Below, piece after piece: positions 1 through 64,000 of a stretch of DNA of 64,000 nt (position 1 is the stretch's first letter; every line of letters starts with the position of its first letter). Where the stretch lies: positions 930,001-994,000 of the forward strand of contig NZ_OCNK01000001.1 of NCBI RefSeq assembly GCF_900230285.1. The letters are read 5' to 3'. Both the position numbers and the translations under genes were made by a program. This DNA comes from Blastococcus haudaquaticus. GTDB lineage: Bacteria; Actinomycetota; Actinomycetes; Mycobacteriales; Geodermatophilaceae. Below the pieces are notes generated by a model, which saw only the letters and a program-made list of their open reading frames with translations, did not search any database and was not told the origin of the DNA.

Positions 1-1
1 C

Positions 2-556
2 GGCGTCGACCTCGACTCGATCACCTGGGTGCTCTCCGGTGACGAGCACGTCGAGGCCTACCGACCGCCGGCGAACGTCGCCCCGATCGACCCGGGCCGG
101 ACGCTCGACGAGATGCTCGCCAGCCGCGACCTGGCCGCGGTCGTCGGGGTGGAGATCGACTCCCCCGACGCCCGCCCCCTGCTCCCCGAGGGCGCGGCAC
201 ATGCGGCACTGCGACGGGGCCTGTGGCCGATCAACCACCTGGTGGTGATCCGCGACGAGCTGCTCGACCAGCACCCCGACCTCGGGCGTCGGGTGTTCGA
301 CGCCTTCGCCGAGTCGAAGCGGCGTTACGTGGACCAGTTGCGCAGCGGCTCGCTGCCGCAGGAGACGGCGACCGACCGCATGCACCGCAGCGTCATGGAC
401 ATCACCGGGTGGGAAGACCCTCTGCCCTACGGGATCGAGCCCAACCGCGAGGTGCTGGAGGGCCTGCTGCGAGCGGCGGTGGACCAGAAGATCCTCGACC
501 GCGCGCCGCGGCTGGAGGACGTCTTCGCAGCGGGCACCCGAGACGTCACGGCCTGA
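2..556 (+). CDS. 4,5-dihydroxyphthalate decarboxylase-like protein, 5'-truncated by window edge
   Basis: The frame is open from base 2, so the N-terminus lies outside the window and 184 residues remain. The visible part resembles the C-terminal half of 4,5-dihydroxyphthalate decarboxylase-type proteins, which have a periplasmic-binding-protein-like fold: a PINHLVVIRDELL segment, then a helix with FDAFAESKRRY, and a tail with YGIEPNREVLEGLL. Known members decarboxylate 4,5-dihydroxyphthalate to protocatechuate in the cytoplasm. A phthalate-dioxygenase-like Rieske protein is encoded about 13 kb away, which fits, but the family also contains proteins of unknown substrate. The gene ends eight bases before the rpiB-like start, suggesting co-transcription. 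The family is fairly sure; the substrate is inferred. Confidence 0.72.
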   Translation, partial: GVDLDSITWVLSGDEHVEAYRPPANVAPIDPGRTLDEMLASRDLAAVVGVEIDSPDARPLLPEGAAHAALRRGLWPINHLVVIRDELLDQHPDLGRRVFDAFAESKRRYVDQLRSGSLPQETATDRMHRSVMDITGWEDPLPYGIEPNREVLEGLLRAAVDQKILDRAPRLEDVFAAGTRDVTA

Positions 557-564
557 GGGGCGAC

Positions 565-1020
565 GTGCGGATCGCCATCACCGCCGACCACAACGGGGTC
601 GCGCTCAAGGCCCGGCTCGTCGAGGCCCTGCTGGCTGCCGGCCACGAGGTCGACGACCGCGGGCCGGCGTCCGGCGACGAGATCGTCGACTACCCGCCGC
701 TGTGCGAGGACGTCTGCCGACGCGTGACGGACGGCCGGGCCGACCGGGCGGTCGTCGTCGGCGGCAGCGGCCAGGGCGAGGTGATCGCCTGCAACAAGCT
801 GCGGGGCATCCGCGCCGGGCTGTGCCCCGACGTGTGGCACGCGGAGATCTCGCGGGGGAACAACGACTCGAACGTGCTGGTCCTCGGGGCGAAGGTGATC
901 GCCCCTGACACGGCGGAGCTGGTCCTGGCCAGGTGGCTGGCGACGCCGTTTAAGGGCGACGTGCACGCCCGCCGCGTGGCGATGATCGAAGCGCTGGAGC
1001 GGGGCGAGTCACTGCTGTAG
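565..1020 (+). CDS. rpiB: RpiB/LacAB-family sugar-phosphate isomerase
   Basis: This 151-residue protein has the RpiB/LacA/LacB fold signature. It begins IAITADHNG, has the phosphate and active-site loop VVGGSGQGEVIACNK (about residues 64-78), and the GNNDSNVLVLGAKVI segment. The GGSGxGE form with a glutamate resembles the mycobacterial-type RpiB rather than the cysteine-containing E. coli type. Family members interconvert aldose and ketose phosphates such as ribose 5-phosphate and ribulose 5-phosphate or tetrulose phosphates. The GTG start at 565 follows the upstream stop by eight bases with a weak AGGGG ribosome site. Its role beside a decarboxylase-like gene is unclear; it may handle a C4 or C5 phosphate unrelated to the aromatic pathway. 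Confidence 0.8.
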   Translation: MRIAITADHNGVALKARLVEALLAAGHEVDDRGPASGDEIVDYPPLCEDVCRRVTDGRADRAVVVGGSGQGEVIACNKLRGIRAGLCPDVWHAEISRGNNDSNVLVLGAKVIAPDTAELVLARWLATPFKGDVHARRVAMIEALERGESLL

Positions 1021-1042
1021 AGCGACCCACCCCGCGAACGGG

Positions 1043-1213
1043 TCAGCGGGAGAGGACGGGCACCCGGGCCGACGCCGGACGCAGGCGGCGGACGAACTCC
1101 GCGGCCCGGGTGAACCAGGAGCTGTCGCTGCCGCGGTACCGGCGGAGGCGCGGCTCGCCGCTGCCGATGAGGTTGGTGCTGACGCCTTCGGTGACGAACA
1201 GGGCAGAGTTCAT
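1043..1213 (-). CDS. small hypothetical protein (56 aa)
   Basis: This short frame starts with ATG at 1213 behind a good ribosome site (GAGGAGA, about six bases upstream). It reads MNSALFVTEGVSTNLIGSG at the N-terminus and ends in an arginine-rich segment with an FVRRLRP motif. I recognise no domain. It lies between the convergent end of the rpiB-like gene and the end of the transport operon, on the same strand as that operon but about 295 bases beyond it. The good start signal supports it being real; the small size and lack of homology I can name argue for caution. Confidence 0.4.
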   Translation of the reverse strand: MNSALFVTEGVSTNLIGSGEPRLRRYRGSDSSWFTRAAEFVRRLRPASARVPVLSR

Positions 1214-1508
1214 GACGGATCTCCTCGCGGTCTGGAGTCGGCTCGCCCGCACGACGTGCGCGTGCGGCGCCCCGACGTCTCCATCGACGCGGGCGGCGCG
1301 ACGACCTCGACTCTAAGCCGCTCCCACCTGCGGTTCCGTCGATCCGCCTGTGACCTCCTCCGCTGGGGTGCGTGGGTTTGATCACGGTGTGGTCTTGCGC
1401 ACCACAACCCCCGCGGACCCACCCAGGGCCGGTGGTCGGCCTCCGACCCAGAGGTCGGTGCCGGGTTGAACACGACGACGACGTCGGGCAGCCACCCGTG
1501 CGTGCCGG
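1214..1508. other. intergenic region, no gene seen
   Basis: These 295 bases lie between the end of the MFS gene at 1509 and the small gene starting at 1213. I see no convincing coding frame. There are short inverted repeats, for example GTGGT with ACCAC around 1389-1405 (loop CTTGCGC), which could form weak hairpins or help terminate the transport operon. No copy of the island's 19-bp operator was found here. Confidence 0.4.
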
Positions 1509-2801
1509 TCAGCCCCTCCGGGTCTCCCCCGAGACCGGGCGCGCGTCGGAAGGCACCACCGGCTCCACCGGCTCGTCGGCGTCCTCGGCGGCGCCCCGGT
1601 AGTCGCGCACCACGTTGGCCCGCGACCAGAATGCCGCCGCCACGAGCATCGGGCCGATGCCCCCCAGGGTCAGCGCGAGCACCGGGCCGACAGCCCCGGC
1701 GAAGGCGCCCATGGCGACGTCCCCGATGGCCGGGCCACCGCGGGAGGACATCTGGTAGAACGCCGTGACCCGCCCCCGGATCTCGTCCGGGGTGTCGATC
1801 TGCACGGCCGCGTGCCGGATGGTCGTGGCCATCGCGTCGAACGCACCGAGGAGCAGCGCCGCCCCCACGGCCAGCCAGACGACCGGTGACTGCGCCAGGC
1901 CCATCGCCGCGATCCCGTACAGGAAGGTCGAGCCCAGCAGGATCCGACCCTGCCGCCGCGAGTCCTTGACCACCCGGAAGATCGTGTAGGTGGCCAGGAG
2001 CGCACCGGCGGACGGAGCGCTGGAGAGCACCCCGTACCCGGTGGCACCGACGGCGAGGACGTCGGTCGCGATCGCCGGCAGGAGCACCCGGTACGCCGAC
2101 AGCACCGTCGCCGACAGGTCCAGCGCCATGAGACTGGTGATGAGCCGCCGGCGGACGACGTAGCGCGCCCCCTCCGCGATGCTGGCGACGATCGACACCG
2201 GCGGCGCCTGGTCGCTGACCAGCCGGGGCGTCCTGATGAAGGCGAGCACCACCACCAGCACCGCGTAGGTGACCACGTCGACCAGGTACATGAGGCCCGG
2301 GCCCCCGACCGCGATGAGCACCCCGGCCAGCAGCGGACCGAGCAGCACCGCCACCTCCCGGGAGGGGTTGAGCAGCGCGATCGCCTCGCCGATGTGCTTG
2401 CGGCCCACGAGTGCCGGGATGAGCGCCTGCCGGGCCGGCTGGTCGAACGTCGCCGCGGCCGTCGTGAACAGCACGCTCACGACCACGTGCCAGGCCTGCA
2501 CCGCCCCGGAGAAGGTCACCACGGTGAGCGCCAGCGCCACGACCAGCGCCACCGCCTGCGCCGCCTGCAGCAGCCGCCGTCGGTCGTACCGGTCCGCCAG
2601 CGCCCCGCCGAGCGGGCTGAGCAGGATCAGCGCGACCGCCTGCCCCGCGCCGACCAACCCCGTGTAGGCGATGGAGTCGGTCAGCGCGTAGACGTGGAAG
2701 TAGTTCGCCGCGACGGTGCCCCGGGTGCCGATCTGGCTGAGGACGACTCCCGACCAGTAGAGCCTGAAGTCGCGGTTGGCGAAGACGGTCGGAAGGGGCA
2801 C
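1509..2801 (-). CDS. MFS transporter (MFS_3 / EntS-like exporter class)
   Basis: This 430-residue membrane protein has about 12 hydrophobic segments and the major facilitator motif A-like loop GGALADRYDRRRLL after the second helix. The N-terminus (VFANRDFRLYWSGVVLSQIGT) is typical of the MFS_3 group that includes the enterobactin exporter EntS and many multidrug exporters. Its GTG start at 2801 directly abuts the TGA of the upstream ATPase gene, so it is the last gene of the operon that starts with the lipoprotein gene at 7030. An MFS exporter next to an ABC importer suggests efflux of a product or analogue, but the direction of transport cannot be read from sequence. Confidence 0.85.
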   Translation of the reverse strand: MPLPTVFANRDFRLYWSGVVLSQIGTRGTVAANYFHVYALTDSIAYTGLVGAGQAVALILLSPLGGALADRYDRRRLLQAAQAVALVVALALTVVTFSGAVQAWHVVVSVLFTTAAATFDQPARQALIPALVGRKHIGEAIALLNPSREVAVLLGPLLAGVLIAVGGPGLMYLVDVVTYAVLVVVLAFIRTPRLVSDQAPPVSIVASIAEGARYVVRRRLITSLMALDLSATVLSAYRVLLPAIATDVLAVGATGYGVLSSAPSAGALLATYTIFRVVKDSRRQGRILLGSTFLYGIAAMGLAQSPVVWLAVGAALLLGAFDAMATTIRHAAVQIDTPDEIRGRVTAFYQMSSRGGPAIGDVAMGAFAGAVGPVLALTLGGIGPMLVAAAFWSRANVVRDYRGAAEDADEPVEPVVPSDARPVSGETRRG

Positions 2802-3947
2802 TCAGTTGACCGGGACGAGGGAGATCTTCGACGGGTCCAGCTGCAGGTACACCGGCGTACCCGACTCGATGGACACCGACGGGTTCACCCGGGCGCGCAC
2901 CTCGTGCTGCCCCACAGAGACGACGTGGTCGACGGCGTCGCCCAGGAAGGCGCGGGCGACGACTTCGCCGGTCCACTCGTTGGCAGCCTGCTCGCCCCGG
3001 CTGACGGTGCTGAGCTCGACCGCCTCCGGACGGATCGACACCACGACCTCCGAGCCGACCGGCATGTGGTGGGCCGACTCGAGGAACAGGGTGCCGTTCG
3101 AGGTCTCCACGCAGTGCCGGCCGGCCTGCTGGGATGCGACCGTCCCCGGGATGAAGTTCGACGTGCCGATGAACTCGGCGACGAACTTGTTGGCCGGCTG
3201 CTCGTAAACCTCGCGCGGCTTGCCCAGCTGCACGACCGCACCCCGCTCCATGACCGCGATCTGCGTGGAGAGGGCCAGGGCCTCCACCTGGTCGTGCGTC
3301 ACGTAGACCGAGGTGATCCCCAGCTCTCGCTGCAGCCGCTTGAGCTCGTAGCGCAGCGACTCCCGGAGCTTGGCGTCCAGGTTGGACAGCGGCTCGTCGA
3401 GGAGCAGCAGCGGGGGCTCGATCACCAGGGCCCGGGCGAGGGCCAGGCGCTGCTGCTGACCGCCGGAGAGCTTCGTCGCCTGCCGGCCGGACTGCTCGGA
3501 GAGCTGCATGGTCGCCAGTACGCGCTCGACCCGCTCGGAGATCTCCTTCTTCGCCGGGCGCTGGCCGCGGGGACGCACCTGCAGCGGGAAGGCCACGTTG
3601 TCGAACACGGTCATGTGCGGCCAGATCGCGTAGGACTGGAAGACCATGCCCAGACCGCGCTGGTTGGCCGGCAGGTTGACCGAGCGCCCGCTGCCGGTGG
3701 AGGAGAACATCACCCGGTCACCGACGGCGATGGTGCCGCTGTCCGGCTTCTCCAGGCCTGCGATCGAACGCAGCGTGGTGGTCTTCCCGCAGCCCGACGG
3801 GCCCAGCAGGGTGAACAGCTCACCCTCCTTGACCTCGAAGCTGACGTCGTTCACGGCGAAGACCGCGCTGTGCCCGGCCTCGTCCTTCTTCTTGCCGCGG
3901 GACTTCTCGCCGGCGAAGGACTTGATGAGGTTGTGGATCCTCAGCAT
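2802..3947 (-). CDS. ABC transporter ATPase, iron(III)/polyamine type
   Basis: The 381-residue protein has Walker A GPSGCGKTT (49-57), signature LSGGQQQ (160-166) and Walker B LLLLDEP (180-186), followed by a C-terminal TOBE-like regulatory region (RPEAVEL around 300). This layout is that of PotA, FbpC and the 2-aminoethylphosphonate-type importers. There is a lysine-rich insertion near residues 13-24 that usual family members lack. It would power the permease encoded just upstream. The gap to the permease gene is 84 bases and its stop touches the MFS start, so one operon is likely. The substrate is unknown; the family carries iron(III), polyamines, phosphonates and other small solutes. Confidence 0.88.
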   Translation of the reverse strand: MLRIHNLIKSFAGEKSRGKKKDEAGHSAVFAVNDVSFEVKEGELFTLLGPSGCGKTTTLRSIAGLEKPDSGTIAVGDRVMFSSTGSGRSVNLPANQRGLGMVFQSYAIWPHMTVFDNVAFPLQVRPRGQRPAKKEISERVERVLATMQLSEQSGRQATKLSGGQQQRLALARALVIEPPLLLLDEPLSNLDAKLRESLRYELKRLQRELGITSVYVTHDQVEALALSTQIAVMERGAVVQLGKPREVYEQPANKFVAEFIGTSNFIPGTVASQQAGRHCVETSNGTLFLESAHHMPVGSEVVVSIRPEAVELSTVSRGEQAANEWTGEVVARAFLGDAVDHVVSVGQHEVRARVNPSVSIESGTPVYLQLDPSKISLVPVN

Positions 3948-4031
3948 GGGATTCAGGAGTCCTTTCCGACTCGGAGCACGTGCAGTGGATTCGGGTGGGG
4001 GTGGCTGTCCGGACGAGTACCGGCGGTCGGC

Positions 4032-5795
4032 TCAGTCCTCACGGAGACCCACCTTGGCGCCGAGCTTGTAGGCGATCGTGACCATCACCATCAGGGCCAC
4101 CACCATGAGGACGCCGATGGCGGCCAGGACGTTGAACGACCCGTTCTCGAACTGCTCCCAGATCAGGATCGAGAGCACCTCGTTACCCGGGCTGTACAGC
4201 AGGATCGAGCTCGACAGCTCGCGGAAGCTGACGACCAGGATGTAGATGAAGCCGGCCGTGATGCCCGGCGACAGCAGGGGCAGCAGCACCCGCCGGAACG
4301 TGGTCCACCAGCTGGCGCCGCTGACCATCGCCGACTCCTCGAGCTCCGAGGAGATCTGCGTCATCGAGGTGGTCGCGTAGCGCATGCCGTACGGCATGTA
4401 CTTGGTGCAGTAGGCGATCAGCAGGATCAGGAGCGTCCCGTAGATCGGCAGCGGGAAGCGCAGGTAGACGAACGAGATGGACAGACCCAGCACGATGCCG
4501 GGGATGACCAGCGGCACGAAGCTCAACTGCTCGACGATGCCTCGCCCGGGGATGGTGGAGCGGATGGAGATCCAGGACGCGACCGCCATCAGGGCCATGA
4601 CGATCGTCGCGGCGCTGAGGCCGAGGATCAGACTGTTCCTCAGTGCTCGCGCGGCCGAGTCCATCTCGACCACCTGAACGAAGTTGTCCAGGGTGAAGGA
4701 GGACAACGCCTCCCACGACGGCGCCTGGTAGTACGGCAGCAGGGCGGCGTAGAGCAGCACCAGCAGCGGGCCGAGCACCGTGACGAAGAAGTAGAACAGG
4801 ATGCCGACACCGACGACCGGCTTCCACTTGCCCAGGTCCATCGGCCGCGGTCGGAAACCCTTGCCGGTGACCGTCTGGTAGGTCTTGCTGCCCTTCCCGG
4901 CCAGCAGGCGGCTGACGGCGACACCGATGACGGCGACAGCCAGGAGGCTCACCGCGAGCGCGCCGGCTGCGCCGAGGTCCTGCGGATAGCTGCGCAGCAC
5001 GAAGTAGATGCGGCTGGTGAAGACGTAGATACCGTTCTGCAGCCCGAGCAGCGCCGGGACCTCGAAGGACTCGAGGCTGGTGATCAGGATGACCAGGACC
5101 GAGGACAGGAGCGCCGGCCGCACCAGCGGCAGCGTCACCTTCCGCAGGGCCTGGAGGCGCGTGGCCCCCGACATCAGCGCGGACTCCTCGAGGGAGGGGT
5201 CCATCGACCTGAACGCCGCCACCATCAGCAGAAAGACGATCGGCGAGGAGTGCAGCCCCTCGACCCAGATCATCCCCCAGATGGTGAAGATGTTGAACGG
5301 GGCGCCGCCGAGGATGGGCTCGAAGAAGGCGTTCAGCAGCCCGATCTCCGGGCTGGCGAGGAAGATCCAGGAAACCGTGTACAGGATGCCGGGGATGACC
5401 AGCGGCACGATCGACGCAGCGAAGAACAGGGCCTTGAAGGGGACCGCCGTCCGCACGTTCAGGTAGGCCAGCGTCGTGCCGACCGTGATCGACAGCAGCG
5501 CCGAGCCGCCGGCGAAGGCGAGCGAATTGCCCCACAGCTCGCCCATCCGCCCGTCGCCGTAGGCGCGCTCGAAGCTCCCGAGGTCCAGACCCTCCGCGTC
5601 GAAGAAGGTGCCCCAGACGAGATAGCCGAGAGGGACGAGCGCCAGGTAGCCGATCGCGGCGGCCACCCCGGCGACGATGAACATCTTCGGCGTCAGTGGC
5701 CCCCGCCACCGAGCCTTACTGCGCTCCGGCGGGCCGTCGCTGGGCCGGGTCAATTCCTCCGGCGTCACCGCCGGATCGGCCAGGTTGGCGGTCAT
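4032..5795 (-). CDS. ABC transporter permease, two fused permease domains
   Basis: This 587-residue inner-membrane protein contains two copies of the binding-protein-dependent permease domain. Each has the cytoplasmic EAA loop that docks the ATPase: ESALMSGATRLQALRKV at about 204-220 and ESAMVSGASWWTTFRRV at about 486-502. About 12 transmembrane helices are predicted by eye. Fused permeases of this size are characteristic of FbpB/ThiP-like iron(III) or phosphonate importers. The gene sits between the lipoprotein gene and the ATPase gene and probably forms a complete importer with them. Nothing in the sequence names the substrate. Confidence 0.88.
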   Translation of the reverse strand: MTANLADPAVTPEELTRPSDGPPERSKARWRGPLTPKMFIVAGVAAAIGYLALVPLGYLVWGTFFDAEGLDLGSFERAYGDGRMGELWGNSLAFAGGSALLSITVGTTLAYLNVRTAVPFKALFFAASIVPLVIPGILYTVSWIFLASPEIGLLNAFFEPILGGAPFNIFTIWGMIWVEGLHSSPIVFLLMVAAFRSMDPSLEESALMSGATRLQALRKVTLPLVRPALLSSVLVILITSLESFEVPALLGLQNGIYVFTSRIYFVLRSYPQDLGAAGALAVSLLAVAVIGVAVSRLLAGKGSKTYQTVTGKGFRPRPMDLGKWKPVVGVGILFYFFVTVLGPLLVLLYAALLPYYQAPSWEALSSFTLDNFVQVVEMDSAARALRNSLILGLSAATIVMALMAVASWISIRSTIPGRGIVEQLSFVPLVIPGIVLGLSISFVYLRFPLPIYGTLLILLIAYCTKYMPYGMRYATTSMTQISSELEESAMVSGASWWTTFRRVLLPLLSPGITAGFIYILVVSFRELSSSILLYSPGNEVLSILIWEQFENGSFNVLAAIGVLMVVALMVMVTIAYKLGAKVGLRED

Positions 5796-5911
5796 CCCGG
5801 GGGATCACTCCTTCGTCTGTGTGGTCCGAAAAGGTAGGGGCTCGGCCTGACCGGCCCGGGGCGGTGATGCGGGGCGGCGCCACGCGGATGCGTGACGCCG
5901 CCCCGGCGGGA

Positions 5912-7030
5912 TCAGCCGCCGATGGTCTCGACGCCGGAGAGCAGGTCGTCGTAGCGCTGGCTCCACTCGGAGCCCTCGTCGAGCAGCAGCTGCCCGTCGA
6001 CCGGGATGAGCTCGGACTCGATCTGGACGGTGGAGGGGGTGGCCGCCTGGTCCGCGAGGACCGCCTGGCCCTCCTCGAGCAGCCAGTCCATGAAGAGCAT
6101 GGCCGTGGCGGGGTTCTGCGCGGTCTTCATGCAGCTGCCACCGTTGGGCCGGGCGATGATCGGATTGATGTAGGGCTGGGTCTCCAGCGGCGCCCCGTCG
6201 GCCATGGCCGCCTCGACGATGTAGGTGTAGTTCGACGAGGCGAGGCCGTACTGCCCGGCGCTCATCAACTCGGCCATGACCGTGTGGCCCTTGACGACCT
6301 TGGCGCCGTCGACGATGTCGGCCCAGAGCTGGTCGACCTCCTCCTGGCTCTTGCCTTCCTCGAGCCAGTAGTTGGTCAGGGCCATGTACCAGTCGTAGTC
6401 CCCGAGCTCGAGGGCCAGCTGACCGTCGTACTTGGGGTCGGCGAGGTCCTCCCACACCTTCGGCGGGTCGTTGATGATGTTGACGTTCCAGCTCGGGGCG
6501 AAGAGGTTGAACCGCGTCGCCACCCAGTCGTCGTAGACGCCTGCCTCGGGCACCTCCGCGATCCGCTCCGGCGAGGCGCACTGCGCCATGACGTCCTCCT
6601 GCTGGAGGGCCATCAGCTCGGTGGCGTTGGTCTCCACCACGTCGTTGCCGGCGAACCCGGCGTCCTGCTCCTGCAGGATCCGCTGCAGCACGGTCTCGGA
6701 CCCGGCACGGTAGGTGCTCACGTCGATGTCGAAGGCCTCGGTGAAGGCCTCGGTGACGGCGTCGACCATGTCGGCGTTCATCGACGTGTAGAGGTTGAGG
6801 CCGTCCTCCTCGGCAGCGAGCTCGACCAGCCGGTCGCGACGCTCCTGGCCGGACAGTTCGCCGACCTCCTCGTACAGCTGCTCGGCCCCGGTCGGGCCGG
6901 AGGCGGCGTCGCCGTTCGACCCCTCAGACGACGAGGTCGGGTTGCCGCCACAGGCGGCGAGGACCATGACCGCGCCGGCCGCCAGAGCGGTGCTGGTGAG
7001 AGTGCGGGGCTTCCGCATGGTTGCGCTCAC
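5912..7030 (-). CDS. extracellular solute-binding lipoprotein (ABC importer)
   Basis: The 372-residue product starts with a basic n-region, a hydrophobic stretch and a lipobox VLAACGG, giving a lipid-anchored cysteine near residue 27. The mature part has the layout of bacterial extracellular solute-binding proteins of the iron(III)/putrescine group (SBP_bac_6/8 type). The start is taken as GTG at 7030; ATG at 7018 is an equally possible start four codons later. It is the first large gene of an operon continuing into permease, ATPase and MFS genes. A copy of the island's 19-bp operator lies 363 bases upstream of the start, so the transcript may have a long leader. Confidence 0.85.
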   Translation of the reverse strand: MSATMRKPRTLTSTALAAGAVMVLAACGGNPTSSSEGSNGDAASGPTGAEQLYEEVGELSGQERRDRLVELAAEEDGLNLYTSMNADMVDAVTEAFTEAFDIDVSTYRAGSETVLQRILQEQDAGFAGNDVVETNATELMALQQEDVMAQCASPERIAEVPEAGVYDDWVATRFNLFAPSWNVNIINDPPKVWEDLADPKYDGQLALELGDYDWYMALTNYWLEEGKSQEEVDQLWADIVDGAKVVKGHTVMAELMSAGQYGLASSNYTYIVEAAMADGAPLETQPYINPIIARPNGGSCMKTAQNPATAMLFMDWLLEEGQAVLADQAATPSTVQIESELIPVDGQLLLDEGSEWSQRYDDLLSGVETIGG

Positions 7031-7392
7031 TTTCTCGAGGGAGTTCGGGGGGGGCGTTCGGGGGTGGGACGGTCGACCAGTCGCGCCCGGCCGTGGGCCA
7101 CGACGTCCTTCAGAGCTGCGGCACCGACCCGGAGCCGAAGCGGTGGTCGTCGGGCTGCCCGGCGGAGCCGTCGGTCAGCTCCGCCGTGTCGGTCCGGACC
7201 GGCCCGCCGGGCCACCGGGCCACCGGGCCGGTCTCCCGGGCTGTCGCGACCAGCTCCAAGGGGCGGTTCCGCATGCGCCTCTCCATCGAGGACGGGGCCG
7301 GTGGGCCCGTGAACGGGGCAGATCCTGGTGCCGTCCCGGGCTGCCCCAGGACCTCTCGCGGGTGTGATGCAGTCAACAGACACAAGGCAATT
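7031..7392. other. long leader region upstream of the importer operon
   Basis: About 360 bases separate the operator at 7393 from the lipoprotein start at 7030. The region holds one small minus-strand frame with a ribosome site (7110-7274) and GC-rich repeats such as GGGCCACCGGGCCACCGGGCC around 7209-7229. I recognise no riboswitch. It could be a long untranslated leader or encode a small protein. Confidence 0.35.
7110..7274 (-). CDS. possible small protein (54 aa) in the operon leader
   Basis: A short frame begins with ATG at 7274 behind GGAGAGG about four bases upstream and reads MRNRPLELVATARETGPVA. It is rich in Gly, Pro, Thr and Arg and has no domain I know. It lies 119 bases downstream of the operator at 7393 and before the binding-lipoprotein gene on the same strand, so if translated it would be the first gene of that operon. 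Composition is not clearly coding, hence the low confidence. Confidence 0.22.
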   Translation of the reverse strand: MRNRPLELVATARETGPVARWPGGPVRTDTAELTDGSAGQPDDHRFGSGSVPQL

Positions 7393-7411
7393 TGGTCTAA
7401 CCATTTGCCCA
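7393..7411. promoter_or_regulatory. 19-bp dyad operator, site a
   Basis: The site reads TGGTCTAACCATTTGCCCA and matches the shared dyad consensus TGGTCTAAYCATTAGACCA at 17 of 19 positions. It lies just after the stop of the dehydrogenase-like gene and upstream of the importer operon on the minus strand. It differs from site e (19492) at only two positions. Confidence 0.7.
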
Positions 7412-7426
7412 ACCGTTATCGGACTG

Positions 7427-8266
7427 TTACCCGTCGTCCGATCGCAGCGGGCCGTCCGCGAGTAGCCGGGCGACGTCATCGACCGTCGTGCGGGCCATGA
7501 CCTCGCGCGCCGTGGACGCCACCGGGACGTCCATGCCGACGCGCTCGGCCAGGTCGGCGGTGTTGGCGAGATCCTTGGCATGCCAGGTCAACCGCATCTG
7601 CTCGAGCTCTCGCAGCGTGCGTGAATCGGTCGGGCCGTCCTGCAGGGCGGCGCGCAGAACCGGCACCGACACGCCGCCCCGGCGCGCCAGCTCGAGCGCC
7701 TCGGTGATCGCCGAGATCTGCGCCCAGTGCACGAGGTTGTTCGCCGTCTTGCCGACCTGCCCCGCCCCGAGCGGACCGAGATGGTGCACCGCCTTGGTCC
7801 AGGGTTCGATCAGCGGCCGGATCTTGGCGAGGATTTCGGCGTCGCCGCCGACCAGGAGGTTCACCTCGCCCGCCTCGGCCCCCCGCACACCGCCGGTCAA
7901 GGCGGCATCGAGCACGCCGACCCCCGGTGGCGCGGCGTCGGCGATCGCCTGGCAGGTCTGGGGGCGCACGGAGGAGCAGAGCAGCACCACCGCCCCCTCG
8001 CGACATCCGGCGAGCAACCCGTCAGCACCGAGGCAGACATTCCGCACGTCCGCGTCGGAGGGGACGAAGATCAACACCAGACCGGCGCCCCGAGCCGCGT
8101 CGGGCAGCGACGCGACCGGTCGGGCGCCGAGCGCTGCGGCGCGACGGACCGCACCACCGTCGAGATCGAAGACCTGGACGGGGACCCCCGCGGTCAGGAG
8201 GTGGCGCGCGACAGGGGCGCCCATGGCGCCCAACCCGATGACGGCGACTGCTGCTGCATCGGCCAC
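7427..8266 (-). CDS. NAD-binding 3-hydroxyisobutyrate dehydrogenase-family protein
   Basis: The 279-residue protein is a beta-hydroxyacid dehydrogenase. It has the Rossmann motif GLGAMG (11-16), the substrate-binding TGGVRGAEAG (124-133) and GAGQVGKTANN (167-177), whose lysine (about 173) is the catalytic residue in this family. Members oxidise 3-hydroxyisobutyrate, tartronate semialdehyde, 6-phosphogluconate-like or related 3-hydroxyacids with NAD(P). The GTG start at 8266 follows AAGGAG. It diverges from an MFS gene across operator b. The neighbouring oxygenase operon contains a PanB-fold protein that might make or cleave a hydroxyacid, so a linked role is possible, but the substrate is not known. 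Confidence 0.8.
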   Translation of the reverse strand: MADAAAVAVIGLGAMGAPVARHLLTAGVPVQVFDLDGGAVRRAAALGARPVASLPDAARGAGLVLIFVPSDADVRNVCLGADGLLAGCREGAVVLLCSSVRPQTCQAIADAAPPGVGVLDAALTGGVRGAEAGEVNLLVGGDAEILAKIRPLIEPWTKAVHHLGPLGAGQVGKTANNLVHWAQISAITEALELARRGGVSVPVLRAALQDGPTDSRTLRELEQMRLTWHAKDLANTADLAERVGMDVPVASTAREVMARTTVDDVARLLADGPLRSDDG

Positions 8267-8319
8267 TCTCGGTCTCCTTCGAACGGGGCAGCCACGTGGT
8301 CGCCGTCACGTCTCGCATA

Positions 8320-8338
8320 AGGTAATACCTTCAGACCA
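8320..8338. promoter_or_regulatory. 19-bp dyad operator, site b
   Basis: The site reads AGGTAATACCTTCAGACCA and matches the consensus at 13 of 19 positions, the weakest of the seven; the inner GGTAATACC is itself a small palindrome. It lies between two divergent genes, 53 bases from the dehydrogenase start (8266) and 19 bases from the MFS start (8358). Confidence 0.55.
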
Positions 8339-8357
8339 GTCGTCAAGGGGGTGGCAC

Positions 8358-9680
8358 ATGCGATGGCCCCCCCTCCGACGTCGTCGGGCGCCTCCAGCTG
8401 CCGAACCCCCCCGACCGTGGCGCGAGCGCGCGTTCCGGTCCCTGCGGGTGCCGAACTACCGAACCTTCTTCACCGGTCACGCCGTCAGCGTGACCGGCAC
8501 CTGGATGCAGCGAGTGGCGCAGGACTGGCTCGTGCTCGAGCTGTCCGACTCCGCGGTAGCCGTAGGCGTGGCCACCGCCCTGCAGGCGGTGCCGACCCTG
8601 CTGCTCGGCGTGTGGGGCGGCGTGCTCGTCGACCGCCTGGACCGGCGCCGCACGATCATGGGCACCCAGGCCGTCAGCGCGGTCCTGGCCGCCGTCCTCG
8701 CGGTTCTCACCCTCACCGGGGCCGTCCAACTGTGGATGGTGTTCGGGCTCGCCTTCGGCCTGGGCCTGGTCACAGTCCTCGACGGACCGGCGCGCCAGGC
8801 CTTCATCACCGAGATGGTCGGCCCCGAGGACTACGTCAACGCGCAGTCGCTCAACTCCACGATCCACAACCTGGGGCGCCTCCTGGGCCCCGCCGCGGCA
8901 GGGCTCCTCATCGCCTGGGCCGGCAGCGGGCTCGCCTTCGCCGTCAACGCCGCCTCGTTCGTGGGGGTGCTGGCGAGCCTCTGGCGCATCGACCCCGACC
9001 GCCTGCACCGCCGCGAACCCGCCCCGCGCCGCAGAGGCCAGGCGATGGAGGCTCTGCGCTACGTCTGGCGCCGCCCCGACCTGCGTGCCTGCATGCTGCT
9101 CGTCACCGTCGTCGCCCTGTTCGGCCAGAACTTCCGGGTGGTCCTGCCGGTCTTCGCCCGGGATGTCCTCGGCGGCGGCGCGGAGACCTACGGGTGGCTG
9201 ACCTCCGCTCTCGGCGCGGGGGCCGTGATCGGTGCCCTGGGCAGCGCGGCACGGGAGCGGGTCAGCACCTGGTCGTTGCTGCTGTGGACCGGCGGTTTCT
9301 CCGGCGCCAGCATGCTGCTGGCCGGAGCGCCCGGCCTCGCGATCGCCCTGGGACTGCTCGTCGGCCTGGGCGTCACCAACATCTGCTTCAACACCCTTGC
9401 GCGGGTCCTGCTGCAGCTCGGCGTCGACGCCAGCATGCAGGGCCGCGTCATGGCGCTGCACGCCACCGTCTTCCTGGGCAGCACGCCGATCGGCGGGCCG
9501 CTGCTCGGTTGGATCTGCGAGCAGTTCAGCGCACGGGCGGGTCTGTTCCTCAGTGGCGTGGCCCCCGCCGTCGCGGCCCTGGCACTGCTGCCCACGCTGC
9601 GCCGCCTGCGCCCGCGGTCCGACGAGCCTCCTGCACCCGACCAGGCCGTCGAGCCCGGGATCCGGACGACCCCCTCCTGA
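8358..9680 (+). CDS. MFS transporter (MFS_3 / EntS-like)
   Basis: This 440-residue protein has about 12 hydrophobic helices, an N-terminal motif FRSLRVPNYRTFFTGHAVS typical of the MFS_3 group, and the loop GVLVDRLDRRRTI after helix 2. ATG at 8358 is preceded by a G-rich ribosome site. The start lies only 19 bases downstream of operator b, so a bound regulator could block transcription or initiation directly. A hairpin at 9767 ends the unit. It resembles the MFS proteins at 1509 and 44362 in family only. As part of the island it is likely to move a pathway compound, but whether it imports or exports is unknown. Confidence 0.85.
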   Translation: MRWPPLRRRRAPPAAEPPRPWRERAFRSLRVPNYRTFFTGHAVSVTGTWMQRVAQDWLVLELSDSAVAVGVATALQAVPTLLLGVWGGVLVDRLDRRRTIMGTQAVSAVLAAVLAVLTLTGAVQLWMVFGLAFGLGLVTVLDGPARQAFITEMVGPEDYVNAQSLNSTIHNLGRLLGPAAAGLLIAWAGSGLAFAVNAASFVGVLASLWRIDPDRLHRREPAPRRRGQAMEALRYVWRRPDLRACMLLVTVVALFGQNFRVVLPVFARDVLGGGAETYGWLTSALGAGAVIGALGSAARERVSTWSLLLWTGGFSGASMLLAGAPGLAIALGLLVGLGVTNICFNTLARVLLQLGVDASMQGRVMALHATVFLGSTPIGGPLLGWICEQFSARAGLFLSGVAPAVAALALLPTLRRLRPRSDEPPAPDQAVEPGIRTTPS

Positions 9681-9766
9681 ACGGGCCGGGAGCCCGCGAC
9701 CCGGTCCGGGCTACGGCTCGACCGGACTCGGGACGCGGCACGTCCGGGGCACCGGCACCCACGGAC

Positions 9767-9795
9767 GGCGCCCCGCGGGGTCACCGCGGGGCGCC
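9767..9795. terminator. bidirectional hairpin terminator
   Basis: GGCGCCCCGCGG at 9767-9778 pairs perfectly with CCGCGGGGCGCC at 9784-9795 around a five-base loop. It lies between the converging ends of the MFS gene (9680) and the oxygenase operon (9822). There is no U-tract, as is common in high-GC actinobacteria. Confidence 0.7.
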
Positions 9796-9821
9796 GGACG
9801 TCAGGACCCGGTCCTCGTGGA

Positions 9822-10874
9822 TCAGTAGCTGGCGGTGACCAGCCGCTGGAACTCCTCCGGCGACTCGAGCACCTCGCGGACCAGGTCCGCGGCCTCCTCG
9901 CCGTTCAGCGGGTCGAGCGGCCGCTGCTGGCTCTCCAGTTCGGCGAGCAGCTCCTCGTTCTCCACCGCGCACTGGAAGCCCTCGCGCAGCGCCTCCACCT
10001 GCGGGTCCTCCATCTGCGGCGACACGATCAGCGAGCGCCCCGTCTCGCCCATCGCGATGAGGCTGTCCACGATGGCCTGCGCCTCGGCGTCGAGCGCCTC
10101 GGTCCCGCTGATGGCCGGGGTGTCGGGCAGCAGCGGGTCCGGCTCCTCGTCCACGGTCACCACGGGACGGACGTCGCCGGACTCGATGGCCCCCAGCTGG
10201 CTGTCCACCGGCAGGGCGTGGGCGTCGGCGTTGCCCGCGACCACCGACTGACGGGCCTCGGTGGACCCGGCGAAGCCGGTGATGATCTCGAACGGGAACC
10301 CGTAGGCCTCGCCGAGGATGTTGGGCGCGATGTAGTCGTTGGCGCCGGGACCCTGGGCGACGAAACGCACCGTCTGCCCGGACTCGACGATGTCCTGCCA
10401 GGTCTGGAAGGGGCTGTCCGGGGACACGACCACCACGTTCGGCGGTGCCGAGACCCGGCCGATCCAGTTGAGGTCGTTGAGGTCGAAGTTGGCGCCCTCG
10501 GCACCCGCGATCTGAGCGGACACCAGCCCGACCGTGTTCACGATCTGCAGCCGGTTCTCCGAGGCCGGGGCCGCCGCCGTCTTGTTCGTGGCGACGAGGC
10601 CGCCGGCGCCGGGCTCGTTGCGGACGACGAGCCGGGCCCCGGTGCACTCCTCGAGGTAGGGGGCCATGGCCCGGGCGTAGGCGTCGTAGCCCCCACCGGG
10701 CTCGTAAGGGACGACCAGGTCCACGTCCTCCCCGTCGAACACCTGCTCGGCCTCTCCGGAGGCCGAGGCGCCGGAGTCACCTTGGGACCCGCAGGCGGCG
10801 AGCGCGCCGGCGAGCGCCAGCGCCACGGTCACGCGGCCGATCGGCCGTCGCGAGCTCCTGATCGTTGCCATCAT
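9822..10874 (-). CDS. TctC-type solute-binding lipoprotein, without its own membrane genes
   Basis: The 350-residue protein has a lipoprotein signal with lipobox ALAACGS (Cys about 28) and the tripartite tricarboxylate transporter receptor signature VVPYEPGGGYDAYARAMAPYL followed by NEPGAGGL. ATG at 10874 (MM start) follows GAAGGAG. It is the last gene of the ferredoxin-Rieske operon. The membrane parts TctA and TctB are not in this operon but are encoded at 24051-23395 with a second binding protein, so two receptors may share one permease. Such systems import citrate, phthalates, terephthalate and other carboxylates, which fits an aromatic-acid oxygenase operon. Confidence 0.85.
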   Translation of the reverse strand: MMATIRSSRRPIGRVTVALALAGALAACGSQGDSGASASGEAEQVFDGEDVDLVVPYEPGGGYDAYARAMAPYLEECTGARLVVRNEPGAGGLVATNKTAAAPASENRLQIVNTVGLVSAQIAGAEGANFDLNDLNWIGRVSAPPNVVVVSPDSPFQTWQDIVESGQTVRFVAQGPGANDYIAPNILGEAYGFPFEIITGFAGSTEARQSVVAGNADAHALPVDSQLGAIESGDVRPVVTVDEEPDPLLPDTPAISGTEALDAEAQAIVDSLIAMGETGRSLIVSPQMEDPQVEALREGFQCAVENEELLAELESQQRPLDPLNGEEAADLVREVLESPEEFQRLVTASY

Positions 10875-10934
10875 GTGCGACTCCTTCGTCGAGGGGGCCG
10901 GTCCGGCGGGACCGGCTGCGGTGCGGGAAGGCGG

Positions 10935-11798
10935 TCAGCCGGCCGGTAGCTGGACGGAGTCCAGGAAGGAGAGGATGCGCGCGGGCGCGGTGTCCTCGGT
11001 CTGCTCCGCCACGGGAGCGTCCCAGTAGTCGGCGTGCGGCAGGCACTCCTGCAGGTAGCGGGCCGCCGACGGCGCGTGCGAGTCGTCCTGCCCCGGCACG
11101 ATCAGCGTCGGGGTGGCCAGCTCGAGCAGGTCCTCGGGCTCCGCGCCGGGGACGGTGTCACGGTCGAACATCAACCGTGCCGTCCCGCTGACCAGCACGG
11201 CGTAGCGCTCGGGGTCGGTTCGCGCGTACGCGCCGGCGAACTCCGGGTCGGTCCGGACGACGCTGTTCCAGGGACCCACCCGGGGATCCTTCGTGAAGCC
11301 GAGCTCGGTGTCGCGCACGAGCTCGACCACGGCGTCCAGGCCCCGCTCCTCCACGAACGACAGGTGCCGGCCGAAGCGCGCGTGCTGCTTCATCCGGTAC
11401 TTCACGCCGCCGGCCGGGGAGTACAGCACCATGCTCGCGACCCGCTCCGGGGAGGCGACGGCGACCGCTGCCGCCGTGGAGCAGCCCACGCAGCCCCCCA
11501 TGAGATGGGCCGAGGCGACACCGAGGTGGTCGAGGAGCCCCACGGCCTGCGCGACGTAGTCCTCCCAGCGGATCCGCTGCAGCCGTCCACCCGAGTGGCC
11601 CGACTCCCGCCGGTCGAAAGTGATGCACGTGTAGCGGGTGCTCAGGTGGTCCAGCAGCGCGAGGCGCCGGTACACGCCCACCGTCCGCCAGCTCTCCAGT
11701 GTGGAGTCGAAGCCCCCGGGGGAGAACATCAGCAGAGCCGGCCCGGAGCCGGTCACCTCGTAGCGCGTCTGGATTCCGTCGATGACGGCGGTGGGCAC
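10935..11798 (-). CDS. alpha/beta hydrolase with cysteine nucleophile
   Basis: The 287-residue protein has an alpha/beta hydrolase core: an oxyanion region SPGGFDST, a strand TFDRRESGHSGG (61-71) typical of lactonase and peroxidase-like members, and a nucleophile elbow GGCVG (101-105) with Cys103 where most members have serine. The acid is probably in the PGQDDSHAP segment. I do not see the usual catalytic histidine near the C-terminus (the WDAPVAEQTEDTAP region has none), so the mechanism may be atypical. A G-x-C-x-G nucleophile is known from dienelactone hydrolases. In this operon it could hydrolyse a ring-cleavage lactone or thioester; that is inference. Confidence 0.78.
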   Translation of the reverse strand: MPTAVIDGIQTRYEVTGSGPALLMFSPGGFDSTLESWRTVGVYRRLALLDHLSTRYTCITFDRRESGHSGGRLQRIRWEDYVAQAVGLLDHLGVASAHLMGGCVGCSTAAAVAVASPERVASMVLYSPAGGVKYRMKQHARFGRHLSFVEERGLDAVVELVRDTELGFTKDPRVGPWNSVVRTDPEFAGAYARTDPERYAVLVSGTARLMFDRDTVPGAEPEDLLELATPTLIVPGQDDSHAPSAARYLQECLPHADYWDAPVAEQTEDTAPARILSFLDSVQLPAG

Positions 11799-11826
11799 AG
11801 TGGGTGTCCTCTCGGAGTCGGTCGGG

Positions 11827-12660
11827 TCAGGTCGCTGACGGGACCGGGATGCCCCCGGGCAGCTGGCGGGCGGAACGGACGTCGTCGGCGTACGTCGTCA
11901 TCGCCTCCAGCGTGAGCTGGGCGACGTTGACGTAGGTGTCGCGTGCCCCGTCGAGGGCCGACGCCGCGTAACCGATGGCCGCGTTGACCATCCGCATGCG
12001 GCCGTCGAGCCACGGACCGCCACCGAAGCCCCCGACGACCGGGATGGAGACGGCATCGGCCACCGCGGCACCGACCACCGGGCCGGAGTTGGTGAAGTTC
12101 AGCAGGGCGGCGCCCGCGTCCTCCAGCCGCCGGGCCTCGGCGACCATGTCGTCGAGCAGCTCCGCCGGCACCGCATCGGCCGCCGACGGCACGGACTTGT
12201 ACTCGACGCCGTACCGCAGCGCCGTCTGCGGCGTGATGCCGAACTGCGCGAACACCGGGATCCCTGCGCGGTTCACCGCCTCGACCGCCTCCGGGTAGTC
12301 CGAGGCAGCGTCGAGCTTGACCATGTCGACGCCGGCCTCCTTGACGAACCGGATGGCCGCACGGACCGCCGCGTCGGCGCCCTCCTGCAACGGGCCGAAC
12401 GGGAAGTCGACGCTGACCAGTGCCCGGGAGACTCCCCGGCGCACGGCCTTGGCGACGACCAGCATCTCCTCCATCGTCACCTCGAACGGGTTCGAGTGAC
12501 CCCAGAGGTTCACGCCCACGGTGTCGCCCACGGAGACCAGGTCGACGCCGGCGCGGTCCACGATCCGGGCGACCTGGTAGTCCCACGCCACGACGCCGAC
12601 GATCTTGCGCCCGTCGTCCTTCATCCGCTGCAGGTCGCGCAGCCCCACGCGCTCAGACAC
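11827..12660 (-). CDS. PanB-fold (ketopantoate hydroxymethyltransferase-like) protein, divergent active site
   Basis: The 277-residue protein aligns with ketopantoate hydroxymethyltransferase: SVGDTVGVNLWGHSNPFEVT (43-62) corresponds to the PanB metal-binding VGDSLG motif, VSVDFPFGPLQ to VVADMPFG, and QFGITPQTA to GHIGLTPQ. However, the region that carries the catalytic glutamate in PanB (LEGVP or similar) reads LLNFTNSGP, and the GH of GHIGLTPQ is AQ. So metal binding may be kept while the folate-dependent aldol step of pantothenate synthesis probably is not. The GTG start at 12660 overlaps the previous gene by eight bases. It belongs to the Rieske operon and is likely an aldolase or lyase-like pathway enzyme. 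Confidence 0.72.
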   Translation of the reverse strand: MSERVGLRDLQRMKDDGRKIVGVVAWDYQVARIVDRAGVDLVSVGDTVGVNLWGHSNPFEVTMEEMLVVAKAVRRGVSRALVSVDFPFGPLQEGADAAVRAAIRFVKEAGVDMVKLDAASDYPEAVEAVNRAGIPVFAQFGITPQTALRYGVEYKSVPSAADAVPAELLDDMVAEARRLEDAGAALLNFTNSGPVVGAAVADAVSIPVVGGFGGGPWLDGRMRMVNAAIGYAASALDGARDTYVNVAQLTLEAMTTYADDVRSARQLPGGIPVPSAT

Positions 12661-13168
12661 GGAGCGCGCTCAGCAGGTCGACGACGTCGGCCTCGTCGGC
12701 CGAGGGAAGCAGCACCCGCGCGTGCGGCCGCAGCGCGGCCACGGCCGCCGCGGCCGCCGTCCCGGCGTGCGTGCCGTCCCCGAGCACCAGGCCCGCGGTC
12801 TGGATCCCGCGCTCCCAGCAGGCCTTGCCGAGTGCGTAGGCGCCCCCCACGCCGGAGTCGTTCGTGGCGACCATGACGACCACCGACGCGCTGGCCAGCT
12901 CGTCGGCGAGGGTCGCCGGACCGCCGTCGATGCCGCGCAGGACGACGTCCCCGGCGGCGCCGGCGCCTGCCTCGCACACGTAGAAGCGCGCGTTGGCCCA
13001 GTCGTGCTGCGCCGTCCGGCTCAGCACGTCCGCCGCACCCTCGTCCAGGGCGACGACCCGCCCCGCCCGCGACGGGGCGATGGGCCGGTCGATCCGGTAG
13101 CGCGCCTCCTGGGCCGTGGCCGCACGGGCGCAGCTGCTCAGTGTCTGCGTCTGGACCGCCACGGTCAC
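12653..13168 (-). CDS. protein of unknown function in the Rieske operon (171 aa)
   Basis: I do not recognise this protein. Its GTG start at 13168 overlaps the Rieske stop as GTGA, and its end overlaps the PanB-like start, so it is embedded in a tightly packed operon. The sequence alternates predicted strands and helices in a Rossmann-like pattern, with ARFYVCEAG, the hydrophobic strand ASVVVMVATNDSGVGGAYALG (about 90-110, written here in part), and a loop VLGDGTHAGT. There is no signal peptide or membrane helix. The conserved-looking glycine loops suggest binding of a nucleotide or phosphate. The context implies a role in the oxygenase pathway. Confidence 0.6.
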   Translation of the reverse strand: MTVAVQTQTLSSCARAATAQEARYRIDRPIAPSRAGRVVALDEGAADVLSRTAQHDWANARFYVCEAGAGAAGDVVLRGIDGGPATLADELASASVVVMVATNDSGVGGAYALGKACWERGIQTAGLVLGDGTHAGTAAAAAVAALRPHARVLLPSADEADVVDLLSALRV

Positions 13169-14451
13169 ACCGAGGAGATCGGGAAGCCGGGGCGGACGCG
13201 GACGTCGTCGCGGGCGGCGGCGAGAAACGCCTCCTTCTGCGGGAGCACGACGGCGGCCGACCGGACGTGGTGGTGCGCCGGGTCGACCCCGGGCGGGGTC
13301 ACGCCCTTGTCGCGCAGCGCGGTGGCCGCCCGGTACAGCTTCTGGCGGGCCTTGATGATGCCGCTGTCGGCCGGGACCAGGCGCTCCTTGGTGCGGTCGA
13401 CGATCGGGCCCATGCTCTCCTGCAGCGAGGAGTCCTGGATCGCGATGCCCTCGACCCCGGAGTACCACTCCCCGGTCCGCTGCTTCTCGCGGTTCATCAG
13501 GTAGTCGTTGTCCATGTTCGCCTCGGGCCGGTAGGTGCCCGGGATGTTCTTGCTGTGCACGCCGTGGCCGTCGACCATGGCCTGCCGCTCCGCCTCGGTG
13601 AGGGGCCGCATGGGGTGGTAGTCGAAGCTGTACGCCCAGCAGTTCTCGTCGTCGATCGGGATCCAGAAGTGCCCGTGGATCGGGTGGTCACCGCGCGGGG
13701 GGACCATCGTGAACGACGGCATAACCCACGGCGTGATCCGCCAGTAGTACGACCCCTCCTCGGCATTGCGCCGGGCTCCGACGAAGAGGCCACCGTCGCT
13801 GTCGGCCACCTCGAAGAACGGCTTCGTGTCGTTGAGGTTGTACTGGTTGCCCTTTGCGCCCTTGAACAACGGGTCGCTCCTCAGGCCACCGGAGTGCAGG
13901 AACGTCACGTGGCTGGAATCGATGCCGCCTTCGAAGGCCTGCAGCCAGTTGCTCTGCTGCCAGCGCTTGGAGGTGTAGTGGTGCTCCGGCGGGGTGAGCG
14001 CGAACTCGAACTCCGGCAGGGGCGGCTGGGTCGCCGGGTCGCCCATGTACGTCCAGAGGACGTCACCGATCTTCACCAGCGGGTACGAGGTCAGCTTCAC
14101 GTTCTCGGCGAAGCTGGAGTTGTCGGCCTCGGAGGGGACCTCGACGCACTGGCCCGTGGTGTCGTACTTCCAGCCGTGGTACGGGCAACGCAGGCCGCCA
14201 TCCTCGTTCCGCCCGAACCAGAGGGACGCGCCGCGGTGTGCGCAGAACTCGTCGATGAGACCGTAGTTGCCGTAGCTGTCGCGGAAGGCGACCAGGCGCT
14301 CGGAGAGCAGCTTGAGCCGGATCGGCGGGCAGCCGTCCTCCGGCAGCTCCTCAGCCAGACAGGCGGGCATCCAGTACTGGCGGAACAGCTCACCCATGGC
14401 CGTTCCTGGGCCGGTCCTGGTCAGCAGCTCGTTGATGTCCTGGCGAAGCAC
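13165..14451 (-). CDS. Rieske non-heme iron oxygenase, phthalate 4,5-dioxygenase-like large subunit
   Basis: The 428-residue protein has a Rieske [2Fe-2S] centre with Cys70-x-His72 (FCAHRG) and Cys89-x2-His92 (CPYHGWKYD), and a catalytic domain with the mononuclear-iron histidines His181 and His186 in IDSSHVTFLHSG. The N-terminus (LLTRTGPGTAMGELFRQYW) is characteristic of the phthalate 4,5-dioxygenase and phenoxybenzoate dioxygenase group, single-component alpha-only oxygenases. These dihydroxylate a ring or demethylate an aromatic ether. It lies 69 bases after the ferredoxin gene, its likely electron donor; no reductase is encoded in the window. The exact substrate is inferred to be a carboxylated aromatic. 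Confidence 0.87.
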   Translation of the reverse strand: MLRQDINELLTRTGPGTAMGELFRQYWMPACLAEELPEDGCPPIRLKLLSERLVAFRDSYGNYGLIDEFCAHRGASLWFGRNEDGGLRCPYHGWKYDTTGQCVEVPSEADNSSFAENVKLTSYPLVKIGDVLWTYMGDPATQPPLPEFEFALTPPEHHYTSKRWQQSNWLQAFEGGIDSSHVTFLHSGGLRSDPLFKGAKGNQYNLNDTKPFFEVADSDGGLFVGARRNAEEGSYYWRITPWVMPSFTMVPPRGDHPIHGHFWIPIDDENCWAYSFDYHPMRPLTEAERQAMVDGHGVHSKNIPGTYRPEANMDNDYLMNREKQRTGEWYSGVEGIAIQDSSLQESMGPIVDRTKERLVPADSGIIKARQKLYRAATALRDKGVTPPGVDPAHHHVRSAAVVLPQKEAFLAAARDDVRVRPGFPISSV

Positions 14452-14520
14452 GGGTCTCTCCTGTCCCAGCCGCGTGGTGGGCTGAATGTCTTACCTCGAT
14501 GGGGGGCCGTCAACTGACGG

Positions 14521-14844
14521 TTACGGCTGCTGGGGCGGCACGTCGACGGTCAGACCGTCCAGCTCGGGCGAGAGGGGGATCTGACAACTCAGCCGGCTGC
14601 TGTCGCGCGGCTCGGAGACCGCCATCTCCAGGAGGTCCTGCTCCAGATCGTCCGGCTCGCCGACGAGCTCGGCGAACTCCGCTCGGACCCACACGTGGCA
14701 CGTCGCGCAGGAGGCGTTCCCCCCGCATTCACCGATGATGCCGGGGACGCCGTTCTTGACGGCCGTGGCCATCACCGATTCCCCGACGGCTCCGTCCACC
14801 GCATGCTCTTGACCCGAGCCCCCGACGTAGACCACCTTCGGCAC
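14521..14844 (-). CDS. [2Fe-2S] ferredoxin, putidaredoxin type
   Basis: The 107-residue protein has the adrenodoxin/putidaredoxin cysteine pattern: Cys40, Cys46, Cys49 (ECGGNASCATCHVW) and Cys87 (RLSCQIPL). Such ferredoxins carry single electrons to oxygenases or P450s. It is the first gene of the operon that continues into the Rieske oxygenase, making it the likely donor, although phthalate 4,5-dioxygenases classically use a fused FMN-ferredoxin reductase. The GTG start at 14844 follows GGAAGGTG. Operator c lies 46 bases upstream. A matching ferredoxin reductase is not present in the window and would have to come from elsewhere in the genome. Confidence 0.88.
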   Translation of the reverse strand: MPKVVYVGGSGQEHAVDGAVGESVMATAVKNGVPGIIGECGGNASCATCHVWVRAEFAELVGEPDDLEQDLLEMAVSEPRDSSRLSCQIPLSPELDGLTVDVPPQQP

Positions 14845-14890
14845 GGCGCACCTTCCGTAGTACCTGGGCCGACTGCGGGCCTCCGGGCAT

Positions 14891-14909
14891 TGGTATGTCC
14901 ATTAGACCA
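14891..14909. promoter_or_regulatory. 19-bp dyad operator, site c
   Basis: The site reads TGGTATGTCCATTAGACCA, matching the consensus at 16 of 19 positions. It lies between divergent starts, 46 bases from the ferredoxin gene and 21 bases from the histidine phosphatase gene. A second interleaved inverted repeat, AGACCACATTGTGTCT at 14904-14919, overlaps its right half. Confidence 0.68.
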
Positions 14910-14930
14910 CATTGTGTCTAGGGTCACGAC

Positions 14931-15590
14931 ATGCCCAGCCTCGTCCTCCTGCGCCACGGCGAGAGCGCCTGGAACGCGCGGGACGTCTTCACCGGCCAGG
15001 TCGACGTCGACCTCACGCCCCGCGGCGAGGAGCAGGCCCGGCGGTGCGGACCGACCCTGCGCGAGGCGGGCCTGCTCCCGGACCGGGTGTACAGCTCGAC
15101 CCTGACGCGTGCGGTCCGCACGGCTGCGCTGGCCCTCGCGGCCGCGGGGCGCCCCTGCACCCCCACGCAGGATTGCCGCCTCGACGAGCGCAGCTACGGG
15201 GCCCTCGAGGGGCTCCCGCGCTCCGAGGTCCTCGCCCGCCACGGCGCGGAGCAGTACCGGCGGTGGCGCCGCTCGTGGGACGTGGCTCCCCCGCCGGTCC
15301 GGATCGGGGGCGTCGTGCGCCCCGGGGAGAGCCTCGCCGACGTCGCCGCCCGCCTGCGGCCCTGCTGGGAGGACGTCCTGGCGCCCGACCTCCGAGTCGG
15401 CCGCACCGTCCTGGTGGTCGCGCACAGCAATTCCCTGCGGGCGCTGATCGCCGTCCTGGACGGGGTGGGACCCGACCGGGTGCCGGAACTGGAGGTCCCG
15501 ATCGCCGAGCCGCTGCACTACCTGCTTGACGACCGGGCGAGGCCTCTCGTGCCGGGCGGCCGGTACGTCAGGTCGCTGCCGCAGCGGTGA
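14931..15590 (+). CDS. histidine phosphatase / phosphoglycerate-mutase-like protein
   Basis: The 219-residue protein carries the histidine phosphatase signature LLRHGESAWN with His9 as the phosphorylated residue, ERSYGALEG like the cofactor-dependent phosphoglycerate mutase GpmA, and the second histidine in VVAHSNSLRAL. It could interconvert 2- and 3-phosphoglycerate or be a phosphatase of another substrate. GpmA proteins are usually about 230-250 residues, so it is slightly short. It shares operator c with the oxygenase operon and is followed 85 bases later by the regulator gene, so both may be transcribed together. A glycolytic-type enzyme in a catabolic regulon is unusual. Confidence 0.72.
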   Translation: MPSLVLLRHGESAWNARDVFTGQVDVDLTPRGEEQARRCGPTLREAGLLPDRVYSSTLTRAVRTAALALAAAGRPCTPTQDCRLDERSYGALEGLPRSEVLARHGAEQYRRWRRSWDVAPPPVRIGGVVRPGESLADVAARLRPCWEDVLAPDLRVGRTVLVVAHSNSLRALIAVLDGVGPDRVPELEVPIAEPLHYLLDDRARPLVPGGRYVRSLPQR

Positions 15591-15663
15591 CGAGGCGGCC
15601 GCGGAGCCACCCGGGAGCGTGACGGCCCGGTCTCGTTCGGGCTCCTGGCCGGTAAGGGTCGCC

Positions 15664-15669
15664 TACGAT
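15664..15669 (+). promoter_or_regulatory. possible -10 element for a leaderless regulator mRNA
   Basis: TACGAT ends six bases before the GTG at 15676, a spacing typical of leaderless actinobacterial transcripts, and there is no ribosome site before that GTG. I could not identify a clear -35. Confidence 0.35.
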
Positions 15670-15675
15670 GCGGGG

Positions 15676-16452
15676 GTGACGACGTCGGGACCAACCGTGG
15701 CAGCAACCTCTGAGAGCTCCGCGGTCGGCAAGGGGGACCTGCTCAGCCGTGTGAGCGTGGGCCGCATTTCCGAGGTCATCGTGGACCAGATCCGCATGCT
15801 CATCCGGCAGGGGCAGCTGATTGCCGGTGACCGACTGCCCTCGGAGCGCGAGCTGTGCGAGCGGTTCGGCGTCAGCCGGGTCACCGTGCGGGAGGCGCTC
15901 CGGGTGCTGGAGGCCAACGGTCTGGTCGAGATCCGCGTCGGCGCCCGAGGAGGTGCGTTCGTGACCGCCCCGAGCAGCCGTCTGGTGGGAGCCGGGATCG
16001 CCGACCTCATCTCGCTGGCCACGCTGACCGCGGTCGAGGTCACCGAGGCCCGCATGGTGTTCGAACTGGGCATCGTCGCGCTGGTGTGCGAGCGGGCGAC
16101 CGACGAGGACGTCGCCGCACTCCGGGAGATCTGCGACCGCAGCAGCGCCGCCCTGGAGAACGACGACTACCCGCTCGAGCTCTCCGCCGAGTGGCACACC
16201 CGGTTCGCCGTGGCGACGCACAACCGCGCGGTCGCCATGCTCGTGGAGTCGCTGCACGATCCGCTGGTGCACTCGCTCGAGCGAGCCCGCGAGGTGGCAC
16301 CGCTGCACGGCCGTCAGGGCGTCGAGGAGCACCGCGCCCTGGTGGAGGCGATCGCCGCCCGCGACGCGGACGGCGCGACGGACCTGATGCGCACCCACCT
16401 GCTCCGCACGGCCGAGCGGGTGCGCGGGATGGAGCCGGCCGACCGGGGGTGA
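15676..16452 (+). CDS. GntR-family transcriptional regulator, FadR/FCD subfamily
   Basis: The 258-residue protein has an N-terminal winged helix (LPSERELCERFGVSRVTVREAL, about 54-75, given here in part as DRLPSERELCERFGVSRVT) and a C-terminal all-helical FCD ligand-binding domain. Histidines in EWHTRF, EEHRAL and RTHLLR fit the metal site of such domains. Earlier in-frame starts would overlap the phosphatase gene, so GTG at 15676 is chosen. FCD regulators usually bind short palindromes with TGGT/ACCA half-sites and release DNA on binding a carboxylate. It is the only full regulator inside the island and the best candidate to bind the seven 19-bp operators. Confidence 0.88.
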   Translation: MTTSGPTVAATSESSAVGKGDLLSRVSVGRISEVIVDQIRMLIRQGQLIAGDRLPSERELCERFGVSRVTVREALRVLEANGLVEIRVGARGGAFVTAPSSRLVGAGIADLISLATLTAVEVTEARMVFELGIVALVCERATDEDVAALREICDRSSAALENDDYPLELSAEWHTRFAVATHNRAVAMLVESLHDPLVHSLERAREVAPLHGRQGVEEHRALVEAIAARDADGATDLMRTHLLRTAERVRGMEPADRG

Positions 16453-16465
16453 GCCGGAGGGGCGG

Positions 16466-18052
16466 TCACTGCCCCGGCTCGTCCCCGAAGACCAGCGACT
16501 TGATCGTGACCGGGACCGTCCGGGACGGGTAGCGCAACCGACCGATGTCGACGTAGTCGAAGTCCCGCAGGGCGAGGCCGTCCACGACCAGCACGTCGAC
16601 GGTCACGCCGAGCTCGTGTTGGAGCAACCGGCCTACGGTCATCGCGACGTCCCCGTCCAGCACGACGTACACGGGGCGGCCGGCGGCGATGCGTTCCGCC
16701 AGCCCGTCACGCACCCCGCGCGCGAAGGCGGCCACCCGGTCGTAGCTCGGCAGACCGGACCACGACATGGCGAGGACGACGTCCTGGTCGGCGGCCGCGG
16801 CATCGAGGGCCACGAGGTGCCGGCGGACCGCCGCGGCCACCGCGTCGGCGTCCACGGTCTCCTCCAGCTCGTGGACCGGGTGCACCACCTGCAGGTTGCG
16901 ACGCGGCAGCAGGGCGTCGGGATCGGAGATCCACCCGGTGTTGCCGCTGAGCTGGACGCTGTACTCCGAGGCCCCGAGCGCGGTCGCCCGGATGCACTCG
17001 CCGGCGGGTAGCAGCGGGCAGGGCAGCGCCCCGGCGTCGACCAGCCGTCGGACCGCCTCGCCCAGCGGGCGGCCGAGGTCGCCGAACGACGCGCGCTCCC
17101 GCCCGTAGACGTACTCGGCCACACCACCGGAGAACACCACCCCGTCGACGGGGCCGACGTCGGGGAGCGGATCGGTCAGGTACAGCTCGGCCACGTCCGG
17201 AGGGAGCTGCTTCCCGAGCGCGGCCAGCAACGCCTCGGCCATACCCTCGGCGACCCGCTCGACGTCCTCGCCGGCGACCACGTCGCCCAGGCTCCAGGAG
17301 AAGCCGGCGCGCTGTGCATGGGCCCGACCGCCCGGCTCGAGCCGGACGATCACCCCTGTCTCGTCCACCACCTGCAGCCGCCCGCCGATGTGGATCGCCG
17401 CGGTGGCCACCACCCGGCCGCGGTCCAGCACCGACAGCTTCGTCGTGCCGCCCCCGATGTCGACGTTGAGGATGCGGCGGCCGGTCTCGTACGACGCGCG
17501 CGCCGCCCCGGAGCCGAAGCCGGCCAGCATCGCCTCCATGTGATGCCCCGCCGTGGCGGTGACCAGTTCTCCGCCCCGCTCGGCGAGCACCCCGGCAATC
17601 GCCTCGGCGTTGCGGCGGCGGAGCGCCTCCCCGGTCAGGATCACCACGCCGGTGTCGATGTCCTCCGGACCGATGCGGGCCTCGCCGTAGGCGCGGTCGA
17701 TGATCGTGCCCAGCGCCTCGGCGTCGATGTGCTCGGCGCTCGCGTACGGGGTCAGCGCCACGGGGGAGCGGTACACGGTGTCGCGCCGGACGACGATGTA
17801 GCGGCTGGTCAGGTCCTCGCCGATGCGCCGCAGGTGCAGCCGCGAGAAGACGACCTGGGTGCCGGAGGAGCCGATGTCCATGCCCACGCTGTGCAGCGTG
17901 ACGTTGTCCTGCTGCCAGATCGGGTTGTCCTCGAGCGGCAGCTCGGCGTCGTCGTGGTCGTGGTCGTGATCGGGCGTGTGCGGCGAGTACACCGTCCTCG
18001 GCTCGGCGTGCTCGCGGCCGTAGACCGGCTCGGCGGGGTGGGTGTGCGTCAC
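16466..18052 (-). CDS. EutA-like ammonia-lyase reactivating factor homologue
   Basis: The 528-residue protein matches EutA, the ATP-dependent chaperone that exchanges damaged cobalamin in ethanolamine ammonia-lyase. It has actin/Hsp70-type phosphate loops MDIGSSGTQVVF (58-69) and NVDIGGGTTKLSV, a GGRLQVVDE segment, and the EutA-like C-terminus YVDIGRLRY...VPVTIKSLVF. An added N-terminus has a histidine/aspartate-rich stretch, DHDHDHDD (28-35), possibly metal binding. No EutB, EutC or other cobalamin enzyme is encoded in the window. It follows the cupin gene on the same strand, with a hairpin between them. What it reactivates here is unknown. Confidence 0.8.
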   Translation of the reverse strand: MTHTHPAEPVYGREHAEPRTVYSPHTPDHDHDHDDAELPLEDNPIWQQDNVTLHSVGMDIGSSGTQVVFSRLHLRRIGEDLTSRYIVVRRDTVYRSPVALTPYASAEHIDAEALGTIIDRAYGEARIGPEDIDTGVVILTGEALRRRNAEAIAGVLAERGGELVTATAGHHMEAMLAGFGSGAARASYETGRRILNVDIGGGTTKLSVLDRGRVVATAAIHIGGRLQVVDETGVIVRLEPGGRAHAQRAGFSWSLGDVVAGEDVERVAEGMAEALLAALGKQLPPDVAELYLTDPLPDVGPVDGVVFSGGVAEYVYGRERASFGDLGRPLGEAVRRLVDAGALPCPLLPAGECIRATALGASEYSVQLSGNTGWISDPDALLPRRNLQVVHPVHELEETVDADAVAAAVRRHLVALDAAAADQDVVLAMSWSGLPSYDRVAAFARGVRDGLAERIAAGRPVYVVLDGDVAMTVGRLLQHELGVTVDVLVVDGLALRDFDYVDIGRLRYPSRTVPVTIKSLVFGDEPGQ

Positions 18053-18082
18053 GTGGCGCTCCGGTGGGGGGGTGTAGACGCC

Positions 18083-18119
18083 GACGTGCGGCCCGCCTAC
18101 GGAGGGCGGACCGCACGTC
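18083..18119 (-). terminator. hairpin between cupin and EutA-like genes
   Basis: A 15-base arm at 18083-18097 (GACGTGCGGCCCGCC) pairs with 18105-18119 with a single mismatch around a short loop. It follows the cupin stop and precedes the EutA-like start, so it may partly terminate the cupin transcript or stabilise its 3' end and set a lower level of the downstream gene. Confidence 0.5.
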
Positions 18120-18139
18120 GAGGCGGGACAGGGGAGGGA

Positions 18140-19261
18140 TCAGGCCGCAGACCTGGGCGGAAGATTCTCCTTCTCCTGCTCGTACGCGGCCTCCATCTTC
18201 GGCTCCAGCCCGTGCTTGGCCAGCGCCTCCTTGAAGGTCTCCCGCACGTACGACGACTCGTCGGCGTAGTCGATCTGGTCGCCACCGATGCGCTGGCTGA
18301 TCCAGGCCTTCGGCACACCCTGGGCGTTGCGGATGGACACCACCTCGTGCTTGAAGGCGAGGTAGCGGGCCGGCTCCGTGCCGGTGTTGAAGTGCTGGTG
18401 GTACCACATGTTCGGCGGGACGATCATGCTTCCGGCCTGCCACTCGTAGCGCCGGGGCTCCTCGCCCTCCGGCCACATGAGGCTGTAGCCCTCGCCCGAC
18501 AGGATGATGACGTGGGCGCCGGGGCCGTGGCGGTGACCCTTCTTGTACGTCGCGGTCGGGAACTGCGAGATGTGGCTGTTCATCGAGCCCTTGGCCATGT
18601 TGAAGCGGATGTGCCCACCGCCGGCACCGCGCTCCTTGGCCTCGATCAGCGGCAGGTTGATCGAGTCGGCCACGAAGTTGGTGTCGAGCAGCAGGCCCTT
18701 CTGCTCCCCCTTGGGCGCGAAGTAGTCCGGCTCGCCGTTGAAGCGCTTGGGGAAGTCGTGGGCGGTGCCGAAGACGAAGTCGATGTCGTCGTAGAGGTTG
18801 ATGATCCCCGGCGCGTTCGTCGAGGAGACGAAGCGCGCGACCTCGGTGCCCGAACCGTTGAAGTGCTGGTGGTTGGCGTTGAGCGGAATGGCGAAAAGCG
18901 CCCCCGGACCCCACTCGAAGGTCACCTCGGCACCCGAGTCGTTCCACACCTTGGTGGACCCGTGGCCCGAGAGGACGAGGATCATCTCCTCGAACAGCTG
19001 CCGCTGCGGGGCCAGCTGCCCTCCGGTCGGGATCTCGGCCACGTAGCAGTCGTTCGAGGTGCGACTGGCCTCGTGGTTGATGAAGACGCCCCTGCCGCCG
19101 CGACGGGCCCAGTCCTTGAGCTCGACCGTCTTCAGGTCGGGCACGTAGTGCGCGGCGATGATGTCCAGCCCCTCGTCGGCCACCCAGCGGGTGTACGGCG
19201 AGTCCTTCTCGGTGGCGAACTTCGCCGCAAGACTCTCGTTGACGATGGCGTCCTTGGCCAT
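18140..19261 (-). CDS. bicupin-domain protein, possibly dioxygenase-like
   Basis: The 373-residue protein contains two cupin regions. The first spans about residues 65-150 (EMILVLSGHGSTKVW, then NANHQHFNGSG) and the second about 230-310, with the metal-site pattern GHRHGPGAHVIILSGEGY and WYHQHFNTG. Both have histidine pairs consistent with an iron or manganese centre. Gentisate-type ring-cleavage dioxygenases have this layout, but the motifs are not close enough for me to name the reaction. ATG at 19261 follows GGGAGG. Operator d is 66 bases upstream. It heads a unit with the EutA-like gene and diverges from the flavin monooxygenase. Confidence 0.72.
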   Translation of the reverse strand: MAKDAIVNESLAAKFATEKDSPYTRWVADEGLDIIAAHYVPDLKTVELKDWARRGGRGVFINHEASRTSNDCYVAEIPTGGQLAPQRQLFEEMILVLSGHGSTKVWNDSGAEVTFEWGPGALFAIPLNANHQHFNGSGTEVARFVSSTNAPGIINLYDDIDFVFGTAHDFPKRFNGEPDYFAPKGEQKGLLLDTNFVADSINLPLIEAKERGAGGGHIRFNMAKGSMNSHISQFPTATYKKGHRHGPGAHVIILSGEGYSLMWPEGEEPRRYEWQAGSMIVPPNMWYHQHFNTGTEPARYLAFKHEVVSIRNAQGVPKAWISQRIGGDQIDYADESSYVRETFKEALAKHGLEPKMEAAYEQEKENLPPRSAA

Positions 19262-19327
19262 GGGGCCTCCCTGGTCGACGGTGGGGTGCTCTCCGGGAAC
19301 GGCGCGGCGTGAGCCGCCGACCGTGAT

Positions 19328-19346
19328 CGGTAGGACCATAAGACCA
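19328..19346. promoter_or_regulatory. 19-bp dyad operator, site d
   Basis: The site reads CGGTAGGACCATAAGACCA, matching the consensus at 14 of 19 positions. It lies 66 bases upstream of the cupin start on the minus strand. Confidence 0.6.
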
Positions 19347-19491
19347 GCCTTGGGGTGTGTCAAAGGCCACTACCCGACCTCCGTCGCGCCACCGGCCGGC
19401 GTCCCGGTTGCAGACCCTCCGTGGCCCTACCCCGGACTTCCGAGCCGCTCGGCGGACCGCGTCCGCGCGCGTCGACTCGCCTTCAGGCTCG

Positions 19492-19510
19492 TGGTCTAAT
19501 CATTCGCCCA
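19492..19510. promoter_or_regulatory. 19-bp dyad operator, site e
   Basis: The site reads TGGTCTAATCATTCGCCCA, matching the consensus at 16 of 19 positions. It lies 25 bases upstream of the flavin monooxygenase start. Together with site d it gives each of two divergent genes its own element, 145 bases apart. Confidence 0.68.
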
Positions 19511-19535
19511 TCGCACCGCCACGACGGAGGACGGC

Positions 19536-21116
19536 ATGACCGAGCGACCCCAGGTGATCATCGTCGGCGGCGGCCCGGTCGGGGTGGGCCTCGCGCTCGA
19601 CCTCGGGCTGCGCGGCATCCGCTGCGTCGTCGTCGAGCGGCGCACCGAGCTGTCCAGCATCCCCAAGGGGCAGGGGCTGTCGCAGCGCACGATGGAGCAC
19701 GCGGCGCGCTGGGGCGTCGCGGACCAGCTGCGCGCGGCACGCACCATGCCCGAGGGGCACCCCATCGGGCAGGTCACCGTCTACGACAACCTCCTCGGCG
19801 AGTTCTGGAGCGCTCCGCCGGCGCGCGAGCTGGTGCAGGACTACTACGCCCAGGCCAACGAGCGCCTGCCCCAGTACCGCACCGAGGAGGTCCTGCGCCG
19901 CAAGCTCGCGGAGGTGCCCGGGGTCGAGCTGCGGCTGGGCTGGAAGGCGACCGAGCTCGAGCAGGACGACACCGGCGTCCGGGTGACCGTCGTGCGCGAC
20001 GGTCGGCACGAGGTCCTGGAGGCGGCCTACGTGGTCGGCTGCGACGGCGGGCACTCCGTCGTCCGGGAGCAGGCCGACATCGAGCGCAGCGGCACCGACT
20101 GGGACGAGCTCGTCGCGCTGGTCGTGTTCCGCTCGCCGGAGCTGCACGAGGCGCTGAGCCGGTTCCCCGACCGGTCGACCTACCGCGTGATGCACCCGGA
20201 CCTCAAGGGGTACTGGATGTTCTTCGGCCGGGTCGACGTCGGGGCGGAGTTCTTCTTCCACGCCCCGGTCGCCCCCGGCACCACCGCCGACGGTCCGGAG
20301 ATCGTCGAGCTGCTGCACCGGGCGGCCGGATTCCCCTTCCCCCTGGAGATCGACCACGTCGGCTTCTGGGATCTCCGCGTCCAGGTGGCCCACCGCTACC
20401 GCGCGGAGCGGGCGTTCATCGCCGGGGACGCGGCGCACACCCACCCGCCCTACGGCGGCTTCGGACTCAACAACGGCCTCGAGGACGCGGCCAACCTCGG
20501 CTGGAAGCTCGCAGCCGCTCTGCAGGGATGGGGCGGCGACGCGCTCCTGGACTCCTACAGCCTGGAGCGGCAGCCGGTCTTCCGGGACGTCGGCGAAGAC
20601 ATCATCGGCGGCTGGATCCGGGACGACCGGGCCATGCTGGAGAAGTACCGCCCCGAGGACGACCCGGAGGAGTTCGCCCGCGCCTTCGAGGAGGCCGCGC
20701 GCGGCTTCGGCCGCCGGCTGCGGAGCTTCGAGCCCCACTACGAGGGCTCTCCCGTGGTCTTCGGCCCGCCCGGAGCCGTCAGCAGCGCCCACGGCGAGCA
20801 CACCTTCACCGCCCGCACGGGACACCACCTGCCGCCGCGCCGCCTGAGCTCCGGTCGCCCGGTCTTCGAGGAGCTCGGTGCTGGTTTCACCCTCCTGGCC
20901 CTGGACGCGGACGACTCCACGGTCAGCGACTTCGAGGAGGCCGCCCGGTCCCGGGGCGTCCCGCTGACGGTCATCCGCGACGCGCCGGCCGGCGAGACGG
21001 CCGACTACGGGCAGCGGCTGATCCTCGTCCGGCCCGACCAGTTCGTGGCCTGGACCGACAAGGGGTCCCCGGTCGACGCCGAGCAGGTCCTGACGCGGGT
21101 CACCGGCGCCTCCTGA
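19536..21116 (+). CDS. class A FAD-dependent aromatic monooxygenase
   Basis: The 526-residue protein has the flavoprotein hydroxylase signatures: the FAD Rossmann motif IIVGGGPVGVGLALDL (8-23), the DG motif VVGCDGGHSVVR (about 165-176), and the ribityl-binding GDAAHTHPPYGGFGLN (about 296-311). A C-terminal thioredoxin-like domain (after about 400) is as in PheA/TfdB/MhpA-type phenol hydroxylases. Such enzymes use NAD(P)H and oxygen to hydroxylate a phenolic ring. It has its own operator (site e) and would act on a phenolic intermediate or substrate in the cytoplasm. The specific substrate cannot be told. Confidence 0.86.
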   Translation: MTERPQVIIVGGGPVGVGLALDLGLRGIRCVVVERRTELSSIPKGQGLSQRTMEHAARWGVADQLRAARTMPEGHPIGQVTVYDNLLGEFWSAPPARELVQDYYAQANERLPQYRTEEVLRRKLAEVPGVELRLGWKATELEQDDTGVRVTVVRDGRHEVLEAAYVVGCDGGHSVVREQADIERSGTDWDELVALVVFRSPELHEALSRFPDRSTYRVMHPDLKGYWMFFGRVDVGAEFFFHAPVAPGTTADGPEIVELLHRAAGFPFPLEIDHVGFWDLRVQVAHRYRAERAFIAGDAAHTHPPYGGFGLNNGLEDAANLGWKLAAALQGWGGDALLDSYSLERQPVFRDVGEDIIGGWIRDDRAMLEKYRPEDDPEEFARAFEEAARGFGRRLRSFEPHYEGSPVVFGPPGAVSSAHGEHTFTARTGHHLPPRRLSSGRPVFEELGAGFTLLALDADDSTVSDFEEAARSRGVPLTVIRDAPAGETADYGQRLILVRPDQFVAWTDKGSPVDAEQVLTRVTGAS

Positions 21117-21227
21117 GGCCTGCGCCACAATTCCTCGGCAGTTCTCGCGCCATTGTGTGACCCATGCGATGAAGTAGATGGACGCGTGACCGCACTCACG
21201 CATTCATCGACCCATGTGCGCAATTTG

Positions 21228-21246
21228 CTGTCCTACCATTAGGCCA
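21228..21246. promoter_or_regulatory. 19-bp dyad operator, site f
   Basis: The site reads CTGTCCTACCATTAGGCCA, matching the consensus at 14 of 19 positions. It is 33 bases upstream of a small gene (21280). An additional perfect inverted repeat, ACCATTA at 21235-21241 and TAATGGT at 21249-21255, overlaps it. Confidence 0.6.
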
Positions 21247-21279
21247 GGTAATGGTCAGGGCGCAGAAGGAGCAGTACAC

Positions 21280-21483
21280 GTGACGAGCACCACCGGGGCC
21301 CAGTCCTCCGTAGCCGGCCTCATCGGGGTGCCGGACTGGTCCTTCCTCACGAGGATGCGCGCCGCAGCAGCCGGCACAGCCGCGGTCGTCGGTCGCTCGT
21401 TCGCATCGGCGCGGGCCTACGACGGCGCTGCGGGCACGTCGGCGCGGCGTGCGGCGCTGCGCGAGTTCGTCGCCACCCGCTGA
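21280..21483 (+). CDS. small orphan protein (67 aa) behind an operator
   Basis: The frame starts with GTG at 21280 behind AGAAGGAG with good spacing. It reads MTSTTGAQSSVAGLIGVPDW at the N-terminus, then an alanine-rich stretch and a basic C-terminus (ARRAALREFVATR). I know no family. It has no signal peptide; a weakly hydrophobic Ala/Gly segment lies around 30-45. It stands alone between the monooxygenase gene and the convergent cysteine hydrolase gene, with operator f 33 bases upstream, so it appears to be a separately controlled member of the regulon. The ribosome site and operator make it likely real. Confidence 0.55.
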   Translation: MTSTTGAQSSVAGLIGVPDWSFLTRMRAAAAGTAAVVGRSFASARAYDGAAGTSARRAALREFVATR

Positions 21484-21511
21484 CCCCTCGCCCGTCGGGG
21501 CGCCGGGCCCG

Positions 21512-22201
21512 TCAGCCCGGTCCGGCGTCCAGCACCTGGAGCGCGCGGTCGGTGTGCACGACCGAGGCGTACTTGAGGCTCAGGTCGAACAGGCTCATCT
21601 TGTGCGACAGCGGGCTGCGGTCGAACGTCGCCTCCTCCACCACCACCACCCGGTAGCCGGCGGAGCAGGCGTCCACCGTGGTCGCCCGCACGCAGCCGCT
21701 GGTCGTCTCCCCCGCCACCACGAGCGTGTCGACGTCCAGATCGCGCAGCCAGGTGGCCAGCGGCGTGCCGAAGAAGGCACTCGCACAGCTTTTCCGCACC
21801 ACGATCTCGCCCTCGCGGGGACGCAGGGGCTCGACGAACTCCAGTCCCGCCGCGTCGTCGTGCCCCGGCACCGGGGCCCGCTGGGTCACGCCGCCGCCCG
21901 GAACGCCCACTCGGGCGTCCCCCGTCGTGTGCAACACCGGCACGCCAGCCGCCCGTGCCCGCGTCAGCAACTCCTCCAGGTGCGGCAGCGCCGCCCATCC
22001 GGCCAGCCCGCAGGACGAGGGGAACTTCTCGATCGCCTCGGCGAGCGGCTGCGGCCGGTCGCCGAAGACCTTGCGGTAGCAGTCGATGAGCAGCAGCGCC
22101 GGCCTGCGGCCGGGTGGTCGCGGCCGGTAACGGGTCATCACCAGCCGCTCGTCGTCGCCGATGACGTCGTCCCAGCAGTGCCGCTCGTACTGCGGTTCCA
22201 C
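21512..22201 (-). CDS. isochorismatase-family cysteine hydrolase
   Basis: The 229-residue protein has the catalytic triad of the isochorismatase-like cysteine hydrolases: Asp40 (LLLIDCYRKVFG), Lys137 (EIVVRKSCASAFFGT) and Cys170 (GETTSGCVRATTVDA). The family includes N-carbamoylsarcosine amidase, maleamate amidase and nicotinamidase. GTG at 22201 is chosen because it follows GGAGGAGG; an in-frame upstream extension is possible. It is the last gene of the TctABC operon, so its substrate may be an imported or derived amide. Maleamate or a carbamoyl compound are possible but unproven. Confidence 0.82.
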   Translation of the reverse strand: MEPQYERHCWDDVIGDDERLVMTRYRPRPPGRRPALLLIDCYRKVFGDRPQPLAEAIEKFPSSCGLAGWAALPHLEELLTRARAAGVPVLHTTGDARVGVPGGGVTQRAPVPGHDDAAGLEFVEPLRPREGEIVVRKSCASAFFGTPLATWLRDLDVDTLVVAGETTSGCVRATTVDACSAGYRVVVVEEATFDRSPLSHKMSLFDLSLKYASVVHTDRALQVLDAGPG

Positions 22202-22298
22202 GTGCCCTCCTCCGGACGCAGGCAGGCTGCCCCGGCACACCGGGATGCGGTGGGCCGGGGCAGGTTCATGGACGGCACAGCGGCCGCACAGGCACTGC

Positions 22299-23345
22299 TC
22301 AGTACAGGGTGGCCAGCAGCTCGCTGTAGGCCGGCGGCGCGTCCATGAGGTCCTGCACGAGGCCCTCGAGCTCGTCGCCCGGCAGGAATGCCAGCTCGCG
22401 CTCCTGCTCCTGGGACTCCGTCACCAGCTCCGGGTTCTCCATCGCTGCGGCCATCGCGGTGCGCAGGCAGGACATCGCGGCCTCGTCCATCCCGGGCGGG
22501 CCGACGAAGGGACGGCCGAGCTCGATGAGCGCCAGGTGTGCGTCGAGCAGTTCGGACTGCTCCTCGGTCGTCTCCAGCTCCGCGACGGTCGGGACGTCCT
22601 CGGGCAGCCAGTCCGGCCGCTCCTCACCCACGACGAGCACCGGGGTCTGGGTGTCGTCCTCGACCGCGCCGCGCCGGCTGGTGAGGTTGCCCGACATCCC
22701 GTCGATCGAGCCCTGGACGACCGCCAGCTCCGTCTCACCCGAGCCCGGGAACCCGGTCACGACCTCACCGGGGATGTCGAAGACTGCGCTGATCAGGGAG
22801 GAGGTGACGTAGTCCTCGGCGCCCGGACCGGTGGAGCCCCAGCGGAACTCGTCCGCGGCCACGACGTCCTCGAACGTCTGGTACGGCCCGGTCGCGCTCG
22901 TGACGAGCAGCGACGGGTCACTGGCCACGCGGCCGATGTAGGTGAAGTCGTCGAGGGAGAAGTTGGCGCCCTCCGCGCCGGCGATCGACGAGCCGCCGGC
23001 GCCGACGCCGTTCATGATCGCGAGCGTCGTGCCGTCGGCGTCCTCGGCGAGCAGGCTGTTGAGGGCCAGCAGTCCCCCGGCGCCGGGCTGGTTCTGCACG
23101 GCGATCGTGGCCCCGATCTCCTCCTCGATGTAGGGCGCGACGAGCCGGGTGTAGGAGTCGTAGCCGCCACCGGGCTCGTAGGGGACGACGATGGTGATGG
23201 TCTCCCCCTCGAGGGAGGAGCAGTCACCACTCCCGCCGGAGGCGGCCGGTTCGGAGTCGCTCGAGCAGCCGCTGAGCACACCGGCGCCGAGGCCGAGTGC
23301 GACCAGCGTCCGGAGGCTCCGCCGGTAGGGCAGGGCAGTGTTCAT
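22299..23345 (-). CDS. tctC: TctC-type solute-binding lipoprotein
   Basis: The 348-residue protein has a lipoprotein signal with lipobox VLSGCSS (Cys27) and the receptor signature VVPYEPGGGYDSYTRLVAPYI followed by NQPGAGGL. It is clearly related to the receptor at 9822 (shared PYEPGGGYD and PGAGGL blocks). ATG at 23345. It lies 49 bases after tctB and is followed by the cysteine hydrolase gene. It captures a carboxylate outside the membrane for TctA/TctB. Confidence 0.88.
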   Translation of the reverse strand: MNTALPYRRSLRTLVALGLGAGVLSGCSSDSEPAASGGSGDCSSLEGETITIVVPYEPGGGYDSYTRLVAPYIEEEIGATIAVQNQPGAGGLLALNSLLAEDADGTTLAIMNGVGAGGSSIAGAEGANFSLDDFTYIGRVASDPSLLVTSATGPYQTFEDVVAADEFRWGSTGPGAEDYVTSSLISAVFDIPGEVVTGFPGSGETELAVVQGSIDGMSGNLTSRRGAVEDDTQTPVLVVGEERPDWLPEDVPTVAELETTEEQSELLDAHLALIELGRPFVGPPGMDEAAMSCLRTAMAAAMENPELVTESQEQERELAFLPGDELEGLVQDLMDAPPAYSELLATLY

Positions 23346-23394
23346 CGATTTCCCTCTCGGAGACGGTGACGGTGCAGGGGGGACGAAGGGTGGT

Positions 23395-23997
23395 TCAGTC
23401 CAGGAAGAGACCGGGCGGCACCGGGATGCCGAGCGCGAGCTCGAAGGCGGCGTACAGCACCGCGCCGATGGTGACGGCGTAGATCGCGCAGAACGTCCAC
23501 GACCGCTTGCCGGCGAAGCGCAGGTACAGGACCGAGAAGAGCGGCGCGGTCACGAAGAGGCCGGCGACGTAGAGCAGCACGAAGAACCCGGTCACCCAGG
23601 CGATCGCCTCGGTCCAGCGCCGCGCCCCCGCGGTCTGGAAGACGTACTCGACGTCGTCCTCGTTGGCGTCGTCCTCGGCGGTGGTGCCGGCCGCCTGCGG
23701 CACGGACTCCGCCGGCACCGGCTCGATGGGACCGGCGGGGCTGGTGACCGGCGTCCGGGCACCCGCGGCGCGGCGCCCGCCCGCGAGCCGCAGCAGTGAC
23801 TGCACGACCTGCAGGAACGCCACGGAGAACCCGAGGCCCGTCACGATGCGGGGGAAGATCGCCGCTTTGAACGACCAGTCGGCAGCTTCGAGGAAGGCCC
23901 AGCCGAAGAGCGCCAGCAACAGCAGGCCGAGGACGACGTCGGCCACGGCCCCCGTCGACGATCTGCGCGACGGCGCCTGCGGGGCCGGGTCTGCCAT
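23395..23997 (-). CDS. tctB: TctB small membrane subunit
   Basis: About 200 residues with four hydrophobic segments in the TctB pattern: one near residues 20-40, one near 45-65, and two in the C-terminal third (WVTGFFVLLYVAGLFVTAPL, then a final helix), separated by a hydrophilic Pro/Glu/Asp-rich linker. The start is taken at ATG 23997 because it follows GAGGAG; a longer version from ATG 24054, overlapping the tctA stop as ATGA, is also possible. With TctA it forms the membrane part of a sodium- or proton-coupled carboxylate importer. Confidence 0.8.
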   Translation of the reverse strand: MADPAPQAPSRRSSTGAVADVVLGLLLLALFGWAFLEAADWSFKAAIFPRIVTGLGFSVAFLQVVQSLLRLAGGRRAAGARTPVTSPAGPIEPVPAESVPQAAGTTAEDDANEDDVEYVFQTAGARRWTEAIAWVTGFFVLLYVAGLFVTAPLFSVLYLRFAGKRSWTFCAIYAVTIGAVLYAAFELALGIPVPPGLFLD

Positions 23998-24050
23998 GCC
24001 GATCTCCTCGGTCCGGGCGGGGGACGTCGTGTGCCTCGACTCGGCGGCGC

Positions 24051-25574
24051 TCATGCCGACACGCCGCTCTGCTCGGGGCGCTTCTCCGCCCGGCTGCGGG
24101 CCCGCGCGCGCCGCACGACCGGCCCGACGATGGCCAGCAGCATGACGGCGCCGATGCCCAGGACGATCGGCCTGGTGAGCCAGTCCCACCCGAACAGCGA
24201 GTAGGAGAGGAAGAGGTACCGCTCGGCGAGGGAGCCCAGGACGACGGCGAGCAGGAAGGGCACCCGCGGCCAGTCGTAGCGGATGCAGACCACCCCGACG
24301 ATCGCGGCGACGATCATCACCAGCACATCGGCGAAGCTGTTGCTGGCGGTGTAGGCGCCCAGCGCGAGCAGGAGCAGCAGGAACGGCACGAGCAGCGGGC
24401 CGGAGATGAACGTCAGGCGGGTGAGCGGCTTGAGGACGAAGAACGCCGCCGCCACCGCGATGAAGTTCGCCAGGACGGTCACCCAGATCATCGAGAAGGT
24501 GACGTCGAGGGACGTCGTCAGCATCTCCTCGCCGGGGTTGAGTCCGACGATGAGGAAGGCGGACAGCAGCACCGCGCTGCCGGCGCCGCCGGGGATGCCG
24601 AAGCCGATCGTCGGGATCAGCGAGCCGCTGTCCTTGGCGTTGTTCACCGCCCCCGAGGCGATGACGCCCTCGACCGCACCCTTACCGAACATCTCCGGCG
24701 TCTTCGAGCTCTGCTGCGCGGCGCCGTAGGCCATGAACTGGGCCACCGAACCGCCCAGGCCCGGGACGATCCCCACGCCGGTGCCGATGGCGCTGGAGCG
24801 GATGACCAGAGGCCAGTGCCGCAGGACGTCGCGGATGCCCTGCCCCACCCCGCTGAGGGAGGCCTCCGGCGTCGCGCCCCCGTCGGCGCTGGCGATGCTG
24901 CGCTTGCTCAGCATGAGCTGGAGCACCTCGGCGCCACCGAAAAGGCCCACGACCAGCGGGACGATGCCGATGCCGTCCCACAGGTAGAGCTGCTCGAAGG
25001 TGTAGCGCTGCGTTCCCTCCTGCGGGTCCAGCCCCACGAGGGCGATGAGGAGCCCGAAGGCAGCCATGATGAAGCCCTTGAGCAGGTGCTTGCCCGACAG
25101 TGCGACGACGAAGGTCAGGCCCAGCATCGTCAGGGCGAAGAACTCCGGCGGCGCGAAGGCGAGCACGACCGGGCGGATCACCGGGATGGCGAGGGCGAGA
25201 ACCAGCGCCCCGAAGACGGCACCGAGGGCGGAACTGAACAGGACCGCGCCCAGCGCGCGGCCGCCCTCGCCGCGCTTGGTCATCGGGTGCCCGTCGAGCA
25301 CCGTGGCGGCCGACGTCGCCTCACCGGGCACCCCGAAGAGCACCGAGGTGATGTCCCCGGTCGTCGACGTGACCACCCACATGCCGAGCAGGAAGGCGAA
25401 CGCCTCGACCGGCTGCATGTCGAAGGTGAACGGCAGCATCAGCGCCAGCGTGACCGCGCCACCGAGGCCGGGGAGGATGCCGACCAGGAACCCGATGGCG
25501 ACACCGAGCAGCATGAGCGCCAGTGGGAGCGGCTGGAAGACCTGGGTCAGGCCACTGATCGCCTCGGACAGCAT
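24051..25574 (-). CDS. tctA: TctA large membrane subunit
   Basis: The 507-residue protein has about 12 hydrophobic helices and the TctA signatures: GILPGLGGAVTLALMLPFTF near residue 30 and GIVPGLGGSVAQFMAYG near 260, plus a FGVPGEATSAATVLDGHPMT segment. ATG at 25574 follows a GGAGAG-type site; an earlier GTG start is less likely. It is the first gene of the unit tctA-tctB-tctC-hydrolase, with operator g 70 bases upstream. It would carry a tricarboxylate or aromatic carboxylate across the membrane, and may also serve the receptor encoded at 9822. Confidence 0.9.
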   Translation of the reverse strand: MLSEAISGLTQVFQPLPLALMLLGVAIGFLVGILPGLGGAVTLALMLPFTFDMQPVEAFAFLLGMWVVTSTTGDITSVLFGVPGEATSAATVLDGHPMTKRGEGGRALGAVLFSSALGAVFGALVLALAIPVIRPVVLAFAPPEFFALTMLGLTFVVALSGKHLLKGFIMAAFGLLIALVGLDPQEGTQRYTFEQLYLWDGIGIVPLVVGLFGGAEVLQLMLSKRSIASADGGATPEASLSGVGQGIRDVLRHWPLVIRSSAIGTGVGIVPGLGGSVAQFMAYGAAQQSSKTPEMFGKGAVEGVIASGAVNNAKDSGSLIPTIGFGIPGGAGSAVLLSAFLIVGLNPGEEMLTTSLDVTFSMIWVTVLANFIAVAAAFFVLKPLTRLTFISGPLLVPFLLLLLALGAYTASNSFADVLVMIVAAIVGVVCIRYDWPRVPFLLAVVLGSLAERYLFLSYSLFGWDWLTRPIVLGIGAVMLLAIVGPVVRRARARSRAEKRPEQSGVSA

Positions 25575-25644
25575 GCTGATCTCTCCACTCCGTCCACGGG
25601 CGCCGGGCGGCACGTTCCCGTGGGGGGATCAACACCGCTCAACC

Positions 25645-25663
25645 TGGTCGGACCATTAGGCCA
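25645..25663. promoter_or_regulatory. 19-bp dyad operator, site g
   Basis: The site reads TGGTCGGACCATTAGGCCA, matching the consensus at 16 of 19 positions. It lies 70 bases upstream of tctA on the minus strand and marks the right end of the island. Confidence 0.68.
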
Positions 25664-25788
25664 ATGCCGTGGAACCGTAATGCATGGTGGTCTCCGTCAC
25701 CAAGCCCGAGGGGTCGACCGACGATGTCGGCGTCCGGATGACCGCAAGGCACCGCACGCGGAGCCGCGCCCGGCTCCGTGACCGACGA

Positions 25789-27042
25789 TCAGCGGATGAG
25801 CGCCGGCGACGAGGCGTGCTCCCCCGGGACGTGCAGCAGCTTCTGGAACACCGCGACGACCACGGCGGCGATGGCGGCGGCGACGGTGGCCACCAGGAAG
25901 GCGGCGTTGGCCCCGGACACGTCGACGATCTTGCCGGCGACGGAGGCACCGACGGCCACCCCGAGGCCGAGCGCCGTGCCGATCCAGGTGAACGCCTCCG
26001 TCACCGCGGACCGCGGGACGAGGAGTTCGGCGAGGGTGAACGAGCTGATCAGCGACGGCGAGACGGCGACGCCGGCCAGGACGACGAAGGGGACCATCAC
26101 CCACACGTCGGTGACGACCAGCAGGGGGAGGCTGCAGACGGTCATGAGCACGAGGACGGCGGCCAGCCGGTGCCGCAGCGGGAACCGCCAGTGCACCGTG
26201 CCCCAGCCGATCCCGCTGGCCATCGACCCCACCGCCAGCCCGGCGATGAGCACCCCGGACAGCGACTTGGCCCCCTCCTGATCGGCGAACGCCACCAGCG
26301 CGATCTCCAGGCAGCCGAGGATGGCGCCCACCGCGGCGCCCACCACGAACAGGACCCGCAGCCCGGGCGTGCGGATCGCCGACGGTCCGTTGCGGTGCTC
26401 GTGCGGGGTCGGGGGAGGTTCGGTGCGGCCCTGGGCGGCGAACAGCAGGCTGCCGACCGCCGCGAGCGTGAACGCCGTGACCACCCCGCTGGTGGCGTGC
26501 CCCGTGGTGGACAGGAAGGTGACGAGCACCGGCCCGACGATGAAGACGAACTCGTCGACGACGGACTCCATCGCGAGCGCGGTGGGCAGGCGGTGGCTGC
26601 CGCGCAGCAGGTGCGTCCAGCGGACCCGGATCATCGAGGACACCGGCGGGATGCACGCCCCCGCGACGCCCGCCGAGACGAACACGGTCCAGAGCGGCCA
26701 GTCCTCCTTCACGGCGGCGAGGAAGCAGCACCCGGCCACCACGAAGACGCCGAGGACCGGGAGGAGCACCCGCCGTTGGCCGTGGTCGTCGGCCCAGCGG
26801 CCGAGGATCGGGCCCGCGGCCGCGGTCGTGACGGCGCCGGCGGCGGCAACGGCACCGCCCAGGCCGTAGGAGCCGGTCTCGTCGGCGACGAGGAGGACGC
26901 AGCCCAGCCCGACCATGGAGAGCGGCAGCCGCCCGATGAAGGCGGCGAGAACCATGGGCAGCGCGTGCGGGGTCCGGAGCACCTGCAGGTACGGATTCGC
27001 CACGAGCGGGGGAGCCTCCAGGAAGGACCGCCTCCCACCCAC
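25789..27042 (-). CDS. MFS transporter
   Basis: The 417-residue protein has about 12 hydrophobic helices in two halves separated by a hydrophilic loop near residue 210, and a loop GRWADDHGQRRVL after helix 2 in the place of MFS motif A. A general drug/sugar exporter of the major facilitator superfamily is likely. The start could also be GTG at 27003, shortening it by 13 residues. It stands just outside the last operator and ends about 120 bases from it, so it is probably not part of the regulon. No substrate can be assigned. Confidence 0.8.
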   Translation of the reverse strand: MGGRRSFLEAPPLVANPYLQVLRTPHALPMVLAAFIGRLPLSMVGLGCVLLVADETGSYGLGGAVAAAGAVTTAAAGPILGRWADDHGQRRVLLPVLGVFVVAGCCFLAAVKEDWPLWTVFVSAGVAGACIPPVSSMIRVRWTHLLRGSHRLPTALAMESVVDEFVFIVGPVLVTFLSTTGHATSGVVTAFTLAAVGSLLFAAQGRTEPPPTPHEHRNGPSAIRTPGLRVLFVVGAAVGAILGCLEIALVAFADQEGAKSLSGVLIAGLAVGSMASGIGWGTVHWRFPLRHRLAAVLVLMTVCSLPLLVVTDVWVMVPFVVLAGVAVSPSLISSFTLAELLVPRSAVTEAFTWIGTALGLGVAVGASVAGKIVDVSGANAAFLVATVAAAIAAVVVAVFQKLLHVPGEHASSPALIR

Positions 27043-27155
27043 CCCTCGCGAGCTCGCGGTGGGGCCCTGGAGCCGGCCGTCAGTGCGGTACCCGGGAGGC
27101 TACCGACCCCGGACTGTCACGGCCCGCTGGGATGACGCGACGACACACCAATGCC

Positions 27156-27191
27156 GAGGGCCCGGACCGCCACGCTGCGGTCCGGGCCCTC
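27156..27191. terminator. hairpin terminator after pckG
   Basis: GAGGGCCCGGACCGC at 27156-27170 pairs perfectly with GCGGTCCGGGCCCTC at 27177-27191 around a six-base loop, 33 bases beyond the pckG stop. Confidence 0.75.
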
Positions 27192-27223
27192 GCTCCTCCC
27201 TGCCGGGGCAGGGTGGTCCTGGG

Positions 27224-29038
<1,815 letters not shown>

Positions 29039-29162
29039 GGCGTCTCCATCCTGTGGTTAGCCGGGCGGGTCGGCACCGGCACGTGGTGCGGTGGACCCGG
29101 TGTCGGTGCTGGTGCAACGATCCGGATCACGTGAGGTTACCGAGGCTTCGCACCGCTGTAAC

Positions 29163-29178
29163 CGTGAGAGATGTTACG
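29163..29178. promoter_or_regulatory. possible CRP/GlxR-like site
   Basis: CGTGAGAGATGTTACG resembles the TGTGA-N6-TCACA pattern of CRP-family proteins in the core GTGA and TnAC positions. It lies between pckG and the OYE gene. The match is imperfect and chance is possible. Confidence 0.25.
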
Positions 29179-29237
29179 TCTAGGACGTCTGGTCCTCAGG
29201 TCGGAAGACCCTGGTCGGGGATGGAAGAGCACGCCGG

Positions 29238-30419
29238 GTGAGCGTGTTGCCCCCCACCGTGAGCACTCCAGCCCTCTTCTCGCCCTTGACCCTCCGCGGC
29301 GTCACCCTTCCGAACCGGCTCGTGATCGCGCCGATGTGCCAGTACTCGGTGATCGACGGCCTCGTCGGCGACTACCACCTGGCGCACCTGGGCCGTTTCG
29401 CGCTCGGCGGGTTCGGGCTGGTCGTGGTCGAGGCCACCGGCGTGACCCCCGAGGCGCGGATCAGCCACGGGGACGTCGGCCTGTGGTCCGACGAGCAGGT
29501 GCCCGGCCTCGCCCGGGTGGTGGACTTCCTGCACGCCCACGGGTCGAAGGTCGGCATCCAGCTCGCCCACGCGGGGGCGAAGGCCTCCAGCAAGCGACCG
29601 TGGGACGGCGAGGGCCCGGTGACGGCGGACGACGCGCGCCCCGGCGAGGAGCCGTGGCAGACCGTGTCCGCGAGCGCGGTGCCGGTCGCGCCGGGCTGGC
29701 CCACGCCGCACGCGCTGACCGTGGAGGAACTGACCGGGGTGCGGGACGCCTTCGTCGCCGCGACCCGGCGGTCGCTGGACGCCGGCTTCGACGTCGTCGA
29801 GGTGCACGCCGCCCACGGCTACCTGCTCAACCAGTTCCTCTCGCCGCTGACCAACCGGCGGGACGACGGGTACGGCGGCTCGCGCGAGGGCCGCATGCGG
29901 TTCCCGCTGGAGGTGGTCGGGGCGGTGCGGGCAGCGTGGCCCGAGGACCGGCCGCTCTTCGTGCGCGTCTCGTCGGTGGACGGCTCCCGCGACGGCGTGA
30001 CCCTCGAGGACACCCTCGCCTTCACCCGTGAGCTCAAGGCACTCGGGGTCGATGTCGTCGACGTCTCCGGCGGCGGGCTCGGCGGCGGCTGGCAGCACCC
30101 CATCGGCTACGGCTACCAGGTGCCGCACGCGGCGCGGATCCGCGCGGAGGCCGACATCGCGACCATGGCCGTGGGGCTGATCGTCGACGCACGGCAGGCC
30201 GAGGCCATCGTCGACCAGGGTTTCGCCGACCTCGTCGCCGTCGCGCGCGAGGCGCAGGACGACCCGAACTTCGCCGCCCGCGCCGCGCAGGAGCTCACCG
30301 GCAGCCACGACGTCTTCCCGGTGCAGGCCGGGCCACGGCTGGCCTCGCGCGACCGGCTGATCGGTCGGCTCGGCCCGTGGACCGGCCCGGACCCCGTCCA
30401 GGTGCAGCAGCCCGTCTGA
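29238..30419 (+). CDS. NADH:flavin oxidoreductase, Old Yellow Enzyme family (YqjM-like)
   Basis: The 393-residue TIM-barrel flavoprotein starts with ALFSPLTLRGVTLPNRLVIA and APMCQYS, whose cysteine (about 34) matches the redox-modulating Cys of YqjM-type enzymes. The substrate and FMN-binding block VHAAHGYLLNQFLSPLTNRR lies near residue 190-209. Such enzymes reduce activated C=C bonds of enones or nitro-compounds with NAD(P)H. GTG at 29238 gives the longest plausible start; a GTG a few codons later is possible. It diverges from pckG and is not linked to the island operators. Confidence 0.9.
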   Translation: MSVLPPTVSTPALFSPLTLRGVTLPNRLVIAPMCQYSVIDGLVGDYHLAHLGRFALGGFGLVVVEATGVTPEARISHGDVGLWSDEQVPGLARVVDFLHAHGSKVGIQLAHAGAKASSKRPWDGEGPVTADDARPGEEPWQTVSASAVPVAPGWPTPHALTVEELTGVRDAFVAATRRSLDAGFDVVEVHAAHGYLLNQFLSPLTNRRDDGYGGSREGRMRFPLEVVGAVRAAWPEDRPLFVRVSSVDGSRDGVTLEDTLAFTRELKALGVDVVDVSGGGLGGGWQHPIGYGYQVPHAARIRAEADIATMAVGLIVDARQAEAIVDQGFADLVAVAREAQDDPNFAARAAQELTGSHDVFPVQAGPRLASRDRLIGRLGPWTGPDPVQVQQPV

Positions 30420-30474
30420 GGACGGCGCGCGGAACGTCCCACCGGGGACGGCGAGCGCCCTACGGTCCGGCGTC

Positions 30475-30882
30475 ATGGCCAACCGTCGGGCGCTCGTCGC
30501 CGTCTCCGCAGTCCAGCTCACCGCCGGCCTGGTCGGCCAGGTGGTCGCCCTCCGCCGGCGACGCCACTACGACATCCCGTTCATGACCGGCAGCGCGGAG
30601 CACGTCGGCCGCGACTCCTGGTGGTTCGGCACGGCGATCAGCGCGCCGTCCTACATGCTGGCCTCGCAGGCGTGGGGCATCGCGCGCCTCCTGCGCGACC
30701 CGGCGGACGACCGGGGGCGGCAGGTGCTGCGCCTCCTCGGTACCGGGATGGTCGCCGGCTACCTGTCCGAGCGCCTCTGCCGGCACCGGCTGACGCCGGG
30801 CGGGTTCGACCCGGTGGAGACGCCGATCGTGGCGGCCGGGTTCGGCGGCACGGTGGCGATGGCGCTGCTCAGCCGGCCGTGA
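30475..30882 (+). CDS. hypothetical small membrane-associated protein (135 aa)
   Basis: I do not recognise a named family. The protein has an N-terminal hydrophobic segment after MANRRALVAVSAVQLTAGLV, a central weakly hydrophobic stretch (FGTAISAPSYMLASQAWGIA), and a C-terminal hydrophobic segment ending MALLSRP, so two or three membrane passes are possible. There is a conserved-looking LCRHRLTPGGFDPVETP segment. It lies 56 bases after the OYE gene on the same strand and faces the AHSA1 gene, with only eight bases between their ends. Confidence 0.6.
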   Translation: MANRRALVAVSAVQLTAGLVGQVVALRRRRHYDIPFMTGSAEHVGRDSWWFGTAISAPSYMLASQAWGIARLLRDPADDRGRQVLRLLGTGMVAGYLSERLCRHRLTPGGFDPVETPIVAAGFGGTVAMALLSRP

Positions 30883-30889
30883 CCTCCGG

Positions 30890-31420
30890 TCAGGACGGCG
30901 TGCGTCCGTAGGACGGCCCGACCTCGGCGTAGAAGGCGTCCCAGTGGCCCGGCGCCGGGGCACCGCCCAGCTCCGCCTCGAGCTTGGCCAGGTACCAGTG
31001 CCAGCCCATCGCGAAGTCGACGACGTCGGCATCGGCGGGGAACACCTGGAGGAAGCTCAGGTGGGTCCGCCCGGCCTCGGTCCACAGGTCCAGGTCGACG
31101 CGCCAGTCCTCGGACTCCTGCTGCGTCCACTCCACCACCAGCCGCCGGGGCGGGTCGCACTCGAGGATCGTCATGGGCTCGCCGGTGTGCTCGCCCGCCT
31201 CGTGCGTCATGACGAACGAGCCGGTGCCGCCGGGGCCGCGCTCGCCGTCGTAGACGCCGATCCACCGCGCGAGGCGGTCGGGCTCGGTGAGCGCACCCCA
31301 GACGTCCTCGATCGGGTCGGGCCAGGAGCGGCGGAACTCCAGGCGCTGCCGGCCGTCGTCCAGCCGGGTCACCACGCCGCGTCGGGTCGCGAGGTCGGTT
31401 GCGGTCTCGGGTGTGGTCAT
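30890..31420 (-). CDS. SRPBCC/AHSA1-family protein
   Basis: The 176-residue protein has the AHSA1-like START-fold pattern: LEFRRSWPDPIEDVWGALTE at about 25-44, then DRLARWIG and, near the end, MGWHWYLAKLEAEL. These proteins bind hydrophobic ligands; many are paired with ArsR regulators. ATG at 31420 overlaps the upstream ArsR stop by four bases (ATGA), so the two are translationally coupled. The ligand is unknown. Confidence 0.85.
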   Translation of the reverse strand: MTTPETATDLATRRGVVTRLDDGRQRLEFRRSWPDPIEDVWGALTEPDRLARWIGVYDGERGPGGTGSFVMTHEAGEHTGEPMTILECDPPRRLVVEWTQQESEDWRVDLDLWTEAGRTHLSFLQVFPADADVVDFAMGWHWYLAKLEAELGGAPAPGHWDAFYAEVGPSYGRTPS

Positions 31421-31746
31421 GCGCCGTCTCCTGCTCGTCGTGCCCGCCGGCCGCGGGCGATCTCGGTGTCCAGTGCGTCCAGCCGCTGGGCCCACAGGTC
31501 GCGGTAGGGCTCCAGCCAGTCGTCGATCTCGCGCAGCGGCCCGGGATCCAGCGCGTAGAGGCGCCGTCGTCCCTCTGTGCGGGCGGTGACCAGCCCCGCC
31601 TCGCGCAGCACCCGCAGATGGCGGCTGATGGCCGGCCGGCTCACCGGGAAGCGCCCGGCGAGCTCTCCGGCGGGCACCTCCCCACGCGCCAGGAGGGCGA
31701 CCAGCTCCCGCCGGACCGGGTCCGCCAGCGCCGCCATCGCCTCCAC
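31417..31746 (-). CDS. ArsR-family winged-helix regulator
   Basis: The 109-residue protein has the ArsR helix-turn-helix: ALADPVRRELVALLARG, then SRPAISRHLRVLREAGLV as the recognition region and TEGRRRLYAL as the wing. There is no obvious cysteine metal site, as is usual for the SRPBCC-linked subgroup. The GTG start at 31746. It likely controls its own two-gene operon with the AHSA1 gene. Confidence 0.88.
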   Translation of the reverse strand: MEAMAALADPVRRELVALLARGEVPAGELAGRFPVSRPAISRHLRVLREAGLVTARTEGRRRLYALDPGPLREIDDWLEPYRDLWAQRLDALDTEIARGRRARRAGDGA

Positions 31747-31821
31747 GGGTCATTCGTAACACGTCGGTTACGCGTTGCGCCAGAGGTTTCCTCCCCCGCG
31801 CGGCGGGGGCATGCGAGCGCC

Positions 31822-32031
31822 ATGACCGTCACCGATCCCGACGTTCCCGACCCGCTCAACGACCCGCGCACGCTGCAGGCCGACCCCGGCGCGCACGGCC
31901 AGGGCGACGACCTCGCCTCGGCCGCCGACGATCCCGAGACGGCGGGCGAGGACGAGCTGGCGACCAGCCAGAACCTGCCCGACGAGGCCGGCGGCGGCGA
32001 CGTCACGGGCGGCCTGGCGTCGGAACCCTGA
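31822..32031 (+). CDS. small acidic, probably disordered protein (69 aa)
   Basis: The frame from ATG 31822 is rich in Asp, Glu, Gly, Ala and Pro with no hydrophobic core, reading MTVTDPDVPDPLNDPRTLQA at the start. It has a repeated D-D/E-P flavour and few aromatic residues, suggesting disorder. The ribosome site is weak. Third-position G/C bias in this frame supports coding. No function can be assigned. Confidence 0.5.
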   Translation: MTVTDPDVPDPLNDPRTLQADPGAHGQGDDLASAADDPETAGEDELATSQNLPDEAGGGDVTGGLASEP

Positions 32032-32119
32032 CCTCGAAACCCTGACCTCGATGTGACGGAGCGGTCCGGCACGGGTACCGCGCACCCCGTACCGACCGTT
32101 TCGAGTTCGAGGAGGACCG

Positions 32120-32362
32120 ATGGCCACCGGCGAGACCGGCTTCGAGGACGTCTACTACGACCTCATCTCCGTCCAGTACCACTCGCTCAAGGCCGGGCAC
32201 GACTACGGCCAGTACGTCCGGGACGCGGAGAACGCGGGTCTGGACGACGTCGCAGGCTTCTTCCGCGAGGTCATGGAGCAGGACTCCGCGCGGGCGAAGC
32301 GCTGCCACGAGTTCCTGGGCCGCCTGCAGGGAACCGACCAGGGCGGCCCCGCCACCCGATGA
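32120..32362 (+). CDS. conserved small helical protein (80 aa)
   Basis: ATG at 32120 follows GAGGAGGACCG. The protein is mostly helical, with two amphipathic helices (DVYYDLISVQYHSLKAGHDY and DVAGFFREVMEQDSARAKRC) that look like half of a ferritin-like or four-helix bundle; it contains Glu, His and Cys residues that could bind metal as a dimer. Short proteins like this are widespread in actinobacteria without a known role. A hairpin follows its stop. Confidence 0.65.
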   Translation: MATGETGFEDVYYDLISVQYHSLKAGHDYGQYVRDAENAGLDDVAGFFREVMEQDSARAKRCHEFLGRLQGTDQGGPATR

Positions 32363-32369
32363 TGGCGGG

Positions 32370-32411
32370 CGGTGCTCCGGACGCCGCGACGAGCGAACAT
32401 CCGGAGCACCG
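32370..32411. terminator. hairpin terminator
   Basis: CGGTGCTCCGGA at 32370-32381 pairs perfectly with TCCGGAGCACCG at 32400-32411 around an 18-base loop, between the small helical-protein gene and the converging TetR gene. Confidence 0.6.
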
Positions 32412-32447
32412 TCCCCACGCCCTCTGCCTCAGGTCGGAACGACGACC

Positions 32448-33011
32448 TCAGGTGAGCAGGACGCGCATCATGGAGTCGAGGAACGCCTCAGCCTGCGGCC
32501 CCCGCGGTACCACGTCCGGAGTGCTGCGCATCAGCGTCGAGTAGCCCAGGTACGACGTGTACGCCAGCACCGCACGATGCTGGGCTTCCTCCTCCTCGAG
32601 GCCGGCGGTCACGAGCTGCTCGGCCACGTAGCCGATGCGACGGCGCGTCACCCTGGCCAGGACCTCCGCCACAGCCGGGTGGCTGGCGTCGGCGGCCAGC
32701 CCGAGGCTGCGGTCCGGCACGGTTCCGTGGGTCAGGAAGATCGCCGTGACGAGTTCCCGCAAGCGGGAGCGAGCGTCGGCCAGCGGCCCCAGCATGGCGA
32801 TGACCGCGTCCGTCTCCTCGTTCTCCCACCGTTCGAGGGCGGCCCTGATGAGCTCCTCGCGGTTGCGGAAGTGCCAATAGAAGCTGCCCTTGGTGGTGCC
32901 GAGCGACCTCGCCAGCGGTTCGATCGCCAACCCCGCCACGCCACGCTCGCCGAGGACGTCCAGTGCGGCTCGGGTCCAGATCTCCCGACCGAGCCGCTGT
33001 TCCCGCGCCAC
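32448..33011 (-). CDS. TetR-family regulator
   Basis: The 187-residue protein has the TetR DNA-binding domain: REIWTRAALDVLGERGVAGL, then EPLARSLGTTKGSFYWHFRN, followed by a helical ligand domain. GTG at 33011 is chosen because the 26-bp palindrome begins exactly there and a longer frame (from 33041) would encode the operator sequence as protein. It diverges from an SRPBCC-DUF2867 gene across two tandem palindromes and most likely represses both. Confidence 0.85.
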   Translation of the reverse strand: MAREQRLGREIWTRAALDVLGERGVAGLAIEPLARSLGTTKGSFYWHFRNREELIRAALERWENEETDAVIAMLGPLADARSRLRELVTAIFLTHGTVPDRSLGLAADASHPAVAEVLARVTRRRIGYVAEQLVTAGLEEEEAQHRAVLAYTSYLGYSTLMRSTPDVVPRGPQAEAFLDSMMRVLLT

Positions 33012-33055
33012 CGTCCGTACGGTACCGTACGGACGGACCATACGGTCCCGTATGG
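33011..33055. promoter_or_regulatory. two tandem palindromic operators between tetR and its divergent target
   Basis: A perfect 26-bp palindrome lies at 33011-33036 (central CCGTACGGTACCGTACGG), followed at 33038-33055 by an 18-bp one with perfect eight-base arms, CCATACGG and CCGTATGG. Shared half-site letters TACGG suggest the same protein, the adjacent TetR product, binds both. Confidence 0.75.
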
Positions 33056-33067
33056 AAGCTGGTCGCC

Positions 33068-34045
33068 GTGAAGGTCCACAACGTCCACGAACGCTTCGTC
33101 CCGGCTACGCCCGAAGCCGTGGGAGCCCTCCTCGCCACCCTCGGCAGTGCTGACGATGCGGTCTGGCCGCGCGACGACTGGTGGCCGATGGAGCTCGACC
33201 GCCGGTTGGGCGAAGGGGCCGTCGGCGGACACAGCGACATCCGCTACACCGTCGAGACGTACGAGCCCGGCCGCCGCGTCGTGTTCCGGTTCGATCCCTC
33301 CTGCGGTCTCGCAGGCACCCACACGTTCGACGTGCAGCCCCGGCCGGGCGGCGCGCTGATGCGCCACCACCTCACCGCTCGCGCACTCGGCCGCACCCGC
33401 CTGCTGTGGCCACTCGTGATCCGCCCGGTCCACGACGCCGTCGTCGAGGACGCCTTCGACCGCGTGCACGAGCGGTTCGAGCCCGGCCGGCAGCGCACGG
33501 CCTGGTCGCCGTACGTCCGACTGCTCCGCCGGGTGGGCGGACTGACCCGCCGGGCCGGCCGCGTGCAGGCCGCGCCGCCACCCGTCGACGGCCTGCTCGC
33601 CGCCTCCACACCGGACGTCGCCGACGCCTTCACCGTCGCGCTGCCCCCCGCGGCGTCCACGGACCTCGACGTCTGGCGCCGGAGCATCTTCGCCTCTCCA
33701 CCGGCCACCGTTCGGCGGCTGCTGCGGCTCCGCGACCTCCTGGTGCGCCCCCTCGGGCTGCGCGAGGCCTCCGGCGTCGACCTGCACGAGGGCTTCCCGG
33801 TGCTGAGCCGTCGCGATGGTGAGGTGCTCATGGGTGTCGACGACCGGCACCTGGACTTCCGCGTCAGCCTGCGTCTGCTGCAGTCCGACTATGCGGGCGA
33901 CTCCCTGCTGCTCACGACGACCGTGACCTTCCACGGCCCGCTCGGGCGGCTCTACTTCGCTCTCATCCGGCCCTTCCACCGCCGGATCGTCCCAGCGATG
34001 CTGCGGTCCGCCGTCACGAGAAACCCGGTGCCTCAGCGGACCTGA
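33068..34045 (+). CDS. SRPBCC-domain and DUF2867 fusion protein
   Basis: The 325-residue protein has two parts. Residues 1-140 have an SRPBCC/polyketide-cyclase-like pattern (WPRDDWWPMELDR, GRRVVFRFDP, HTFDVQP). Residues 175-320 match DUF2867: VRRLLRLRDLLVRPLGLREA, VLMGVDDRHLDFRVSLRLL, and the ending GRLYFALIRPFHRRIVPAML. GTG at 33068 is used; a spacer of 13 bases separates it from the palindromes. DUF2867 proteins have no established function. Control by the divergent TetR suggests an inducible hydrophobic-ligand-handling role. Confidence 0.75.
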   Translation: MKVHNVHERFVPATPEAVGALLATLGSADDAVWPRDDWWPMELDRRLGEGAVGGHSDIRYTVETYEPGRRVVFRFDPSCGLAGTHTFDVQPRPGGALMRHHLTARALGRTRLLWPLVIRPVHDAVVEDAFDRVHERFEPGRQRTAWSPYVRLLRRVGGLTRRAGRVQAAPPPVDGLLAASTPDVADAFTVALPPAASTDLDVWRRSIFASPPATVRRLLRLRDLLVRPLGLREASGVDLHEGFPVLSRRDGEVLMGVDDRHLDFRVSLRLLQSDYAGDSLLLTTTVTFHGPLGRLYFALIRPFHRRIVPAMLRSAVTRNPVPQRT

Positions 34046-34107
34046 CGCCGCCGGCTCGCTCGCGACGGCGGGAAGCGGATCAGCGTGGGCGACGGCAGGA
34101 TGGGTAG

Positions 34108-35070
34108 GTGATCAGGACGTCGCTGACCCGCTGGTTCGACCTGACGACGCCGGTCATCGGTGCGCCGATGGCCGGCGTCTCCGGTGGAGAGCTGGCCGCC
34201 GCAGTATCCCGAGCGGGCGGTCTCGGGATGATCGGCGTGAGCGGGTCCCACTCCGCGCAGTTCGTCACCGAGCAGTGCGCGATCCCGGCCGCGGAGCTGC
34301 TGCCCTTCGGCGTCGGCCTGATGGCGTGGGTCCTGCCCGAGAGGCCCGATCTGCTCGAGTCGACCATCGCCGCGCAGCCCGGGCTCGTGTCGGTGTCCTT
34401 CGGCGACCCGGCGCCCTACGTGGGGCCGCTGCACGACGCCGGGATCGCGGTCGCGGCCCAGGTGAACACCACCGCCGACGTGCACCACGCGGTGGACGCC
34501 GGCGTCGACGTCCTGGTCGCCCAGGGGACCGAGGCCGGTGGGCACACCGGGCACCGCGCCACCCTGCCGCTGCTGCAGGAGGTGCTGACCCTCACCGACC
34601 GACCGGTCGTCGCGGCAGGCGGCATCGCGACGGGGCCCGGGATGGCCGCGGCCCTGGTCGCCGGAGCGGCCGGGGTCTGGATCGGCACGCCGCTGCTGGC
34701 CTGCCCCGAGGGGCTCAACTCCGCGGCGGCCCGGGAGCGCGTCCGGGCTGCGGGCGGGGACGCGACCGTGCTGACGCGCGCCTTCGACGTGGCCCAGGGG
34801 CTGGCCTGGCCCGAACGCTGGCCGGGGCGCGCCCTGGTCAACGAGTTCAGCCGGACGTGGCACGGACGCGAGCACGAGCTGCGACAGGACGCCGCCGCGT
34901 CGCAGCGCGTCGTCGACGCCCGGCAGATCGACGACCTCGAGCAGGGACCGCTCTACGCGGGCGAGTCCGTCGGACTCGTCACCGAGGAGCGGTCGGCCAT
35001 GGACGTCGTCCGGGACCTGGACGCCGCGGCGGAGAAGGCACTCCGCGCGGTCCCCCGTCTCCTCGGTTAG
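34108..35070 (+). CDS. nitronate monooxygenase-family FMN protein
   Basis: The 320-residue TIM-barrel protein shows the nitronate monooxygenase (2-nitropropane dioxygenase) pattern: TTPVIGAPMAGVSGGELAAA, then GLGMIGVSG, a glycine-rich phosphate site VAQGTEAGGHTG and AGGIATGPGMAAALVAGA. Members oxidise alkyl nitronates such as propionate 3-nitronate with FMN and oxygen. GTG at 34108. Its stop overlaps the stop of the converging DsbA-like gene by four bases. Confidence 0.87.
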   Translation: MIRTSLTRWFDLTTPVIGAPMAGVSGGELAAAVSRAGGLGMIGVSGSHSAQFVTEQCAIPAAELLPFGVGLMAWVLPERPDLLESTIAAQPGLVSVSFGDPAPYVGPLHDAGIAVAAQVNTTADVHHAVDAGVDVLVAQGTEAGGHTGHRATLPLLQEVLTLTDRPVVAAGGIATGPGMAAALVAGAAGVWIGTPLLACPEGLNSAAARERVRAAGGDATVLTRAFDVAQGLAWPERWPGRALVNEFSRTWHGREHELRQDAAASQRVVDARQIDDLEQGPLYAGESVGLVTEERSAMDVVRDLDAAAEKALRAVPRLLG

Positions 35071-35759
35071 ACCGCGCAGCTGTCGTCGGTGCAGCCGTCG
35101 GCCGCGGGGACGGCGATCAGGGGGTTCGCGTCGGCCCATGCGCGCTCGAGGACCTGCAGGAGCAGCTCGGCGGGCTGGGCTCCGGCGGCGCCGTACTTCC
35201 GGTCGACGACGAAGAACGGGACGCCGGTCGCGCCCAGGGCCTTGGCCGTCGCGCCGTCCTCCCGGACCGCCGCCAGGAAGCGCCGGTCGGTCAGCGCCTC
35301 GCGGACCTCGGTCTCGTCCAGGCCGACCTCGAGGGCGAACGGCACGAGCGAGTCGACGTCGAAGACCGAGCGCCCCTCCTCGAAGTAGGCGTGCAGCAGG
35401 CGCTCCTTGAGCTCGTTGCGCTTGCCGTGCTCGGCGGCCAGGTGCAGCAGCTCGTGGGCCAGCAGCGTGTTCCCGCTGATCCCGTCCGACAGGTGGTACT
35501 CCAGCCCCTCGTCGGCGGCGACCTGCTCGACGCGGGCCATGTTCGCGCGCATGTCCTCGACGCTGGCGCCGTACTTGGCGGCGAGGGCCGGCAGCGTGGC
35601 GTGCGTCTCGCCCTCGGGCACGGAGGGGTCGAGCTGGAAGGACCGCCAGACGACCTCCACCTGGTCGCGGTGCGGGAACCGCTCGAGGGCGGTCTCCAGG
35701 CGGCGCTTGCCGATGTAGCACCAGGGACACACGACGTCGGACCAGACCTCTACCTGCAT
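35067..35759 (-). CDS. DsbA-family oxidoreductase (FrnE-like)
   Basis: The 230-residue protein has a thioredoxin-fold active site CPWC (Cys11 and Cys14, in VVCPWCYIGKRRLE) with an inserted helical domain, and a cis-Pro region TGVPFFVVDRKYG. This is the FrnE/2-hydroxychromene-2-carboxylate isomerase-like branch of DsbA. With no signal peptide it is probably cytoplasmic. A C-terminal pair of cysteines (DGCTDDSCAV) may bind metal or act in redox. ATG at 35759. Confidence 0.88.
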   Translation of the reverse strand: MQVEVWSDVVCPWCYIGKRRLETALERFPHRDQVEVVWRSFQLDPSVPEGETHATLPALAAKYGASVEDMRANMARVEQVAADEGLEYHLSDGISGNTLLAHELLHLAAEHGKRNELKERLLHAYFEEGRSVFDVDSLVPFALEVGLDETEVREALTDRRFLAAVREDGATAKALGATGVPFFVVDRKYGAAGAQPAELLLQVLERAWADANPLIAVPAADGCTDDSCAV

Positions 35760-35783
35760 GACCGGGCAAACTTCGATGACGGC

Positions 35784-36809
35784 TCAACCATTCCGCGCGT
35801 CACCGGCATCCCGCGGCGGCTGCACCTCGGCGCGGGCCCGCCCGTCCCCCCGGGTCGGGTCCAGGAAGACGAAGCGCACGCCCCCGTGGCGGGCCACCAG
35901 CCGGCGCTCCGCCTCGTCCGAGGCGCGCTCGATGTCCGCCACGGTCGCGGTGTCGTCGAAGTCCACCTTCGCCATGACGACGAGCTGCCCCGGCCCTATC
36001 ACCGTGGTCATCAGCACCGGCACGTCGCTGACCTGGTCCAGCCCGGCGATCTCCTGGCGCAGCTCCTCCTCGATCCGCGGGGACACCGACCGGCCGATGA
36101 GCAGCGACACGTTCGCCCCGGCCAGCGAACCCGCGACGAACAACAGGAGCACGCCGATGGCGATCGCCGCGACGCCGTCCCACACGGGGTCGCCCGTGAG
36201 CTGCTCCAGCCCCAGCCCGAGGGCGGCCAGCACGAGTCCGACAAGGGCGGCGCTGTCCTCGAAGGTGACCGCCTTGACCGTGGTGTCGCTGGTCTCCCGC
36301 AGGTACCGGCGCGACGTCGTCCCCCACTTCCGGGCGGAACTGCGCACCTGGCGCACCGCCTTCAGCCAGGACGCGCCCTCCAGGAGGAAGGAGAGCGCGA
36401 GGACGACGTAGGCGATCAGCGGGTCCCCCTGCTCCTCGCCCTCGAGGATCGTGGTGATGCCCTGCCAGAAGGAGAACCCGGCGCCGAGGGTGAAGGTGGC
36501 CAGGCAGGCCAGCAGCGCCCAGAAGTAGGTCTCTCGGCCGTAGCCGATGGGGTGCCGACCGTCGGGCGCCCTGGTGCCGCGCTTGAGCGCGACGAACAGC
36601 AGCACCTCGGTGATGGTGTCGGCGAGGGAGTGGGCGGCCTCCGAGAGCATCGCCGACGAGTGGCTCACCAGGCCGCCGACCAGCTTGGCGATCGCGATCC
36701 CGAGGTTCGCCAGGCCCGCGACGACGACCGTGCCGGTCGACTCGCTCCCGCTCCCCTCCGCCGCGTCCTTGGCGAGGACGTGGTCCGAGGCGGGCGCCGG
36801 TTGCGTCAT
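35784..36809 (-). CDS. cation diffusion facilitator family transporter
   Basis: The 341-residue protein has six hydrophobic helices with the CDF metal sites: HSLADTITEVLLF in helix 2 (the usual H/D-x3-D pattern) and the GRHPIGYGRETYFW block before helix 3, and a helix-5 site EDSAALVGLV. The C-terminal cytoplasmic domain lies after about residue 250. CDF proteins export Zn, Mn, Fe or Co. ATG at 36809 overlaps the upstream MFS stop by four bases, so they are coupled. The metal is not identifiable. Confidence 0.87.
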   Translation of the reverse strand: MTQPAPASDHVLAKDAAEGSGSESTGTVVVAGLANLGIAIAKLVGGLVSHSSAMLSEAAHSLADTITEVLLFVALKRGTRAPDGRHPIGYGRETYFWALLACLATFTLGAGFSFWQGITTILEGEEQGDPLIAYVVLALSFLLEGASWLKAVRQVRSSARKWGTTSRRYLRETSDTTVKAVTFEDSAALVGLVLAALGLGLEQLTGDPVWDGVAAIAIGVLLLFVAGSLAGANVSLLIGRSVSPRIEEELRQEIAGLDQVSDVPVLMTTVIGPGQLVVMAKVDFDDTATVADIERASDEAERRLVARHGGVRFVFLDPTRGDGRARAEVQPPRDAGDARNG

Positions 36810-38053
36810 GCAACGGATGGTTCCCCGGGAGTGGGCGCGCCATGCGCCCTACCGGGCGTCCTGCGCCACGGGACGAGCGCTGCCGCCCCCGTCGCGGCCA
36901 GCGCCGTAGCGGCCACGACGAGCCCCGGAGGTCCCCAGCGGGTGAGCACCAGGCCGCCGAGGACCGCGCCGGCGGCGATGCCGACGTTCAGCGCTGTGAT
37001 CGCCAGCGCCCCCGCGACGTCCCGGACCTGCGGGGCGGCCAGCCGGGCCATGCGGGTCTGGAACACGGGCGGCAGCAGGCCGACGAGAAATCCCCAGAGG
37101 GCGACGACGAGGAAGGCCGGCACCGGATGCGTGCCCAGCAGCCCCAGCGCGGCCAGCGCGACGGCGAACGCGACGGCCGTGCCCGCGAGGGCCCCGTTAG
37201 GACGCCGGTCCGAGAGCGGACCGGCGACCGTCAGCCCCGCGACGCCGGCCGCACCGAAGACGAAGAGGACCACCGGCACCGCAGCTGCCGGCAGGTGGCC
37301 GGCGTCGGTGACCAGCACCGCGACGTACGTGGCGGCCGCGAAGTGGCCGGCCAGCACGGCCGCGGTGGCGGCAGCGCTGCGCAGCACGCCCGGCATGCTC
37401 GGGTCGCGCCACCAGGTCGTGCCCGTGCCCGTCGACTCCCGCCGGGCGGCGGCGGGTGCCACGAGGAGGACGCACGCGGGCGGGATCGTGAGCAACGCGA
37501 GGAGGGCGAACGCCGTCCGCCAGCCGACGGCGCCGCCGAGGGCGGTGGCCAGGGGGACGCCGAGCACCGCGGCCGCGGTCGGCCCGGCGAGCACGACCGC
37601 GACAGCCCGGCCGAGCCGCTCGGGGGGCACCAGGCTCGCTGCGTGGGGCACGAGGAGCGCCCAGACCAGCCCGTGGGCGGCGGCGCCCACGAGGCGGGCG
37701 AGGACGGCGGCGGCGAGCGTCGGCGCGGCGGCGGAGGCGAGGGTGGCGAGGCCGCTGACCAGCACCCCCACCGCGATGACCCGCTGCCGGGGCAGCCGTC
37801 GGGTGGCGCGGACCAGGAGGAGGCTGGTGGCCGCGAGGGTGAGCGCCCACACGGCGACCAGCGATCCGGCCGCCGAGGCGCTGACGCCCAGGTCGGCGGC
37901 GATCTCGGGGAGCAGGCCGGTCGGTGCGAGCTCCACGGTCACGGTGGCCCCGGCCGACACCGTGAGGGCGCCCAGCACCGCATGCGGGGAGCGCGGGGTG
38001 GGCGGGTCGGCCGGAGGCGCAGCGGCGGGGGCGGGTGCGGTCTCACAGGTCAT
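36806..38053 (-). CDS. MFS transporter (AraJ/CmlR-like DHA1 type)
   Basis: The 415-residue protein has about 12 hydrophobic helices and a DHA1-like motif-A region after helix 2 (VRATRRLPRQRVIAVG). A proline- and alanine-rich cytoplasmic N-terminus precedes helix 1. It heads a two-gene unit with the CDF gene and diverges from a merR gene 69 bases away, across a perfect 16-bp palindrome, so it is probably the main target of that regulator. It is likely a drug or metabolite exporter. Confidence 0.82.
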   Translation of the reverse strand: MTCETAPAPAAAPPADPPTPRSPHAVLGALTVSAGATVTVELAPTGLLPEIAADLGVSASAAGSLVAVWALTLAATSLLLVRATRRLPRQRVIAVGVLVSGLATLASAAAPTLAAAVLARLVGAAAHGLVWALLVPHAASLVPPERLGRAVAVVLAGPTAAAVLGVPLATALGGAVGWRTAFALLALLTIPPACVLLVAPAAARRESTGTGTTWWRDPSMPGVLRSAAATAAVLAGHFAAATYVAVLVTDAGHLPAAAVPVVLFVFGAAGVAGLTVAGPLSDRRPNGALAGTAVAFAVALAALGLLGTHPVPAFLVVALWGFLVGLLPPVFQTRMARLAAPQVRDVAGALAITALNVGIAAGAVLGGLVLTRWGPPGLVVAATALAATGAAALVPWRRTPGRAHGAPTPGEPSVA

Positions 38054-38069
38054 GGCGGGACGCTAAGGA

Positions 38070-38085
38070 TTGACACCGGTGTCAA
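38070..38085. promoter_or_regulatory. MerR-type operator palindrome
   Basis: TTGACACCGGTGTCAA is a perfect 16-bp palindrome in the 69-base gap between the divergent MFS and merR starts. Its left arm supplies a TTGACA-like -35 element for merR. Confidence 0.75.
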
Positions 38086-38122
38086 GGTCAAGACCACAGC
38101 TCATCGGCGGGAGGAGCGGCGC

Positions 38123-38506
38123 GTGAAGATCGGCGGACTGGCCGAGCGGACCGGCGTGAGCGCCCGGATGCTGCGCTACTACGAGCAGCAGCACCTGCTC
38201 ACCCCGGCCCGCACGGCGAACGGGTACCGCAGCTACCTCCCCGCGGACGTCGACCGCGTGCAGCAGATCAGGGCCCTGTTGGACGCCGGCCTGCCGACGC
38301 GGTTCGTGCGCGCCGTGCTCGACATGGGCCTGACCTCCGACGAGCCACCGGTTGCGGGCTGGACGCCGACCTGCACGTCGACGTTCGCCGGGATGCTGCG
38401 GACCGAGCTGGACCGGCTCGAGGACCGGCTGCGCTGCCTGGCCCGCAGCAGGGACGCCGTCCGGCAGTACCTCGACACGGTGACCGTCGCCGAGACCGTC
38501 GCCTGA
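38123..38506 (+). CDS. MerR-family regulator
   Basis: The 127-residue protein has the MerR winged helix: IGGLAERTGVSARMLRYYEQ, then HLLTPARTANGYRSY, and a long dimerisation helix. There is a single cysteine in CTSTF and one in LRCLAR, but no clear metal-binding cysteine set. GTG at 38123 follows GGGAGGAG. The 20 bases around its stop codon are duplicated in tandem. Confidence 0.87.
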   Translation: MKIGGLAERTGVSARMLRYYEQQHLLTPARTANGYRSYLPADVDRVQQIRALLDAGLPTRFVRAVLDMGLTSDEPPVAGWTPTCTSTFAGMLRTELDRLEDRLRCLARSRDAVRQYLDTVTVAETVA

Positions 38507-38530
38507 CGGCCGAGACCGTCGCCTGACGGC
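38491..38530 (+). repeat. tandem 20-bp duplication across a stop codon
   Basis: CGAGACCGTCGCCTGACGGC at 38491-38510 is repeated exactly at 38511-38530. The first copy contains the last codons and the stop of the merR gene. This looks like a recent replication slip that left the protein unchanged. Confidence 0.9.
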
Positions 38531-38548
38531 GTCCCCTGGACGGTCCCG

Positions 38549-38926
38549 TCAGCGCACGCCGACGAGGTCGACGACGAAGACGAGGGTGGCGCCGGGCTTG
38601 ATGACGCCGCCCGCGCCGCGCTCGCCGTAGGCCTTGTGCGCCGGGATGGTCAGCCGGCGGCGGCCGCCGACCTTCATGCCGGCGATGCCCTCGTCCCACC
38701 CCTGGATGACCATGCCGACACCCAGCCGGAACTCCAGCGGGTCGCCGCGGTCCCACGACGCGTCGAACTGCTCGCCGCCGTCGTGGGTGACGCCGACGTA
38801 GTGGGCGCTGACCAGGCTGCCCGCGGTCGCCTCGGGTCCGTCGCCGACGGTGATGTCCTCGATGACGAGGTCCGCCGGGGCCGGCCCGGTGGGCGGCTCG
38901 ACGTCCGGTCGGCTCAGCTCGGCCAC
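38549..38926 (-). CDS. FKBP-type peptidyl-prolyl isomerase
   Basis: The 125-residue single-domain FKBP shows AHYVGVTHDGGEQFDASWDR, VIQGWDEGIAGMKVGGRR and AYGERGAGGVIKPGATLVFVVDLV. The aromatic and acidic pocket residues (Tyr, Phe, Asp, Trp) are present, so isomerase activity is likely. GTG at 38926 follows GGAGGGAG. There is no signal peptide, so it acts in the cytoplasm. Confidence 0.93.
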   Translation of the reverse strand: MAELSRPDVEPPTGPAPADLVIEDITVGDGPEATAGSLVSAHYVGVTHDGGEQFDASWDRGDPLEFRLGVGMVIQGWDEGIAGMKVGGRRRLTIPAHKAYGERGAGGVIKPGATLVFVVDLVGVR

Positions 38927-39067
38927 GGTTCTCCCTCCTGCGCCGGGGCTCTCCCGGCATCCGCATCTCAGAGACGCTGCACCCATCCAAGCAGCGAGCC
39001 GTCGGGCCCGCTCGGACCGCTCCTCGCCCGGATGCCCGGCGGCCCGGTGCGGCACTAGCGTCGGGGC

Positions 39068-39454
39068 ATGCTCGATCACTTGGCCCTCCAGTGCACGGAC
39101 ACCGGCGCCGCGTCGGACTTCTACACGCGGGTGCTCGCCCCGTGCGGCGTCCGCGAGCTCATGCGGTACGACGGTCCCGGCGGCGCCGTCGTCGGCCTCT
39201 GCGGGCCGGACAGCTTCCCGCGACTGTGGCTCGGCAGCGCCGTCGACACCGGCACCCGCCCGGTGCACGTGGCGATCACCGCGCCGTCCCGCCAGGCCGT
39301 CGACGAGGTGTTCGGGCTGGCCCGCGCCGCCGGGACCGAGATCCTGCACGAGCCGCGGGTCTGGCCGGAGTACCACCCGGGCTACTACGCCGTGTTCTTC
39401 CGCGACCCCGACGGCAACAACGTCGAGGCCGTGCACCACACGTTTCCGTCGTGA
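39068..39454 (+). CDS. VOC-family (glyoxalase-like) protein
   Basis: The 128-residue protein shows the vicinal-oxygen-chelate pattern: starting LDHLALQCTDTGAASDFYTR and ending AVFFRDPDGNNVEAVHH, with potential metal ligands His4, the central histidine HVAIT and Glu of NNVEAV. These are dioxygenase, glyoxalase or resistance proteins. Its stop overlaps the start of the glucosidase gene as GTGA, which makes an odd functional pair. Confidence 0.87.
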   Translation: MLDHLALQCTDTGAASDFYTRVLAPCGVRELMRYDGPGGAVVGLCGPDSFPRLWLGSAVDTGTRPVHVAITAPSRQAVDEVFGLARAAGTEILHEPRVWPEYHPGYYAVFFRDPDGNNVEAVHHTFPS

Positions 39455-41289
39455 CGGACGCGCCCCGCCCCATGGGCGCCGGGTCCGCGCCCCGCCCCAT
39501 GGGCGCCGGGTCCGCGCCCCGCCCCATGGGCGCCGGGTCCGCGCCCCGCCCCATGGGCGCCGGGTCCGCGCCGTGGTGGACCAGCGCGGTCGCCTACCAG
39601 GTCTACCCGCGGTCGTTCCAGGACTCCGACGGCGACGGGATCGGCGACCTCGGCGGGATCCTGCAGCGCCTGGACCACCTCTCCGACCTCGGCGTCGACG
39701 TCCTGTGGCTCTCGCCGGTCTACCCCTCGCCGCAGGCCGACAACGGCTACGACATCAGCGACTACCAGGGCATCGACCCACTCTTCGGCACCCTCGAGCA
39801 GCTCGACGAGCTGATCGAGGCCCTGCACGCGCGCGGGATGAAGCTGCTGATGGACCTCGTCGTCAACCACACCAGCGACGAGCACCCCTGGTTCGTCGAG
39901 AGCCGGTCGTCCCCGACGTCGGCGAAGCGGGACTGGTACTGGTGGCGGCCGCCCAGGGCCGGGTTCGCCGGAGGCGACCCGGGCGCGGAGCCGACCAACT
40001 GGCAGTCGTTCTTCTCCGGCCCCACCTGGACGTACGACGAGGCCGGCGGCGAGTACTACCTGCACCTCTTCGACCGGAAGCAGCCCGACCTCAACTGGGA
40101 GAACCCCGAGGTCCGGCAGGCGGTCCACGCGATGATGCGCTGGTGGCTCGACCGCGGGGTCGACGGGTTCCGCATGGACGTCATCAACATGATCAGCAAG
40201 GACGTCGCAGACGACGGCCACCTGCACGACGGCCCGCCGATCGCCGGGACTCCGCTGGGCGACGGCTCGGCGTCCTACCTGGGCGGCCCGCGCATCCACG
40301 AGTTCCTGCAGGAGATGCACCGCGAGGTCTTCGCCGGACGGGACGGACCGTTCCTGACCGTCGGCGAGATGCCCGGCGTCACCGTCGAGGAGGCCCGGCT
40401 GTTCACCGACCCGGCGCGGGCCGAGGTGGACATGGTCTTCCAGTTCGAGCACGTCGGCCTCGACCACGAGGGCAGCAAGTGGCGGCCCGTGCCGTTGCGT
40501 CTGCGTGACCTGAAGGCCTCGTTCGGGCGCTGGCAGGCCGGGCTGGCCGACGTCGGCTGGAACTCCCTCTACTGGGACAACCACGACCAGCCGCGTGCCG
40601 TCTCCCGCTTCGGCGACGACTCCCCCGAGTACCGGCGCGACTCCGCGACCTGCCTGGCGACGCTGCTGCACCTGCACCGGGGGACGCCGTACGTCTACCA
40701 GGGCCAGGAGCTCGGGATGGCGAACTTCCCGTTCGCGAGCGTCGACGACTTCCGGGACGTGGAGTCGGTCAACCACTTCGGGACGGCGATGGTCGCGGGC
40801 GAGGACCCGGCGGCGGTGCTCGACGCCCTCCGCCGGATGAGCCGGGACAACGCCCGCACGCCCGTGCAGTGGGACGCCTCGCCGCACGCCGGCTTCACCA
40901 CCGGGACGCCGTGGCTGCCGGTCAACCCCGACCACACGGAGTGGAACGCCGAGGCGCAGCGGCAGGACCCCTCGTCGGTCCTGGCGCACTACCGCCGGCT
41001 GATCGCGCTGCGGCACGAGAACCCGGTCGTGGCGCTCGGCGACTTCGCGATGCTGCTGCCCGACCACGACGACGTCTACGCGTTCACCCGCACCCTCGAC
41101 GGCGAGGTGCTGCTCGTCGTCTGCAACGTCAGCCGGACCCCGCACCCCCTGCTGGAGCTGCTGCCGGAGGCGGCGGACGGCCGGCTGCTGCTCGGCAACC
41201 TGGCCGACGAGGACCCCGACCTGCTCCGCGCGTGGGAGGCCCGGGTGCTGGGGCTGGGGCTGGGGCTGGGGCTGGGGCTGGGGGCGTGA
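39451..41289 (+). CDS. GH13 alpha-glucosidase (oligo-1,6-glucosidase/maltase-like)
   Basis: The 612-residue protein has the GH13 regions: VNHTSDEHPWF, GFRMDVINMI with the nucleophile aspartate (about 242), VGEMPGV with the acid glutamate (about 307) and WDNHDQPR (Asp about 380). The barrel begins with AVAYQVYPRSFQDSDGDG, as in exo-acting glucosidases. The first 40 residues include four exact nine-residue repeats (APRPMGAGS) encoded by a 27-bp tandem repeat, each holding an in-frame ATG, so the true start could be GTG 39451 or any of those. The C-terminus carries a repeated Leu-Gly run from six copies of CTGGGG. Confidence 0.9.
   Translation: MTDAPRPMGAGSAPRPMGAGSAPRPMGAGSAPRPMGAGSAPWWTSAVAYQVYPRSFQDSDGDGIGDLGGILQRLDHLSDLGVDVLWLSPVYPSPQADNGYDISDYQGIDPLFGTLEQLDELIEALHARGMKLLMDLVVNHTSDEHPWFVESRSSPTSAKRDWYWWRPPRAGFAGGDPGAEPTNWQSFFSGPTWTYDEAGGEYYLHLFDRKQPDLNWENPEVRQAVHAMMRWWLDRGVDGFRMDVINMISKDVADDGHLHDGPPIAGTPLGDGSASYLGGPRIHEFLQEMHREVFAGRDGPFLTVGEMPGVTVEEARLFTDPARAEVDMVFQFEHVGLDHEGSKWRPVPLRLRDLKASFGRWQAGLADVGWNSLYWDNHDQPRAVSRFGDDSPEYRRDSATCLATLLHLHRGTPYVYQGQELGMANFPFASVDDFRDVESVNHFGTAMVAGEDPAAVLDALRRMSRDNARTPVQWDASPHAGFTTGTPWLPVNPDHTEWNAEAQRQDPSSVLAHYRRLIALRHENPVVALGDFAMLLPDHDDVYAFTRTLDGEVLLVVCNVSRTPHPLLELLPEAADGRLLLGNLADEDPDLLRAWEARVLGLGLGLGLGLGA
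39460..39567 (+). repeat. four perfect 27-bp tandem repeats in the GH13 start region
   Basis: The unit begins GCGCCCCGCCCCATGGGCGC and repeats without change at 39460, 39487, 39514 and 39541. Each encodes APRPMGAGS. The copy number is a multiple of three bases, so gain or loss would keep frame. Confidence 0.95.
41248..41283 (+). repeat. six copies of CTGGGG at the 3' end of the GH13 gene
   Basis: The hexamer repeats exactly six times and encodes a Leu-Gly tail just before the stop at 41287. It is a simple-sequence tract and also in frame. Confidence 0.95.
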
Positions 41290-41292
41290 CGG

Positions 41293-41736
41293 TCACCGCC
41301 ACGGATCGGTGATCTCGCGCAGGTCGGTGAGGACGCTGCGCAGCTCCGCCATCCGGCCGACGCCGAGGTGGGCGGTCCACTCCGCCTCGACCTCGGCGAC
41401 GATCCGTCGTGATGCCTCGACGCTGCGCCGTCCGCGCTCCGCGACCCGCACGAGCCTGGCCCGCCCGTCCTGGGGATCGGGCACGCGCTCCACGTAGCCG
41501 GCGCGCTCGAGCTGGTCGACGAGGAAGCCCGCGCTCTGCTTGGTGATGCCCGCCTGGGCGGCGAGGTCGGTCAGCCTGCTGCCGTCGGAGGCGATCCGCT
41601 GGAACACCCGCGCCTGGGCGGGGGTGAAGTCGTCGAAGCCCGCCGCGGCCAGCCCCTCGAACACGCGGGTCTCCATGGCGCGGTAGGGGAGGAACATCAG
41701 CAGTCCGACGTTCAGCGGCTCCGGCACGGTTGACAT
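41293..41736 (-). CDS. MarR-family regulator
   Basis: The 147-residue protein has the MarR winged helix: TPAQARVFQRIASDGSRLTD, LAAQAGITKQSAGFLVDQLE and YVERVPDPQDGRARLVRVAE as the wing. ATG at 41736. It diverges from the DinB-fold gene across a long inverted repeat at 41748-41783 that is its probable operator. Its stop is four bases from the stop of the GH13 gene. Confidence 0.92.
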   Translation of the reverse strand: MSTVPEPLNVGLLMFLPYRAMETRVFEGLAAAGFDDFTPAQARVFQRIASDGSRLTDLAAQAGITKQSAGFLVDQLERAGYVERVPDPQDGRARLVRVAERGRRSVEASRRIVAEVEAEWTAHLGVGRMAELRSVLTDLREITDPWR

Positions 41737-41747
41737 GCTAGGAGGCA

Positions 41748-41783
41748 GTCAGAGAGACTGACGAAGTAGTAAGACTCTCTGAC
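41748..41783. promoter_or_regulatory. MarR operator, inverted repeat
   Basis: GTCAGAGAGACT at 41748-41759 and AGACTCTCTGAC at 41772-41783 are inverted repeats matching at 11 of 12 positions with a 12-base spacer, between the divergent marR and DinB-fold genes. Confidence 0.75.
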
Positions 41784-41798
41784 GGAATTGGGTTCGAC

Positions 41799-42455
41799 AT
41801 GGACCACGACCAGAAGTGGGCGGTGATCGCGGAGCAGCGGCGCGCCCTGGCCGACATCCTCTCGGCGATCGACGCCGCGGACTGGGAGCGACCGTCGCTG
41901 TGCACGCAGTGGCGGGTGCGCGACGTCGCAGCCCACCTCGCGCTCACGCCTCGGTCGCCCGGCGTCCTGCGCATCCTGGTGGCCGGGCTCCGCGCCCGTG
42001 GCGACTTCGACGCGGTCAACCGTGACCTGGCCCGGACGCATGCCGAACGCCCGACCGACCGGCTGGTGGCGGACCTGCGGGAGCTGGCCGACTGCCGGCG
42101 CAAGCCCGCCATCACCACGCTCGACAACCTGCTCTTCGACACCCTCGTGCACGTGCAGGACATCACGGTCCCGCTCGGTGTCCCGGCCCCGATGCCGCTC
42201 GGGCCCGCGCGCGAGGGCGCGGAGCGCGTCTGGCGCATGGGCTGGCCCTTCTGGGCCCGACGCCGGTTGCGCGGGATGCGCCTGATCGCGACCGACGTCG
42301 ACTGGTCCGTCGGCCAGGGGGACGAGGTCCGTGGCGCGATCCAGGACCTGCTGCTCCTGCTCACCGGCCGGACCGGGACCGTCCTGCCACGACTGAGCGG
42401 TCCGGGGACACGGCGACTGGCCGGCAGCGGCAACGTCCCCGGGGGCCTGGCGTAG
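41799..42455 (+). CDS. DinB-fold, mycothiol-dependent maleylpyruvate-isomerase-family protein
   Basis: The 218-residue protein matches the family of mycothiol-dependent maleylpyruvate isomerase-like proteins: DWERPSLCTQWRVRDVAAHL (28-47) and LFDTLVHVQDITVPLG, with His46 and His118 as likely metal ligands. Mycothiol is an actinobacterial thiol. The direct substrate is unknown; many members are stress or detoxification transferases. It is controlled from the MarR operator. Confidence 0.82.
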   Translation: MDHDQKWAVIAEQRRALADILSAIDAADWERPSLCTQWRVRDVAAHLALTPRSPGVLRILVAGLRARGDFDAVNRDLARTHAERPTDRLVADLRELADCRRKPAITTLDNLLFDTLVHVQDITVPLGVPAPMPLGPAREGAERVWRMGWPFWARRRLRGMRLIATDVDWSVGQGDEVRGAIQDLLLLLTGRTGTVLPRLSGPGTRRLAGSGNVPGGLA

Positions 42456-42499
42456 ACCGCGGGCCACGGCTTCGGGAGCAGTCCCCGCGGCACGCCGGC

Positions 42500-43360
42500 C
42501 TACGACGGTGCCGGCGTCCTCGTCCTGCCCTGACCCCTCGGCCGGCCGCCGGTCATGCCGTGGGCCCCTCGCCGCCGGCGAGCACCGGGCGACAGCGGCC
42601 GCGCCTCCGTCACCTGGGCGACCGCGTACTCGGCCAGCGCCGCGAGCTCCTTCCGGTCGAGCCCCGGCTCCAGCGCGGGCAGCTGGTGCACCTCGAGGAC
42701 CAGACCGCGGGCGCCCACCACCCGGCCCATGCTGCGGCGCAGGGTGTCGCCGCCGAAGTAGCCCGCGGCCGCGGTGGCCCGGCCGTCGTCGAGCCGGTAG
42801 CGGAGCGCCACCGGGCAGACCGGAGCGCCGGCGTCGACCGCCGCCTGGAAGAACGCCGGCCGGAAGCGCCCCAGCTCGTTTCCGCACGCGGTGGTGCCCT
42901 CGGGGTGCAGGAGGACCGGCCCGCCCGCACGGAGGATGGCCGTCACCTCGGCCACCGACGCCGGCAGACCGCGCAGGCTGCCGCGGTCGAGGAACACGGT
43001 GCCCGAGCGACGCGCCCAGCCGCCGACCACCGGCCAGGTCGCGACCTCCGCCTTGGCCACCGGCCGCACCCGCGGGAAGAGCGCCAGCAGGGCGACGTCG
43101 TCGACCCACGACACGTGGTTGGCGACGACGAGCGGCCCCGGCCCCTCCCCCGGCCACGGCACCGCCGGCGGGAAGACCTGGACGACGATCCCGAGCGCCG
43201 CCAGCGCGCGCCCGGCGGCCGAGGCGGCGTCGCCACGCCCCGCTCCGGCCAGTGCACGGGAGACGTCGGCCCAGCGCCGCGCCCGGGTGGCCCGCGCGGC
43301 GCCCGGCACGTCGTCGAGGCAGGTCGGGGTGCAGGAGGAGACGGGGAACCAGCCGGTCAC
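42500..43360 (-). CDS. lysophospholipid-type acyltransferase, OlsA-like
   Basis: The 286-residue protein has the PlsC/OlsA motifs: NHVSWVDD (81-88, HX4D), then FLDRGS and the HPEGTTACGNELG block. It transfers a second acyl chain to a lyso-lipid at the inner membrane face. GTG at 43360 overlaps the end of the GNAT-type acyltransferase gene (GTGA), so the pair is coupled and resembles olsB-olsA of ornithine-lipid synthesis. The C-terminal 40 residues are basic and probably disordered. Confidence 0.82.
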   Translation of the reverse strand: MTGWFPVSSCTPTCLDDVPGAARATRARRWADVSRALAGAGRGDAASAAGRALAALGIVVQVFPPAVPWPGEGPGPLVVANHVSWVDDVALLALFPRVRPVAKAEVATWPVVGGWARRSGTVFLDRGSLRGLPASVAEVTAILRAGGPVLLHPEGTTACGNELGRFRPAFFQAAVDAGAPVCPVALRYRLDDGRATAAAGYFGGDTLRRSMGRVVGARGLVLEVHQLPALEPGLDRKELAALAEYAVAQVTEARPLSPGARRRRGAHGMTGGRPRGQGRTRTPAPS

Positions 43361-44133
43361 CGGGTGCTCCCGAGCAGGTGCCGCAGGATGCGCGGGTCGA
43401 TGTCGGACATGCCGAGCAGCACGTAGAAGTCGGCCGTCCCGAAGCCCGCGTCGTGCGCCGGTCGCCCGCAGACCAGGGCGCCGATCCGCAGGTAGGCCCG
43501 GATCAACGGCGGCACGACCAGCCGCTCGGGCCGCGCCGGCGCGTGCACGTCGAACGGCACGCGCGGCAGGACCCACAGACCCGCCGGCGCGAGCCGCCGT
43601 TCGCGGACCAGCAGGTCCCAGACGCCGGCCGCGGTCGCCCCGCCGTCGGCCAGCCCGACCGAGGCGCAGCCTCCGAGGTGGGTGTGCCCGCCGTCGAGCA
43701 CGTAGCGGGCGACCCCGGCCCAGAGCTGGGTGATCACCGCGCCGGTGCGGTGCGCCGGGTGGACGCAACTGCGCCCGGCCTCCACCAGCCCGGGCCGCAG
43801 GCCGGCGTGCCGGCTGAGGTCGAACTCGCCGTCGCCGTAGGAGCGTCCGAGCGCGGCGGCCCGGTGCGGCGGCAGCAGCCGGTAGGTGCCGACCACGCGG
43901 TCGGTGACCTCGTCGCGGACGACCAGGTGGTCGCAGTGCTCGTCCCACTCGTCCACGTCGCGGCCGGTGACGGCGCCGACCGGGTCCAGCGCGGCTCCGC
44001 ACTCCAGGGCGAACACCTCGTGGCGCAGCCGCTGGGCGGCGTCGATCTCCGACGACGTGGTCGCCAGCGTGGTGCGGTAGCGGGGGGTGGACCGCTCAGG
44101 GGGTGGGGCTGTGATCGACGGAGCTGTGGTCAC
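43357..44133 (-). CDS. GNAT-type N-acyltransferase, OlsB-like
   Basis: The 258-residue protein has the OlsB/hemolysin-like acyltransferase pattern: RLRHEVFALECGA, VGTYRLLPPHRA, GRSYGDGEFDLS and EAGRSCVHPAHR. In ornithine-lipid synthesis OlsB attaches a 3-hydroxy fatty acid to ornithine. GTG at 44133 is chosen for its upstream GAGGTG; a longer form from 44178 is possible. With the following OlsA-like gene it suggests an amino-acid-containing lipid. Confidence 0.8.
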   Translation of the reverse strand: MTTAPSITAPPPERSTPRYRTTLATTSSEIDAAQRLRHEVFALECGAALDPVGAVTGRDVDEWDEHCDHLVVRDEVTDRVVGTYRLLPPHRAAALGRSYGDGEFDLSRHAGLRPGLVEAGRSCVHPAHRTGAVITQLWAGVARYVLDGGHTHLGGCASVGLADGGATAAGVWDLLVRERRLAPAGLWVLPRVPFDVHAPARPERLVVPPLIRAYLRIGALVCGRPAHDAGFGTADFYVLLGMSDIDPRILRHLLGSTR

Positions 44134-44361
44134 GACGACACCTCGTGTGCCGGAGGGCCCCGGACGGGCCCCGGACACCCCGCAGGGTCGGGATCGCAGG
44201 TGTCCGGCCGGTGCACGGCAGCGGACGACGCCACGTCGGTTCGGCTCTGTGCGGGAGGTTTCACCCCTCCTGCCCCGTCGTCCTCACCCGATCGGGCGTA
44301 CGGGCGCCGCTCCGGAAAGGGTTCGTCGGCCGGGGCCGGCGCCGCCTAGGGTCTCCTCCTC

Positions 44362-45600
44362 GTGGGCCGGATCGTGCAAGCAGTGCTCCCGGCCCGCATG
44401 GGGACGTCGTTCCGCTGGCTGATCGGCTCGTCGTGGGTGAGCAACCTCGGCGACGGCATCGCGCTGGCCGCCGGGCCGCTGCTCGTCGCGTCCCAGACCT
44501 CCGACCCGTTCCTGGTCGCGCTCGCCGGCCTGCTGCAGCGCCTGCCGTGGCTGCTGTTCGGCCTGCACGCCGGCGTCCTGGCCGACCGGGTGGACCGCCG
44601 GCTGATCGTGATCGCGACGGATCTGGCACGCGCCGCCGTGCTCGCCGTCCTGGTGGCGGCGCTGCTGACCGGCTCGGTGGGCACGAGCGTGGTGCTGGCG
44701 GCGATGTTCCTGCTTGGGACCTCCGAGGTGTTCGCCGACACCACGAGCGCCACTCTGCTGCCGATGGTGGTGCCGCGGGCGGACCTCGGCATCGGCAATG
44801 CGCGGATCATGGCCGCGACGATCACCATGAACCAGCTGATCGGCCCGTCGGTTGGGGCGGCGCTGTTCGCCGTCGGGATGGCCTGGCCGTTCGCCGTCCA
44901 GATCGTCTGCGTCCTCCTCGGCGGCCTGCTGATCTCCCGGATGGTCGTGCCGCCACTGCCGGCGCCGCAGGGTCAGCGGCGCGTCGGGCGCGACATCGCC
45001 GAGGGCTTCCGGTGGACCTGGGGCAACCCGGCCGTCCGGACGCTGACCTTGGCGATCGTCACCTTCAACGTCACCTACGGCGCGGCCTGGTCGGTCCTCG
45101 TCCTCTACGCGACCGACATCCTGGGCCTGGGCCCGATCGGGTTCGGGCTGCTCACCACCGTGGGCGCGCTCGGCGGGATCGCCGGGACGGCCGGCTACGA
45201 CTGGCTGGAGCGGCACGCCAGCCTCGCCGCGATCATGCGCGTCGGGCTGATCATCGAGACGTTCACGCACCTCGGGCTCGCCGTCACCACGACCCCCTGG
45301 GTGGCGATGACGATCATGTTCGTGTTCGGGGTGCACGCCTTCGTCTGGGGGACGACGTCGCGCACGGTCCGGATGCGGGCGGTGCCGGCCGAGCTGCAGG
45401 GGCGGGTGGGCAGCCTCTACTCGATCGGCGTCTTCGGCGGGATCGTCGCGGGCCAGGCCCTGGGCGGGGTCATCGCCCGGATCTGGGGCATCACCGGCCC
45501 GTTCTGGTTCGCCTTCGTGGGTTCCGCGGTGATCCTGGCGCTGATCTGGCGGGAGCTCGCACACATCGCGCACGCCGACGAAACCGCCCTCGCCGGCTGA
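44362..45600 (+). CDS. MFS transporter (MFS_3 / EntS-like)
   Basis: The 412-residue protein has about 12 hydrophobic helices and the loop GVLADRVDRRLIVIATD after helix 2, and WLIGSSWVSNLGDGIALAAG at its start. GTG at 44362 follows TAGGGT by about ten bases, so the mRNA may be leaderless or have a very short leader. The MerR-clamp fusion gene follows 54 bases later and may be linked to its control. Confidence 0.84.
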   Translation: MGRIVQAVLPARMGTSFRWLIGSSWVSNLGDGIALAAGPLLVASQTSDPFLVALAGLLQRLPWLLFGLHAGVLADRVDRRLIVIATDLARAAVLAVLVAALLTGSVGTSVVLAAMFLLGTSEVFADTTSATLLPMVVPRADLGIGNARIMAATITMNQLIGPSVGAALFAVGMAWPFAVQIVCVLLGGLLISRMVVPPLPAPQGQRRVGRDIAEGFRWTWGNPAVRTLTLAIVTFNVTYGAAWSVLVLYATDILGLGPIGFGLLTTVGALGGIAGTAGYDWLERHASLAAIMRVGLIIETFTHLGLAVTTTPWVAMTIMFVFGVHAFVWGTTSRTVRMRAVPAELQGRVGSLYSIGVFGGIVAGQALGGVIARIWGITGPFWFAFVGSAVILALIWRELAHIAHADETALAG

Positions 45601-45604
45601 GTGC

Positions 45605-45625
45605 TTGACTCTCGACCTGGTCGAG
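45605..45625 (+). promoter_or_regulatory. MerR-type promoter: TTGACT plus palindrome
   Basis: TTGACT (45605-45610) is followed directly by the palindrome CTCGACCTGGTCGAG (45611-45625), a layout typical of MerR-regulated promoters, upstream of the MerR-fusion gene at 45655. Confidence 0.55.
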
Positions 45626-45654
45626 GCCCGACGGTCGGGCATGTGGAGGAACAC

Positions 45655-46665
45655 GTGCGGGGGATCGGACAGATGGCCCGGGAGACCGGGCTGACGGTCA
45701 GCGCCCTGCGGTTCTACGACGGCGCCGGCGTCCTCGTGCCGGCCCGCGTGGACCCGCGCAGCAACTACCGCTGGTACAGCGACGACCAGGTGGGCACCGC
45801 CCGGCTGATCGCCCGGCTGCGGCGGGTGGGGCTGTCGCTCGCCGACATCTGCCGGGTGCTCGAGCACCGCCGGGATTCCTCGGTGGTGGACGGGATCCTC
45901 GGGGCGCACCTGACGCGCCTCGAGGCCGGCCTGGCAGACGCCCGCCGTGAGCTCTCCGCTGCCCGAGCCCTACTCGACCTGGAGCGCCCCATGACCGCGA
46001 CCACCACCGTCCGCACCACCGCCCTCGAGCTCGGCGCCGCCCTGCGCGCCGTCCGCTACGCGGTCGGGAGCGACCCCGAGCTGCCCATGCTCACCGGCGT
46101 CCTGCTGGACGTGGACGACGCCACCGCCCGCCTGGCCGGCACCGACCGGTACCGGCTGGCCGTCTCGACGCTGGCCGGCGCGGAGGTGACCGGCGGGGTG
46201 AGCGCGCTGCTCCCGGTGGGCCTCGTCGACGAGGTGCTGGCCGCGCTGGGCGACGACGGCCCGGTGACGCTCTCCGTGGCCGGCGACGAGGTCACCGTCG
46301 ACGTGCCCGGCCGGACGGTGACCGGGCGCCGGCTCGACCACGACTTCCCCGACTACCGGCGGCTCCTGCGCCCGAGCAGCGAGCACCGCATCGACACCGA
46401 TGCGACCGCGCTCCGGGCCGAGCTGGCGGCGGCCCCCACCCGCACGGTGCCGCATGGCCCGGACGGCGCCGAGGAGACCGCGACGGTGCTGAGCCTCGGG
46501 CCGCTCCAGATCGGCGTGAACCGGGAGTTCCTGCTCGAGGCGCTGGACGCGGGCGCGGCCGGACAGCTGGTGCTGGAGCTGGACGGGCCGATCGCGCCGC
46601 TCGCGTTGCGCGACCCGGCCCGCCCCGGCGACGTCAGCATGCTGATGCCCATCCGCCTGCCCTGA
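45655..46665 (+). CDS. MerR-type DNA-binding domain fused to sliding-clamp (DnaN)-like module
   Basis: The 336-residue protein starts with a MerR helix-turn-helix (IGQMARETGLTVSALRFYDG, then SNYRWYSDDQVGTARLI) and a coiled dimerisation helix (to about 120). Residues 125-336 look like domains 2 and 3 of the DNA polymerase III beta clamp: LPMLTGVLLDVDDATARLAG, TDRYRLAVSTL, a DFPDYRRLL block, IGVNREFLLEAL, and the final MLMPIRLP, like the clamp C-terminus. Domain 1 of the clamp is missing, replaced by the MerR part. GTG at 45655 follows GGAGGA. Function unknown; it may bind DNA through both parts or use the clamp fold as a sensor. Confidence 0.82.
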   Translation: MRGIGQMARETGLTVSALRFYDGAGVLVPARVDPRSNYRWYSDDQVGTARLIARLRRVGLSLADICRVLEHRRDSSVVDGILGAHLTRLEAGLADARRELSAARALLDLERPMTATTTVRTTALELGAALRAVRYAVGSDPELPMLTGVLLDVDDATARLAGTDRYRLAVSTLAGAEVTGGVSALLPVGLVDEVLAALGDDGPVTLSVAGDEVTVDVPGRTVTGRRLDHDFPDYRRLLRPSSEHRIDTDATALRAELAAAPTRTVPHGPDGAEETATVLSLGPLQIGVNREFLLEALDAGAAGQLVLELDGPIAPLALRDPARPGDVSMLMPIRLP

Positions 46666-46669
46666 CCGT

Positions 46670-46718
46670 TGTGCGCGTATCCACCTCTCCGCGGCTGGAT
46701 GAGGTGGATACGCGCACA
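46670..46718. terminator. bidirectional terminator, 18-bp perfect stem
   Basis: TGTGCGCGTATCCACCTC at 46670-46687 pairs perfectly with its complement at 46701-46718 around a 13-base loop, between the converging MerR-fusion and acyl-CoA dehydrogenase genes. Confidence 0.85.
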
Positions 46719-46722
46719 GTCG

Positions 46723-47991
46723 TCAGGACAGCGGGCTCCGCGGGAGCAGGCGGTCGCTGATGATCCGCTTCTGGATCTCGCTGGTGCCCTCGAAGATGGT
46801 GGTCAGCCGGGCGTCGCGCCAGTGCCGCTCGACCTGCCGCTCGGTGGTGTATCCGTTCCCGCCGTGCAGCTGCATGGCCTGGTTGGTCACCCGCACCGAC
46901 ATCTCGGTGGCCTCGAGCTTCACCATCGATGCCTCCTTGGCCACCGGCAGGCCGAGGTCCAGCAGATGGGCGACCTGGCGGTAGAAGGCGCGCGACTGCT
47001 CGATCTGCGCCGCCATCTCGGCGACGGCGAAGCGCAGCGCCTGGAAATCGCCGATCGGGTGGCCGAACTGCTCGCGCTCCTGCAGGTAGAGGATGCAGTC
47101 CTCCAGCGCCGCGCGGGCCAGCCCGACGGCTCGTGCGGCGGTGTGCACCCGGGCGGTGTTGAGGAACTTCTGCGCCTCGGCGAACCCGGCCTGCTTCGCG
47201 GCGGCCGCGTCGAGGCCCTCCTCGGCACTGTCCTCCCGGGCGGCCTTGGCCTGGTCGATCACGTTGTCCCTGGGGATGCGGACGCCGTCGAAGGTGAGGT
47301 CCCAGGTCAGGAAGCCGTGGTAGCCGATCTTGTCGATCGGGTGGCCGGACAGGCCCTCGGGGAACTCGCCCCGCTTCTTCTCCAGCAGCAGGTTGAGCAG
47401 GCCGGCCGACCGCGACTCCCCCTCCTCCGGCTCGCGCTCGCGCACCAGCACCTGGATGAAGTCGGCCGCCTTGGCGTTGCCGCACCAGCGCTTGTGCCCG
47501 GTGACCACCCACTCGTCGCCGTCGAGGACGGCCTTCGTGGAGACCCCGGCCAGGTCGGAGCCGGCGTCGGGCTCCGACAGGGCGATGGCGCCGATCCAGT
47601 CCCCGCGGGCGCTGCGGGCCATGAGGTCGTGCCGGCGGTCGGCGTCGAGCACGGCGGTGCCGAGCCCCTGCGACCGCGCCAGGATGCTGGCCGTCGACAT
47701 CCACGCCCGGGCCAGCTCCTCGCTGACCATGCAGTACTCGAAGACGCCGAGGCCGAGGCCGCCCTGCTCGGCGGGCACGGTGATGCCGAAGTACCCGAGT
47801 TCGGCCAGCCGCGCGAGCAGGGACGCCGGGATCTCGCCCTTCTGCGGGTCGAGCTCGTTCGCGACCGGCAGCACCTCGTCCATGGCGAACCGGCGGGCCT
47901 GCTCCTGCAGCTTCTCCCGGTCGGGCGTGTGCCAGGGCGGCAGCAGCACCGGCGGCTCGGGCTGCCAGGTCTCGGTCTCGCTCGACGTCAT
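46723..47991 (-). CDS. acyl-CoA dehydrogenase
   Basis: The 422-residue flavoprotein has the acyl-CoA dehydrogenase pattern: GYFGITVPAEQGGLGLG, AIALSEPDAGSDLAGVSTKA for FAD and substrate binding, and QLHGGNGYTTERQVERHWRD near the end, including the GGxGY region. A catalytic glutamate is expected near the C-terminal third. It oxidises an acyl-CoA in beta-oxidation or branched-chain breakdown. ATG at 47991. Acetoacetyl-CoA synthetase is encoded nearby on the same strand, but a Nudix gene lies between them on the other. Confidence 0.92.
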   Translation of the reverse strand: MTSSETETWQPEPPVLLPPWHTPDREKLQEQARRFAMDEVLPVANELDPQKGEIPASLLARLAELGYFGITVPAEQGGLGLGVFEYCMVSEELARAWMSTASILARSQGLGTAVLDADRRHDLMARSARGDWIGAIALSEPDAGSDLAGVSTKAVLDGDEWVVTGHKRWCGNAKAADFIQVLVREREPEEGESRSAGLLNLLLEKKRGEFPEGLSGHPIDKIGYHGFLTWDLTFDGVRIPRDNVIDQAKAAREDSAEEGLDAAAAKQAGFAEAQKFLNTARVHTAARAVGLARAALEDCILYLQEREQFGHPIGDFQALRFAVAEMAAQIEQSRAFYRQVAHLLDLGLPVAKEASMVKLEATEMSVRVTNQAMQLHGGNGYTTERQVERHWRDARLTTIFEGTSEIQKRIISDRLLPRSPLS

Positions 47992-48096
47992 CGTCGGCTT
48001 CTCTCCTCCGGGGCGGGGATGATCTCGTACACCTTGGCGGCTGGGGGTGCCCGCCGCACCCCGTCGTCACCCGTGAGGTGAGCAGCCTCACCGGGC

Positions 48097-48768
48097 ATGA
48101 TCATCCGCGTGAGCATTCCGGGCATCGACGTCCCCGACCATCGCGGCCGCACCGGCCTGGACCAGGTAGGACGCGACCTGGACCGCAATCCCGACGTCGT
48201 CGTGACGGACGTGGAGCTGCTCGCCAGCGGCTGGCACGTGCTGCGGAAGACGACCTTCGACCGCCGCCGCAGCGACGGCGAGTGGGTGAGCGAGCAGCGG
48301 GAGACCTACGACCGCGGCAACGGCGCGACGATGCTCCTGTACGACGTCGAGCGCCGGACGGTGCTGCTCACCCGGCAGTTCCGCTACCCCGTCTACGTCA
48401 ACGGCCACCCCGACGGGCTGCTGATCGAGGCCGCCGCCGGGCTCCTGGACGACGACGCCCCGGAGGACGCCGTCCGCCGCGAGGTCGAGGAGGAACTGGG
48501 CGTCGCCGTCGGCGAGGTGCAGCACGTCTTCGACGTCTTCATGAGCCCCGGCTCGGTGACCGAGCGGCTGCACTTCTACGCCGCGCCCTACCGCCCCGCC
48601 GACCGCACCGGCGCGGGCGGCGGGCTCGCGGAGGAGGGCGAGGACATCGAGGTGCTGGAGCTGCCCTTCGACGAGGCGCTGGACATGGTCGACGACGGCC
48701 GGATCGCCGACGCCAAGACGATCCTGCTGCTGCAGTGGGCCGCTCTGCGCGGCCCGTTCAGGACGTGA
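48097..48768 (+). CDS. Nudix hydrolase (NudK/ADP-ribose pyrophosphatase-like)
   Basis: The 223-residue protein has the Nudix catalytic helix REVEEELGV (about 130-138) with the preceding GLLDDDAPEDAVR, so the GX5E part of the box is slightly irregular. Residues FRYPVYVNGHPDGLLIEAAAG precede it, as in GDP-mannose or ADP-ribose pyrophosphatases. It cleaves a nucleoside diphosphate linked to a sugar. Its end overlaps the end of the convergent synthetase gene by 11 bases. Confidence 0.87.
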   Translation: MIIRVSIPGIDVPDHRGRTGLDQVGRDLDRNPDVVVTDVELLASGWHVLRKTTFDRRRSDGEWVSEQRETYDRGNGATMLLYDVERRTVLLTRQFRYPVYVNGHPDGLLIEAAAGLLDDDAPEDAVRREVEEELGVAVGEVQHVFDVFMSPGSVTERLHFYAAPYRPADRTGAGGGLAEEGEDIEVLELPFDEALDMVDDGRIADAKTILLLQWAALRGPFRT

Positions 48769-50731
48769 CGCGGTCCTTCGCCAGCCGGACGAAGTGGTCG
48801 ACGAGCGACGCGTCGTCCACGGCGCCGGTGTTGACTGCATTGGACGGGTCGGCGCCCTGGAACAGCTTCTTCAGCGGCACCTCCAGCCGCTTGCCGGTCC
48901 GGGTGTGCGGCACCCCGGGGACGGCGATGATCTCGTCGGGCACGTGCCGCGGCGACGCCTGCTCCCGGATCGTCGTCCGCAGCCGGGCCTGCAGCTCGTC
49001 GGTGAGCTCCTCCCCCGGGGCCAGCTGCACGAACAGCGGCATCCAGTAGCCGCCGTCGGGCTGCTCCACCCCGAGGACGACGCAGTCGACGACGGCCGGG
49101 ATCGACTCGACCGCCGCGTAGATGTCGGCCGTGCCCATCCGGACGCCGCCACGGTTGAGCGTTGAGTCGGAGCGGCCGGTGATGATGCAGGTGCCGCGGT
49201 CGGTGATCTCGAGCCAGTCGCCGTGCCGCCAGACGCCCCGCCACGGCTCGAAGTAGGCCTCCCGGTAGCGCGTGCCGTCGGGGTCGTTCCAGAAGTACAG
49301 TGGCATCGAGGGCATCGGCTCGGTGACCACCAGTTCCCCGAGCTCGCCGACCACGGGGCGTCCCTCCTCGTCCCACGAGGCCACCGCCACACCGAGGTTG
49401 GGCCGCTGCAGCTCTCCGGCGGTCACCGGCAGCAGCGGGGAGCTGCCGATGAACCCGGCCGCGACGTCGGTGCCGCCGGACGCCGACGTCAGCTGCAGGT
49501 CGGTGCCGACGGCGTCGTACACCCAGAAGTACGAGGCAGCGGGCAGCGGGGATCCCGTGCAACCCAGCACGCGCAGCGCGGACAGGTCGTGCTCGTCGCC
49601 GGGCCGGACGCCGGCCTTCTGGCACGCGGCGAGGTACCCGGGGCTGGTGCCCAGGACGGTGACGCCGACCCGGGCGGCGAGCGCGAACTGCGCGTCGACG
49701 GTCGGGTAGGCGGGGGCGCCGTCGTGCAGCACCGCGGTGGCGCCGGCGAGCAGCGAGGACACCACGACGTTCCACATCATCCAGGCGGTCGAGGTGTACC
49801 AGTAGAAGCGGTCGCCGGGGCCCAGGCCCTGGTGCACGACCCCCGACTTCAGCTGCTCCAGCACCACGCCGCCGTGCGGGTGCACGATCCCCTTCGGCAG
49901 CCCCGTCGTCCCGGACGAGTAGAGGATCCACAGCGGGGCGTCGAACGGCAGCGGCTCGAACTCCGGCTCCTGCGCGTCCGCGACGGCCTCCGCCCAGGGC
50001 AGGGCGCCGTCGGGCACCTCGGAGGGGAAGAGCCGGGGGACGGCGACCGTCGTCCGCACCGTGGGCAGACCGGCGCGCAGCTCGGCGACGACGTCGCGCC
50101 GATCGTGCTCCCTGCCGTTGAACCGGTAGCCGTCGACCGCGACGAGGACGACCGGCTCGATCTGGGCGAACCGGTCGAGGACGGCGCGGGTGCCGAAGTC
50201 GGGCGCGCACGACGACCACACCGCACCGATCGACGCGGCACCGAGGAACGCGACCACCGCCTCCGGGACGTTGGGCAGGTAGCCGGCCACCCGGTCACCC
50301 CGCTGGACGCCGACGCGCCGGAGCGTGGCGGCGAAGGCTCCGACCTGGCGCCGCAGCGACGCCCAGGAAATCTCCACCGGCTCCGTGTCCTCGGCGACGA
50401 CCACGAGGGCCGGGTGTTCCTCGGTGGCGTGCCGCAACGCCTGCTCGGCGTAGTTGACCGTCGTCCCGGGGAACCAGACCGCGCCGGGCATGCTCCGGTC
50501 GGTGAGCACGCGCTCGTCGGGGACGTCGGGCAGCACGCCGGTCCAGGTGGCCAGGTCGCCCCAGAACTGGTCCAGGTGCTCGACCGACCAGCGCCACAGG
50601 GAGTCGTAGTCGGTCGGGTCGCCGAAGGAGAGACCCCGCCGCTCCTCCACCCACCGGGCGAAGGCGGCCATGCGGGTCGCCCGCATGCTCTCGGGCGTCG
50701 GCTTCCAGAGTTCTGCGGGGACGTCGGCCAC
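48758..50731 (-). CDS. acetoacetyl-CoA synthetase
   Basis: The 657-residue AMP-forming ligase has the ATP loop LYSSGTTGLPKGIVH and the N-terminal LWKPTPESMRATRMAAFARW pattern typical of acetoacetate-CoA ligases, including YDSLWRWSVEHLDQFW. It activates acetoacetate (or a related short acid) to its CoA ester using ATP. The usual length is about 650. GTG at 50731 is preferred; ATG at 50767 gives 12 more residues. It would let the cell use ketone bodies, which can arise from aromatic or fatty-acid breakdown. Confidence 0.88.
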   Translation of the reverse strand: MADVPAELWKPTPESMRATRMAAFARWVEERRGLSFGDPTDYDSLWRWSVEHLDQFWGDLATWTGVLPDVPDERVLTDRSMPGAVWFPGTTVNYAEQALRHATEEHPALVVVAEDTEPVEISWASLRRQVGAFAATLRRVGVQRGDRVAGYLPNVPEAVVAFLGAASIGAVWSSCAPDFGTRAVLDRFAQIEPVVLVAVDGYRFNGREHDRRDVVAELRAGLPTVRTTVAVPRLFPSEVPDGALPWAEAVADAQEPEFEPLPFDAPLWILYSSGTTGLPKGIVHPHGGVVLEQLKSGVVHQGLGPGDRFYWYTSTAWMMWNVVVSSLLAGATAVLHDGAPAYPTVDAQFALAARVGVTVLGTSPGYLAACQKAGVRPGDEHDLSALRVLGCTGSPLPAASYFWVYDAVGTDLQLTSASGGTDVAAGFIGSSPLLPVTAGELQRPNLGVAVASWDEEGRPVVGELGELVVTEPMPSMPLYFWNDPDGTRYREAYFEPWRGVWRHGDWLEITDRGTCIITGRSDSTLNRGGVRMGTADIYAAVESIPAVVDCVVLGVEQPDGGYWMPLFVQLAPGEELTDELQARLRTTIREQASPRHVPDEIIAVPGVPHTRTGKRLEVPLKKLFQGADPSNAVNTGAVDDASLVDHFVRLAKDRVTS

Positions 50732-50805
50732 GCCCCGACCATGCCATCCTGACCGCGCGCCCACCATGTACTCGCACTGCGCACCGACGACCGCCGAGGA
50801 GTTCC

Positions 50806-51201
50806 GTGGAGCCGGACGAGCGCAACGTGCTGGGCGGGCCGCTGGAACCGTGCGGAACCGAGCCGCTGACCGGCTTCTACCGGGACGGCTGCTGCAGCAG
50901 CGGGCCCGAGGACCTCGGCTCGCACACCGTCTGCGCCGTCGTCTCGGCGGACTTCCTCCGCATGCAGCGCGAACTGGGGAACGACCTGTCCACCCCGCGG
51001 CCGGAGTACGGGTTCCCCGGCCTCGAGCCCGGTGACCGCTGGTGCGTCGTCGCCGTGCGGTGGCTGCAGGCCTACCAGGCCGGCGCGGCCGCGGGGGTCG
51101 TCCTGGCCGCGACGAACGCCCGCGCGCTGGAGATCGTGCCGATCGAGGCGTTGCGCCAGCACGCGGTCGACGTCCCCGACGACATCAGCGGCCTGGAATG
51201 A
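50806..51201 (+). CDS. DUF2237 family protein
   Basis: The 131-residue protein matches DUF2237: NVLGGPLEPCGTEPLTGFYR, GCCSSGPEDLGSHTVCAVVS and RWCVVAVRWLQAYQAG. It has several conserved cysteines (in EPC, GCC, VCAV, RWCV) which might bind metal or form redox pairs. The function is not established. GTG at 50806. The glutathione peroxidase gene follows 28 bases later. Confidence 0.85.
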   Translation: MEPDERNVLGGPLEPCGTEPLTGFYRDGCCSSGPEDLGSHTVCAVVSADFLRMQRELGNDLSTPRPEYGFPGLEPGDRWCVVAVRWLQAYQAGAAAGVVLAATNARALEIVPIEALRQHAVDVPDDISGLE

Positions 51202-51229
51202 ACGCCGCCCCGGCGGCGCTGGCGGTGAG

Positions 51230-51724
51230 ATGAGCGATCTCCTCGACGTCCCCCTGACCACGCTCCAGGGCGAGCCCACGACGCTCCGCGAGCTGACCGG
51301 TGGCCGCCCGGCCCTCGTCGTCAACGTGGCCAGCCGCTGCGGGCTCACCCCCCAGTACGCGGCGCTGGAGGCGATCCACGAGGAGTACGCCGCGCGCGGG
51401 TTCACCGTCGTCGGCGTCCCGTGCAACCAGTTCATGAGGCAGGAGCCGGGCACCGCCGAGGAGATCGCGGAGTTCTGCTCGGCCACCTACGGGGTCACGT
51501 TCCCGATGACGGAGAAGGTCGACGTCAACGGACCGGACGCCCACCCGCTCTACCGGCAGCTGACCGGCACGCCCGACGTCGACGGCAACGACGGCGACGT
51601 CGCCTGGAACTTCGAGAAGTTCGTGATCGGCGGGCACGGCGAGGTCGTCGCCCGCTTCCGCCCGCAGACCCAGCCGGACGCCCCCGAGGTGCGGGCCGCC
51701 ATCGAGTCCGTGCTGCCCGCCTGA
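51230..51724 (+). CDS. glutathione peroxidase-family thiol peroxidase
   Basis: The 164-residue protein has the Gpx pattern: VNVASRCGLTPQYAALEAI with a catalytic cysteine in place of selenocysteine, GVPCNQFMRQEPGT with the conserved glutamine and the second cysteine of thioredoxin-dependent types, and AWNFEKFVIG with Trp and Asn of the catalytic tetrad. It reduces peroxides, probably with thioredoxin. ATG at 51230. It precedes the iron-uptake operon but is separated by an iron box. Confidence 0.92.
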   Translation: MSDLLDVPLTTLQGEPTTLRELTGGRPALVVNVASRCGLTPQYAALEAIHEEYAARGFTVVGVPCNQFMRQEPGTAEEIAEFCSATYGVTFPMTEKVDVNGPDAHPLYRQLTGTPDVDGNDGDVAWNFEKFVIGGHGEVVARFRPQTQPDAPEVRAAIESVLPA

Positions 51725-51757
51725 CCTCGCGCTTCCCCACGGGCGACCCCGGGTAGG

Positions 51758-51776
51758 TAAGGTAAGCCTTCCTTAT
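51758..51776. promoter_or_regulatory. iron box (DtxR/IdeR-like)
   Basis: TAAGGTAAGCCTTCCTTAT matches the DtxR/IdeR consensus TTAGGTTAGGCTAACCTAA at 12 of 19 positions and lies 23 bases before the first siderophore permease gene. Confidence 0.6.
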
Positions 51777-51798
51777 CGCACCGTCCCGGGAGCCGCAC

Positions 51799-52854
51799 GT
51801 GACCGCCGCGACCGCTGCCCCCGTCCGGGGCTCCGCGGCTGCGCCACGGCGCCCGGCGCGGTCCCGCCGCTGGATCGGTCTGGTCGTCCTCCTCGCGCTG
51901 ACCGTGCTCGCCTGCCTGGCCAGCATCGCCGTCGGCACCCGCTCGATCGGCCTGGGCGAGGTCTGGCGCTCGCTGCTGGACAGCGGTCTCACCAGCGAGG
52001 AAGCGGTGATCGTCCGCCAGCTCCGGGTGCCCCGCACGGTGCTGGGGCTGCTGGTCGGCATGGCCCTCGGCGTGGCCGGCGCGCTCATGCAGGGCCACAC
52101 CCGCAATCCACTGGGCGATCCGGGGCTCCTCGGGGTGACGGCCGGCGCGAGCCTGGCCGTCGTCCTCTCGATCGCCTGGCTCGGCATCGGGACGCCGTCG
52201 GGGTACGTCTGGTTCGCCTTCCTCGGCGCCCTGCTCGGCACCGTGGCCGTCTACGCGATCGGCTCGGCCGGCCGCGACGGCGCCACGCCGGTCACCCTCG
52301 CGCTGGCCGGTGCCGCGCTGTCGGCCCTGCTCTACGGGCTGGTGCGCGCCGTCCTGGTCACCGACCAGCAGACGCTGGACCAGTTCCGCTTCTGGGTGGT
52401 CGGCGCGCTCGCCGGCCGGGACGCCGACGTCGCGTGGCAGGTGGGCCCGTTCATCGCCCTCGGCCTGCTGCTCGCGGTGGTCAACAGCCCCGCGCTCAAC
52501 CTGCTCGGCCTCGGCGAGGACGTCGCCCGCGGGCTCGGACAGCGGATCTGGCTCGCCCGGGTGGTCGGGCTCGCGGCCATCACCCTGCTGGCCGGCGCCG
52601 CCACGGCCGCCTGCGGGCCGATCGCCTTCGTCGGGCTGGTCGTGCCGCACGCGGTCCGTGCCGTCACGGGCCCCGACCACCGATGGCTCGTCCCCTGCTC
52701 CGCGCTGGCCGGCGCCGTCCTGCTGCTGACCGCCGACGTGATCGGGCGGGTCGTCGCCCGCCCCGGTGAGCTGCAGGTCGGGATCGTGCTGGCCCTCGTC
52801 GGGGCGCCGTTCTTCATCGCGCTGGTGCGCCGCCGGAAGACGGCCGGGCTGTGA
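51799..52854 (+). CDS. iron-siderophore ABC permease, FecCD family (first subunit)
   Basis: The 351-residue protein has about ten hydrophobic helices and FecCD features: LRVPRTVLGLLVGMALGVAG, GHTRNPLGDPGLLGVTAGAS, and ACGPIAFVGLVVPHAVRAVTG in the loop that contacts the ATPase. GTG at 51799. Its stop overlaps the start of the second permease (GTGA). It imports a ferric siderophore from the binding lipoprotein. Confidence 0.92.
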   Translation: MTAATAAPVRGSAAAPRRPARSRRWIGLVVLLALTVLACLASIAVGTRSIGLGEVWRSLLDSGLTSEEAVIVRQLRVPRTVLGLLVGMALGVAGALMQGHTRNPLGDPGLLGVTAGASLAVVLSIAWLGIGTPSGYVWFAFLGALLGTVAVYAIGSAGRDGATPVTLALAGAALSALLYGLVRAVLVTDQQTLDQFRFWVVGALAGRDADVAWQVGPFIALGLLLAVVNSPALNLLGLGEDVARGLGQRIWLARVVGLAAITLLAGAATAACGPIAFVGLVVPHAVRAVTGPDHRWLVPCSALAGAVLLLTADVIGRVVARPGELQVGIVLALVGAPFFIALVRRRKTAGL

Positions 52855-53918
52855 CCGTCGGGACGGCGCCCCGGCCGGCCCCGCTGAGGACAGGCACGGT
52901 CGTCCGCGTCGGCCGGGTCTCCGGGATCGTGCGGTGGCGGCAGCTGGTCGTGCCGCTGGCGGCCTCCGTCGTGCTCGTGCTGCTCTCGGCGGTCAGCCTG
53001 GGCCGCGGGGACTTCCCGATCAGCGTGCCGGACGTGCTCCGGACGCTCGTCGGCCTGGGCGAGGGGGCGCAGGACTTCATCGTCCTGGAGCTGCGGGCGC
53101 CCCGGATCGTGGTGGGCGTGCTCGTCGGCCTGGCCCTGGGCGTCGCCGGAGCGCTCTTCCAGACCTTCGCCCGCAACCCGCTCGCCTCCCCCGACACCCT
53201 CGGCATCACCATGGGCGCCTCCGTCGGGGCCGTCGCCGCCATCGTGCTGAGCGGCGGCACCCTCGCCGGGTTCGGCATCCCGTTCTCCGCGCTGCTCGGC
53301 GCGCTGCTCGTCGGGCTGCTCCTCTTCGCGCTCACGTGGCGCGCCGGCATCGACGGCTACCGGCTGGTGCTCGTGGGCATCGCGCTGTGGTCGGTGAGCA
53401 CCGCCCTCGTCGACTGGCTCCTCACCACCGCCGACATCTACGACGCCGCGGCCGCCTACGTCTGGATCACCGGGTCGCTCAACGCCCGCACGTGGGAGAA
53501 CGCACTCCCCCTGGCCGTCGCCCTCGCCGTGCTCCTCCCGCTCGCCCTGGCGGCCAGCCGCTCGCTCGCCGTCCTCCAGTTCGGCGACGACACCGCCCGC
53601 GGGCTCGGCGTCCGGCTGCAGGCCGCGCAGGCGGCCGTCGTGCTCATCGCGAACGGCTGCGTCGCGTTCGCCGTCTCGGCCGCCGGGCCGATCACCTTCG
53701 TCGCGCTGGTGGTCCCGCAGATCGCCGTCCGCCTCACCGGCGGCTCGCGTCCGCCGCTGCTGGCCTCCGGCCTCCTCGGCGCCCTGCTGGTCGTCGGCGC
53801 GGACCTGGTGACCCGCACCGTGCTCCCGGAGGCGCTCCCGGTCGGCATCCTCACCGCCGTCCTCGGCGCCCCCTACCTGCTCTGGCTCCTCGTCCGCGGA
53901 AGGCGGCAGTTCACATGA
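52851..53918 (+). CDS. iron-siderophore ABC permease, FecCD family (second subunit)
   Basis: The 355-residue paralogue of the preceding gene has the same signatures: LRAPRIVVGVLVGLALGVAG, FARNPLASPDTLGITMGAS, and AAGPITFVALVVPQIAVRLTG. GTG at 52851 overlaps the upstream stop. Two different FecCD subunits form the heterodimeric channel. The ATPase gene follows 13 bases downstream. Confidence 0.92.
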   Translation: MTVGTAPRPAPLRTGTVVRVGRVSGIVRWRQLVVPLAASVVLVLLSAVSLGRGDFPISVPDVLRTLVGLGEGAQDFIVLELRAPRIVVGVLVGLALGVAGALFQTFARNPLASPDTLGITMGASVGAVAAIVLSGGTLAGFGIPFSALLGALLVGLLLFALTWRAGIDGYRLVLVGIALWSVSTALVDWLLTTADIYDAAAAYVWITGSLNARTWENALPLAVALAVLLPLALAASRSLAVLQFGDDTARGLGVRLQAAQAAVVLIANGCVAFAVSAAGPITFVALVVPQIAVRLTGGSRPPLLASGLLGALLVVGADLVTRTVLPEALPVGILTAVLGAPYLLWLLVRGRRQFT

Positions 53919-53931
53919 GGACGAACCGGCT

Positions 53932-54759
53932 GTGACCCAGCTCCTCGACCCCGGGACGACGGCCGCGAGCGGACGGGTCCGTCTCGCCGCCGAGCAGGTC
54001 ACGCTCGCCTATGACGACCACGTCGTCGTCCGCGACCTGGACCTGCAGCTCACCGAGGGATCGTTCACCGCCATCGTCGGCCCCAACGGCTGCGGGAAGT
54101 CCACCCTGCTCCGCGCCCTGGGCCGGCTGATGCGGCCGACCGGGGGGCAGGTGCTGCTCGACGGGCAGGCGATCGCGAAGACGCCGACCCGGGAGGTGGC
54201 GAAGGTGCTCGGCCTGCTCCCGCAGGCACCGACCGCGCCCGAGGGCCTGACCGTCGCCGACCTGGTGGCGCGCGGCCGGCACCCGCACCAGACCTGGCTG
54301 CGCCAGTGGTCGCACGACGACGAGGCCGTGGTCGCCGAGGCGCTGACCTGGACCGACATGGCGGAGCTGGCCGACCGGCCGGTCGACGAGCTCTCGGGCG
54401 GACAGCGGCAGCGCGCATGGATCTCGATGGCCCTGGCCCAGGGCACCGACCTCCTGCTGCTCGACGAGCCGACGACCTACCTCGACCTGTCCCACCAGAT
54501 CGACGTCCTCGAGCTGGTCGGCCGCCTGCACGCCGAGCGCGGCCGCACCGTCGTCGTCGTGCTGCACGACCTCAACCTGGCCGCCCGCTACGCCCACCGC
54601 CTGGTCGCCATGAAGGACGGCGTCCTGGTCGGCTCGGGCCGGCCCGAGGAGGTGCTGACGGAGCAGCTGCTCGCCGACGTCTTCGACCTGGAGGCACGCG
54701 TGCTGCCCGACCCCGTCTCGGGCACGCCCATGGTCGTGCCGGTCCGCCGGTTGCGCTGA
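53932..54759 (+). CDS. iron-siderophore ABC ATPase (FepC/FecE-like)
   Basis: The 275-residue protein has Walker A GPNGCGKST (50-58), signature LSGGQRQRAW and Walker B LLLLDEPTTYLDLSHQIDVL, the last being typical of the iron-siderophore group. It drives the two permeases. GTG at 53932. The operon ends here; the binding-protein gene has its own iron box. Confidence 0.93.
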   Translation: MTQLLDPGTTAASGRVRLAAEQVTLAYDDHVVVRDLDLQLTEGSFTAIVGPNGCGKSTLLRALGRLMRPTGGQVLLDGQAIAKTPTREVAKVLGLLPQAPTAPEGLTVADLVARGRHPHQTWLRQWSHDDEAVVAEALTWTDMAELADRPVDELSGGQRQRAWISMALAQGTDLLLLDEPTTYLDLSHQIDVLELVGRLHAERGRTVVVVLHDLNLAARYAHRLVAMKDGVLVGSGRPEEVLTEQLLADVFDLEARVLPDPVSGTPMVVPVRRLR

Positions 54760-54779
54760 CCCCCTCTTCCGATTCCCAC

Positions 54780-54798
54780 TTAGGGCAGGCTAACCTTC
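54780..54798. promoter_or_regulatory. iron box (DtxR/IdeR-like)
   Basis: TTAGGGCAGGCTAACCTTC matches the DtxR/IdeR consensus at 15 of 19 positions and lies 47 bases before the siderophore-binding protein gene. Confidence 0.75.
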
Positions 54799-54845
54799 CT
54801 CGCGAGCGGGGATGATCATGCATCCCCACAGCCGAGGGAGTTCCG

Positions 54846-55853
54846 TTGCACCGCACCTCTCGCCGCCTCGTCGGCGGCCTCCTGGCCCTGGGCGTGACCG
54901 TGGGCGTCAGCGCCTGCGGGAACGACAGCGCCGACACCGGGACCGACGCCGCCGCCGAGGGCGGCTGGTCGTTCACCGACGACCTGGGCACCACCGTCGA
55001 GCTGGAGGAGGCCCCCACCCGCATCGCCGGCCTGAACGACCTCACGGCCTCGTTGTGGAACTACGGCATCGAGCCGGTCGCGACCTTCGGCCAGACCTCC
55101 GCCGCGGAGGACGTCGCCTTCGAGGGCAAGGACCTGTCCGACGTCGCGATCGTCGGCTCGGCCTACGGCGAGATCGACCTCGAGGCGCTGGCCGCCGCCG
55201 ACCCCGACCTCATCGTCACCACGATCTACCCCATCGACTCCTCCGGCGAGATCCCCGAGGACACCCCCGGGTACGGCTTCAACGACCTCGCCCAGCAGGA
55301 GCAGATCGCCGAGATCGCGCCCATCGTCACCATCGCCTACCGCGGTTCGGCAGCTGACGTCGTCGAGCGGGTGGTCGAGCTGGCCGATGCACTCGGCGTC
55401 GACACCGAGGGCGGACCCGTGGCCGAGGCCCGCGCCGACTTCGAGGCGGCGTCCCAGACGCTCACCGAGGCCGCCGGCAGCGGCGTGAGCGTGCTGCCCG
55501 TCTTCGCGACCGAGGCCGACGGCTGGTGGATGGCCAAGGCGGCCGACGATCCGCAGCTCGCGCTCTACCAGGAGCTGGGCGTGGAGTTCGTCGACCCGGG
55601 CGGCGAGGACTACTTCTGGAACTCGGTGGGGTGGGAGGAGGTTCCGGAGCACCCCAGCGACGTCCTGCTGTACTCGCTCCGGTTCAGCATGACGCCGGAG
55701 GAGATCGCCGCACAGCCGACCGCGGCCCTGCTGCCGGCGGTCCAGGCGGGGCAGCTCTACCCGTGGAAGTACATCGGGCCGGACTACGTCGCCCAGGCCG
55801 CCTACATGGTGGAGCTGGCGGGCTACCTGACCGAGGCGCAGAAGGTCACCTGA
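54846..55853 (+). CDS. iron-siderophore-binding lipoprotein
   Basis: The 335-residue protein has a lipoprotein signal with lipobox VGVSACGN (Cys about 23) and the periplasmic-binding layout of the FepB/FhuD group: DDLGTTVELEEAPTRIAGLN near residue 45, typical of these receptors. A TTG start at 54846 follows GAGGGAG. It is separately promoted from the permease/ATPase operon by the second iron box. Confidence 0.88.
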   Translation: MHRTSRRLVGGLLALGVTVGVSACGNDSADTGTDAAAEGGWSFTDDLGTTVELEEAPTRIAGLNDLTASLWNYGIEPVATFGQTSAAEDVAFEGKDLSDVAIVGSAYGEIDLEALAAADPDLIVTTIYPIDSSGEIPEDTPGYGFNDLAQQEQIAEIAPIVTIAYRGSAADVVERVVELADALGVDTEGGPVAEARADFEAASQTLTEAAGSGVSVLPVFATEADGWWMAKAADDPQLALYQELGVEFVDPGGEDYFWNSVGWEEVPEHPSDVLLYSLRFSMTPEEIAAQPTAALLPAVQAGQLYPWKYIGPDYVAQAAYMVELAGYLTEAQKVT

Positions 55854-55876
55854 GAAGGCCGGCGCCGCGCGCGCCC

Positions 55877-55930
55877 AGATCGGCGATCTCGCCCCCTTCA
55901 CGGCCTCGAAGGGGGCGAGATCGCCGATCT
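55877..55930. terminator. bidirectional terminator, 23-bp perfect stem
   Basis: A 23-base arm at 55877-55899 (starting AGATCGGCGATCTCGC) pairs perfectly with 55908-55930 around an eight-base loop, between the converging binding-protein and EamA genes. It is the strongest hairpin in the window. Confidence 0.9.
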
Positions 55931-55937
55931 CGCCGGT

Positions 55938-56903
55938 TCAGGACGACAGCGCCGCCGGGGTCTCCGGCAGCGGCGTCGGCGCGGGCGAGGTGCGCGCGGT
56001 CTGCGCCAGCACGATCCCGGTCAGGACGACGGCACCCCCGAGCACCTGCCAGCCGCTGAGCACCTGCTCCACCCAGAGCCACGCGACCACCGAGGCGAAC
56101 ACCGGCTCGACGGTCGCGACCAGCCCCGCCGCCGTGGGCGCGAGGTGGCGCAGCGCGGAGATCGACAGCCAGAACGGCACCACGGCACCGAGCAGCACGA
56201 TCCAGGCGACGAGCAGCCACAGCGGCGCCTGGAGGGAGCCCACCGACAGCGGGACCCGCTCGGTGAGCACCGCGGCGTCGAACCGCCACCAGGGTGCCGC
56301 CACCGCCCAGAAGACCGCCGCCGCCACGAAGCTCCAGCAGGTCAGCGTCACGGGGTCCGCGGTGACGGTGCCCCGCTCGCCCATCAGGTAGTAGGTGGCC
56401 AGGCAGAGCGCGGCCAGCAGCGCGGCACCCACCCCGACGACGTCGAGCGACCCGCCGTCCTGCCACACCTCCGCGACGAACACCAGCCCCGACAACGAGA
56501 GCAGCAGGGCGAGCCACAGGCGGCTGCGCACCTTCTCGCGGCGGACCAGCCACACGTACAGGGCGATGAAGACCGGTGCGGTCATCTCGAAGACCAGGGC
56601 GATCCCGACCGGCATCCGGCCGATCGCCACGTAGTAGAGGAACTGGGTCAGCGCCACGCCCACGACGCCGAAGACGGCGAGGAAGGGCACCTCGCGCCAG
56701 GTCACCCGCAGCCGCCCGGGGGCGACGACGGCCAGCACCACGACGAGAGCGAGCGCGGCGCCCGTGCACCGCAGCGCGGTGAGGCGCGTCGGCTCGATCC
56801 CGGCGTCCAGCGCCAGGGTCGACACCGTCCCGTTGACGGCGAAGAAGGCCGCCGCGGCCAGGGTGAGGGCATAGCCCAGCGCGGGGCGCGCGACGCGGGT
56901 CAC
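55938..56903 (-). CDS. EamA/RhaT-family (DMT) transporter
   Basis: The 321-residue protein has ten hydrophobic helices in two repeated halves. The first helix carries LGYALTLAAAAFFAVNGTVS and a P-x-E-like loop EPTRLTALRCTG; the second half has APTAAGLVATVEPVFASVVAW, the conserved EamA segment. These are exporters of amino acids, purines or drugs. ATG at 56903. Substrate unknown. Confidence 0.88.
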   Translation of the reverse strand: MTRVARPALGYALTLAAAAFFAVNGTVSTLALDAGIEPTRLTALRCTGAALALVVVLAVVAPGRLRVTWREVPFLAVFGVVGVALTQFLYYVAIGRMPVGIALVFEMTAPVFIALYVWLVRREKVRSRLWLALLLSLSGLVFVAEVWQDGGSLDVVGVGAALLAALCLATYYLMGERGTVTADPVTLTCWSFVAAAVFWAVAAPWWRFDAAVLTERVPLSVGSLQAPLWLLVAWIVLLGAVVPFWLSISALRHLAPTAAGLVATVEPVFASVVAWLWVEQVLSGWQVLGGAVVLTGIVLAQTARTSPAPTPLPETPAALSS

Positions 56904-57067
56904 CCCGCAACGGTAGTCCCCGTCCGGGCTCGTGCCCCCTACAGGTCACGTTCACCCCGCCGTGCCGGGACGGCGTGCCCCGACGGAGGGCGTGTACGGA
57001 ACGGCAGCTCCCTGCCGGCGAACGGGTCCGGCACCGTGACACCGGAGCAACGGCCGAGGAGGACTCC

Positions 57068-58510
57068 GTGACCAGCACCTATCCGTACTGGGTCGCCGGA
57101 CGGGCGGCGACCGGTGAGGCCACCGTCGAGGTGCGCTCGCCCTACGACGGCTCGATCGCCGGCACGACGACCGAGCCGACGGCCGCCCACGTCGAGCAGG
57201 CCGTGGCCGCCGCCGACGCGGCCCGGGCCGAGTTCGCCGCCACCCCCGCCCACGTGCGGGCAGGCGCCCTCGACCACGTGTCCCGGCGCCTCGCCGAGCG
57301 CAGCGAGGAGATCGCCGCGCTGATCACCGCCGAGTCCGGGAAGCCGCTCAAGTGGTCGCGGACGGAGGTCGCCCGTGCGGTGTCCACGTTCCGCTGGGGA
57401 GCCGAGGAGGCCCGTCGCTGGTCGGGGACCCTCCAGCGCCTGGACACCGACCCCGCGGCCACCGGCCGGCTGGCGCTGGTGCGCCGCGCACCCCGCGGAC
57501 CCGTCCTCGGCATCGCGCCGTTCAACTTCCCGCTGAACCTGGTCGCCCACAAGGTGGCTCCGGCGATCGCGGTCGGGGCGCCGATCGTGGTCAAGCCGGC
57601 GCCGGCCACTCCCCTCGTCGCCCTCCTCCTCGGGGAGCTGCTCGCCGAGACCGACCTGCCGGCCGGCTCCTGGTCGGTACTGCCGGTACCGAACCCCGTC
57701 GCCGCCGAACTGGTCGCCGACCCCCGGCTGCCGGTCGTCTCCTTCACCGGCTCCGTCCCGGTCGGCTGGGCGATCCGCGACACCGTGCCCCGCAAGCACG
57801 TCACCCTGGAACTGGGCGGCAACGCCGCGGTCGTCGTGGGCCCCGACCAGGGGGACGACGAGTCGCTGGCCTGGGCGGCGTCCCGGATCGCGACCTTCGC
57901 CATGTACCAGGCGGGGCAGTCCTGCATCTCCGTGCAGCGGGTCTACGCCCACCGCGACGTGTCCGCCGCACTTGCCGACCGCGTCGTGGCCGCCGTGCGG
58001 GCGCTGACCACCGGGGACCCCACGGACGAGCGGACCGACGTCGGCCCGCTCATCGACGAGGCGGCCGCCCGGCGGGTGGAGACCTGGGTCGACGCCGCCG
58101 TCCGGGACGGCGCGCGGGTCCTGACCGGCGGCGGGCGCGACGGTGCCGACTACGCACCCACCGTGCTCGCCGACGTGCCCGCCACCGCCCAGGTCCTCTG
58201 CGACGAGGTGTTCGGCCCCGTCGTGGTCCTGGAGACGGTGGACTCCCTGGACGAGGCCTTCGACCGGGTCAACGACTCGCGCTTCGGTCTGCAGGCCGGC
58301 GTCTTCACCCGCGACCTGCAGGTCGCCTTCCGCGCCGCCCAGGTCCTGGAGGTCGGCGGCGTCGTCATCGGCGACGTGCCCAGCTACCGGGCGGACCAGA
58401 TGCCCTACGGCGGCGTGAAGGACTCGGGCACGGGCCGCGAGGGCGTGCGCTCGGCGATGGAGGACCTGACCGAGGAGCGGGTCCTCGTCCTCACCGGACT
58501 GGCGCTCTGA
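57068..58510 (+). CDS. aldehyde dehydrogenase (succinate-semialdehyde-type)
   Basis: The 480-residue protein has the NAD(P)-aldehyde dehydrogenase features: GIAPFNFPLNLVAHKVAPAI, VTLELGGNAAVVV with the general-base glutamate, and YQAGQSCISVQRVY with the catalytic cysteine (about 285). The family includes succinate-semialdehyde and aminobutyraldehyde dehydrogenases. GTG at 57068 follows GAGGAGGA. The class III aminotransferase gene follows 88 bases later; together they could turn an omega-amino acid into a dicarboxylate. Confidence 0.9.
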   Translation: MTSTYPYWVAGRAATGEATVEVRSPYDGSIAGTTTEPTAAHVEQAVAAADAARAEFAATPAHVRAGALDHVSRRLAERSEEIAALITAESGKPLKWSRTEVARAVSTFRWGAEEARRWSGTLQRLDTDPAATGRLALVRRAPRGPVLGIAPFNFPLNLVAHKVAPAIAVGAPIVVKPAPATPLVALLLGELLAETDLPAGSWSVLPVPNPVAAELVADPRLPVVSFTGSVPVGWAIRDTVPRKHVTLELGGNAAVVVGPDQGDDESLAWAASRIATFAMYQAGQSCISVQRVYAHRDVSAALADRVVAAVRALTTGDPTDERTDVGPLIDEAAARRVETWVDAAVRDGARVLTGGGRDGADYAPTVLADVPATAQVLCDEVFGPVVVLETVDSLDEAFDRVNDSRFGLQAGVFTRDLQVAFRAAQVLEVGGVVIGDVPSYRADQMPYGGVKDSGTGREGVRSAMEDLTEERVLVLTGLAL

Positions 58511-58598
58511 GCACCACCACCGACGGTCTCGTCTGCCTGACCCGTCTGGCGCTACTGTTCGACGGGCCGAAACCCACCGCGGACGACGGGATCCGAAG

Positions 58599-59990
58599 AT
58601 GACCACCACCGAGCAGGACGTCACCGGGACCACCTCGCCGTTCGGCGCGGACGCCGCCCGGAACCTGTGGCTGCACTTCTCGCGGATGGGCGGCTACGCC
58701 GACGCCCCGCCACCGGTCATCGTCCGCGGCGAGGGCGCCAGGATCTTCGACGACCGCGGCCGCAGCTACCTCGACGGGCTGGCCGGCCTCTTCGTCGTCC
58801 AGGCGGGGCACGGCCGGCGCGTGCTGGCCGAGGCGGCCGCCCGCCAGGCCGAGCAGCTGGCCTTCTTCCCCCTGTGGTCCTACGCGCACCCCGCCGCGAT
58901 CGAGCTGTCCCAGCGGCTCGCCGCGGCGGCTCCGGGCGACCTGAACCGCGTCTTCTTCACCAGCGGCGGCGGCGAGGCGGTCGAGACGGCGTGGAAGGCC
59001 GCCAAGCAGTACTTCAAGCTGACCGGCCGGCCGCAGAAGACCAAGGTCATCAGCCGGGCCGTCGCGTACCACGGCACCACGCAGGGGGCGCTCTCCATCA
59101 CCGGGATCCCGGCGCTGAAGGAGGCCTTCGAGCCGCTGGTCCCCGGGACCTTCCGGGTGCCCAACACCAACATCTACCGGGCGCCGGTCTTCGGTGACGA
59201 CCCCAAGGCCTTCGGCCGGTGGGCCGCCGACCAGATCGAGCAGCAGATCCTCTTCGAGGGCCCGGACACCGTGGCCGCGGTCTTCCTGGAGCCGGTGCAG
59301 AACGCCGGGGGCTGCTTCCCGCCGCCGCCGGGCTACTTCGACCGGGTGCGCGAGATCTGCGACCGGCACGACGTCCTGCTGGTCAGCGACGAGGTCATCT
59401 GCGCCTTCGGCCGCCTCGGCACCACGTTCGCCTGCGACAAGTTCGGCTACGTGCCGGACATGATCACCTGCGCCAAGGGCATGACCTCGGGCTACTCGCC
59501 GATCGGCGCGATGATCGCGTCCGACCGGGTCATGGAGCCCTTCCTCCAGGGCGCGGCCAGCTTCGCCCACGGCTACACCTTCGGCGGGCACCCGGTGAGC
59601 TCCGCCGTCGCGCTGGCGAACCTGGACATCTTCGAGGACGAGCGTCTCGACCAGCACGTCCTCGAGACCGAGGGCGCGTTCCGGACCACCCTGGAGCGGC
59701 TGCTCGACCTCCCCATCGTCGGCGACGTGCGCGGCGACGGCTTCTTCTACGGGATCGAGCTGGTCAAGGACAAGGCGACCAAGGAGACCTTCGACGCCGC
59801 CGAGTCCGAGCGCCTGCTGCGCGGATTCCTGTCCGGCGCGCTGTTCGAGGCCGGGCTGTACTGCCGCGCCGACGACCGCGGCGACCCGGTCATCCAGCTC
59901 GCGCCGCCGCTGATCTGCGGCCAGGCGGAGTTCGACGAGATGGAGCAGATCCTCCGCGGCGTGCTCTCGGAGGCCTGGTCGAAGCTCTGA
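58599..59990 (+). CDS. class III PLP aminotransferase (omega-amino acid or putrescine type)
   Basis: The 463-residue PLP enzyme has FTSGGGEAVETAWKAAKQY, VSDEVICAFGRLGTTFACD and the Schiff-base lysine (about 293) in TCAKGMTSGYSPIGAMI, with AYHGTTQGALSITG. This group includes putrescine-pyruvate, beta-alanine-pyruvate and taurine aminotransferases. ATG at 58599. A neighbouring aldehyde dehydrogenase and APC permease support a role in amine or omega-amino-acid use. Confidence 0.9.
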   Translation: MTTTEQDVTGTTSPFGADAARNLWLHFSRMGGYADAPPPVIVRGEGARIFDDRGRSYLDGLAGLFVVQAGHGRRVLAEAAARQAEQLAFFPLWSYAHPAAIELSQRLAAAAPGDLNRVFFTSGGGEAVETAWKAAKQYFKLTGRPQKTKVISRAVAYHGTTQGALSITGIPALKEAFEPLVPGTFRVPNTNIYRAPVFGDDPKAFGRWAADQIEQQILFEGPDTVAAVFLEPVQNAGGCFPPPPGYFDRVREICDRHDVLLVSDEVICAFGRLGTTFACDKFGYVPDMITCAKGMTSGYSPIGAMIASDRVMEPFLQGAASFAHGYTFGGHPVSSAVALANLDIFEDERLDQHVLETEGAFRTTLERLLDLPIVGDVRGDGFFYGIELVKDKATKETFDAAESERLLRGFLSGALFEAGLYCRADDRGDPVIQLAPPLICGQAEFDEMEQILRGVLSEAWSKL

Positions 59991-60015
59991 CGCGGGGGCA
60001 GCGGAGCGCACGGAC

Positions 60016-60042
60016 GCCCCGTTCCGGGCCCGGGAACGGGGC
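60016..60042. terminator. hairpin terminator
   Basis: GCCCCGTTCC (60016-60025) pairs with GGAACGGGGC (60033-60042) around a seven-base loop, just after the aminotransferase stop. Confidence 0.7.
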
Positions 60043-60122
60043 CTGACTGCGCTTCACGGCGCGCCGTCCACAGATGGTCCCGTGGCACCCCCGGCCGGCC
60101 GGCGGCTCGCCAGGCTCGACGG

Positions 60123-61040
60123 ATGGTTCTCGACGTCGCGGCGGTGGTCGGCCCGCAGGGCTGGACGACCTGGGACGCACTGACCGCTCGGGTCGACCGG
60201 AAGACCGTCGCCCGGTGGACGGCGACCGGCGCGCTGGTGCGGCTCCACCCCGGCGTCTACGCCACGTCCTCGGCCGCCACCCAGTGGCGGACCAGGGTGG
60301 CGGCCACGGTCCTCGCCCGCGGCGGGGTCGCCGGCCACCGGACGGCGCTGGCCCTCTGGGACCTCGTCCCGGCGGGCGGCCCGGTGCACGTGACGGTCGA
60401 GCCTCCCCGGAGCAACCGGTCCCCGGCCGGCGTCGTGCTGCACCGGTCCCCCGACCTCCACGACGCGATCCGGAGCGTGGACGGTATCCCGGTGACCTCC
60501 GTGGAGCGATCGCTCGTCGACACCTGGGGTCGCCCGGGCGGGCTGGCGCGCCCCGTCGTACGAGCCGCTGTCATCGCGGCGGTGCGCCGCCGGATGTGCC
60601 GTCCCGTCGATCTCGCCACCGAGGTCGACCGGCGCCCGCAGCTGACGGCCAGGTCGTCGCTCCTCGGGCTGATCCGACTGCTCGCCGAGGGATGTCAGAG
60701 CGAGCTGGAGATCTGGGGCTGCCTCCACGTCCTGCGCGCGCCGGGGATGCCGGCCTTCACGCTCCAGCACCGGGTGGTGGTGGGCGGCCGGACGTTCTTC
60801 CTCGACGCGGCGTGCGGGGAGGTGCGGCTCGCGGTCGAGATGGACGGCGCGGCCTGGCACGGTTCGCGGGAGCAGCGCGAACGCGACATCCGCCGCGATG
60901 CGCTCCTGGCCACGACCGGCTGGCAGACGCTCCGGTTCGGCTTCGCGCGGCTGACCGGCTCGCCGGACGAGTGCCGGCGCGAGATCCGGTCCGTCCATGC
61001 CGCCCGGCTCGGCCTGATGCGTCCGGGTGGAGCGCAGTGA
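60123..61040 (+). CDS. AbiEi-like N-terminus with DUF559 endonuclease-fold C-terminus
   Basis: The 305-residue protein has an N-terminal winged-helix region similar to AbiEi-type antitoxin-like proteins (WTTWDALTARVDRKTVARW, then GVYATSS) and a C-terminal DUF559 domain (EMDGAAWHGSREQRERDIRR and DALLATTGWQTLRFGF), a Vsr-like nuclease fold. The D/E-x-D and Arg/Lys residues there are consistent with a metal site. Such proteins are common in actinobacteria and of unknown role. ATG at 60123. Flanked by strong terminators. Confidence 0.75.
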   Translation: MVLDVAAVVGPQGWTTWDALTARVDRKTVARWTATGALVRLHPGVYATSSAATQWRTRVAATVLARGGVAGHRTALALWDLVPAGGPVHVTVEPPRSNRSPAGVVLHRSPDLHDAIRSVDGIPVTSVERSLVDTWGRPGGLARPVVRAAVIAAVRRRMCRPVDLATEVDRRPQLTARSSLLGLIRLLAEGCQSELEIWGCLHVLRAPGMPAFTLQHRVVVGGRTFFLDAACGEVRLAVEMDGAAWHGSREQRERDIRRDALLATTGWQTLRFGFARLTGSPDECRREIRSVHAARLGLMRPGGAQ

Positions 61041-61042
61041 GG

Positions 61043-61069
61043 CCCCTTTCCCCGGCCGGGAAAGGGGCG
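61043..61069. terminator. bidirectional terminator
   Basis: GCCCCTTTCCC (61043-61053) pairs perfectly with GGGAAAGGGGC (61059-61069) around a five-base loop, between converging genes. Confidence 0.75.
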
Positions 61070-61083
61070 TCGGCGCGCTCCGC

Positions 61084-61500
61084 TCACCCCGCCGCGGGGA
61101 CGCAGAGGACCGGGCGGTCGCTGATCTGCAGCAGCTTGTGCGGCACGGACCCGAGGACGGCGCCGCGCAGGGGGCTCTCGCCGCTCGTCCCGACGACGAT
61201 GACCCGCGCGTCGTGCCGGTCGGCCGCCTCGACGAGTGCCTGGGCGGGCTTGGCGTCGAGCACCTCGACCACGGTCCGCACGCCGGCGGCGTCCACCTCG
61301 GCGACCGCCTGCTCGACCGCCTTCCGGCCCATCTCCGACAGCGCGCGCTGGTGGGCGCGGAACTCCTCCCCCATGCCGCCGGGCGGCTCGGCTCCGTAGA
61401 CGAGGACCAGCGGCTCGTCCAGCCGGGCGGCGAGGTCGATGGCCATGGACAGGGCCCTGCGGGCGCCCGGCGACTCGTCGTACCCCAGGACGATGCTCAC
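61084..61500 (-). CDS. universal stress protein
   Basis: The 138-residue protein has the USP fold with the ATP-binding pattern GTSGESPLRGAVLGSVPHKL (G-2x-G-9x-G-S) and starts SIVLGYDESPGARRAL. ATP-binding members are stress sensors. GTG at 61500 overlaps the upstream permease stop (GTGA), so the two are coupled; a USP fused or coupled to a transporter often regulates it. Confidence 0.92.
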   Translation of the reverse strand: MSIVLGYDESPGARRALSMAIDLAARLDEPLVLVYGAEPPGGMGEEFRAHQRALSEMGRKAVEQAVAEVDAAGVRTVVEVLDAKPAQALVEAADRHDARVIVVGTSGESPLRGAVLGSVPHKLLQISDRPVLCVPAAG

Positions 61501-63005
61501 CGGAGCTCCTCGTCGACGAGGATGCGGTCGCCGGCGATCCCGGGCCGCTCCTGCCAGTACCGGGCGTCCTTGGCCCGCCAGACGAACATCACCACCAGGC
61601 CGGTGAGGAAGATCCCGACCCCGATCACCAGCGGCGGACCGACGCCGAGCCAGGCCTGCCCCGTGTAGGAGTTCCCCGGGTCGGACAGGTCGCGGATCGC
61701 GAGCCCCAGCAGCCAGATGAGCAGCGCCGAGCCGATCAGCGGCCCCACGCCGATGAGGAAGAAGGCGGAGACGCTGTGGGTCAGCCGGCGCCGGTGGTAC
61801 ACCGCGCAAGCGACGCCGGTCAGCGCGTAGTAGAAGGCGATGAGCAGCGACAGCGCCGTGATCGAGTCGAACAGGGCGTTCTCGCTGACGAGGCTGACCA
61901 GGACGAACCAGACGCTGGCGATGATCCCGACCCACCAGGTCGAGACGTCCGGCGTGCGGAAGCGCGGAGAGATGTGCCCGAAGCGCCGCGGGAGGGCGTG
62001 CCGGCGGGCCATGGACAGCGCCGTCCGGGACGCCGGCAGGATGGTGGTCTGCGTGGAGGCGATGGCGGCGGTCGCCACCGACAGCAGCACCACCCAGTCC
62101 CAGCCGCCCATGACCTCCGTGGACAGCAACGCGAAGATCGCCTCCTCCTCGCCGGCGTTCTCCGACAGGTAGTCGGTGCCGGCGAAGGCCAGGACGGCGG
62201 TGGTGACGCCGACGTAGGTGACCAGCAGCACCAGCGTCGAGACGATGGCTGCGCGGCCCGGCGTCTTCGTCGAGTCGCGGGTCTCCTCGGTGAGGTTGAC
62301 CGCGGACTCCCATCCCCAGTAGGCGAAGACGCCCAGGAGGAGGCCGCCGGAGAGCGCCCCGGCTCCGGCACCGAAGGGGTTGAGCCAGTCCCAGCCCGGG
62401 TCCAGACCACCCAGGGGGCTGTCCCCGGACAGGCCACGGCCCAGCGCCACCCCGGCGAACACGAGCAGCGCCGCCGTCTGGGCGAGGATCAGCACGTTCT
62501 GCAGCCGTGCCGACAGCTCGGTGCCGAGCACGCAGATCCAGGTCATCAGCAGGATCAGCCCGACGGTCAGGACGAGGACGAGCGGCTTGTTCTCGGCCAG
62601 CGAGTCCAGGCCGACCGTGCGGAGCGTGAACACCACGCCCACGTTGGCCAGGGAGCCGATGATCAGGACGCCGGTCATCGTGATGGCCCAGCCGCCGATC
62701 CACCCGGCCCACGGCCCCATGGCGCGGGTCACCCAGGAGAACGTCGTCCCGCAGTCGGGATCGACCCGGTTGAGGGCGGCGAACGCGCCGGCGATGAGCA
62801 CCATCGGCACGAACGAGGCCAGCAGGAGCCCGGGTGCGTGCACCCCGCCCAGGGCCACGAGAGCGCCGATGATCGCCGCGAGGGTGTAGGCCGGCGAGGT
62901 CGAGGCCAGCCCGATCACCAGGGCGTCGAGGAAGCCGATGGCACCCGGGCGGAGCGTCTGCTCCTCGTCGGGGCGGACGGCGGAGCGGGCCGGGTCCACG
63001 GTCAT
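61497..63005 (-). CDS. APC-family amino acid/polyamine permease
   Basis: The 502-residue protein has about 12 hydrophobic helices and starts LRPGAIGFLDALVIGLASTS, typical of the amino-acid/polyamine/organocation superfamily, with GCVWLG-like glycine and a central YWGWESAVNLTEETRD segment similar to the helix-6 substrate region. ATG at 63005. Encoded divergently from the saccharopine-dehydrogenase-like gene and coupled to a universal stress protein gene. It would import an amino acid or amine for the adjacent catabolic enzymes. Confidence 0.9.
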   Translation of the reverse strand: MTVDPARSAVRPDEEQTLRPGAIGFLDALVIGLASTSPAYTLAAIIGALVALGGVHAPGLLLASFVPMVLIAGAFAALNRVDPDCGTTFSWVTRAMGPWAGWIGGWAITMTGVLIIGSLANVGVVFTLRTVGLDSLAENKPLVLVLTVGLILLMTWICVLGTELSARLQNVLILAQTAALLVFAGVALGRGLSGDSPLGGLDPGWDWLNPFGAGAGALSGGLLLGVFAYWGWESAVNLTEETRDSTKTPGRAAIVSTLVLLVTYVGVTTAVLAFAGTDYLSENAGEEEAIFALLSTEVMGGWDWVVLLSVATAAIASTQTTILPASRTALSMARRHALPRRFGHISPRFRTPDVSTWWVGIIASVWFVLVSLVSENALFDSITALSLLIAFYYALTGVACAVYHRRRLTHSVSAFFLIGVGPLIGSALLIWLLGLAIRDLSDPGNSYTGQAWLGVGPPLVIGVGIFLTGLVVMFVWRAKDARYWQERPGIAGDRILVDEELR

Positions 63006-63115
63006 CCGACGGTTATCGCAGCCCAGACGCGGATCGGCAAGGGTTTGCCGGTATCAACACTGTTACGGCGACGGAAGTCGTGGCTAGGGTGACCGGGACA
63101 CAACGGAGGTCCTGC

Positions 63116-64000
63116 ATGCGCATCCTGCTCGTCGGTGCCGGTGGAGTGGGCGGAGCGATCACCTCGATCGCCGCCCGCCGGTCGTTCGTGGAGCACCTGG
63201 TCGTGGCCGACTACGACCCCGCCCGCGCCGACAAGGCCGTCGCCGCCACGGGGGACCCCAGGTTCGTGGCCGCGCAGGTGGACGCGACCGACGAGGCCGC
63301 GGTCGGGGCACTGCTGGCCGAGCACCGCTGCGACGCGCTGCTCAACGCGACCGATCCGCGGTTCGTCATGCCGCTGTTCCGGGCCGCCCTGGCCGCGGGG
63401 GTGCACTACCTGGACATGGCGATGTCGCTGTCCCGGCCGCATCCCGAGCGCCCCTACGAGGAGGTCGGCGTCAAGCTCGGCGACGAGCAGTTCGCCCTGG
63501 CCGCCGACTGGGAGGCCCGGGGGCGGCTGGCGCTGGTCGGCATCGGCGTGGAACCCGGGCTGTCCGACGTCTTCGCCCGCTACGCCGCCGACCACCTGTT
63601 CTCGGAGATCGACGAGCTGGGCGTGCGCGACGGGGCGGACCTGACGGTGCGGGGACACGACTTCGCGCCCTCGTTCAGCATCTGGACGACGATCGAGGAG
63701 TGCCTCAACCCGCCGGTGGTCTTCGAGCGGGATCGCGGCTGGTTCACCACGGCGCCGTTCAGCGAGCCCGAGGTGTTCGACTTCCCCGAGGGGATCGGCC
63801 CCGTCGAGTGCGTGAACGTGGAGCACGAGGAGGTGCTCCTCATGCCCCGCTGGGTCGACGCGCGCCGGGTGACGTTCAAGTACGGCCTCGGCGAGGAGTT
63901 CATCGACGTCCTCAAGACCCTGCACAAGCTCGGGCTGGACTCGACCACGCCGGTCCGCGTCGGCGGCGTCGAGGTGTCGCCGCGCGACGTCGTCGCCGCC
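63116..64000 (+). CDS. saccharopine dehydrogenase-like protein, truncated by window edge
   Basis: The frame from ATG 63116 stays open to the end of the window (295 codons seen). It begins with a Rossmann motif MRILLVGAGGVGGAITSIAA and has LNATDPRF and AALAAGVHYLDMA, the pattern of saccharopine dehydrogenase-like NAD(P)-enzymes. GGAGG lies about five bases upstream. Members make or break carbon-nitrogen bonds in lysine, spermidine (carboxynorspermidine) or related metabolism. The C-terminal part is missing. Confidence 0.85.
   Translation, partial: MRILLVGAGGVGGAITSIAARRSFVEHLVVADYDPARADKAVAATGDPRFVAAQVDATDEAAVGALLAEHRCDALLNATDPRFVMPLFRAALAAGVHYLDMAMSLSRPHPERPYEEVGVKLGDEQFALAADWEARGRLALVGIGVEPGLSDVFARYAADHLFSEIDELGVRDGADLTVRGHDFAPSFSIWTTIEECLNPPVVFERDRGWFTTAPFSEPEVFDFPEGIGPVECVNVEHEEVLLMPRWVDARRVTFKYGLGEEFIDVLKTLHKLGLDSTTPVRVGGVEVSPRDVVAA

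Follow-up and report, generated by a model that had tools for sequence, protein, structure and literature searches.

The regulons of FadR, LldR, PdhR and GlcC share, in the published account (PMC4494728), a winged helix with an FCD domain, a TKGT-N3-ACMA operator core, extra half-sites near that core and single sites in divergent promoters. The extra half-sites, whose role is left there to experimental study, score on average about half as high as a true half-site. Two further FCD-type systems are relevant. NanR of E. coli, according to PMC8012715, binds three direct GGTATA repeats and carries about 31 residues ahead of its winged helix, and HypR of Streptomyces coelicolor, as described in PMC6608401, has a three-histidine metal site and represses several catabolic units together with its own gene.

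The FadR-subfamily features recur in a 34-kb island of Blastococcus haudaquaticus, most of which lies in the 64,000-nucleotide stretch analysed here (the window). Its sites however carry an outer box of near full strength, in most cases on one side only and at a constant distance of 8 bp from its partner; at the ferredoxin promoters this box replaces the inner partner. As in NanR, half-sites of the same orientation are found at short spacing (8 bp) and about 31 residues precede the winged helix, although here two same-strand half-sites are combined with an inverted one. HypR differs in its motif, CTNTGC(A/C)ATGTCAC, and in its pathway. Taken together, the sites very likely define one regulon of the FadR-type protein encoded from 15676, and it is likely, judged from sequence comparison, that they serve the island as operators of the composite form described below.

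Table 1. Operator copies and genes of the island; positions refer to the window unless marked L134
Feature	Position	Strand	Remarks
Operator copy TGGTCTAACCATTTGCCCA	7393-7411	+	362 bp upstream of ABC importer operon (-); sole copy distant from a start codon
Operator copy	8320-8338	+	Flanked by hydroxyisobutyrate-dehydrogenase-like gene (-) and MFS gene (+)
Operator copy (eighth) AGGTAAGACATTCAGCCCA	14478-14496	-	26 bp before Rieske oxygenase start codon
Operator copy	14891-14909	+	Between ferredoxin (-) and phosphatase-FadR (+)
Operator copy	19328-19346	+	66 bp before cupin-EutA (-); A at both 8 and 16
Operator copy	19492-19510	+	25 bp before flavin monooxygenase gene
Operator copy	21228-21246	+	33 bp before 67-aa ORF
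Operator copy	25645-25663	+	70 bp before first ATG of tctA (-)
Operator left of window	L134:17573		23 bp from gene starting at L134:17615
Gene starting left of window (L134:17615), 3' part	1-556	+	Related to 4,5-dihydroxyphthalate decarboxylase
ABC importer binding protein	5912-7030	-	Then permease 4032-5795, ATPase 2802-3947
Hydroxyisobutyrate-dehydrogenase-like oxidoreductase	7427-8266	-	PF03446
MFS transporter	8358-9680	+	PF05977
Ketopantoate-hydroxymethyltransferase-like protein	11827-12660	-	PF02548; downstream of Rieske gene
Rieske oxygenase	13165-14451	-	Closest solved relative isophthalate dioxygenase 9INA
2Fe-2S ferredoxin	14521-14844	-	PF00111
Histidine phosphatase	14931-15590	+	PF00300; 85 bp before regulator gene
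FadR-type (GntR/FCD) regulator	15676-16452	+	PF00392, PF07729; putative binder of the sites, from co-occurrence
EutA-like protein	16466-18052	-	PF06277
Cupin protein	18140-19261	-	PF07883
FAD-dependent aromatic monooxygenase	19536-21116	+	PF01494
TctC, TctB, TctA importer genes	22299-25577	-

All seven 19-mers that the sequence-only reading had listed are present at their positions, and match TGGTCTAAYCATTAGACCA at 17, 13, 16, 14, 17, 14 and 16 bases; six of these counts agree with the earlier ones, the exception being 19492, previously given as 16. With up to three mismatches, this word yielded five matches at four places in the window (0.00 expected from 100 shuffles), and the same four places only in the whole 4.51-Mb genome, where the reversed pattern gave none. 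A matrix built from the seven sites ranks them on top in the window (23.3-28.7 bits). Below them come 19492 read on its other strand (20.0), the site at 14478 (17.5), 7393 likewise on its other strand (15.8) and, at 12.0 bits, a word with no relation to the sites. Thus, the view that the window holds only seven copies does not stand, as 14478 is an eighth. In leave-one-out scoring six of the seven exceeded every non-site, and 21228 was surpassed by 14478 alone. The weak dyads of 21228 (inner pairs 2/5, outer pairs 3/9) and the distance of 7393 from its gene are points against the regulon reading. The left edge of the window cuts through the site set: another four sites, scoring 19.4-22.8 bits, are found in the 8.7 kb beyond it, bringing the total to twelve within 34 kb of the 4.5-Mb genome.

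A genome scan had been proposed as the test that might overturn the regulon, and no place outside the island matched the 19-mer at three or fewer mismatches. Congruent with this, a model built from 37 sites (8 of them from the window) gave seven hits at E <=10, all within C2:921627-955663, or 0.8% of the genome. Two of these, at 921627 and 929574, lie outside the window and were not used in building the model; none of the seven hits is however significant by itself (E 0.19-3.3), the other five contributed to the model, and at this threshold the scan missed five of the twelve sites. A looser pattern was useless genome-wide at three mismatches (505 hits, rarer than the 1289 of the reversed control), and therefore only its rows with 0-1 mismatch were used: eight places in the genome, seven of them in the island and one outlier at C6:453697.

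We then compared the loci of the best 80 of 524 relatives sharing the same oxygenase, a set that covers the closer actinobacterial cases. At 18 bits or above, 175 sites were found in 53 of the 55 actinobacterial loci (all but L066 and L075), against a mean of 1.2 and a maximum of 6 for 50 column-shuffled matrices, while the 25 proteobacterial loci gave none (shuffled mean 1.4, largest 11). The regulator, at E <=1e-30, is likewise present in 35 of 48 genomes, namely 35/35 actinobacterial and 0/13 proteobacterial. Within the window's own family, the Geodermatophilaceae, the exact site is restricted to 8 of the 112 genomes, each of which belongs to the 11 that encode a regulator of at least 76% identity; the 94 genomes lacking a regulator match have none. 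Regulator presence hence follows that of the site, save that three of the eleven close-regulator genomes (G081, G088 and G089) lack the exact word; G088 and G089 have similar words instead, scoring 21.7 and 24.4 bits. The word of site 25645 is kept in G010 and G022, and that of 8320 in loci L024 and L025.

The sites are moreover confined to promoters of linked genes. All 18 exact-word places in the family precede ferredoxin/phosphatase, cupin or tctA (15/15 checked and the window's three), one of them 64 kb away from the regulator gene. Across the actinobacterial loci, a site is borne by 37/37 cupin and 36/47 ferredoxin promoters, by 15/54 Rieske genes (at least 18 bits) and by the regulator's own gene in 19/27 (at least 15 bits), as opposed to operon-internal genes (0/51, 0/52 and 0/51). 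The copies are short, repeated and intergenic, as a mobile or structural repeat would be, but they are retained at orthologous promoters of distant genera, and no longer conserved flanks are seen, with all columns beyond positions -1 to 21 at or below 0.27 bits, making this explanation barely conceivable.

The protein from 15676 carries the domains of the FadR subfamily (PF00392 at 75.8 bits, cut-off 27; PF07729 at 90.7, cut-off 24.3). Its recognition helix is almost invariant across 18 aligned regulators, in which H174, H219 and H241, the predicted FCD metal-binding histidines, are invariant. The residue four before H174 is mostly serine, where TM0439 has an aspartate (PMC6608401). By sequence, NanR is the best solved relative (PDB 6ON4, E 7.5e-22), yet the protein scores 132.1 bits against the NCBIfam NanR cut-off of 260, and the direct GGTATA repeats of a NanR-type operator are not seen. 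That the sites serve another regulator, with the FadR-type gene a mere neighbor, is highly improbable: sites and gene co-occur across genomes, the gene itself bears a site in the loci noted above, the core matches the FadR-subfamily consensus, and no second regulator was found among the island ORFs run against Pfam, several of which had no match. The regulon of the sequence-only reading is hence well supported, because the sites cluster, recur and co-occur with the regulator, although it extends beyond the seven sites.

Regarding the operator architecture, symmetry scored over 124 non-redundant sites peaks at base 10 (6.1) and base 6 (5.6), with the next best center at -3.5. Base 10, the center proposed earlier, keeps the top score, but is incomplete: both are centers because a TGGT-N3-ACCA core carries an outer TTAGNCCA box, mostly on one side, and the 19-bp dyad as first described was half right. 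The conserved columns (T1.74, G3.98, T4.94, A8.74, C9.93, A11.85) agree with the TKGT-N3-ACMA boxes of the FadR subfamily, the ferredoxin-promoter sites deviating at A8. When cores were picked on TGGTNNNACCA alone, the outer box (at least 5/7 matches) accompanied 31 of 49 non-redundant actinobacterial cores, compared to 1/49 in a shifted control and 0/9 in Proteobacteria, and was found on both sides in a single case (1/49). A symmetric model of four half-sites was rejected on that unbiased count, even though, at offset 8, the opposite strand exceeds 14 bits in 31 of the 124 matrix-chosen sites. Among the direct-repeat scores, that for a lag of 8 is the highest, yet it is negative (-1.2).

Two promoter classes use the columns differently. 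Sites at cupin promoters alone have A8 in 26/26 and A16 in 0/26, whereas ferredoxin-promoter sites have A16 in 29/29 and A8 in 4/29; accordingly 14891, with T at 8 and A at 16, is of the outer-dyad type. Site 8320 matches in all five inner pairs. These counts refer to all 186 sites, redundant ones included, of which the cupin-alone (26), ferredoxin/phosphatase (20) and ferredoxin-alone (9) classes were used; left out were 86 unassigned sites, 26 from various minor classes, 15 with both ferredoxin and cupin as neighbors (eight with A8, seven with A16) and 4 with monooxygenase and cupin as neighbors (all four with A8, two with A16). With both columns masked, at 16 bits, 24 sites hold both adenines, 63 A8 only, 29 A16 only and 8 neither, an association with p 0.004 among distinct 19-mers. 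We do not claim site-by-site compensation, because the two classes, inherited by descent, largely explain it.

A plain 19-bp dyad centered on base 10, with a single dimer on widely spaced half-sites, would agree with the top symmetry score, the ferredoxin class and the window site 19492 (7/9 outer pairs matched). It is however at odds with the cupin class and the one-sidedness of the outer box, columns 9 and 11 conflict about this center (-1.86), and the opposite strand exceeds 14 bits at 13/124 sites about center 10 versus 31/124 about center 6, although the two are nearly equal above 8 bits (61 and 57). We consider it improbable. Somewhat less so, but still unlikely, is an ordinary FadR-type palindrome, in which the outer TTAGNCCA would be a promoter element or accessory box without a role in regulator recognition. 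The core is indeed the published consensus, and weaker additional boxes 7-12 nt from the center are on record (PMC4494728). Nevertheless, the last four columns hold 4.9 bits against 6.3 and 5.8 for the core boxes (in sites selected by a matrix that included the box), the outer box, unlike a promoter element, faces toward or away from the gene, no fixed orientation being found in the promoter-class comparison, and ferredoxin promoters keep it while losing the inner partner. We therefore retain the composite operator with its unusually strong outer box, less firmly than the regulon itself.

It is tempting, though doubtful, to go one step further and propose that one FadR-type regulator reads two registers in a single composite site, with a choice that depends on the promoter and is conserved among actinobacterial families. 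Cupin promoters of most genera would use the inner dyad, with half-sites spaced 7 bp, and ferredoxin promoters the outer one, spaced 15 bp. This idea is weakened because the window's own cupin site holds the partner bases of both registers, as do those of L024 and L025. If true, ring oxygenation and the later steps would differ, through their registers, in strength, stoichiometry or the order in which they are induced.

The gene content hints at a function for the island, which probably degrades an aromatic acid; a phthalate-like acid is the probable substrate, as a lead only. The Rieske oxygenase aligns over residues 3-420 with the isophthalate dioxygenase of Comamonas testosteroni KF1 (9INA; E 9.3e-134), whose R234 and H257, which hold the two carboxylates (PMC12445078), are conserved if the numbering is shifted by 23, as the alignment indicates, while its F249 is an arginine here. 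The 9INA system is described as two-component, whereas here ferredoxin and ferredoxin reductase are encoded by separate genes of the island, that of the reductase about 20 kb from the oxygenase and ferredoxin genes. The histidine phosphatase is probably co-transcribed with the regulator gene.

In the composite reading, each operator bound by the regulator would comprise three half-sites. The first TGGT faces ACCA over a gap of 3 bp (center base 6), and it is also faced by another ACCA-like box, TTAGNCCA, 8 bp beyond the inner ACCA (center base 10). Probably one dimer of the regulator occupies either pair, or two dimers bind cooperatively. The twelve copies face about 16 predicted genes or operons, which they would join in one regulon, the regulator's own operon included. 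Repression appears most likely, because all but one of the twelve sites are placed 19-70 bp ahead of a predicted start codon. It may be lifted by a compound of the pathway, probably a carboxylate bound at the three-histidine metal site, that would release the regulator.

No published description of the regulon or the gene cluster was found in the open-licence literature among the matches listed, and this would, on the sequence data, be a new FadR-family regulon with an unusually strong composite operator. One switch for the whole pathway is very probable, because the word precedes most gene groups of the island and recurs, with the same control protein, in many related soil bacteria. For the catabolic cluster common to Geodermatophilaceae, Streptomyces, Planotetraspora and Mycobacterium, the regulon offers a single-switch model that can be tested, would tie the oxygenase and ferredoxin to their distant reductase gene, and may represent a natural case for what extra half-sites do at FadR-family operators.

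The sequence-only reading had listed seven copies of the 19-bp operator, and all seven 19-mers were found where it had placed them, at 7393, 8320, 14891, 19328, 19492, 21228 and 25645 of the window. Recomputed matches to the consensus amount to 17, 13, 16, 14, 17, 14 and 16, in agreement with the earlier counts for six sites, while the copy at 19492 had been credited with 16. With at most three mismatches, the window yielded four of the seven (as five rows, one of them matching on each strand), where shuffled sequence would be expected to give 0.00; in the entire genome (4.51 Mb) these same four were the sole places, and the reversed pattern gave none. A matrix of the seven sites ranked all of them on top in the window. 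The claim that no further copy exists there does however not hold, as an eighth reached 17.5 bits, next after the seven sites bar the opposite strands of two, with the following unrelated word at 12.0 bits. Because it separates the ferredoxin and Rieske genes, an operator is located inside what had been regarded as a single ferredoxin-Rieske operon.

The regulon extends beyond what the window contains. A tolerant genome scan pointed leftward, and the eight-site matrix, then applied to that stretch (L134, same genome), detected four further sites of 19.4 to 22.8 bits left of the window, whose first base is C2:930001, for a total of twelve within 34.3 kb. The left-hand sites lie upstream of another cupin gene, an MFS gene and two divergent pairs. 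The nearest predicted start codon is 19 to 70 bp away for 11 of the 12 sites, and 362 bp for that at 7393. The ferredoxin reductase of one pair could plausibly work together with the window's Rieske oxygenase and ferredoxin in electron transfer. Pfam and NCBIfam give no match for the 313-aa decarboxylase relative. A sequence model from 37 sites, of which 8 lie in the window and 29 come from other genomes, returned seven genomic matches at E up to 10, all within the 34.3-kb interval; each is weak singly, five had contributed to the model and 5 of the 12 sites were unrecovered, and the weight of this search rests on the clustering and the two matches outside the window. A weak word of 13.3 bits between release-factor-like and AAA ATPase genes (L134:5857-5875) is probably due to chance.

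Operator copies and operator-associated genes added to the proposed regulon (C2, contig NZ_OCNK01000001.1)
Feature	Position	Strand	Remarks
Eighth operator copy	window 14478-14496	-	between ferredoxin and Rieske genes, 26 bp before Rieske start
Four further operator sites	C2:921315, 921625, 923535, 929573		left of window
Divergent pair: class-II aldolase / ferredoxin reductase	left of window		operator-preceded
Divergent pair: alcohol dehydrogenase / 4,5-dihydroxyphthalate decarboxylase relative	left of window		operator-preceded
4,5-dihydroxyphthalate decarboxylase relative, 313 aa	L134:17615 to window 556		cut by window edge; E 3.1e-25 to 9JP7; operator 23 bp away
Ferredoxin reductase	L134:11579-12838		own operator copy; PF07992 with PF14759

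Conservation was assessed in the best 80 of 524 Rieske-oxygenase loci, 55 actinobacterial and 25 proteobacterial. At 18 bits or more, the eight-site matrix found 175 sites in 53 of the 55 actinobacterial loci and none in the 25 proteobacterial ones, while fifty column-shuffled matrices gave means of 1.2 (maximum 6) and 1.4 (maximum 11), respectively. In the actinobacterial loci, sites of this strength lie upstream of the cupin (37/37), ferredoxin (36/47), phosphatase (20/29) and Rieske (15/54) genes, and of none of the operon-internal genes, namely the 12653-13165 ORF (0/51), the ketopantoate-hydroxymethyltransferase-like gene (0/52), the hydrolase (0/51) and EutA (0/28). Genes present in few loci vary, with the ABC binding protein at 2/9, dehydrogenase 2/4, MFS 2/2 and monooxygenase 2/3, and TctC (0/4), isochorismatase (0/3) and TctA (0/1) without a site. 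The regulator's own gene is preceded by a site of at least 15 bits in 19 of 27 loci, five of which reach 18. An internal control stretch contained no sites at 15 bits for any gene but ferredoxin (5/47), where, the gene being short, the stretch extends beyond its end in the direction of the Rieske promoter. In proteobacterial loci, no site was found upstream of Rieske (0/25) or cupin (0/7) genes. These Proteobacteria (L078-L103 except L083) share the oxygenase at about 70% identity, and often the EutA-like, cupin and hydrolase genes; neither regulator nor operator was found in them, and the same enzymes thus seem to be wired differently. In most relatives, actinobacterial as well as proteobacterial, the Rieske gene is followed by that for the 170-aa protein encoded at 12653-13165, which has no match in Pfam or NCBIfam. 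The EutA-like protein (16466-18052) sits within an aromatic-type cluster, and no ethanolamine ammonia-lyase was present among the ORFs scanned.

With the FadR-type protein of the window as query, 35 of 48 genomes (from 50 of the 80 loci) gave a match at E up to 1e-30, comprising 35/35 actinobacterial and 0/13 proteobacterial genomes. Since this contrast tracks phylogeny, the search was repeated within the window's own family, which we infer to be Geodermatophilaceae from its Blastococcus, Modestobacter and Klenkia loci. There, 18 of 112 genomes possess the regulator, 11 at 76% identity or more, and the exact word GGTNNNWCCATWAGNCCA occurs in eight of the 112, all among those 11, the reversed control giving no matches. 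Three genomes with a close regulator and without the exact word (G081, G088, G089) have near variants of 15.1, 21.7 and 24.4 bits. Of 18 places with GGTNNNWCCATWAGNCCA, all 15 that were examined lie upstream of orthologues of ferredoxin/phosphatase, cupin or tctA, the other three being the window's own. In one family genome, G028, 64 kb of the same contig separate the cupin copy from the regulator gene, and the operator therefore tracks the promoter rather than the neighbourhood. The regulator combines a GntR winged helix with an FCD domain, and an alignment of 18 relatives shows a recognition helix with hardly any change and three histidines conserved throughout. The conserved residues correspond to DNA contacts of E. 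coli FadR, in part according to PMC7797058. In relatives' loci L016-L020, regulators at 54-61% identity have in their vicinity a variant word, TGGACAGACCATTTGCACA or one close to it, whose layout is kept, even though their recognition helix hardly differs.

The operator shape was derived from 124 non-redundant of 186 sites. Information exceeds 0.6 bits in every column from -1 to 19, peaking at 12, 4, 19, 8, 11 and 14, and beyond this range column 21 alone stands out (0.56). The symmetry centre previously assigned to base 10 scores 6.1, yet base 6 is also positive at 5.6, and only these two are; among direct repeats, lag 8 scores best, yet negatively. To escape matrix-selection bias, exact TGGTNNNACCA cores were gathered without the matrix. 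Among 49 non-redundant actinobacterial cores, TTAGNCCA (at least 5/7 matches) flanks at least one side in 31 and both sides in one, as compared to 1/49 when shifted 4 bp further out and 0/9 for proteobacterial cores; three half-sites are thus the rule. Sites near cupin alone have A at column 8 in 26/26 and at column 16 in 0/26, the inner dyad (centre base 6), and ferredoxin sites (20 shared with phosphatase and 9 alone) have A16 in 29/29 and A8 in 4/29, the outer dyad (centre base 10). These counts go back to a handful of ancestral operators passed down to many species and do not represent as many separate events. It is the outer-dyad class that accounts for the earlier choice of base 10. A clean promoter split is contradicted by the cupin sites of the window and of its close relatives L024 and L025, which carry A at columns 8 and 16 alike, and most of the 186 sites belong to mixed or unassigned promoter classes.

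For the FadR subfamily, PMC4494728 gives the core and describes, in 13 FadR groups, extra half-sites of lower strength at 7-12 nt from the centre; compared with these, the present operator is of the same kind, stronger and more regular. The best solved relative, NanR, under whose curated cut-off the window regulator scores, binds three direct repeats as three cooperating dimers according to PMC8012715, and the present site is not such a set. What is new is thus the regulon, together with the predicted strength of the composite operator.

Sites near start codons would fit a repressor blocking transcription initiation, which a pathway carboxylate would probably free via the FCD metal site, by analogy to the family members HypR (PMC6608401) and CitO. 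The best lead for the candidate substrate is an aromatic dicarboxylate, as isophthalate dioxygenase 9INA is the closest solved relative of the Rieske oxygenase, which retains both residues that hold the carboxylates, and one operator copy serves the 4,5-dihydroxyphthalate decarboxylase relative.
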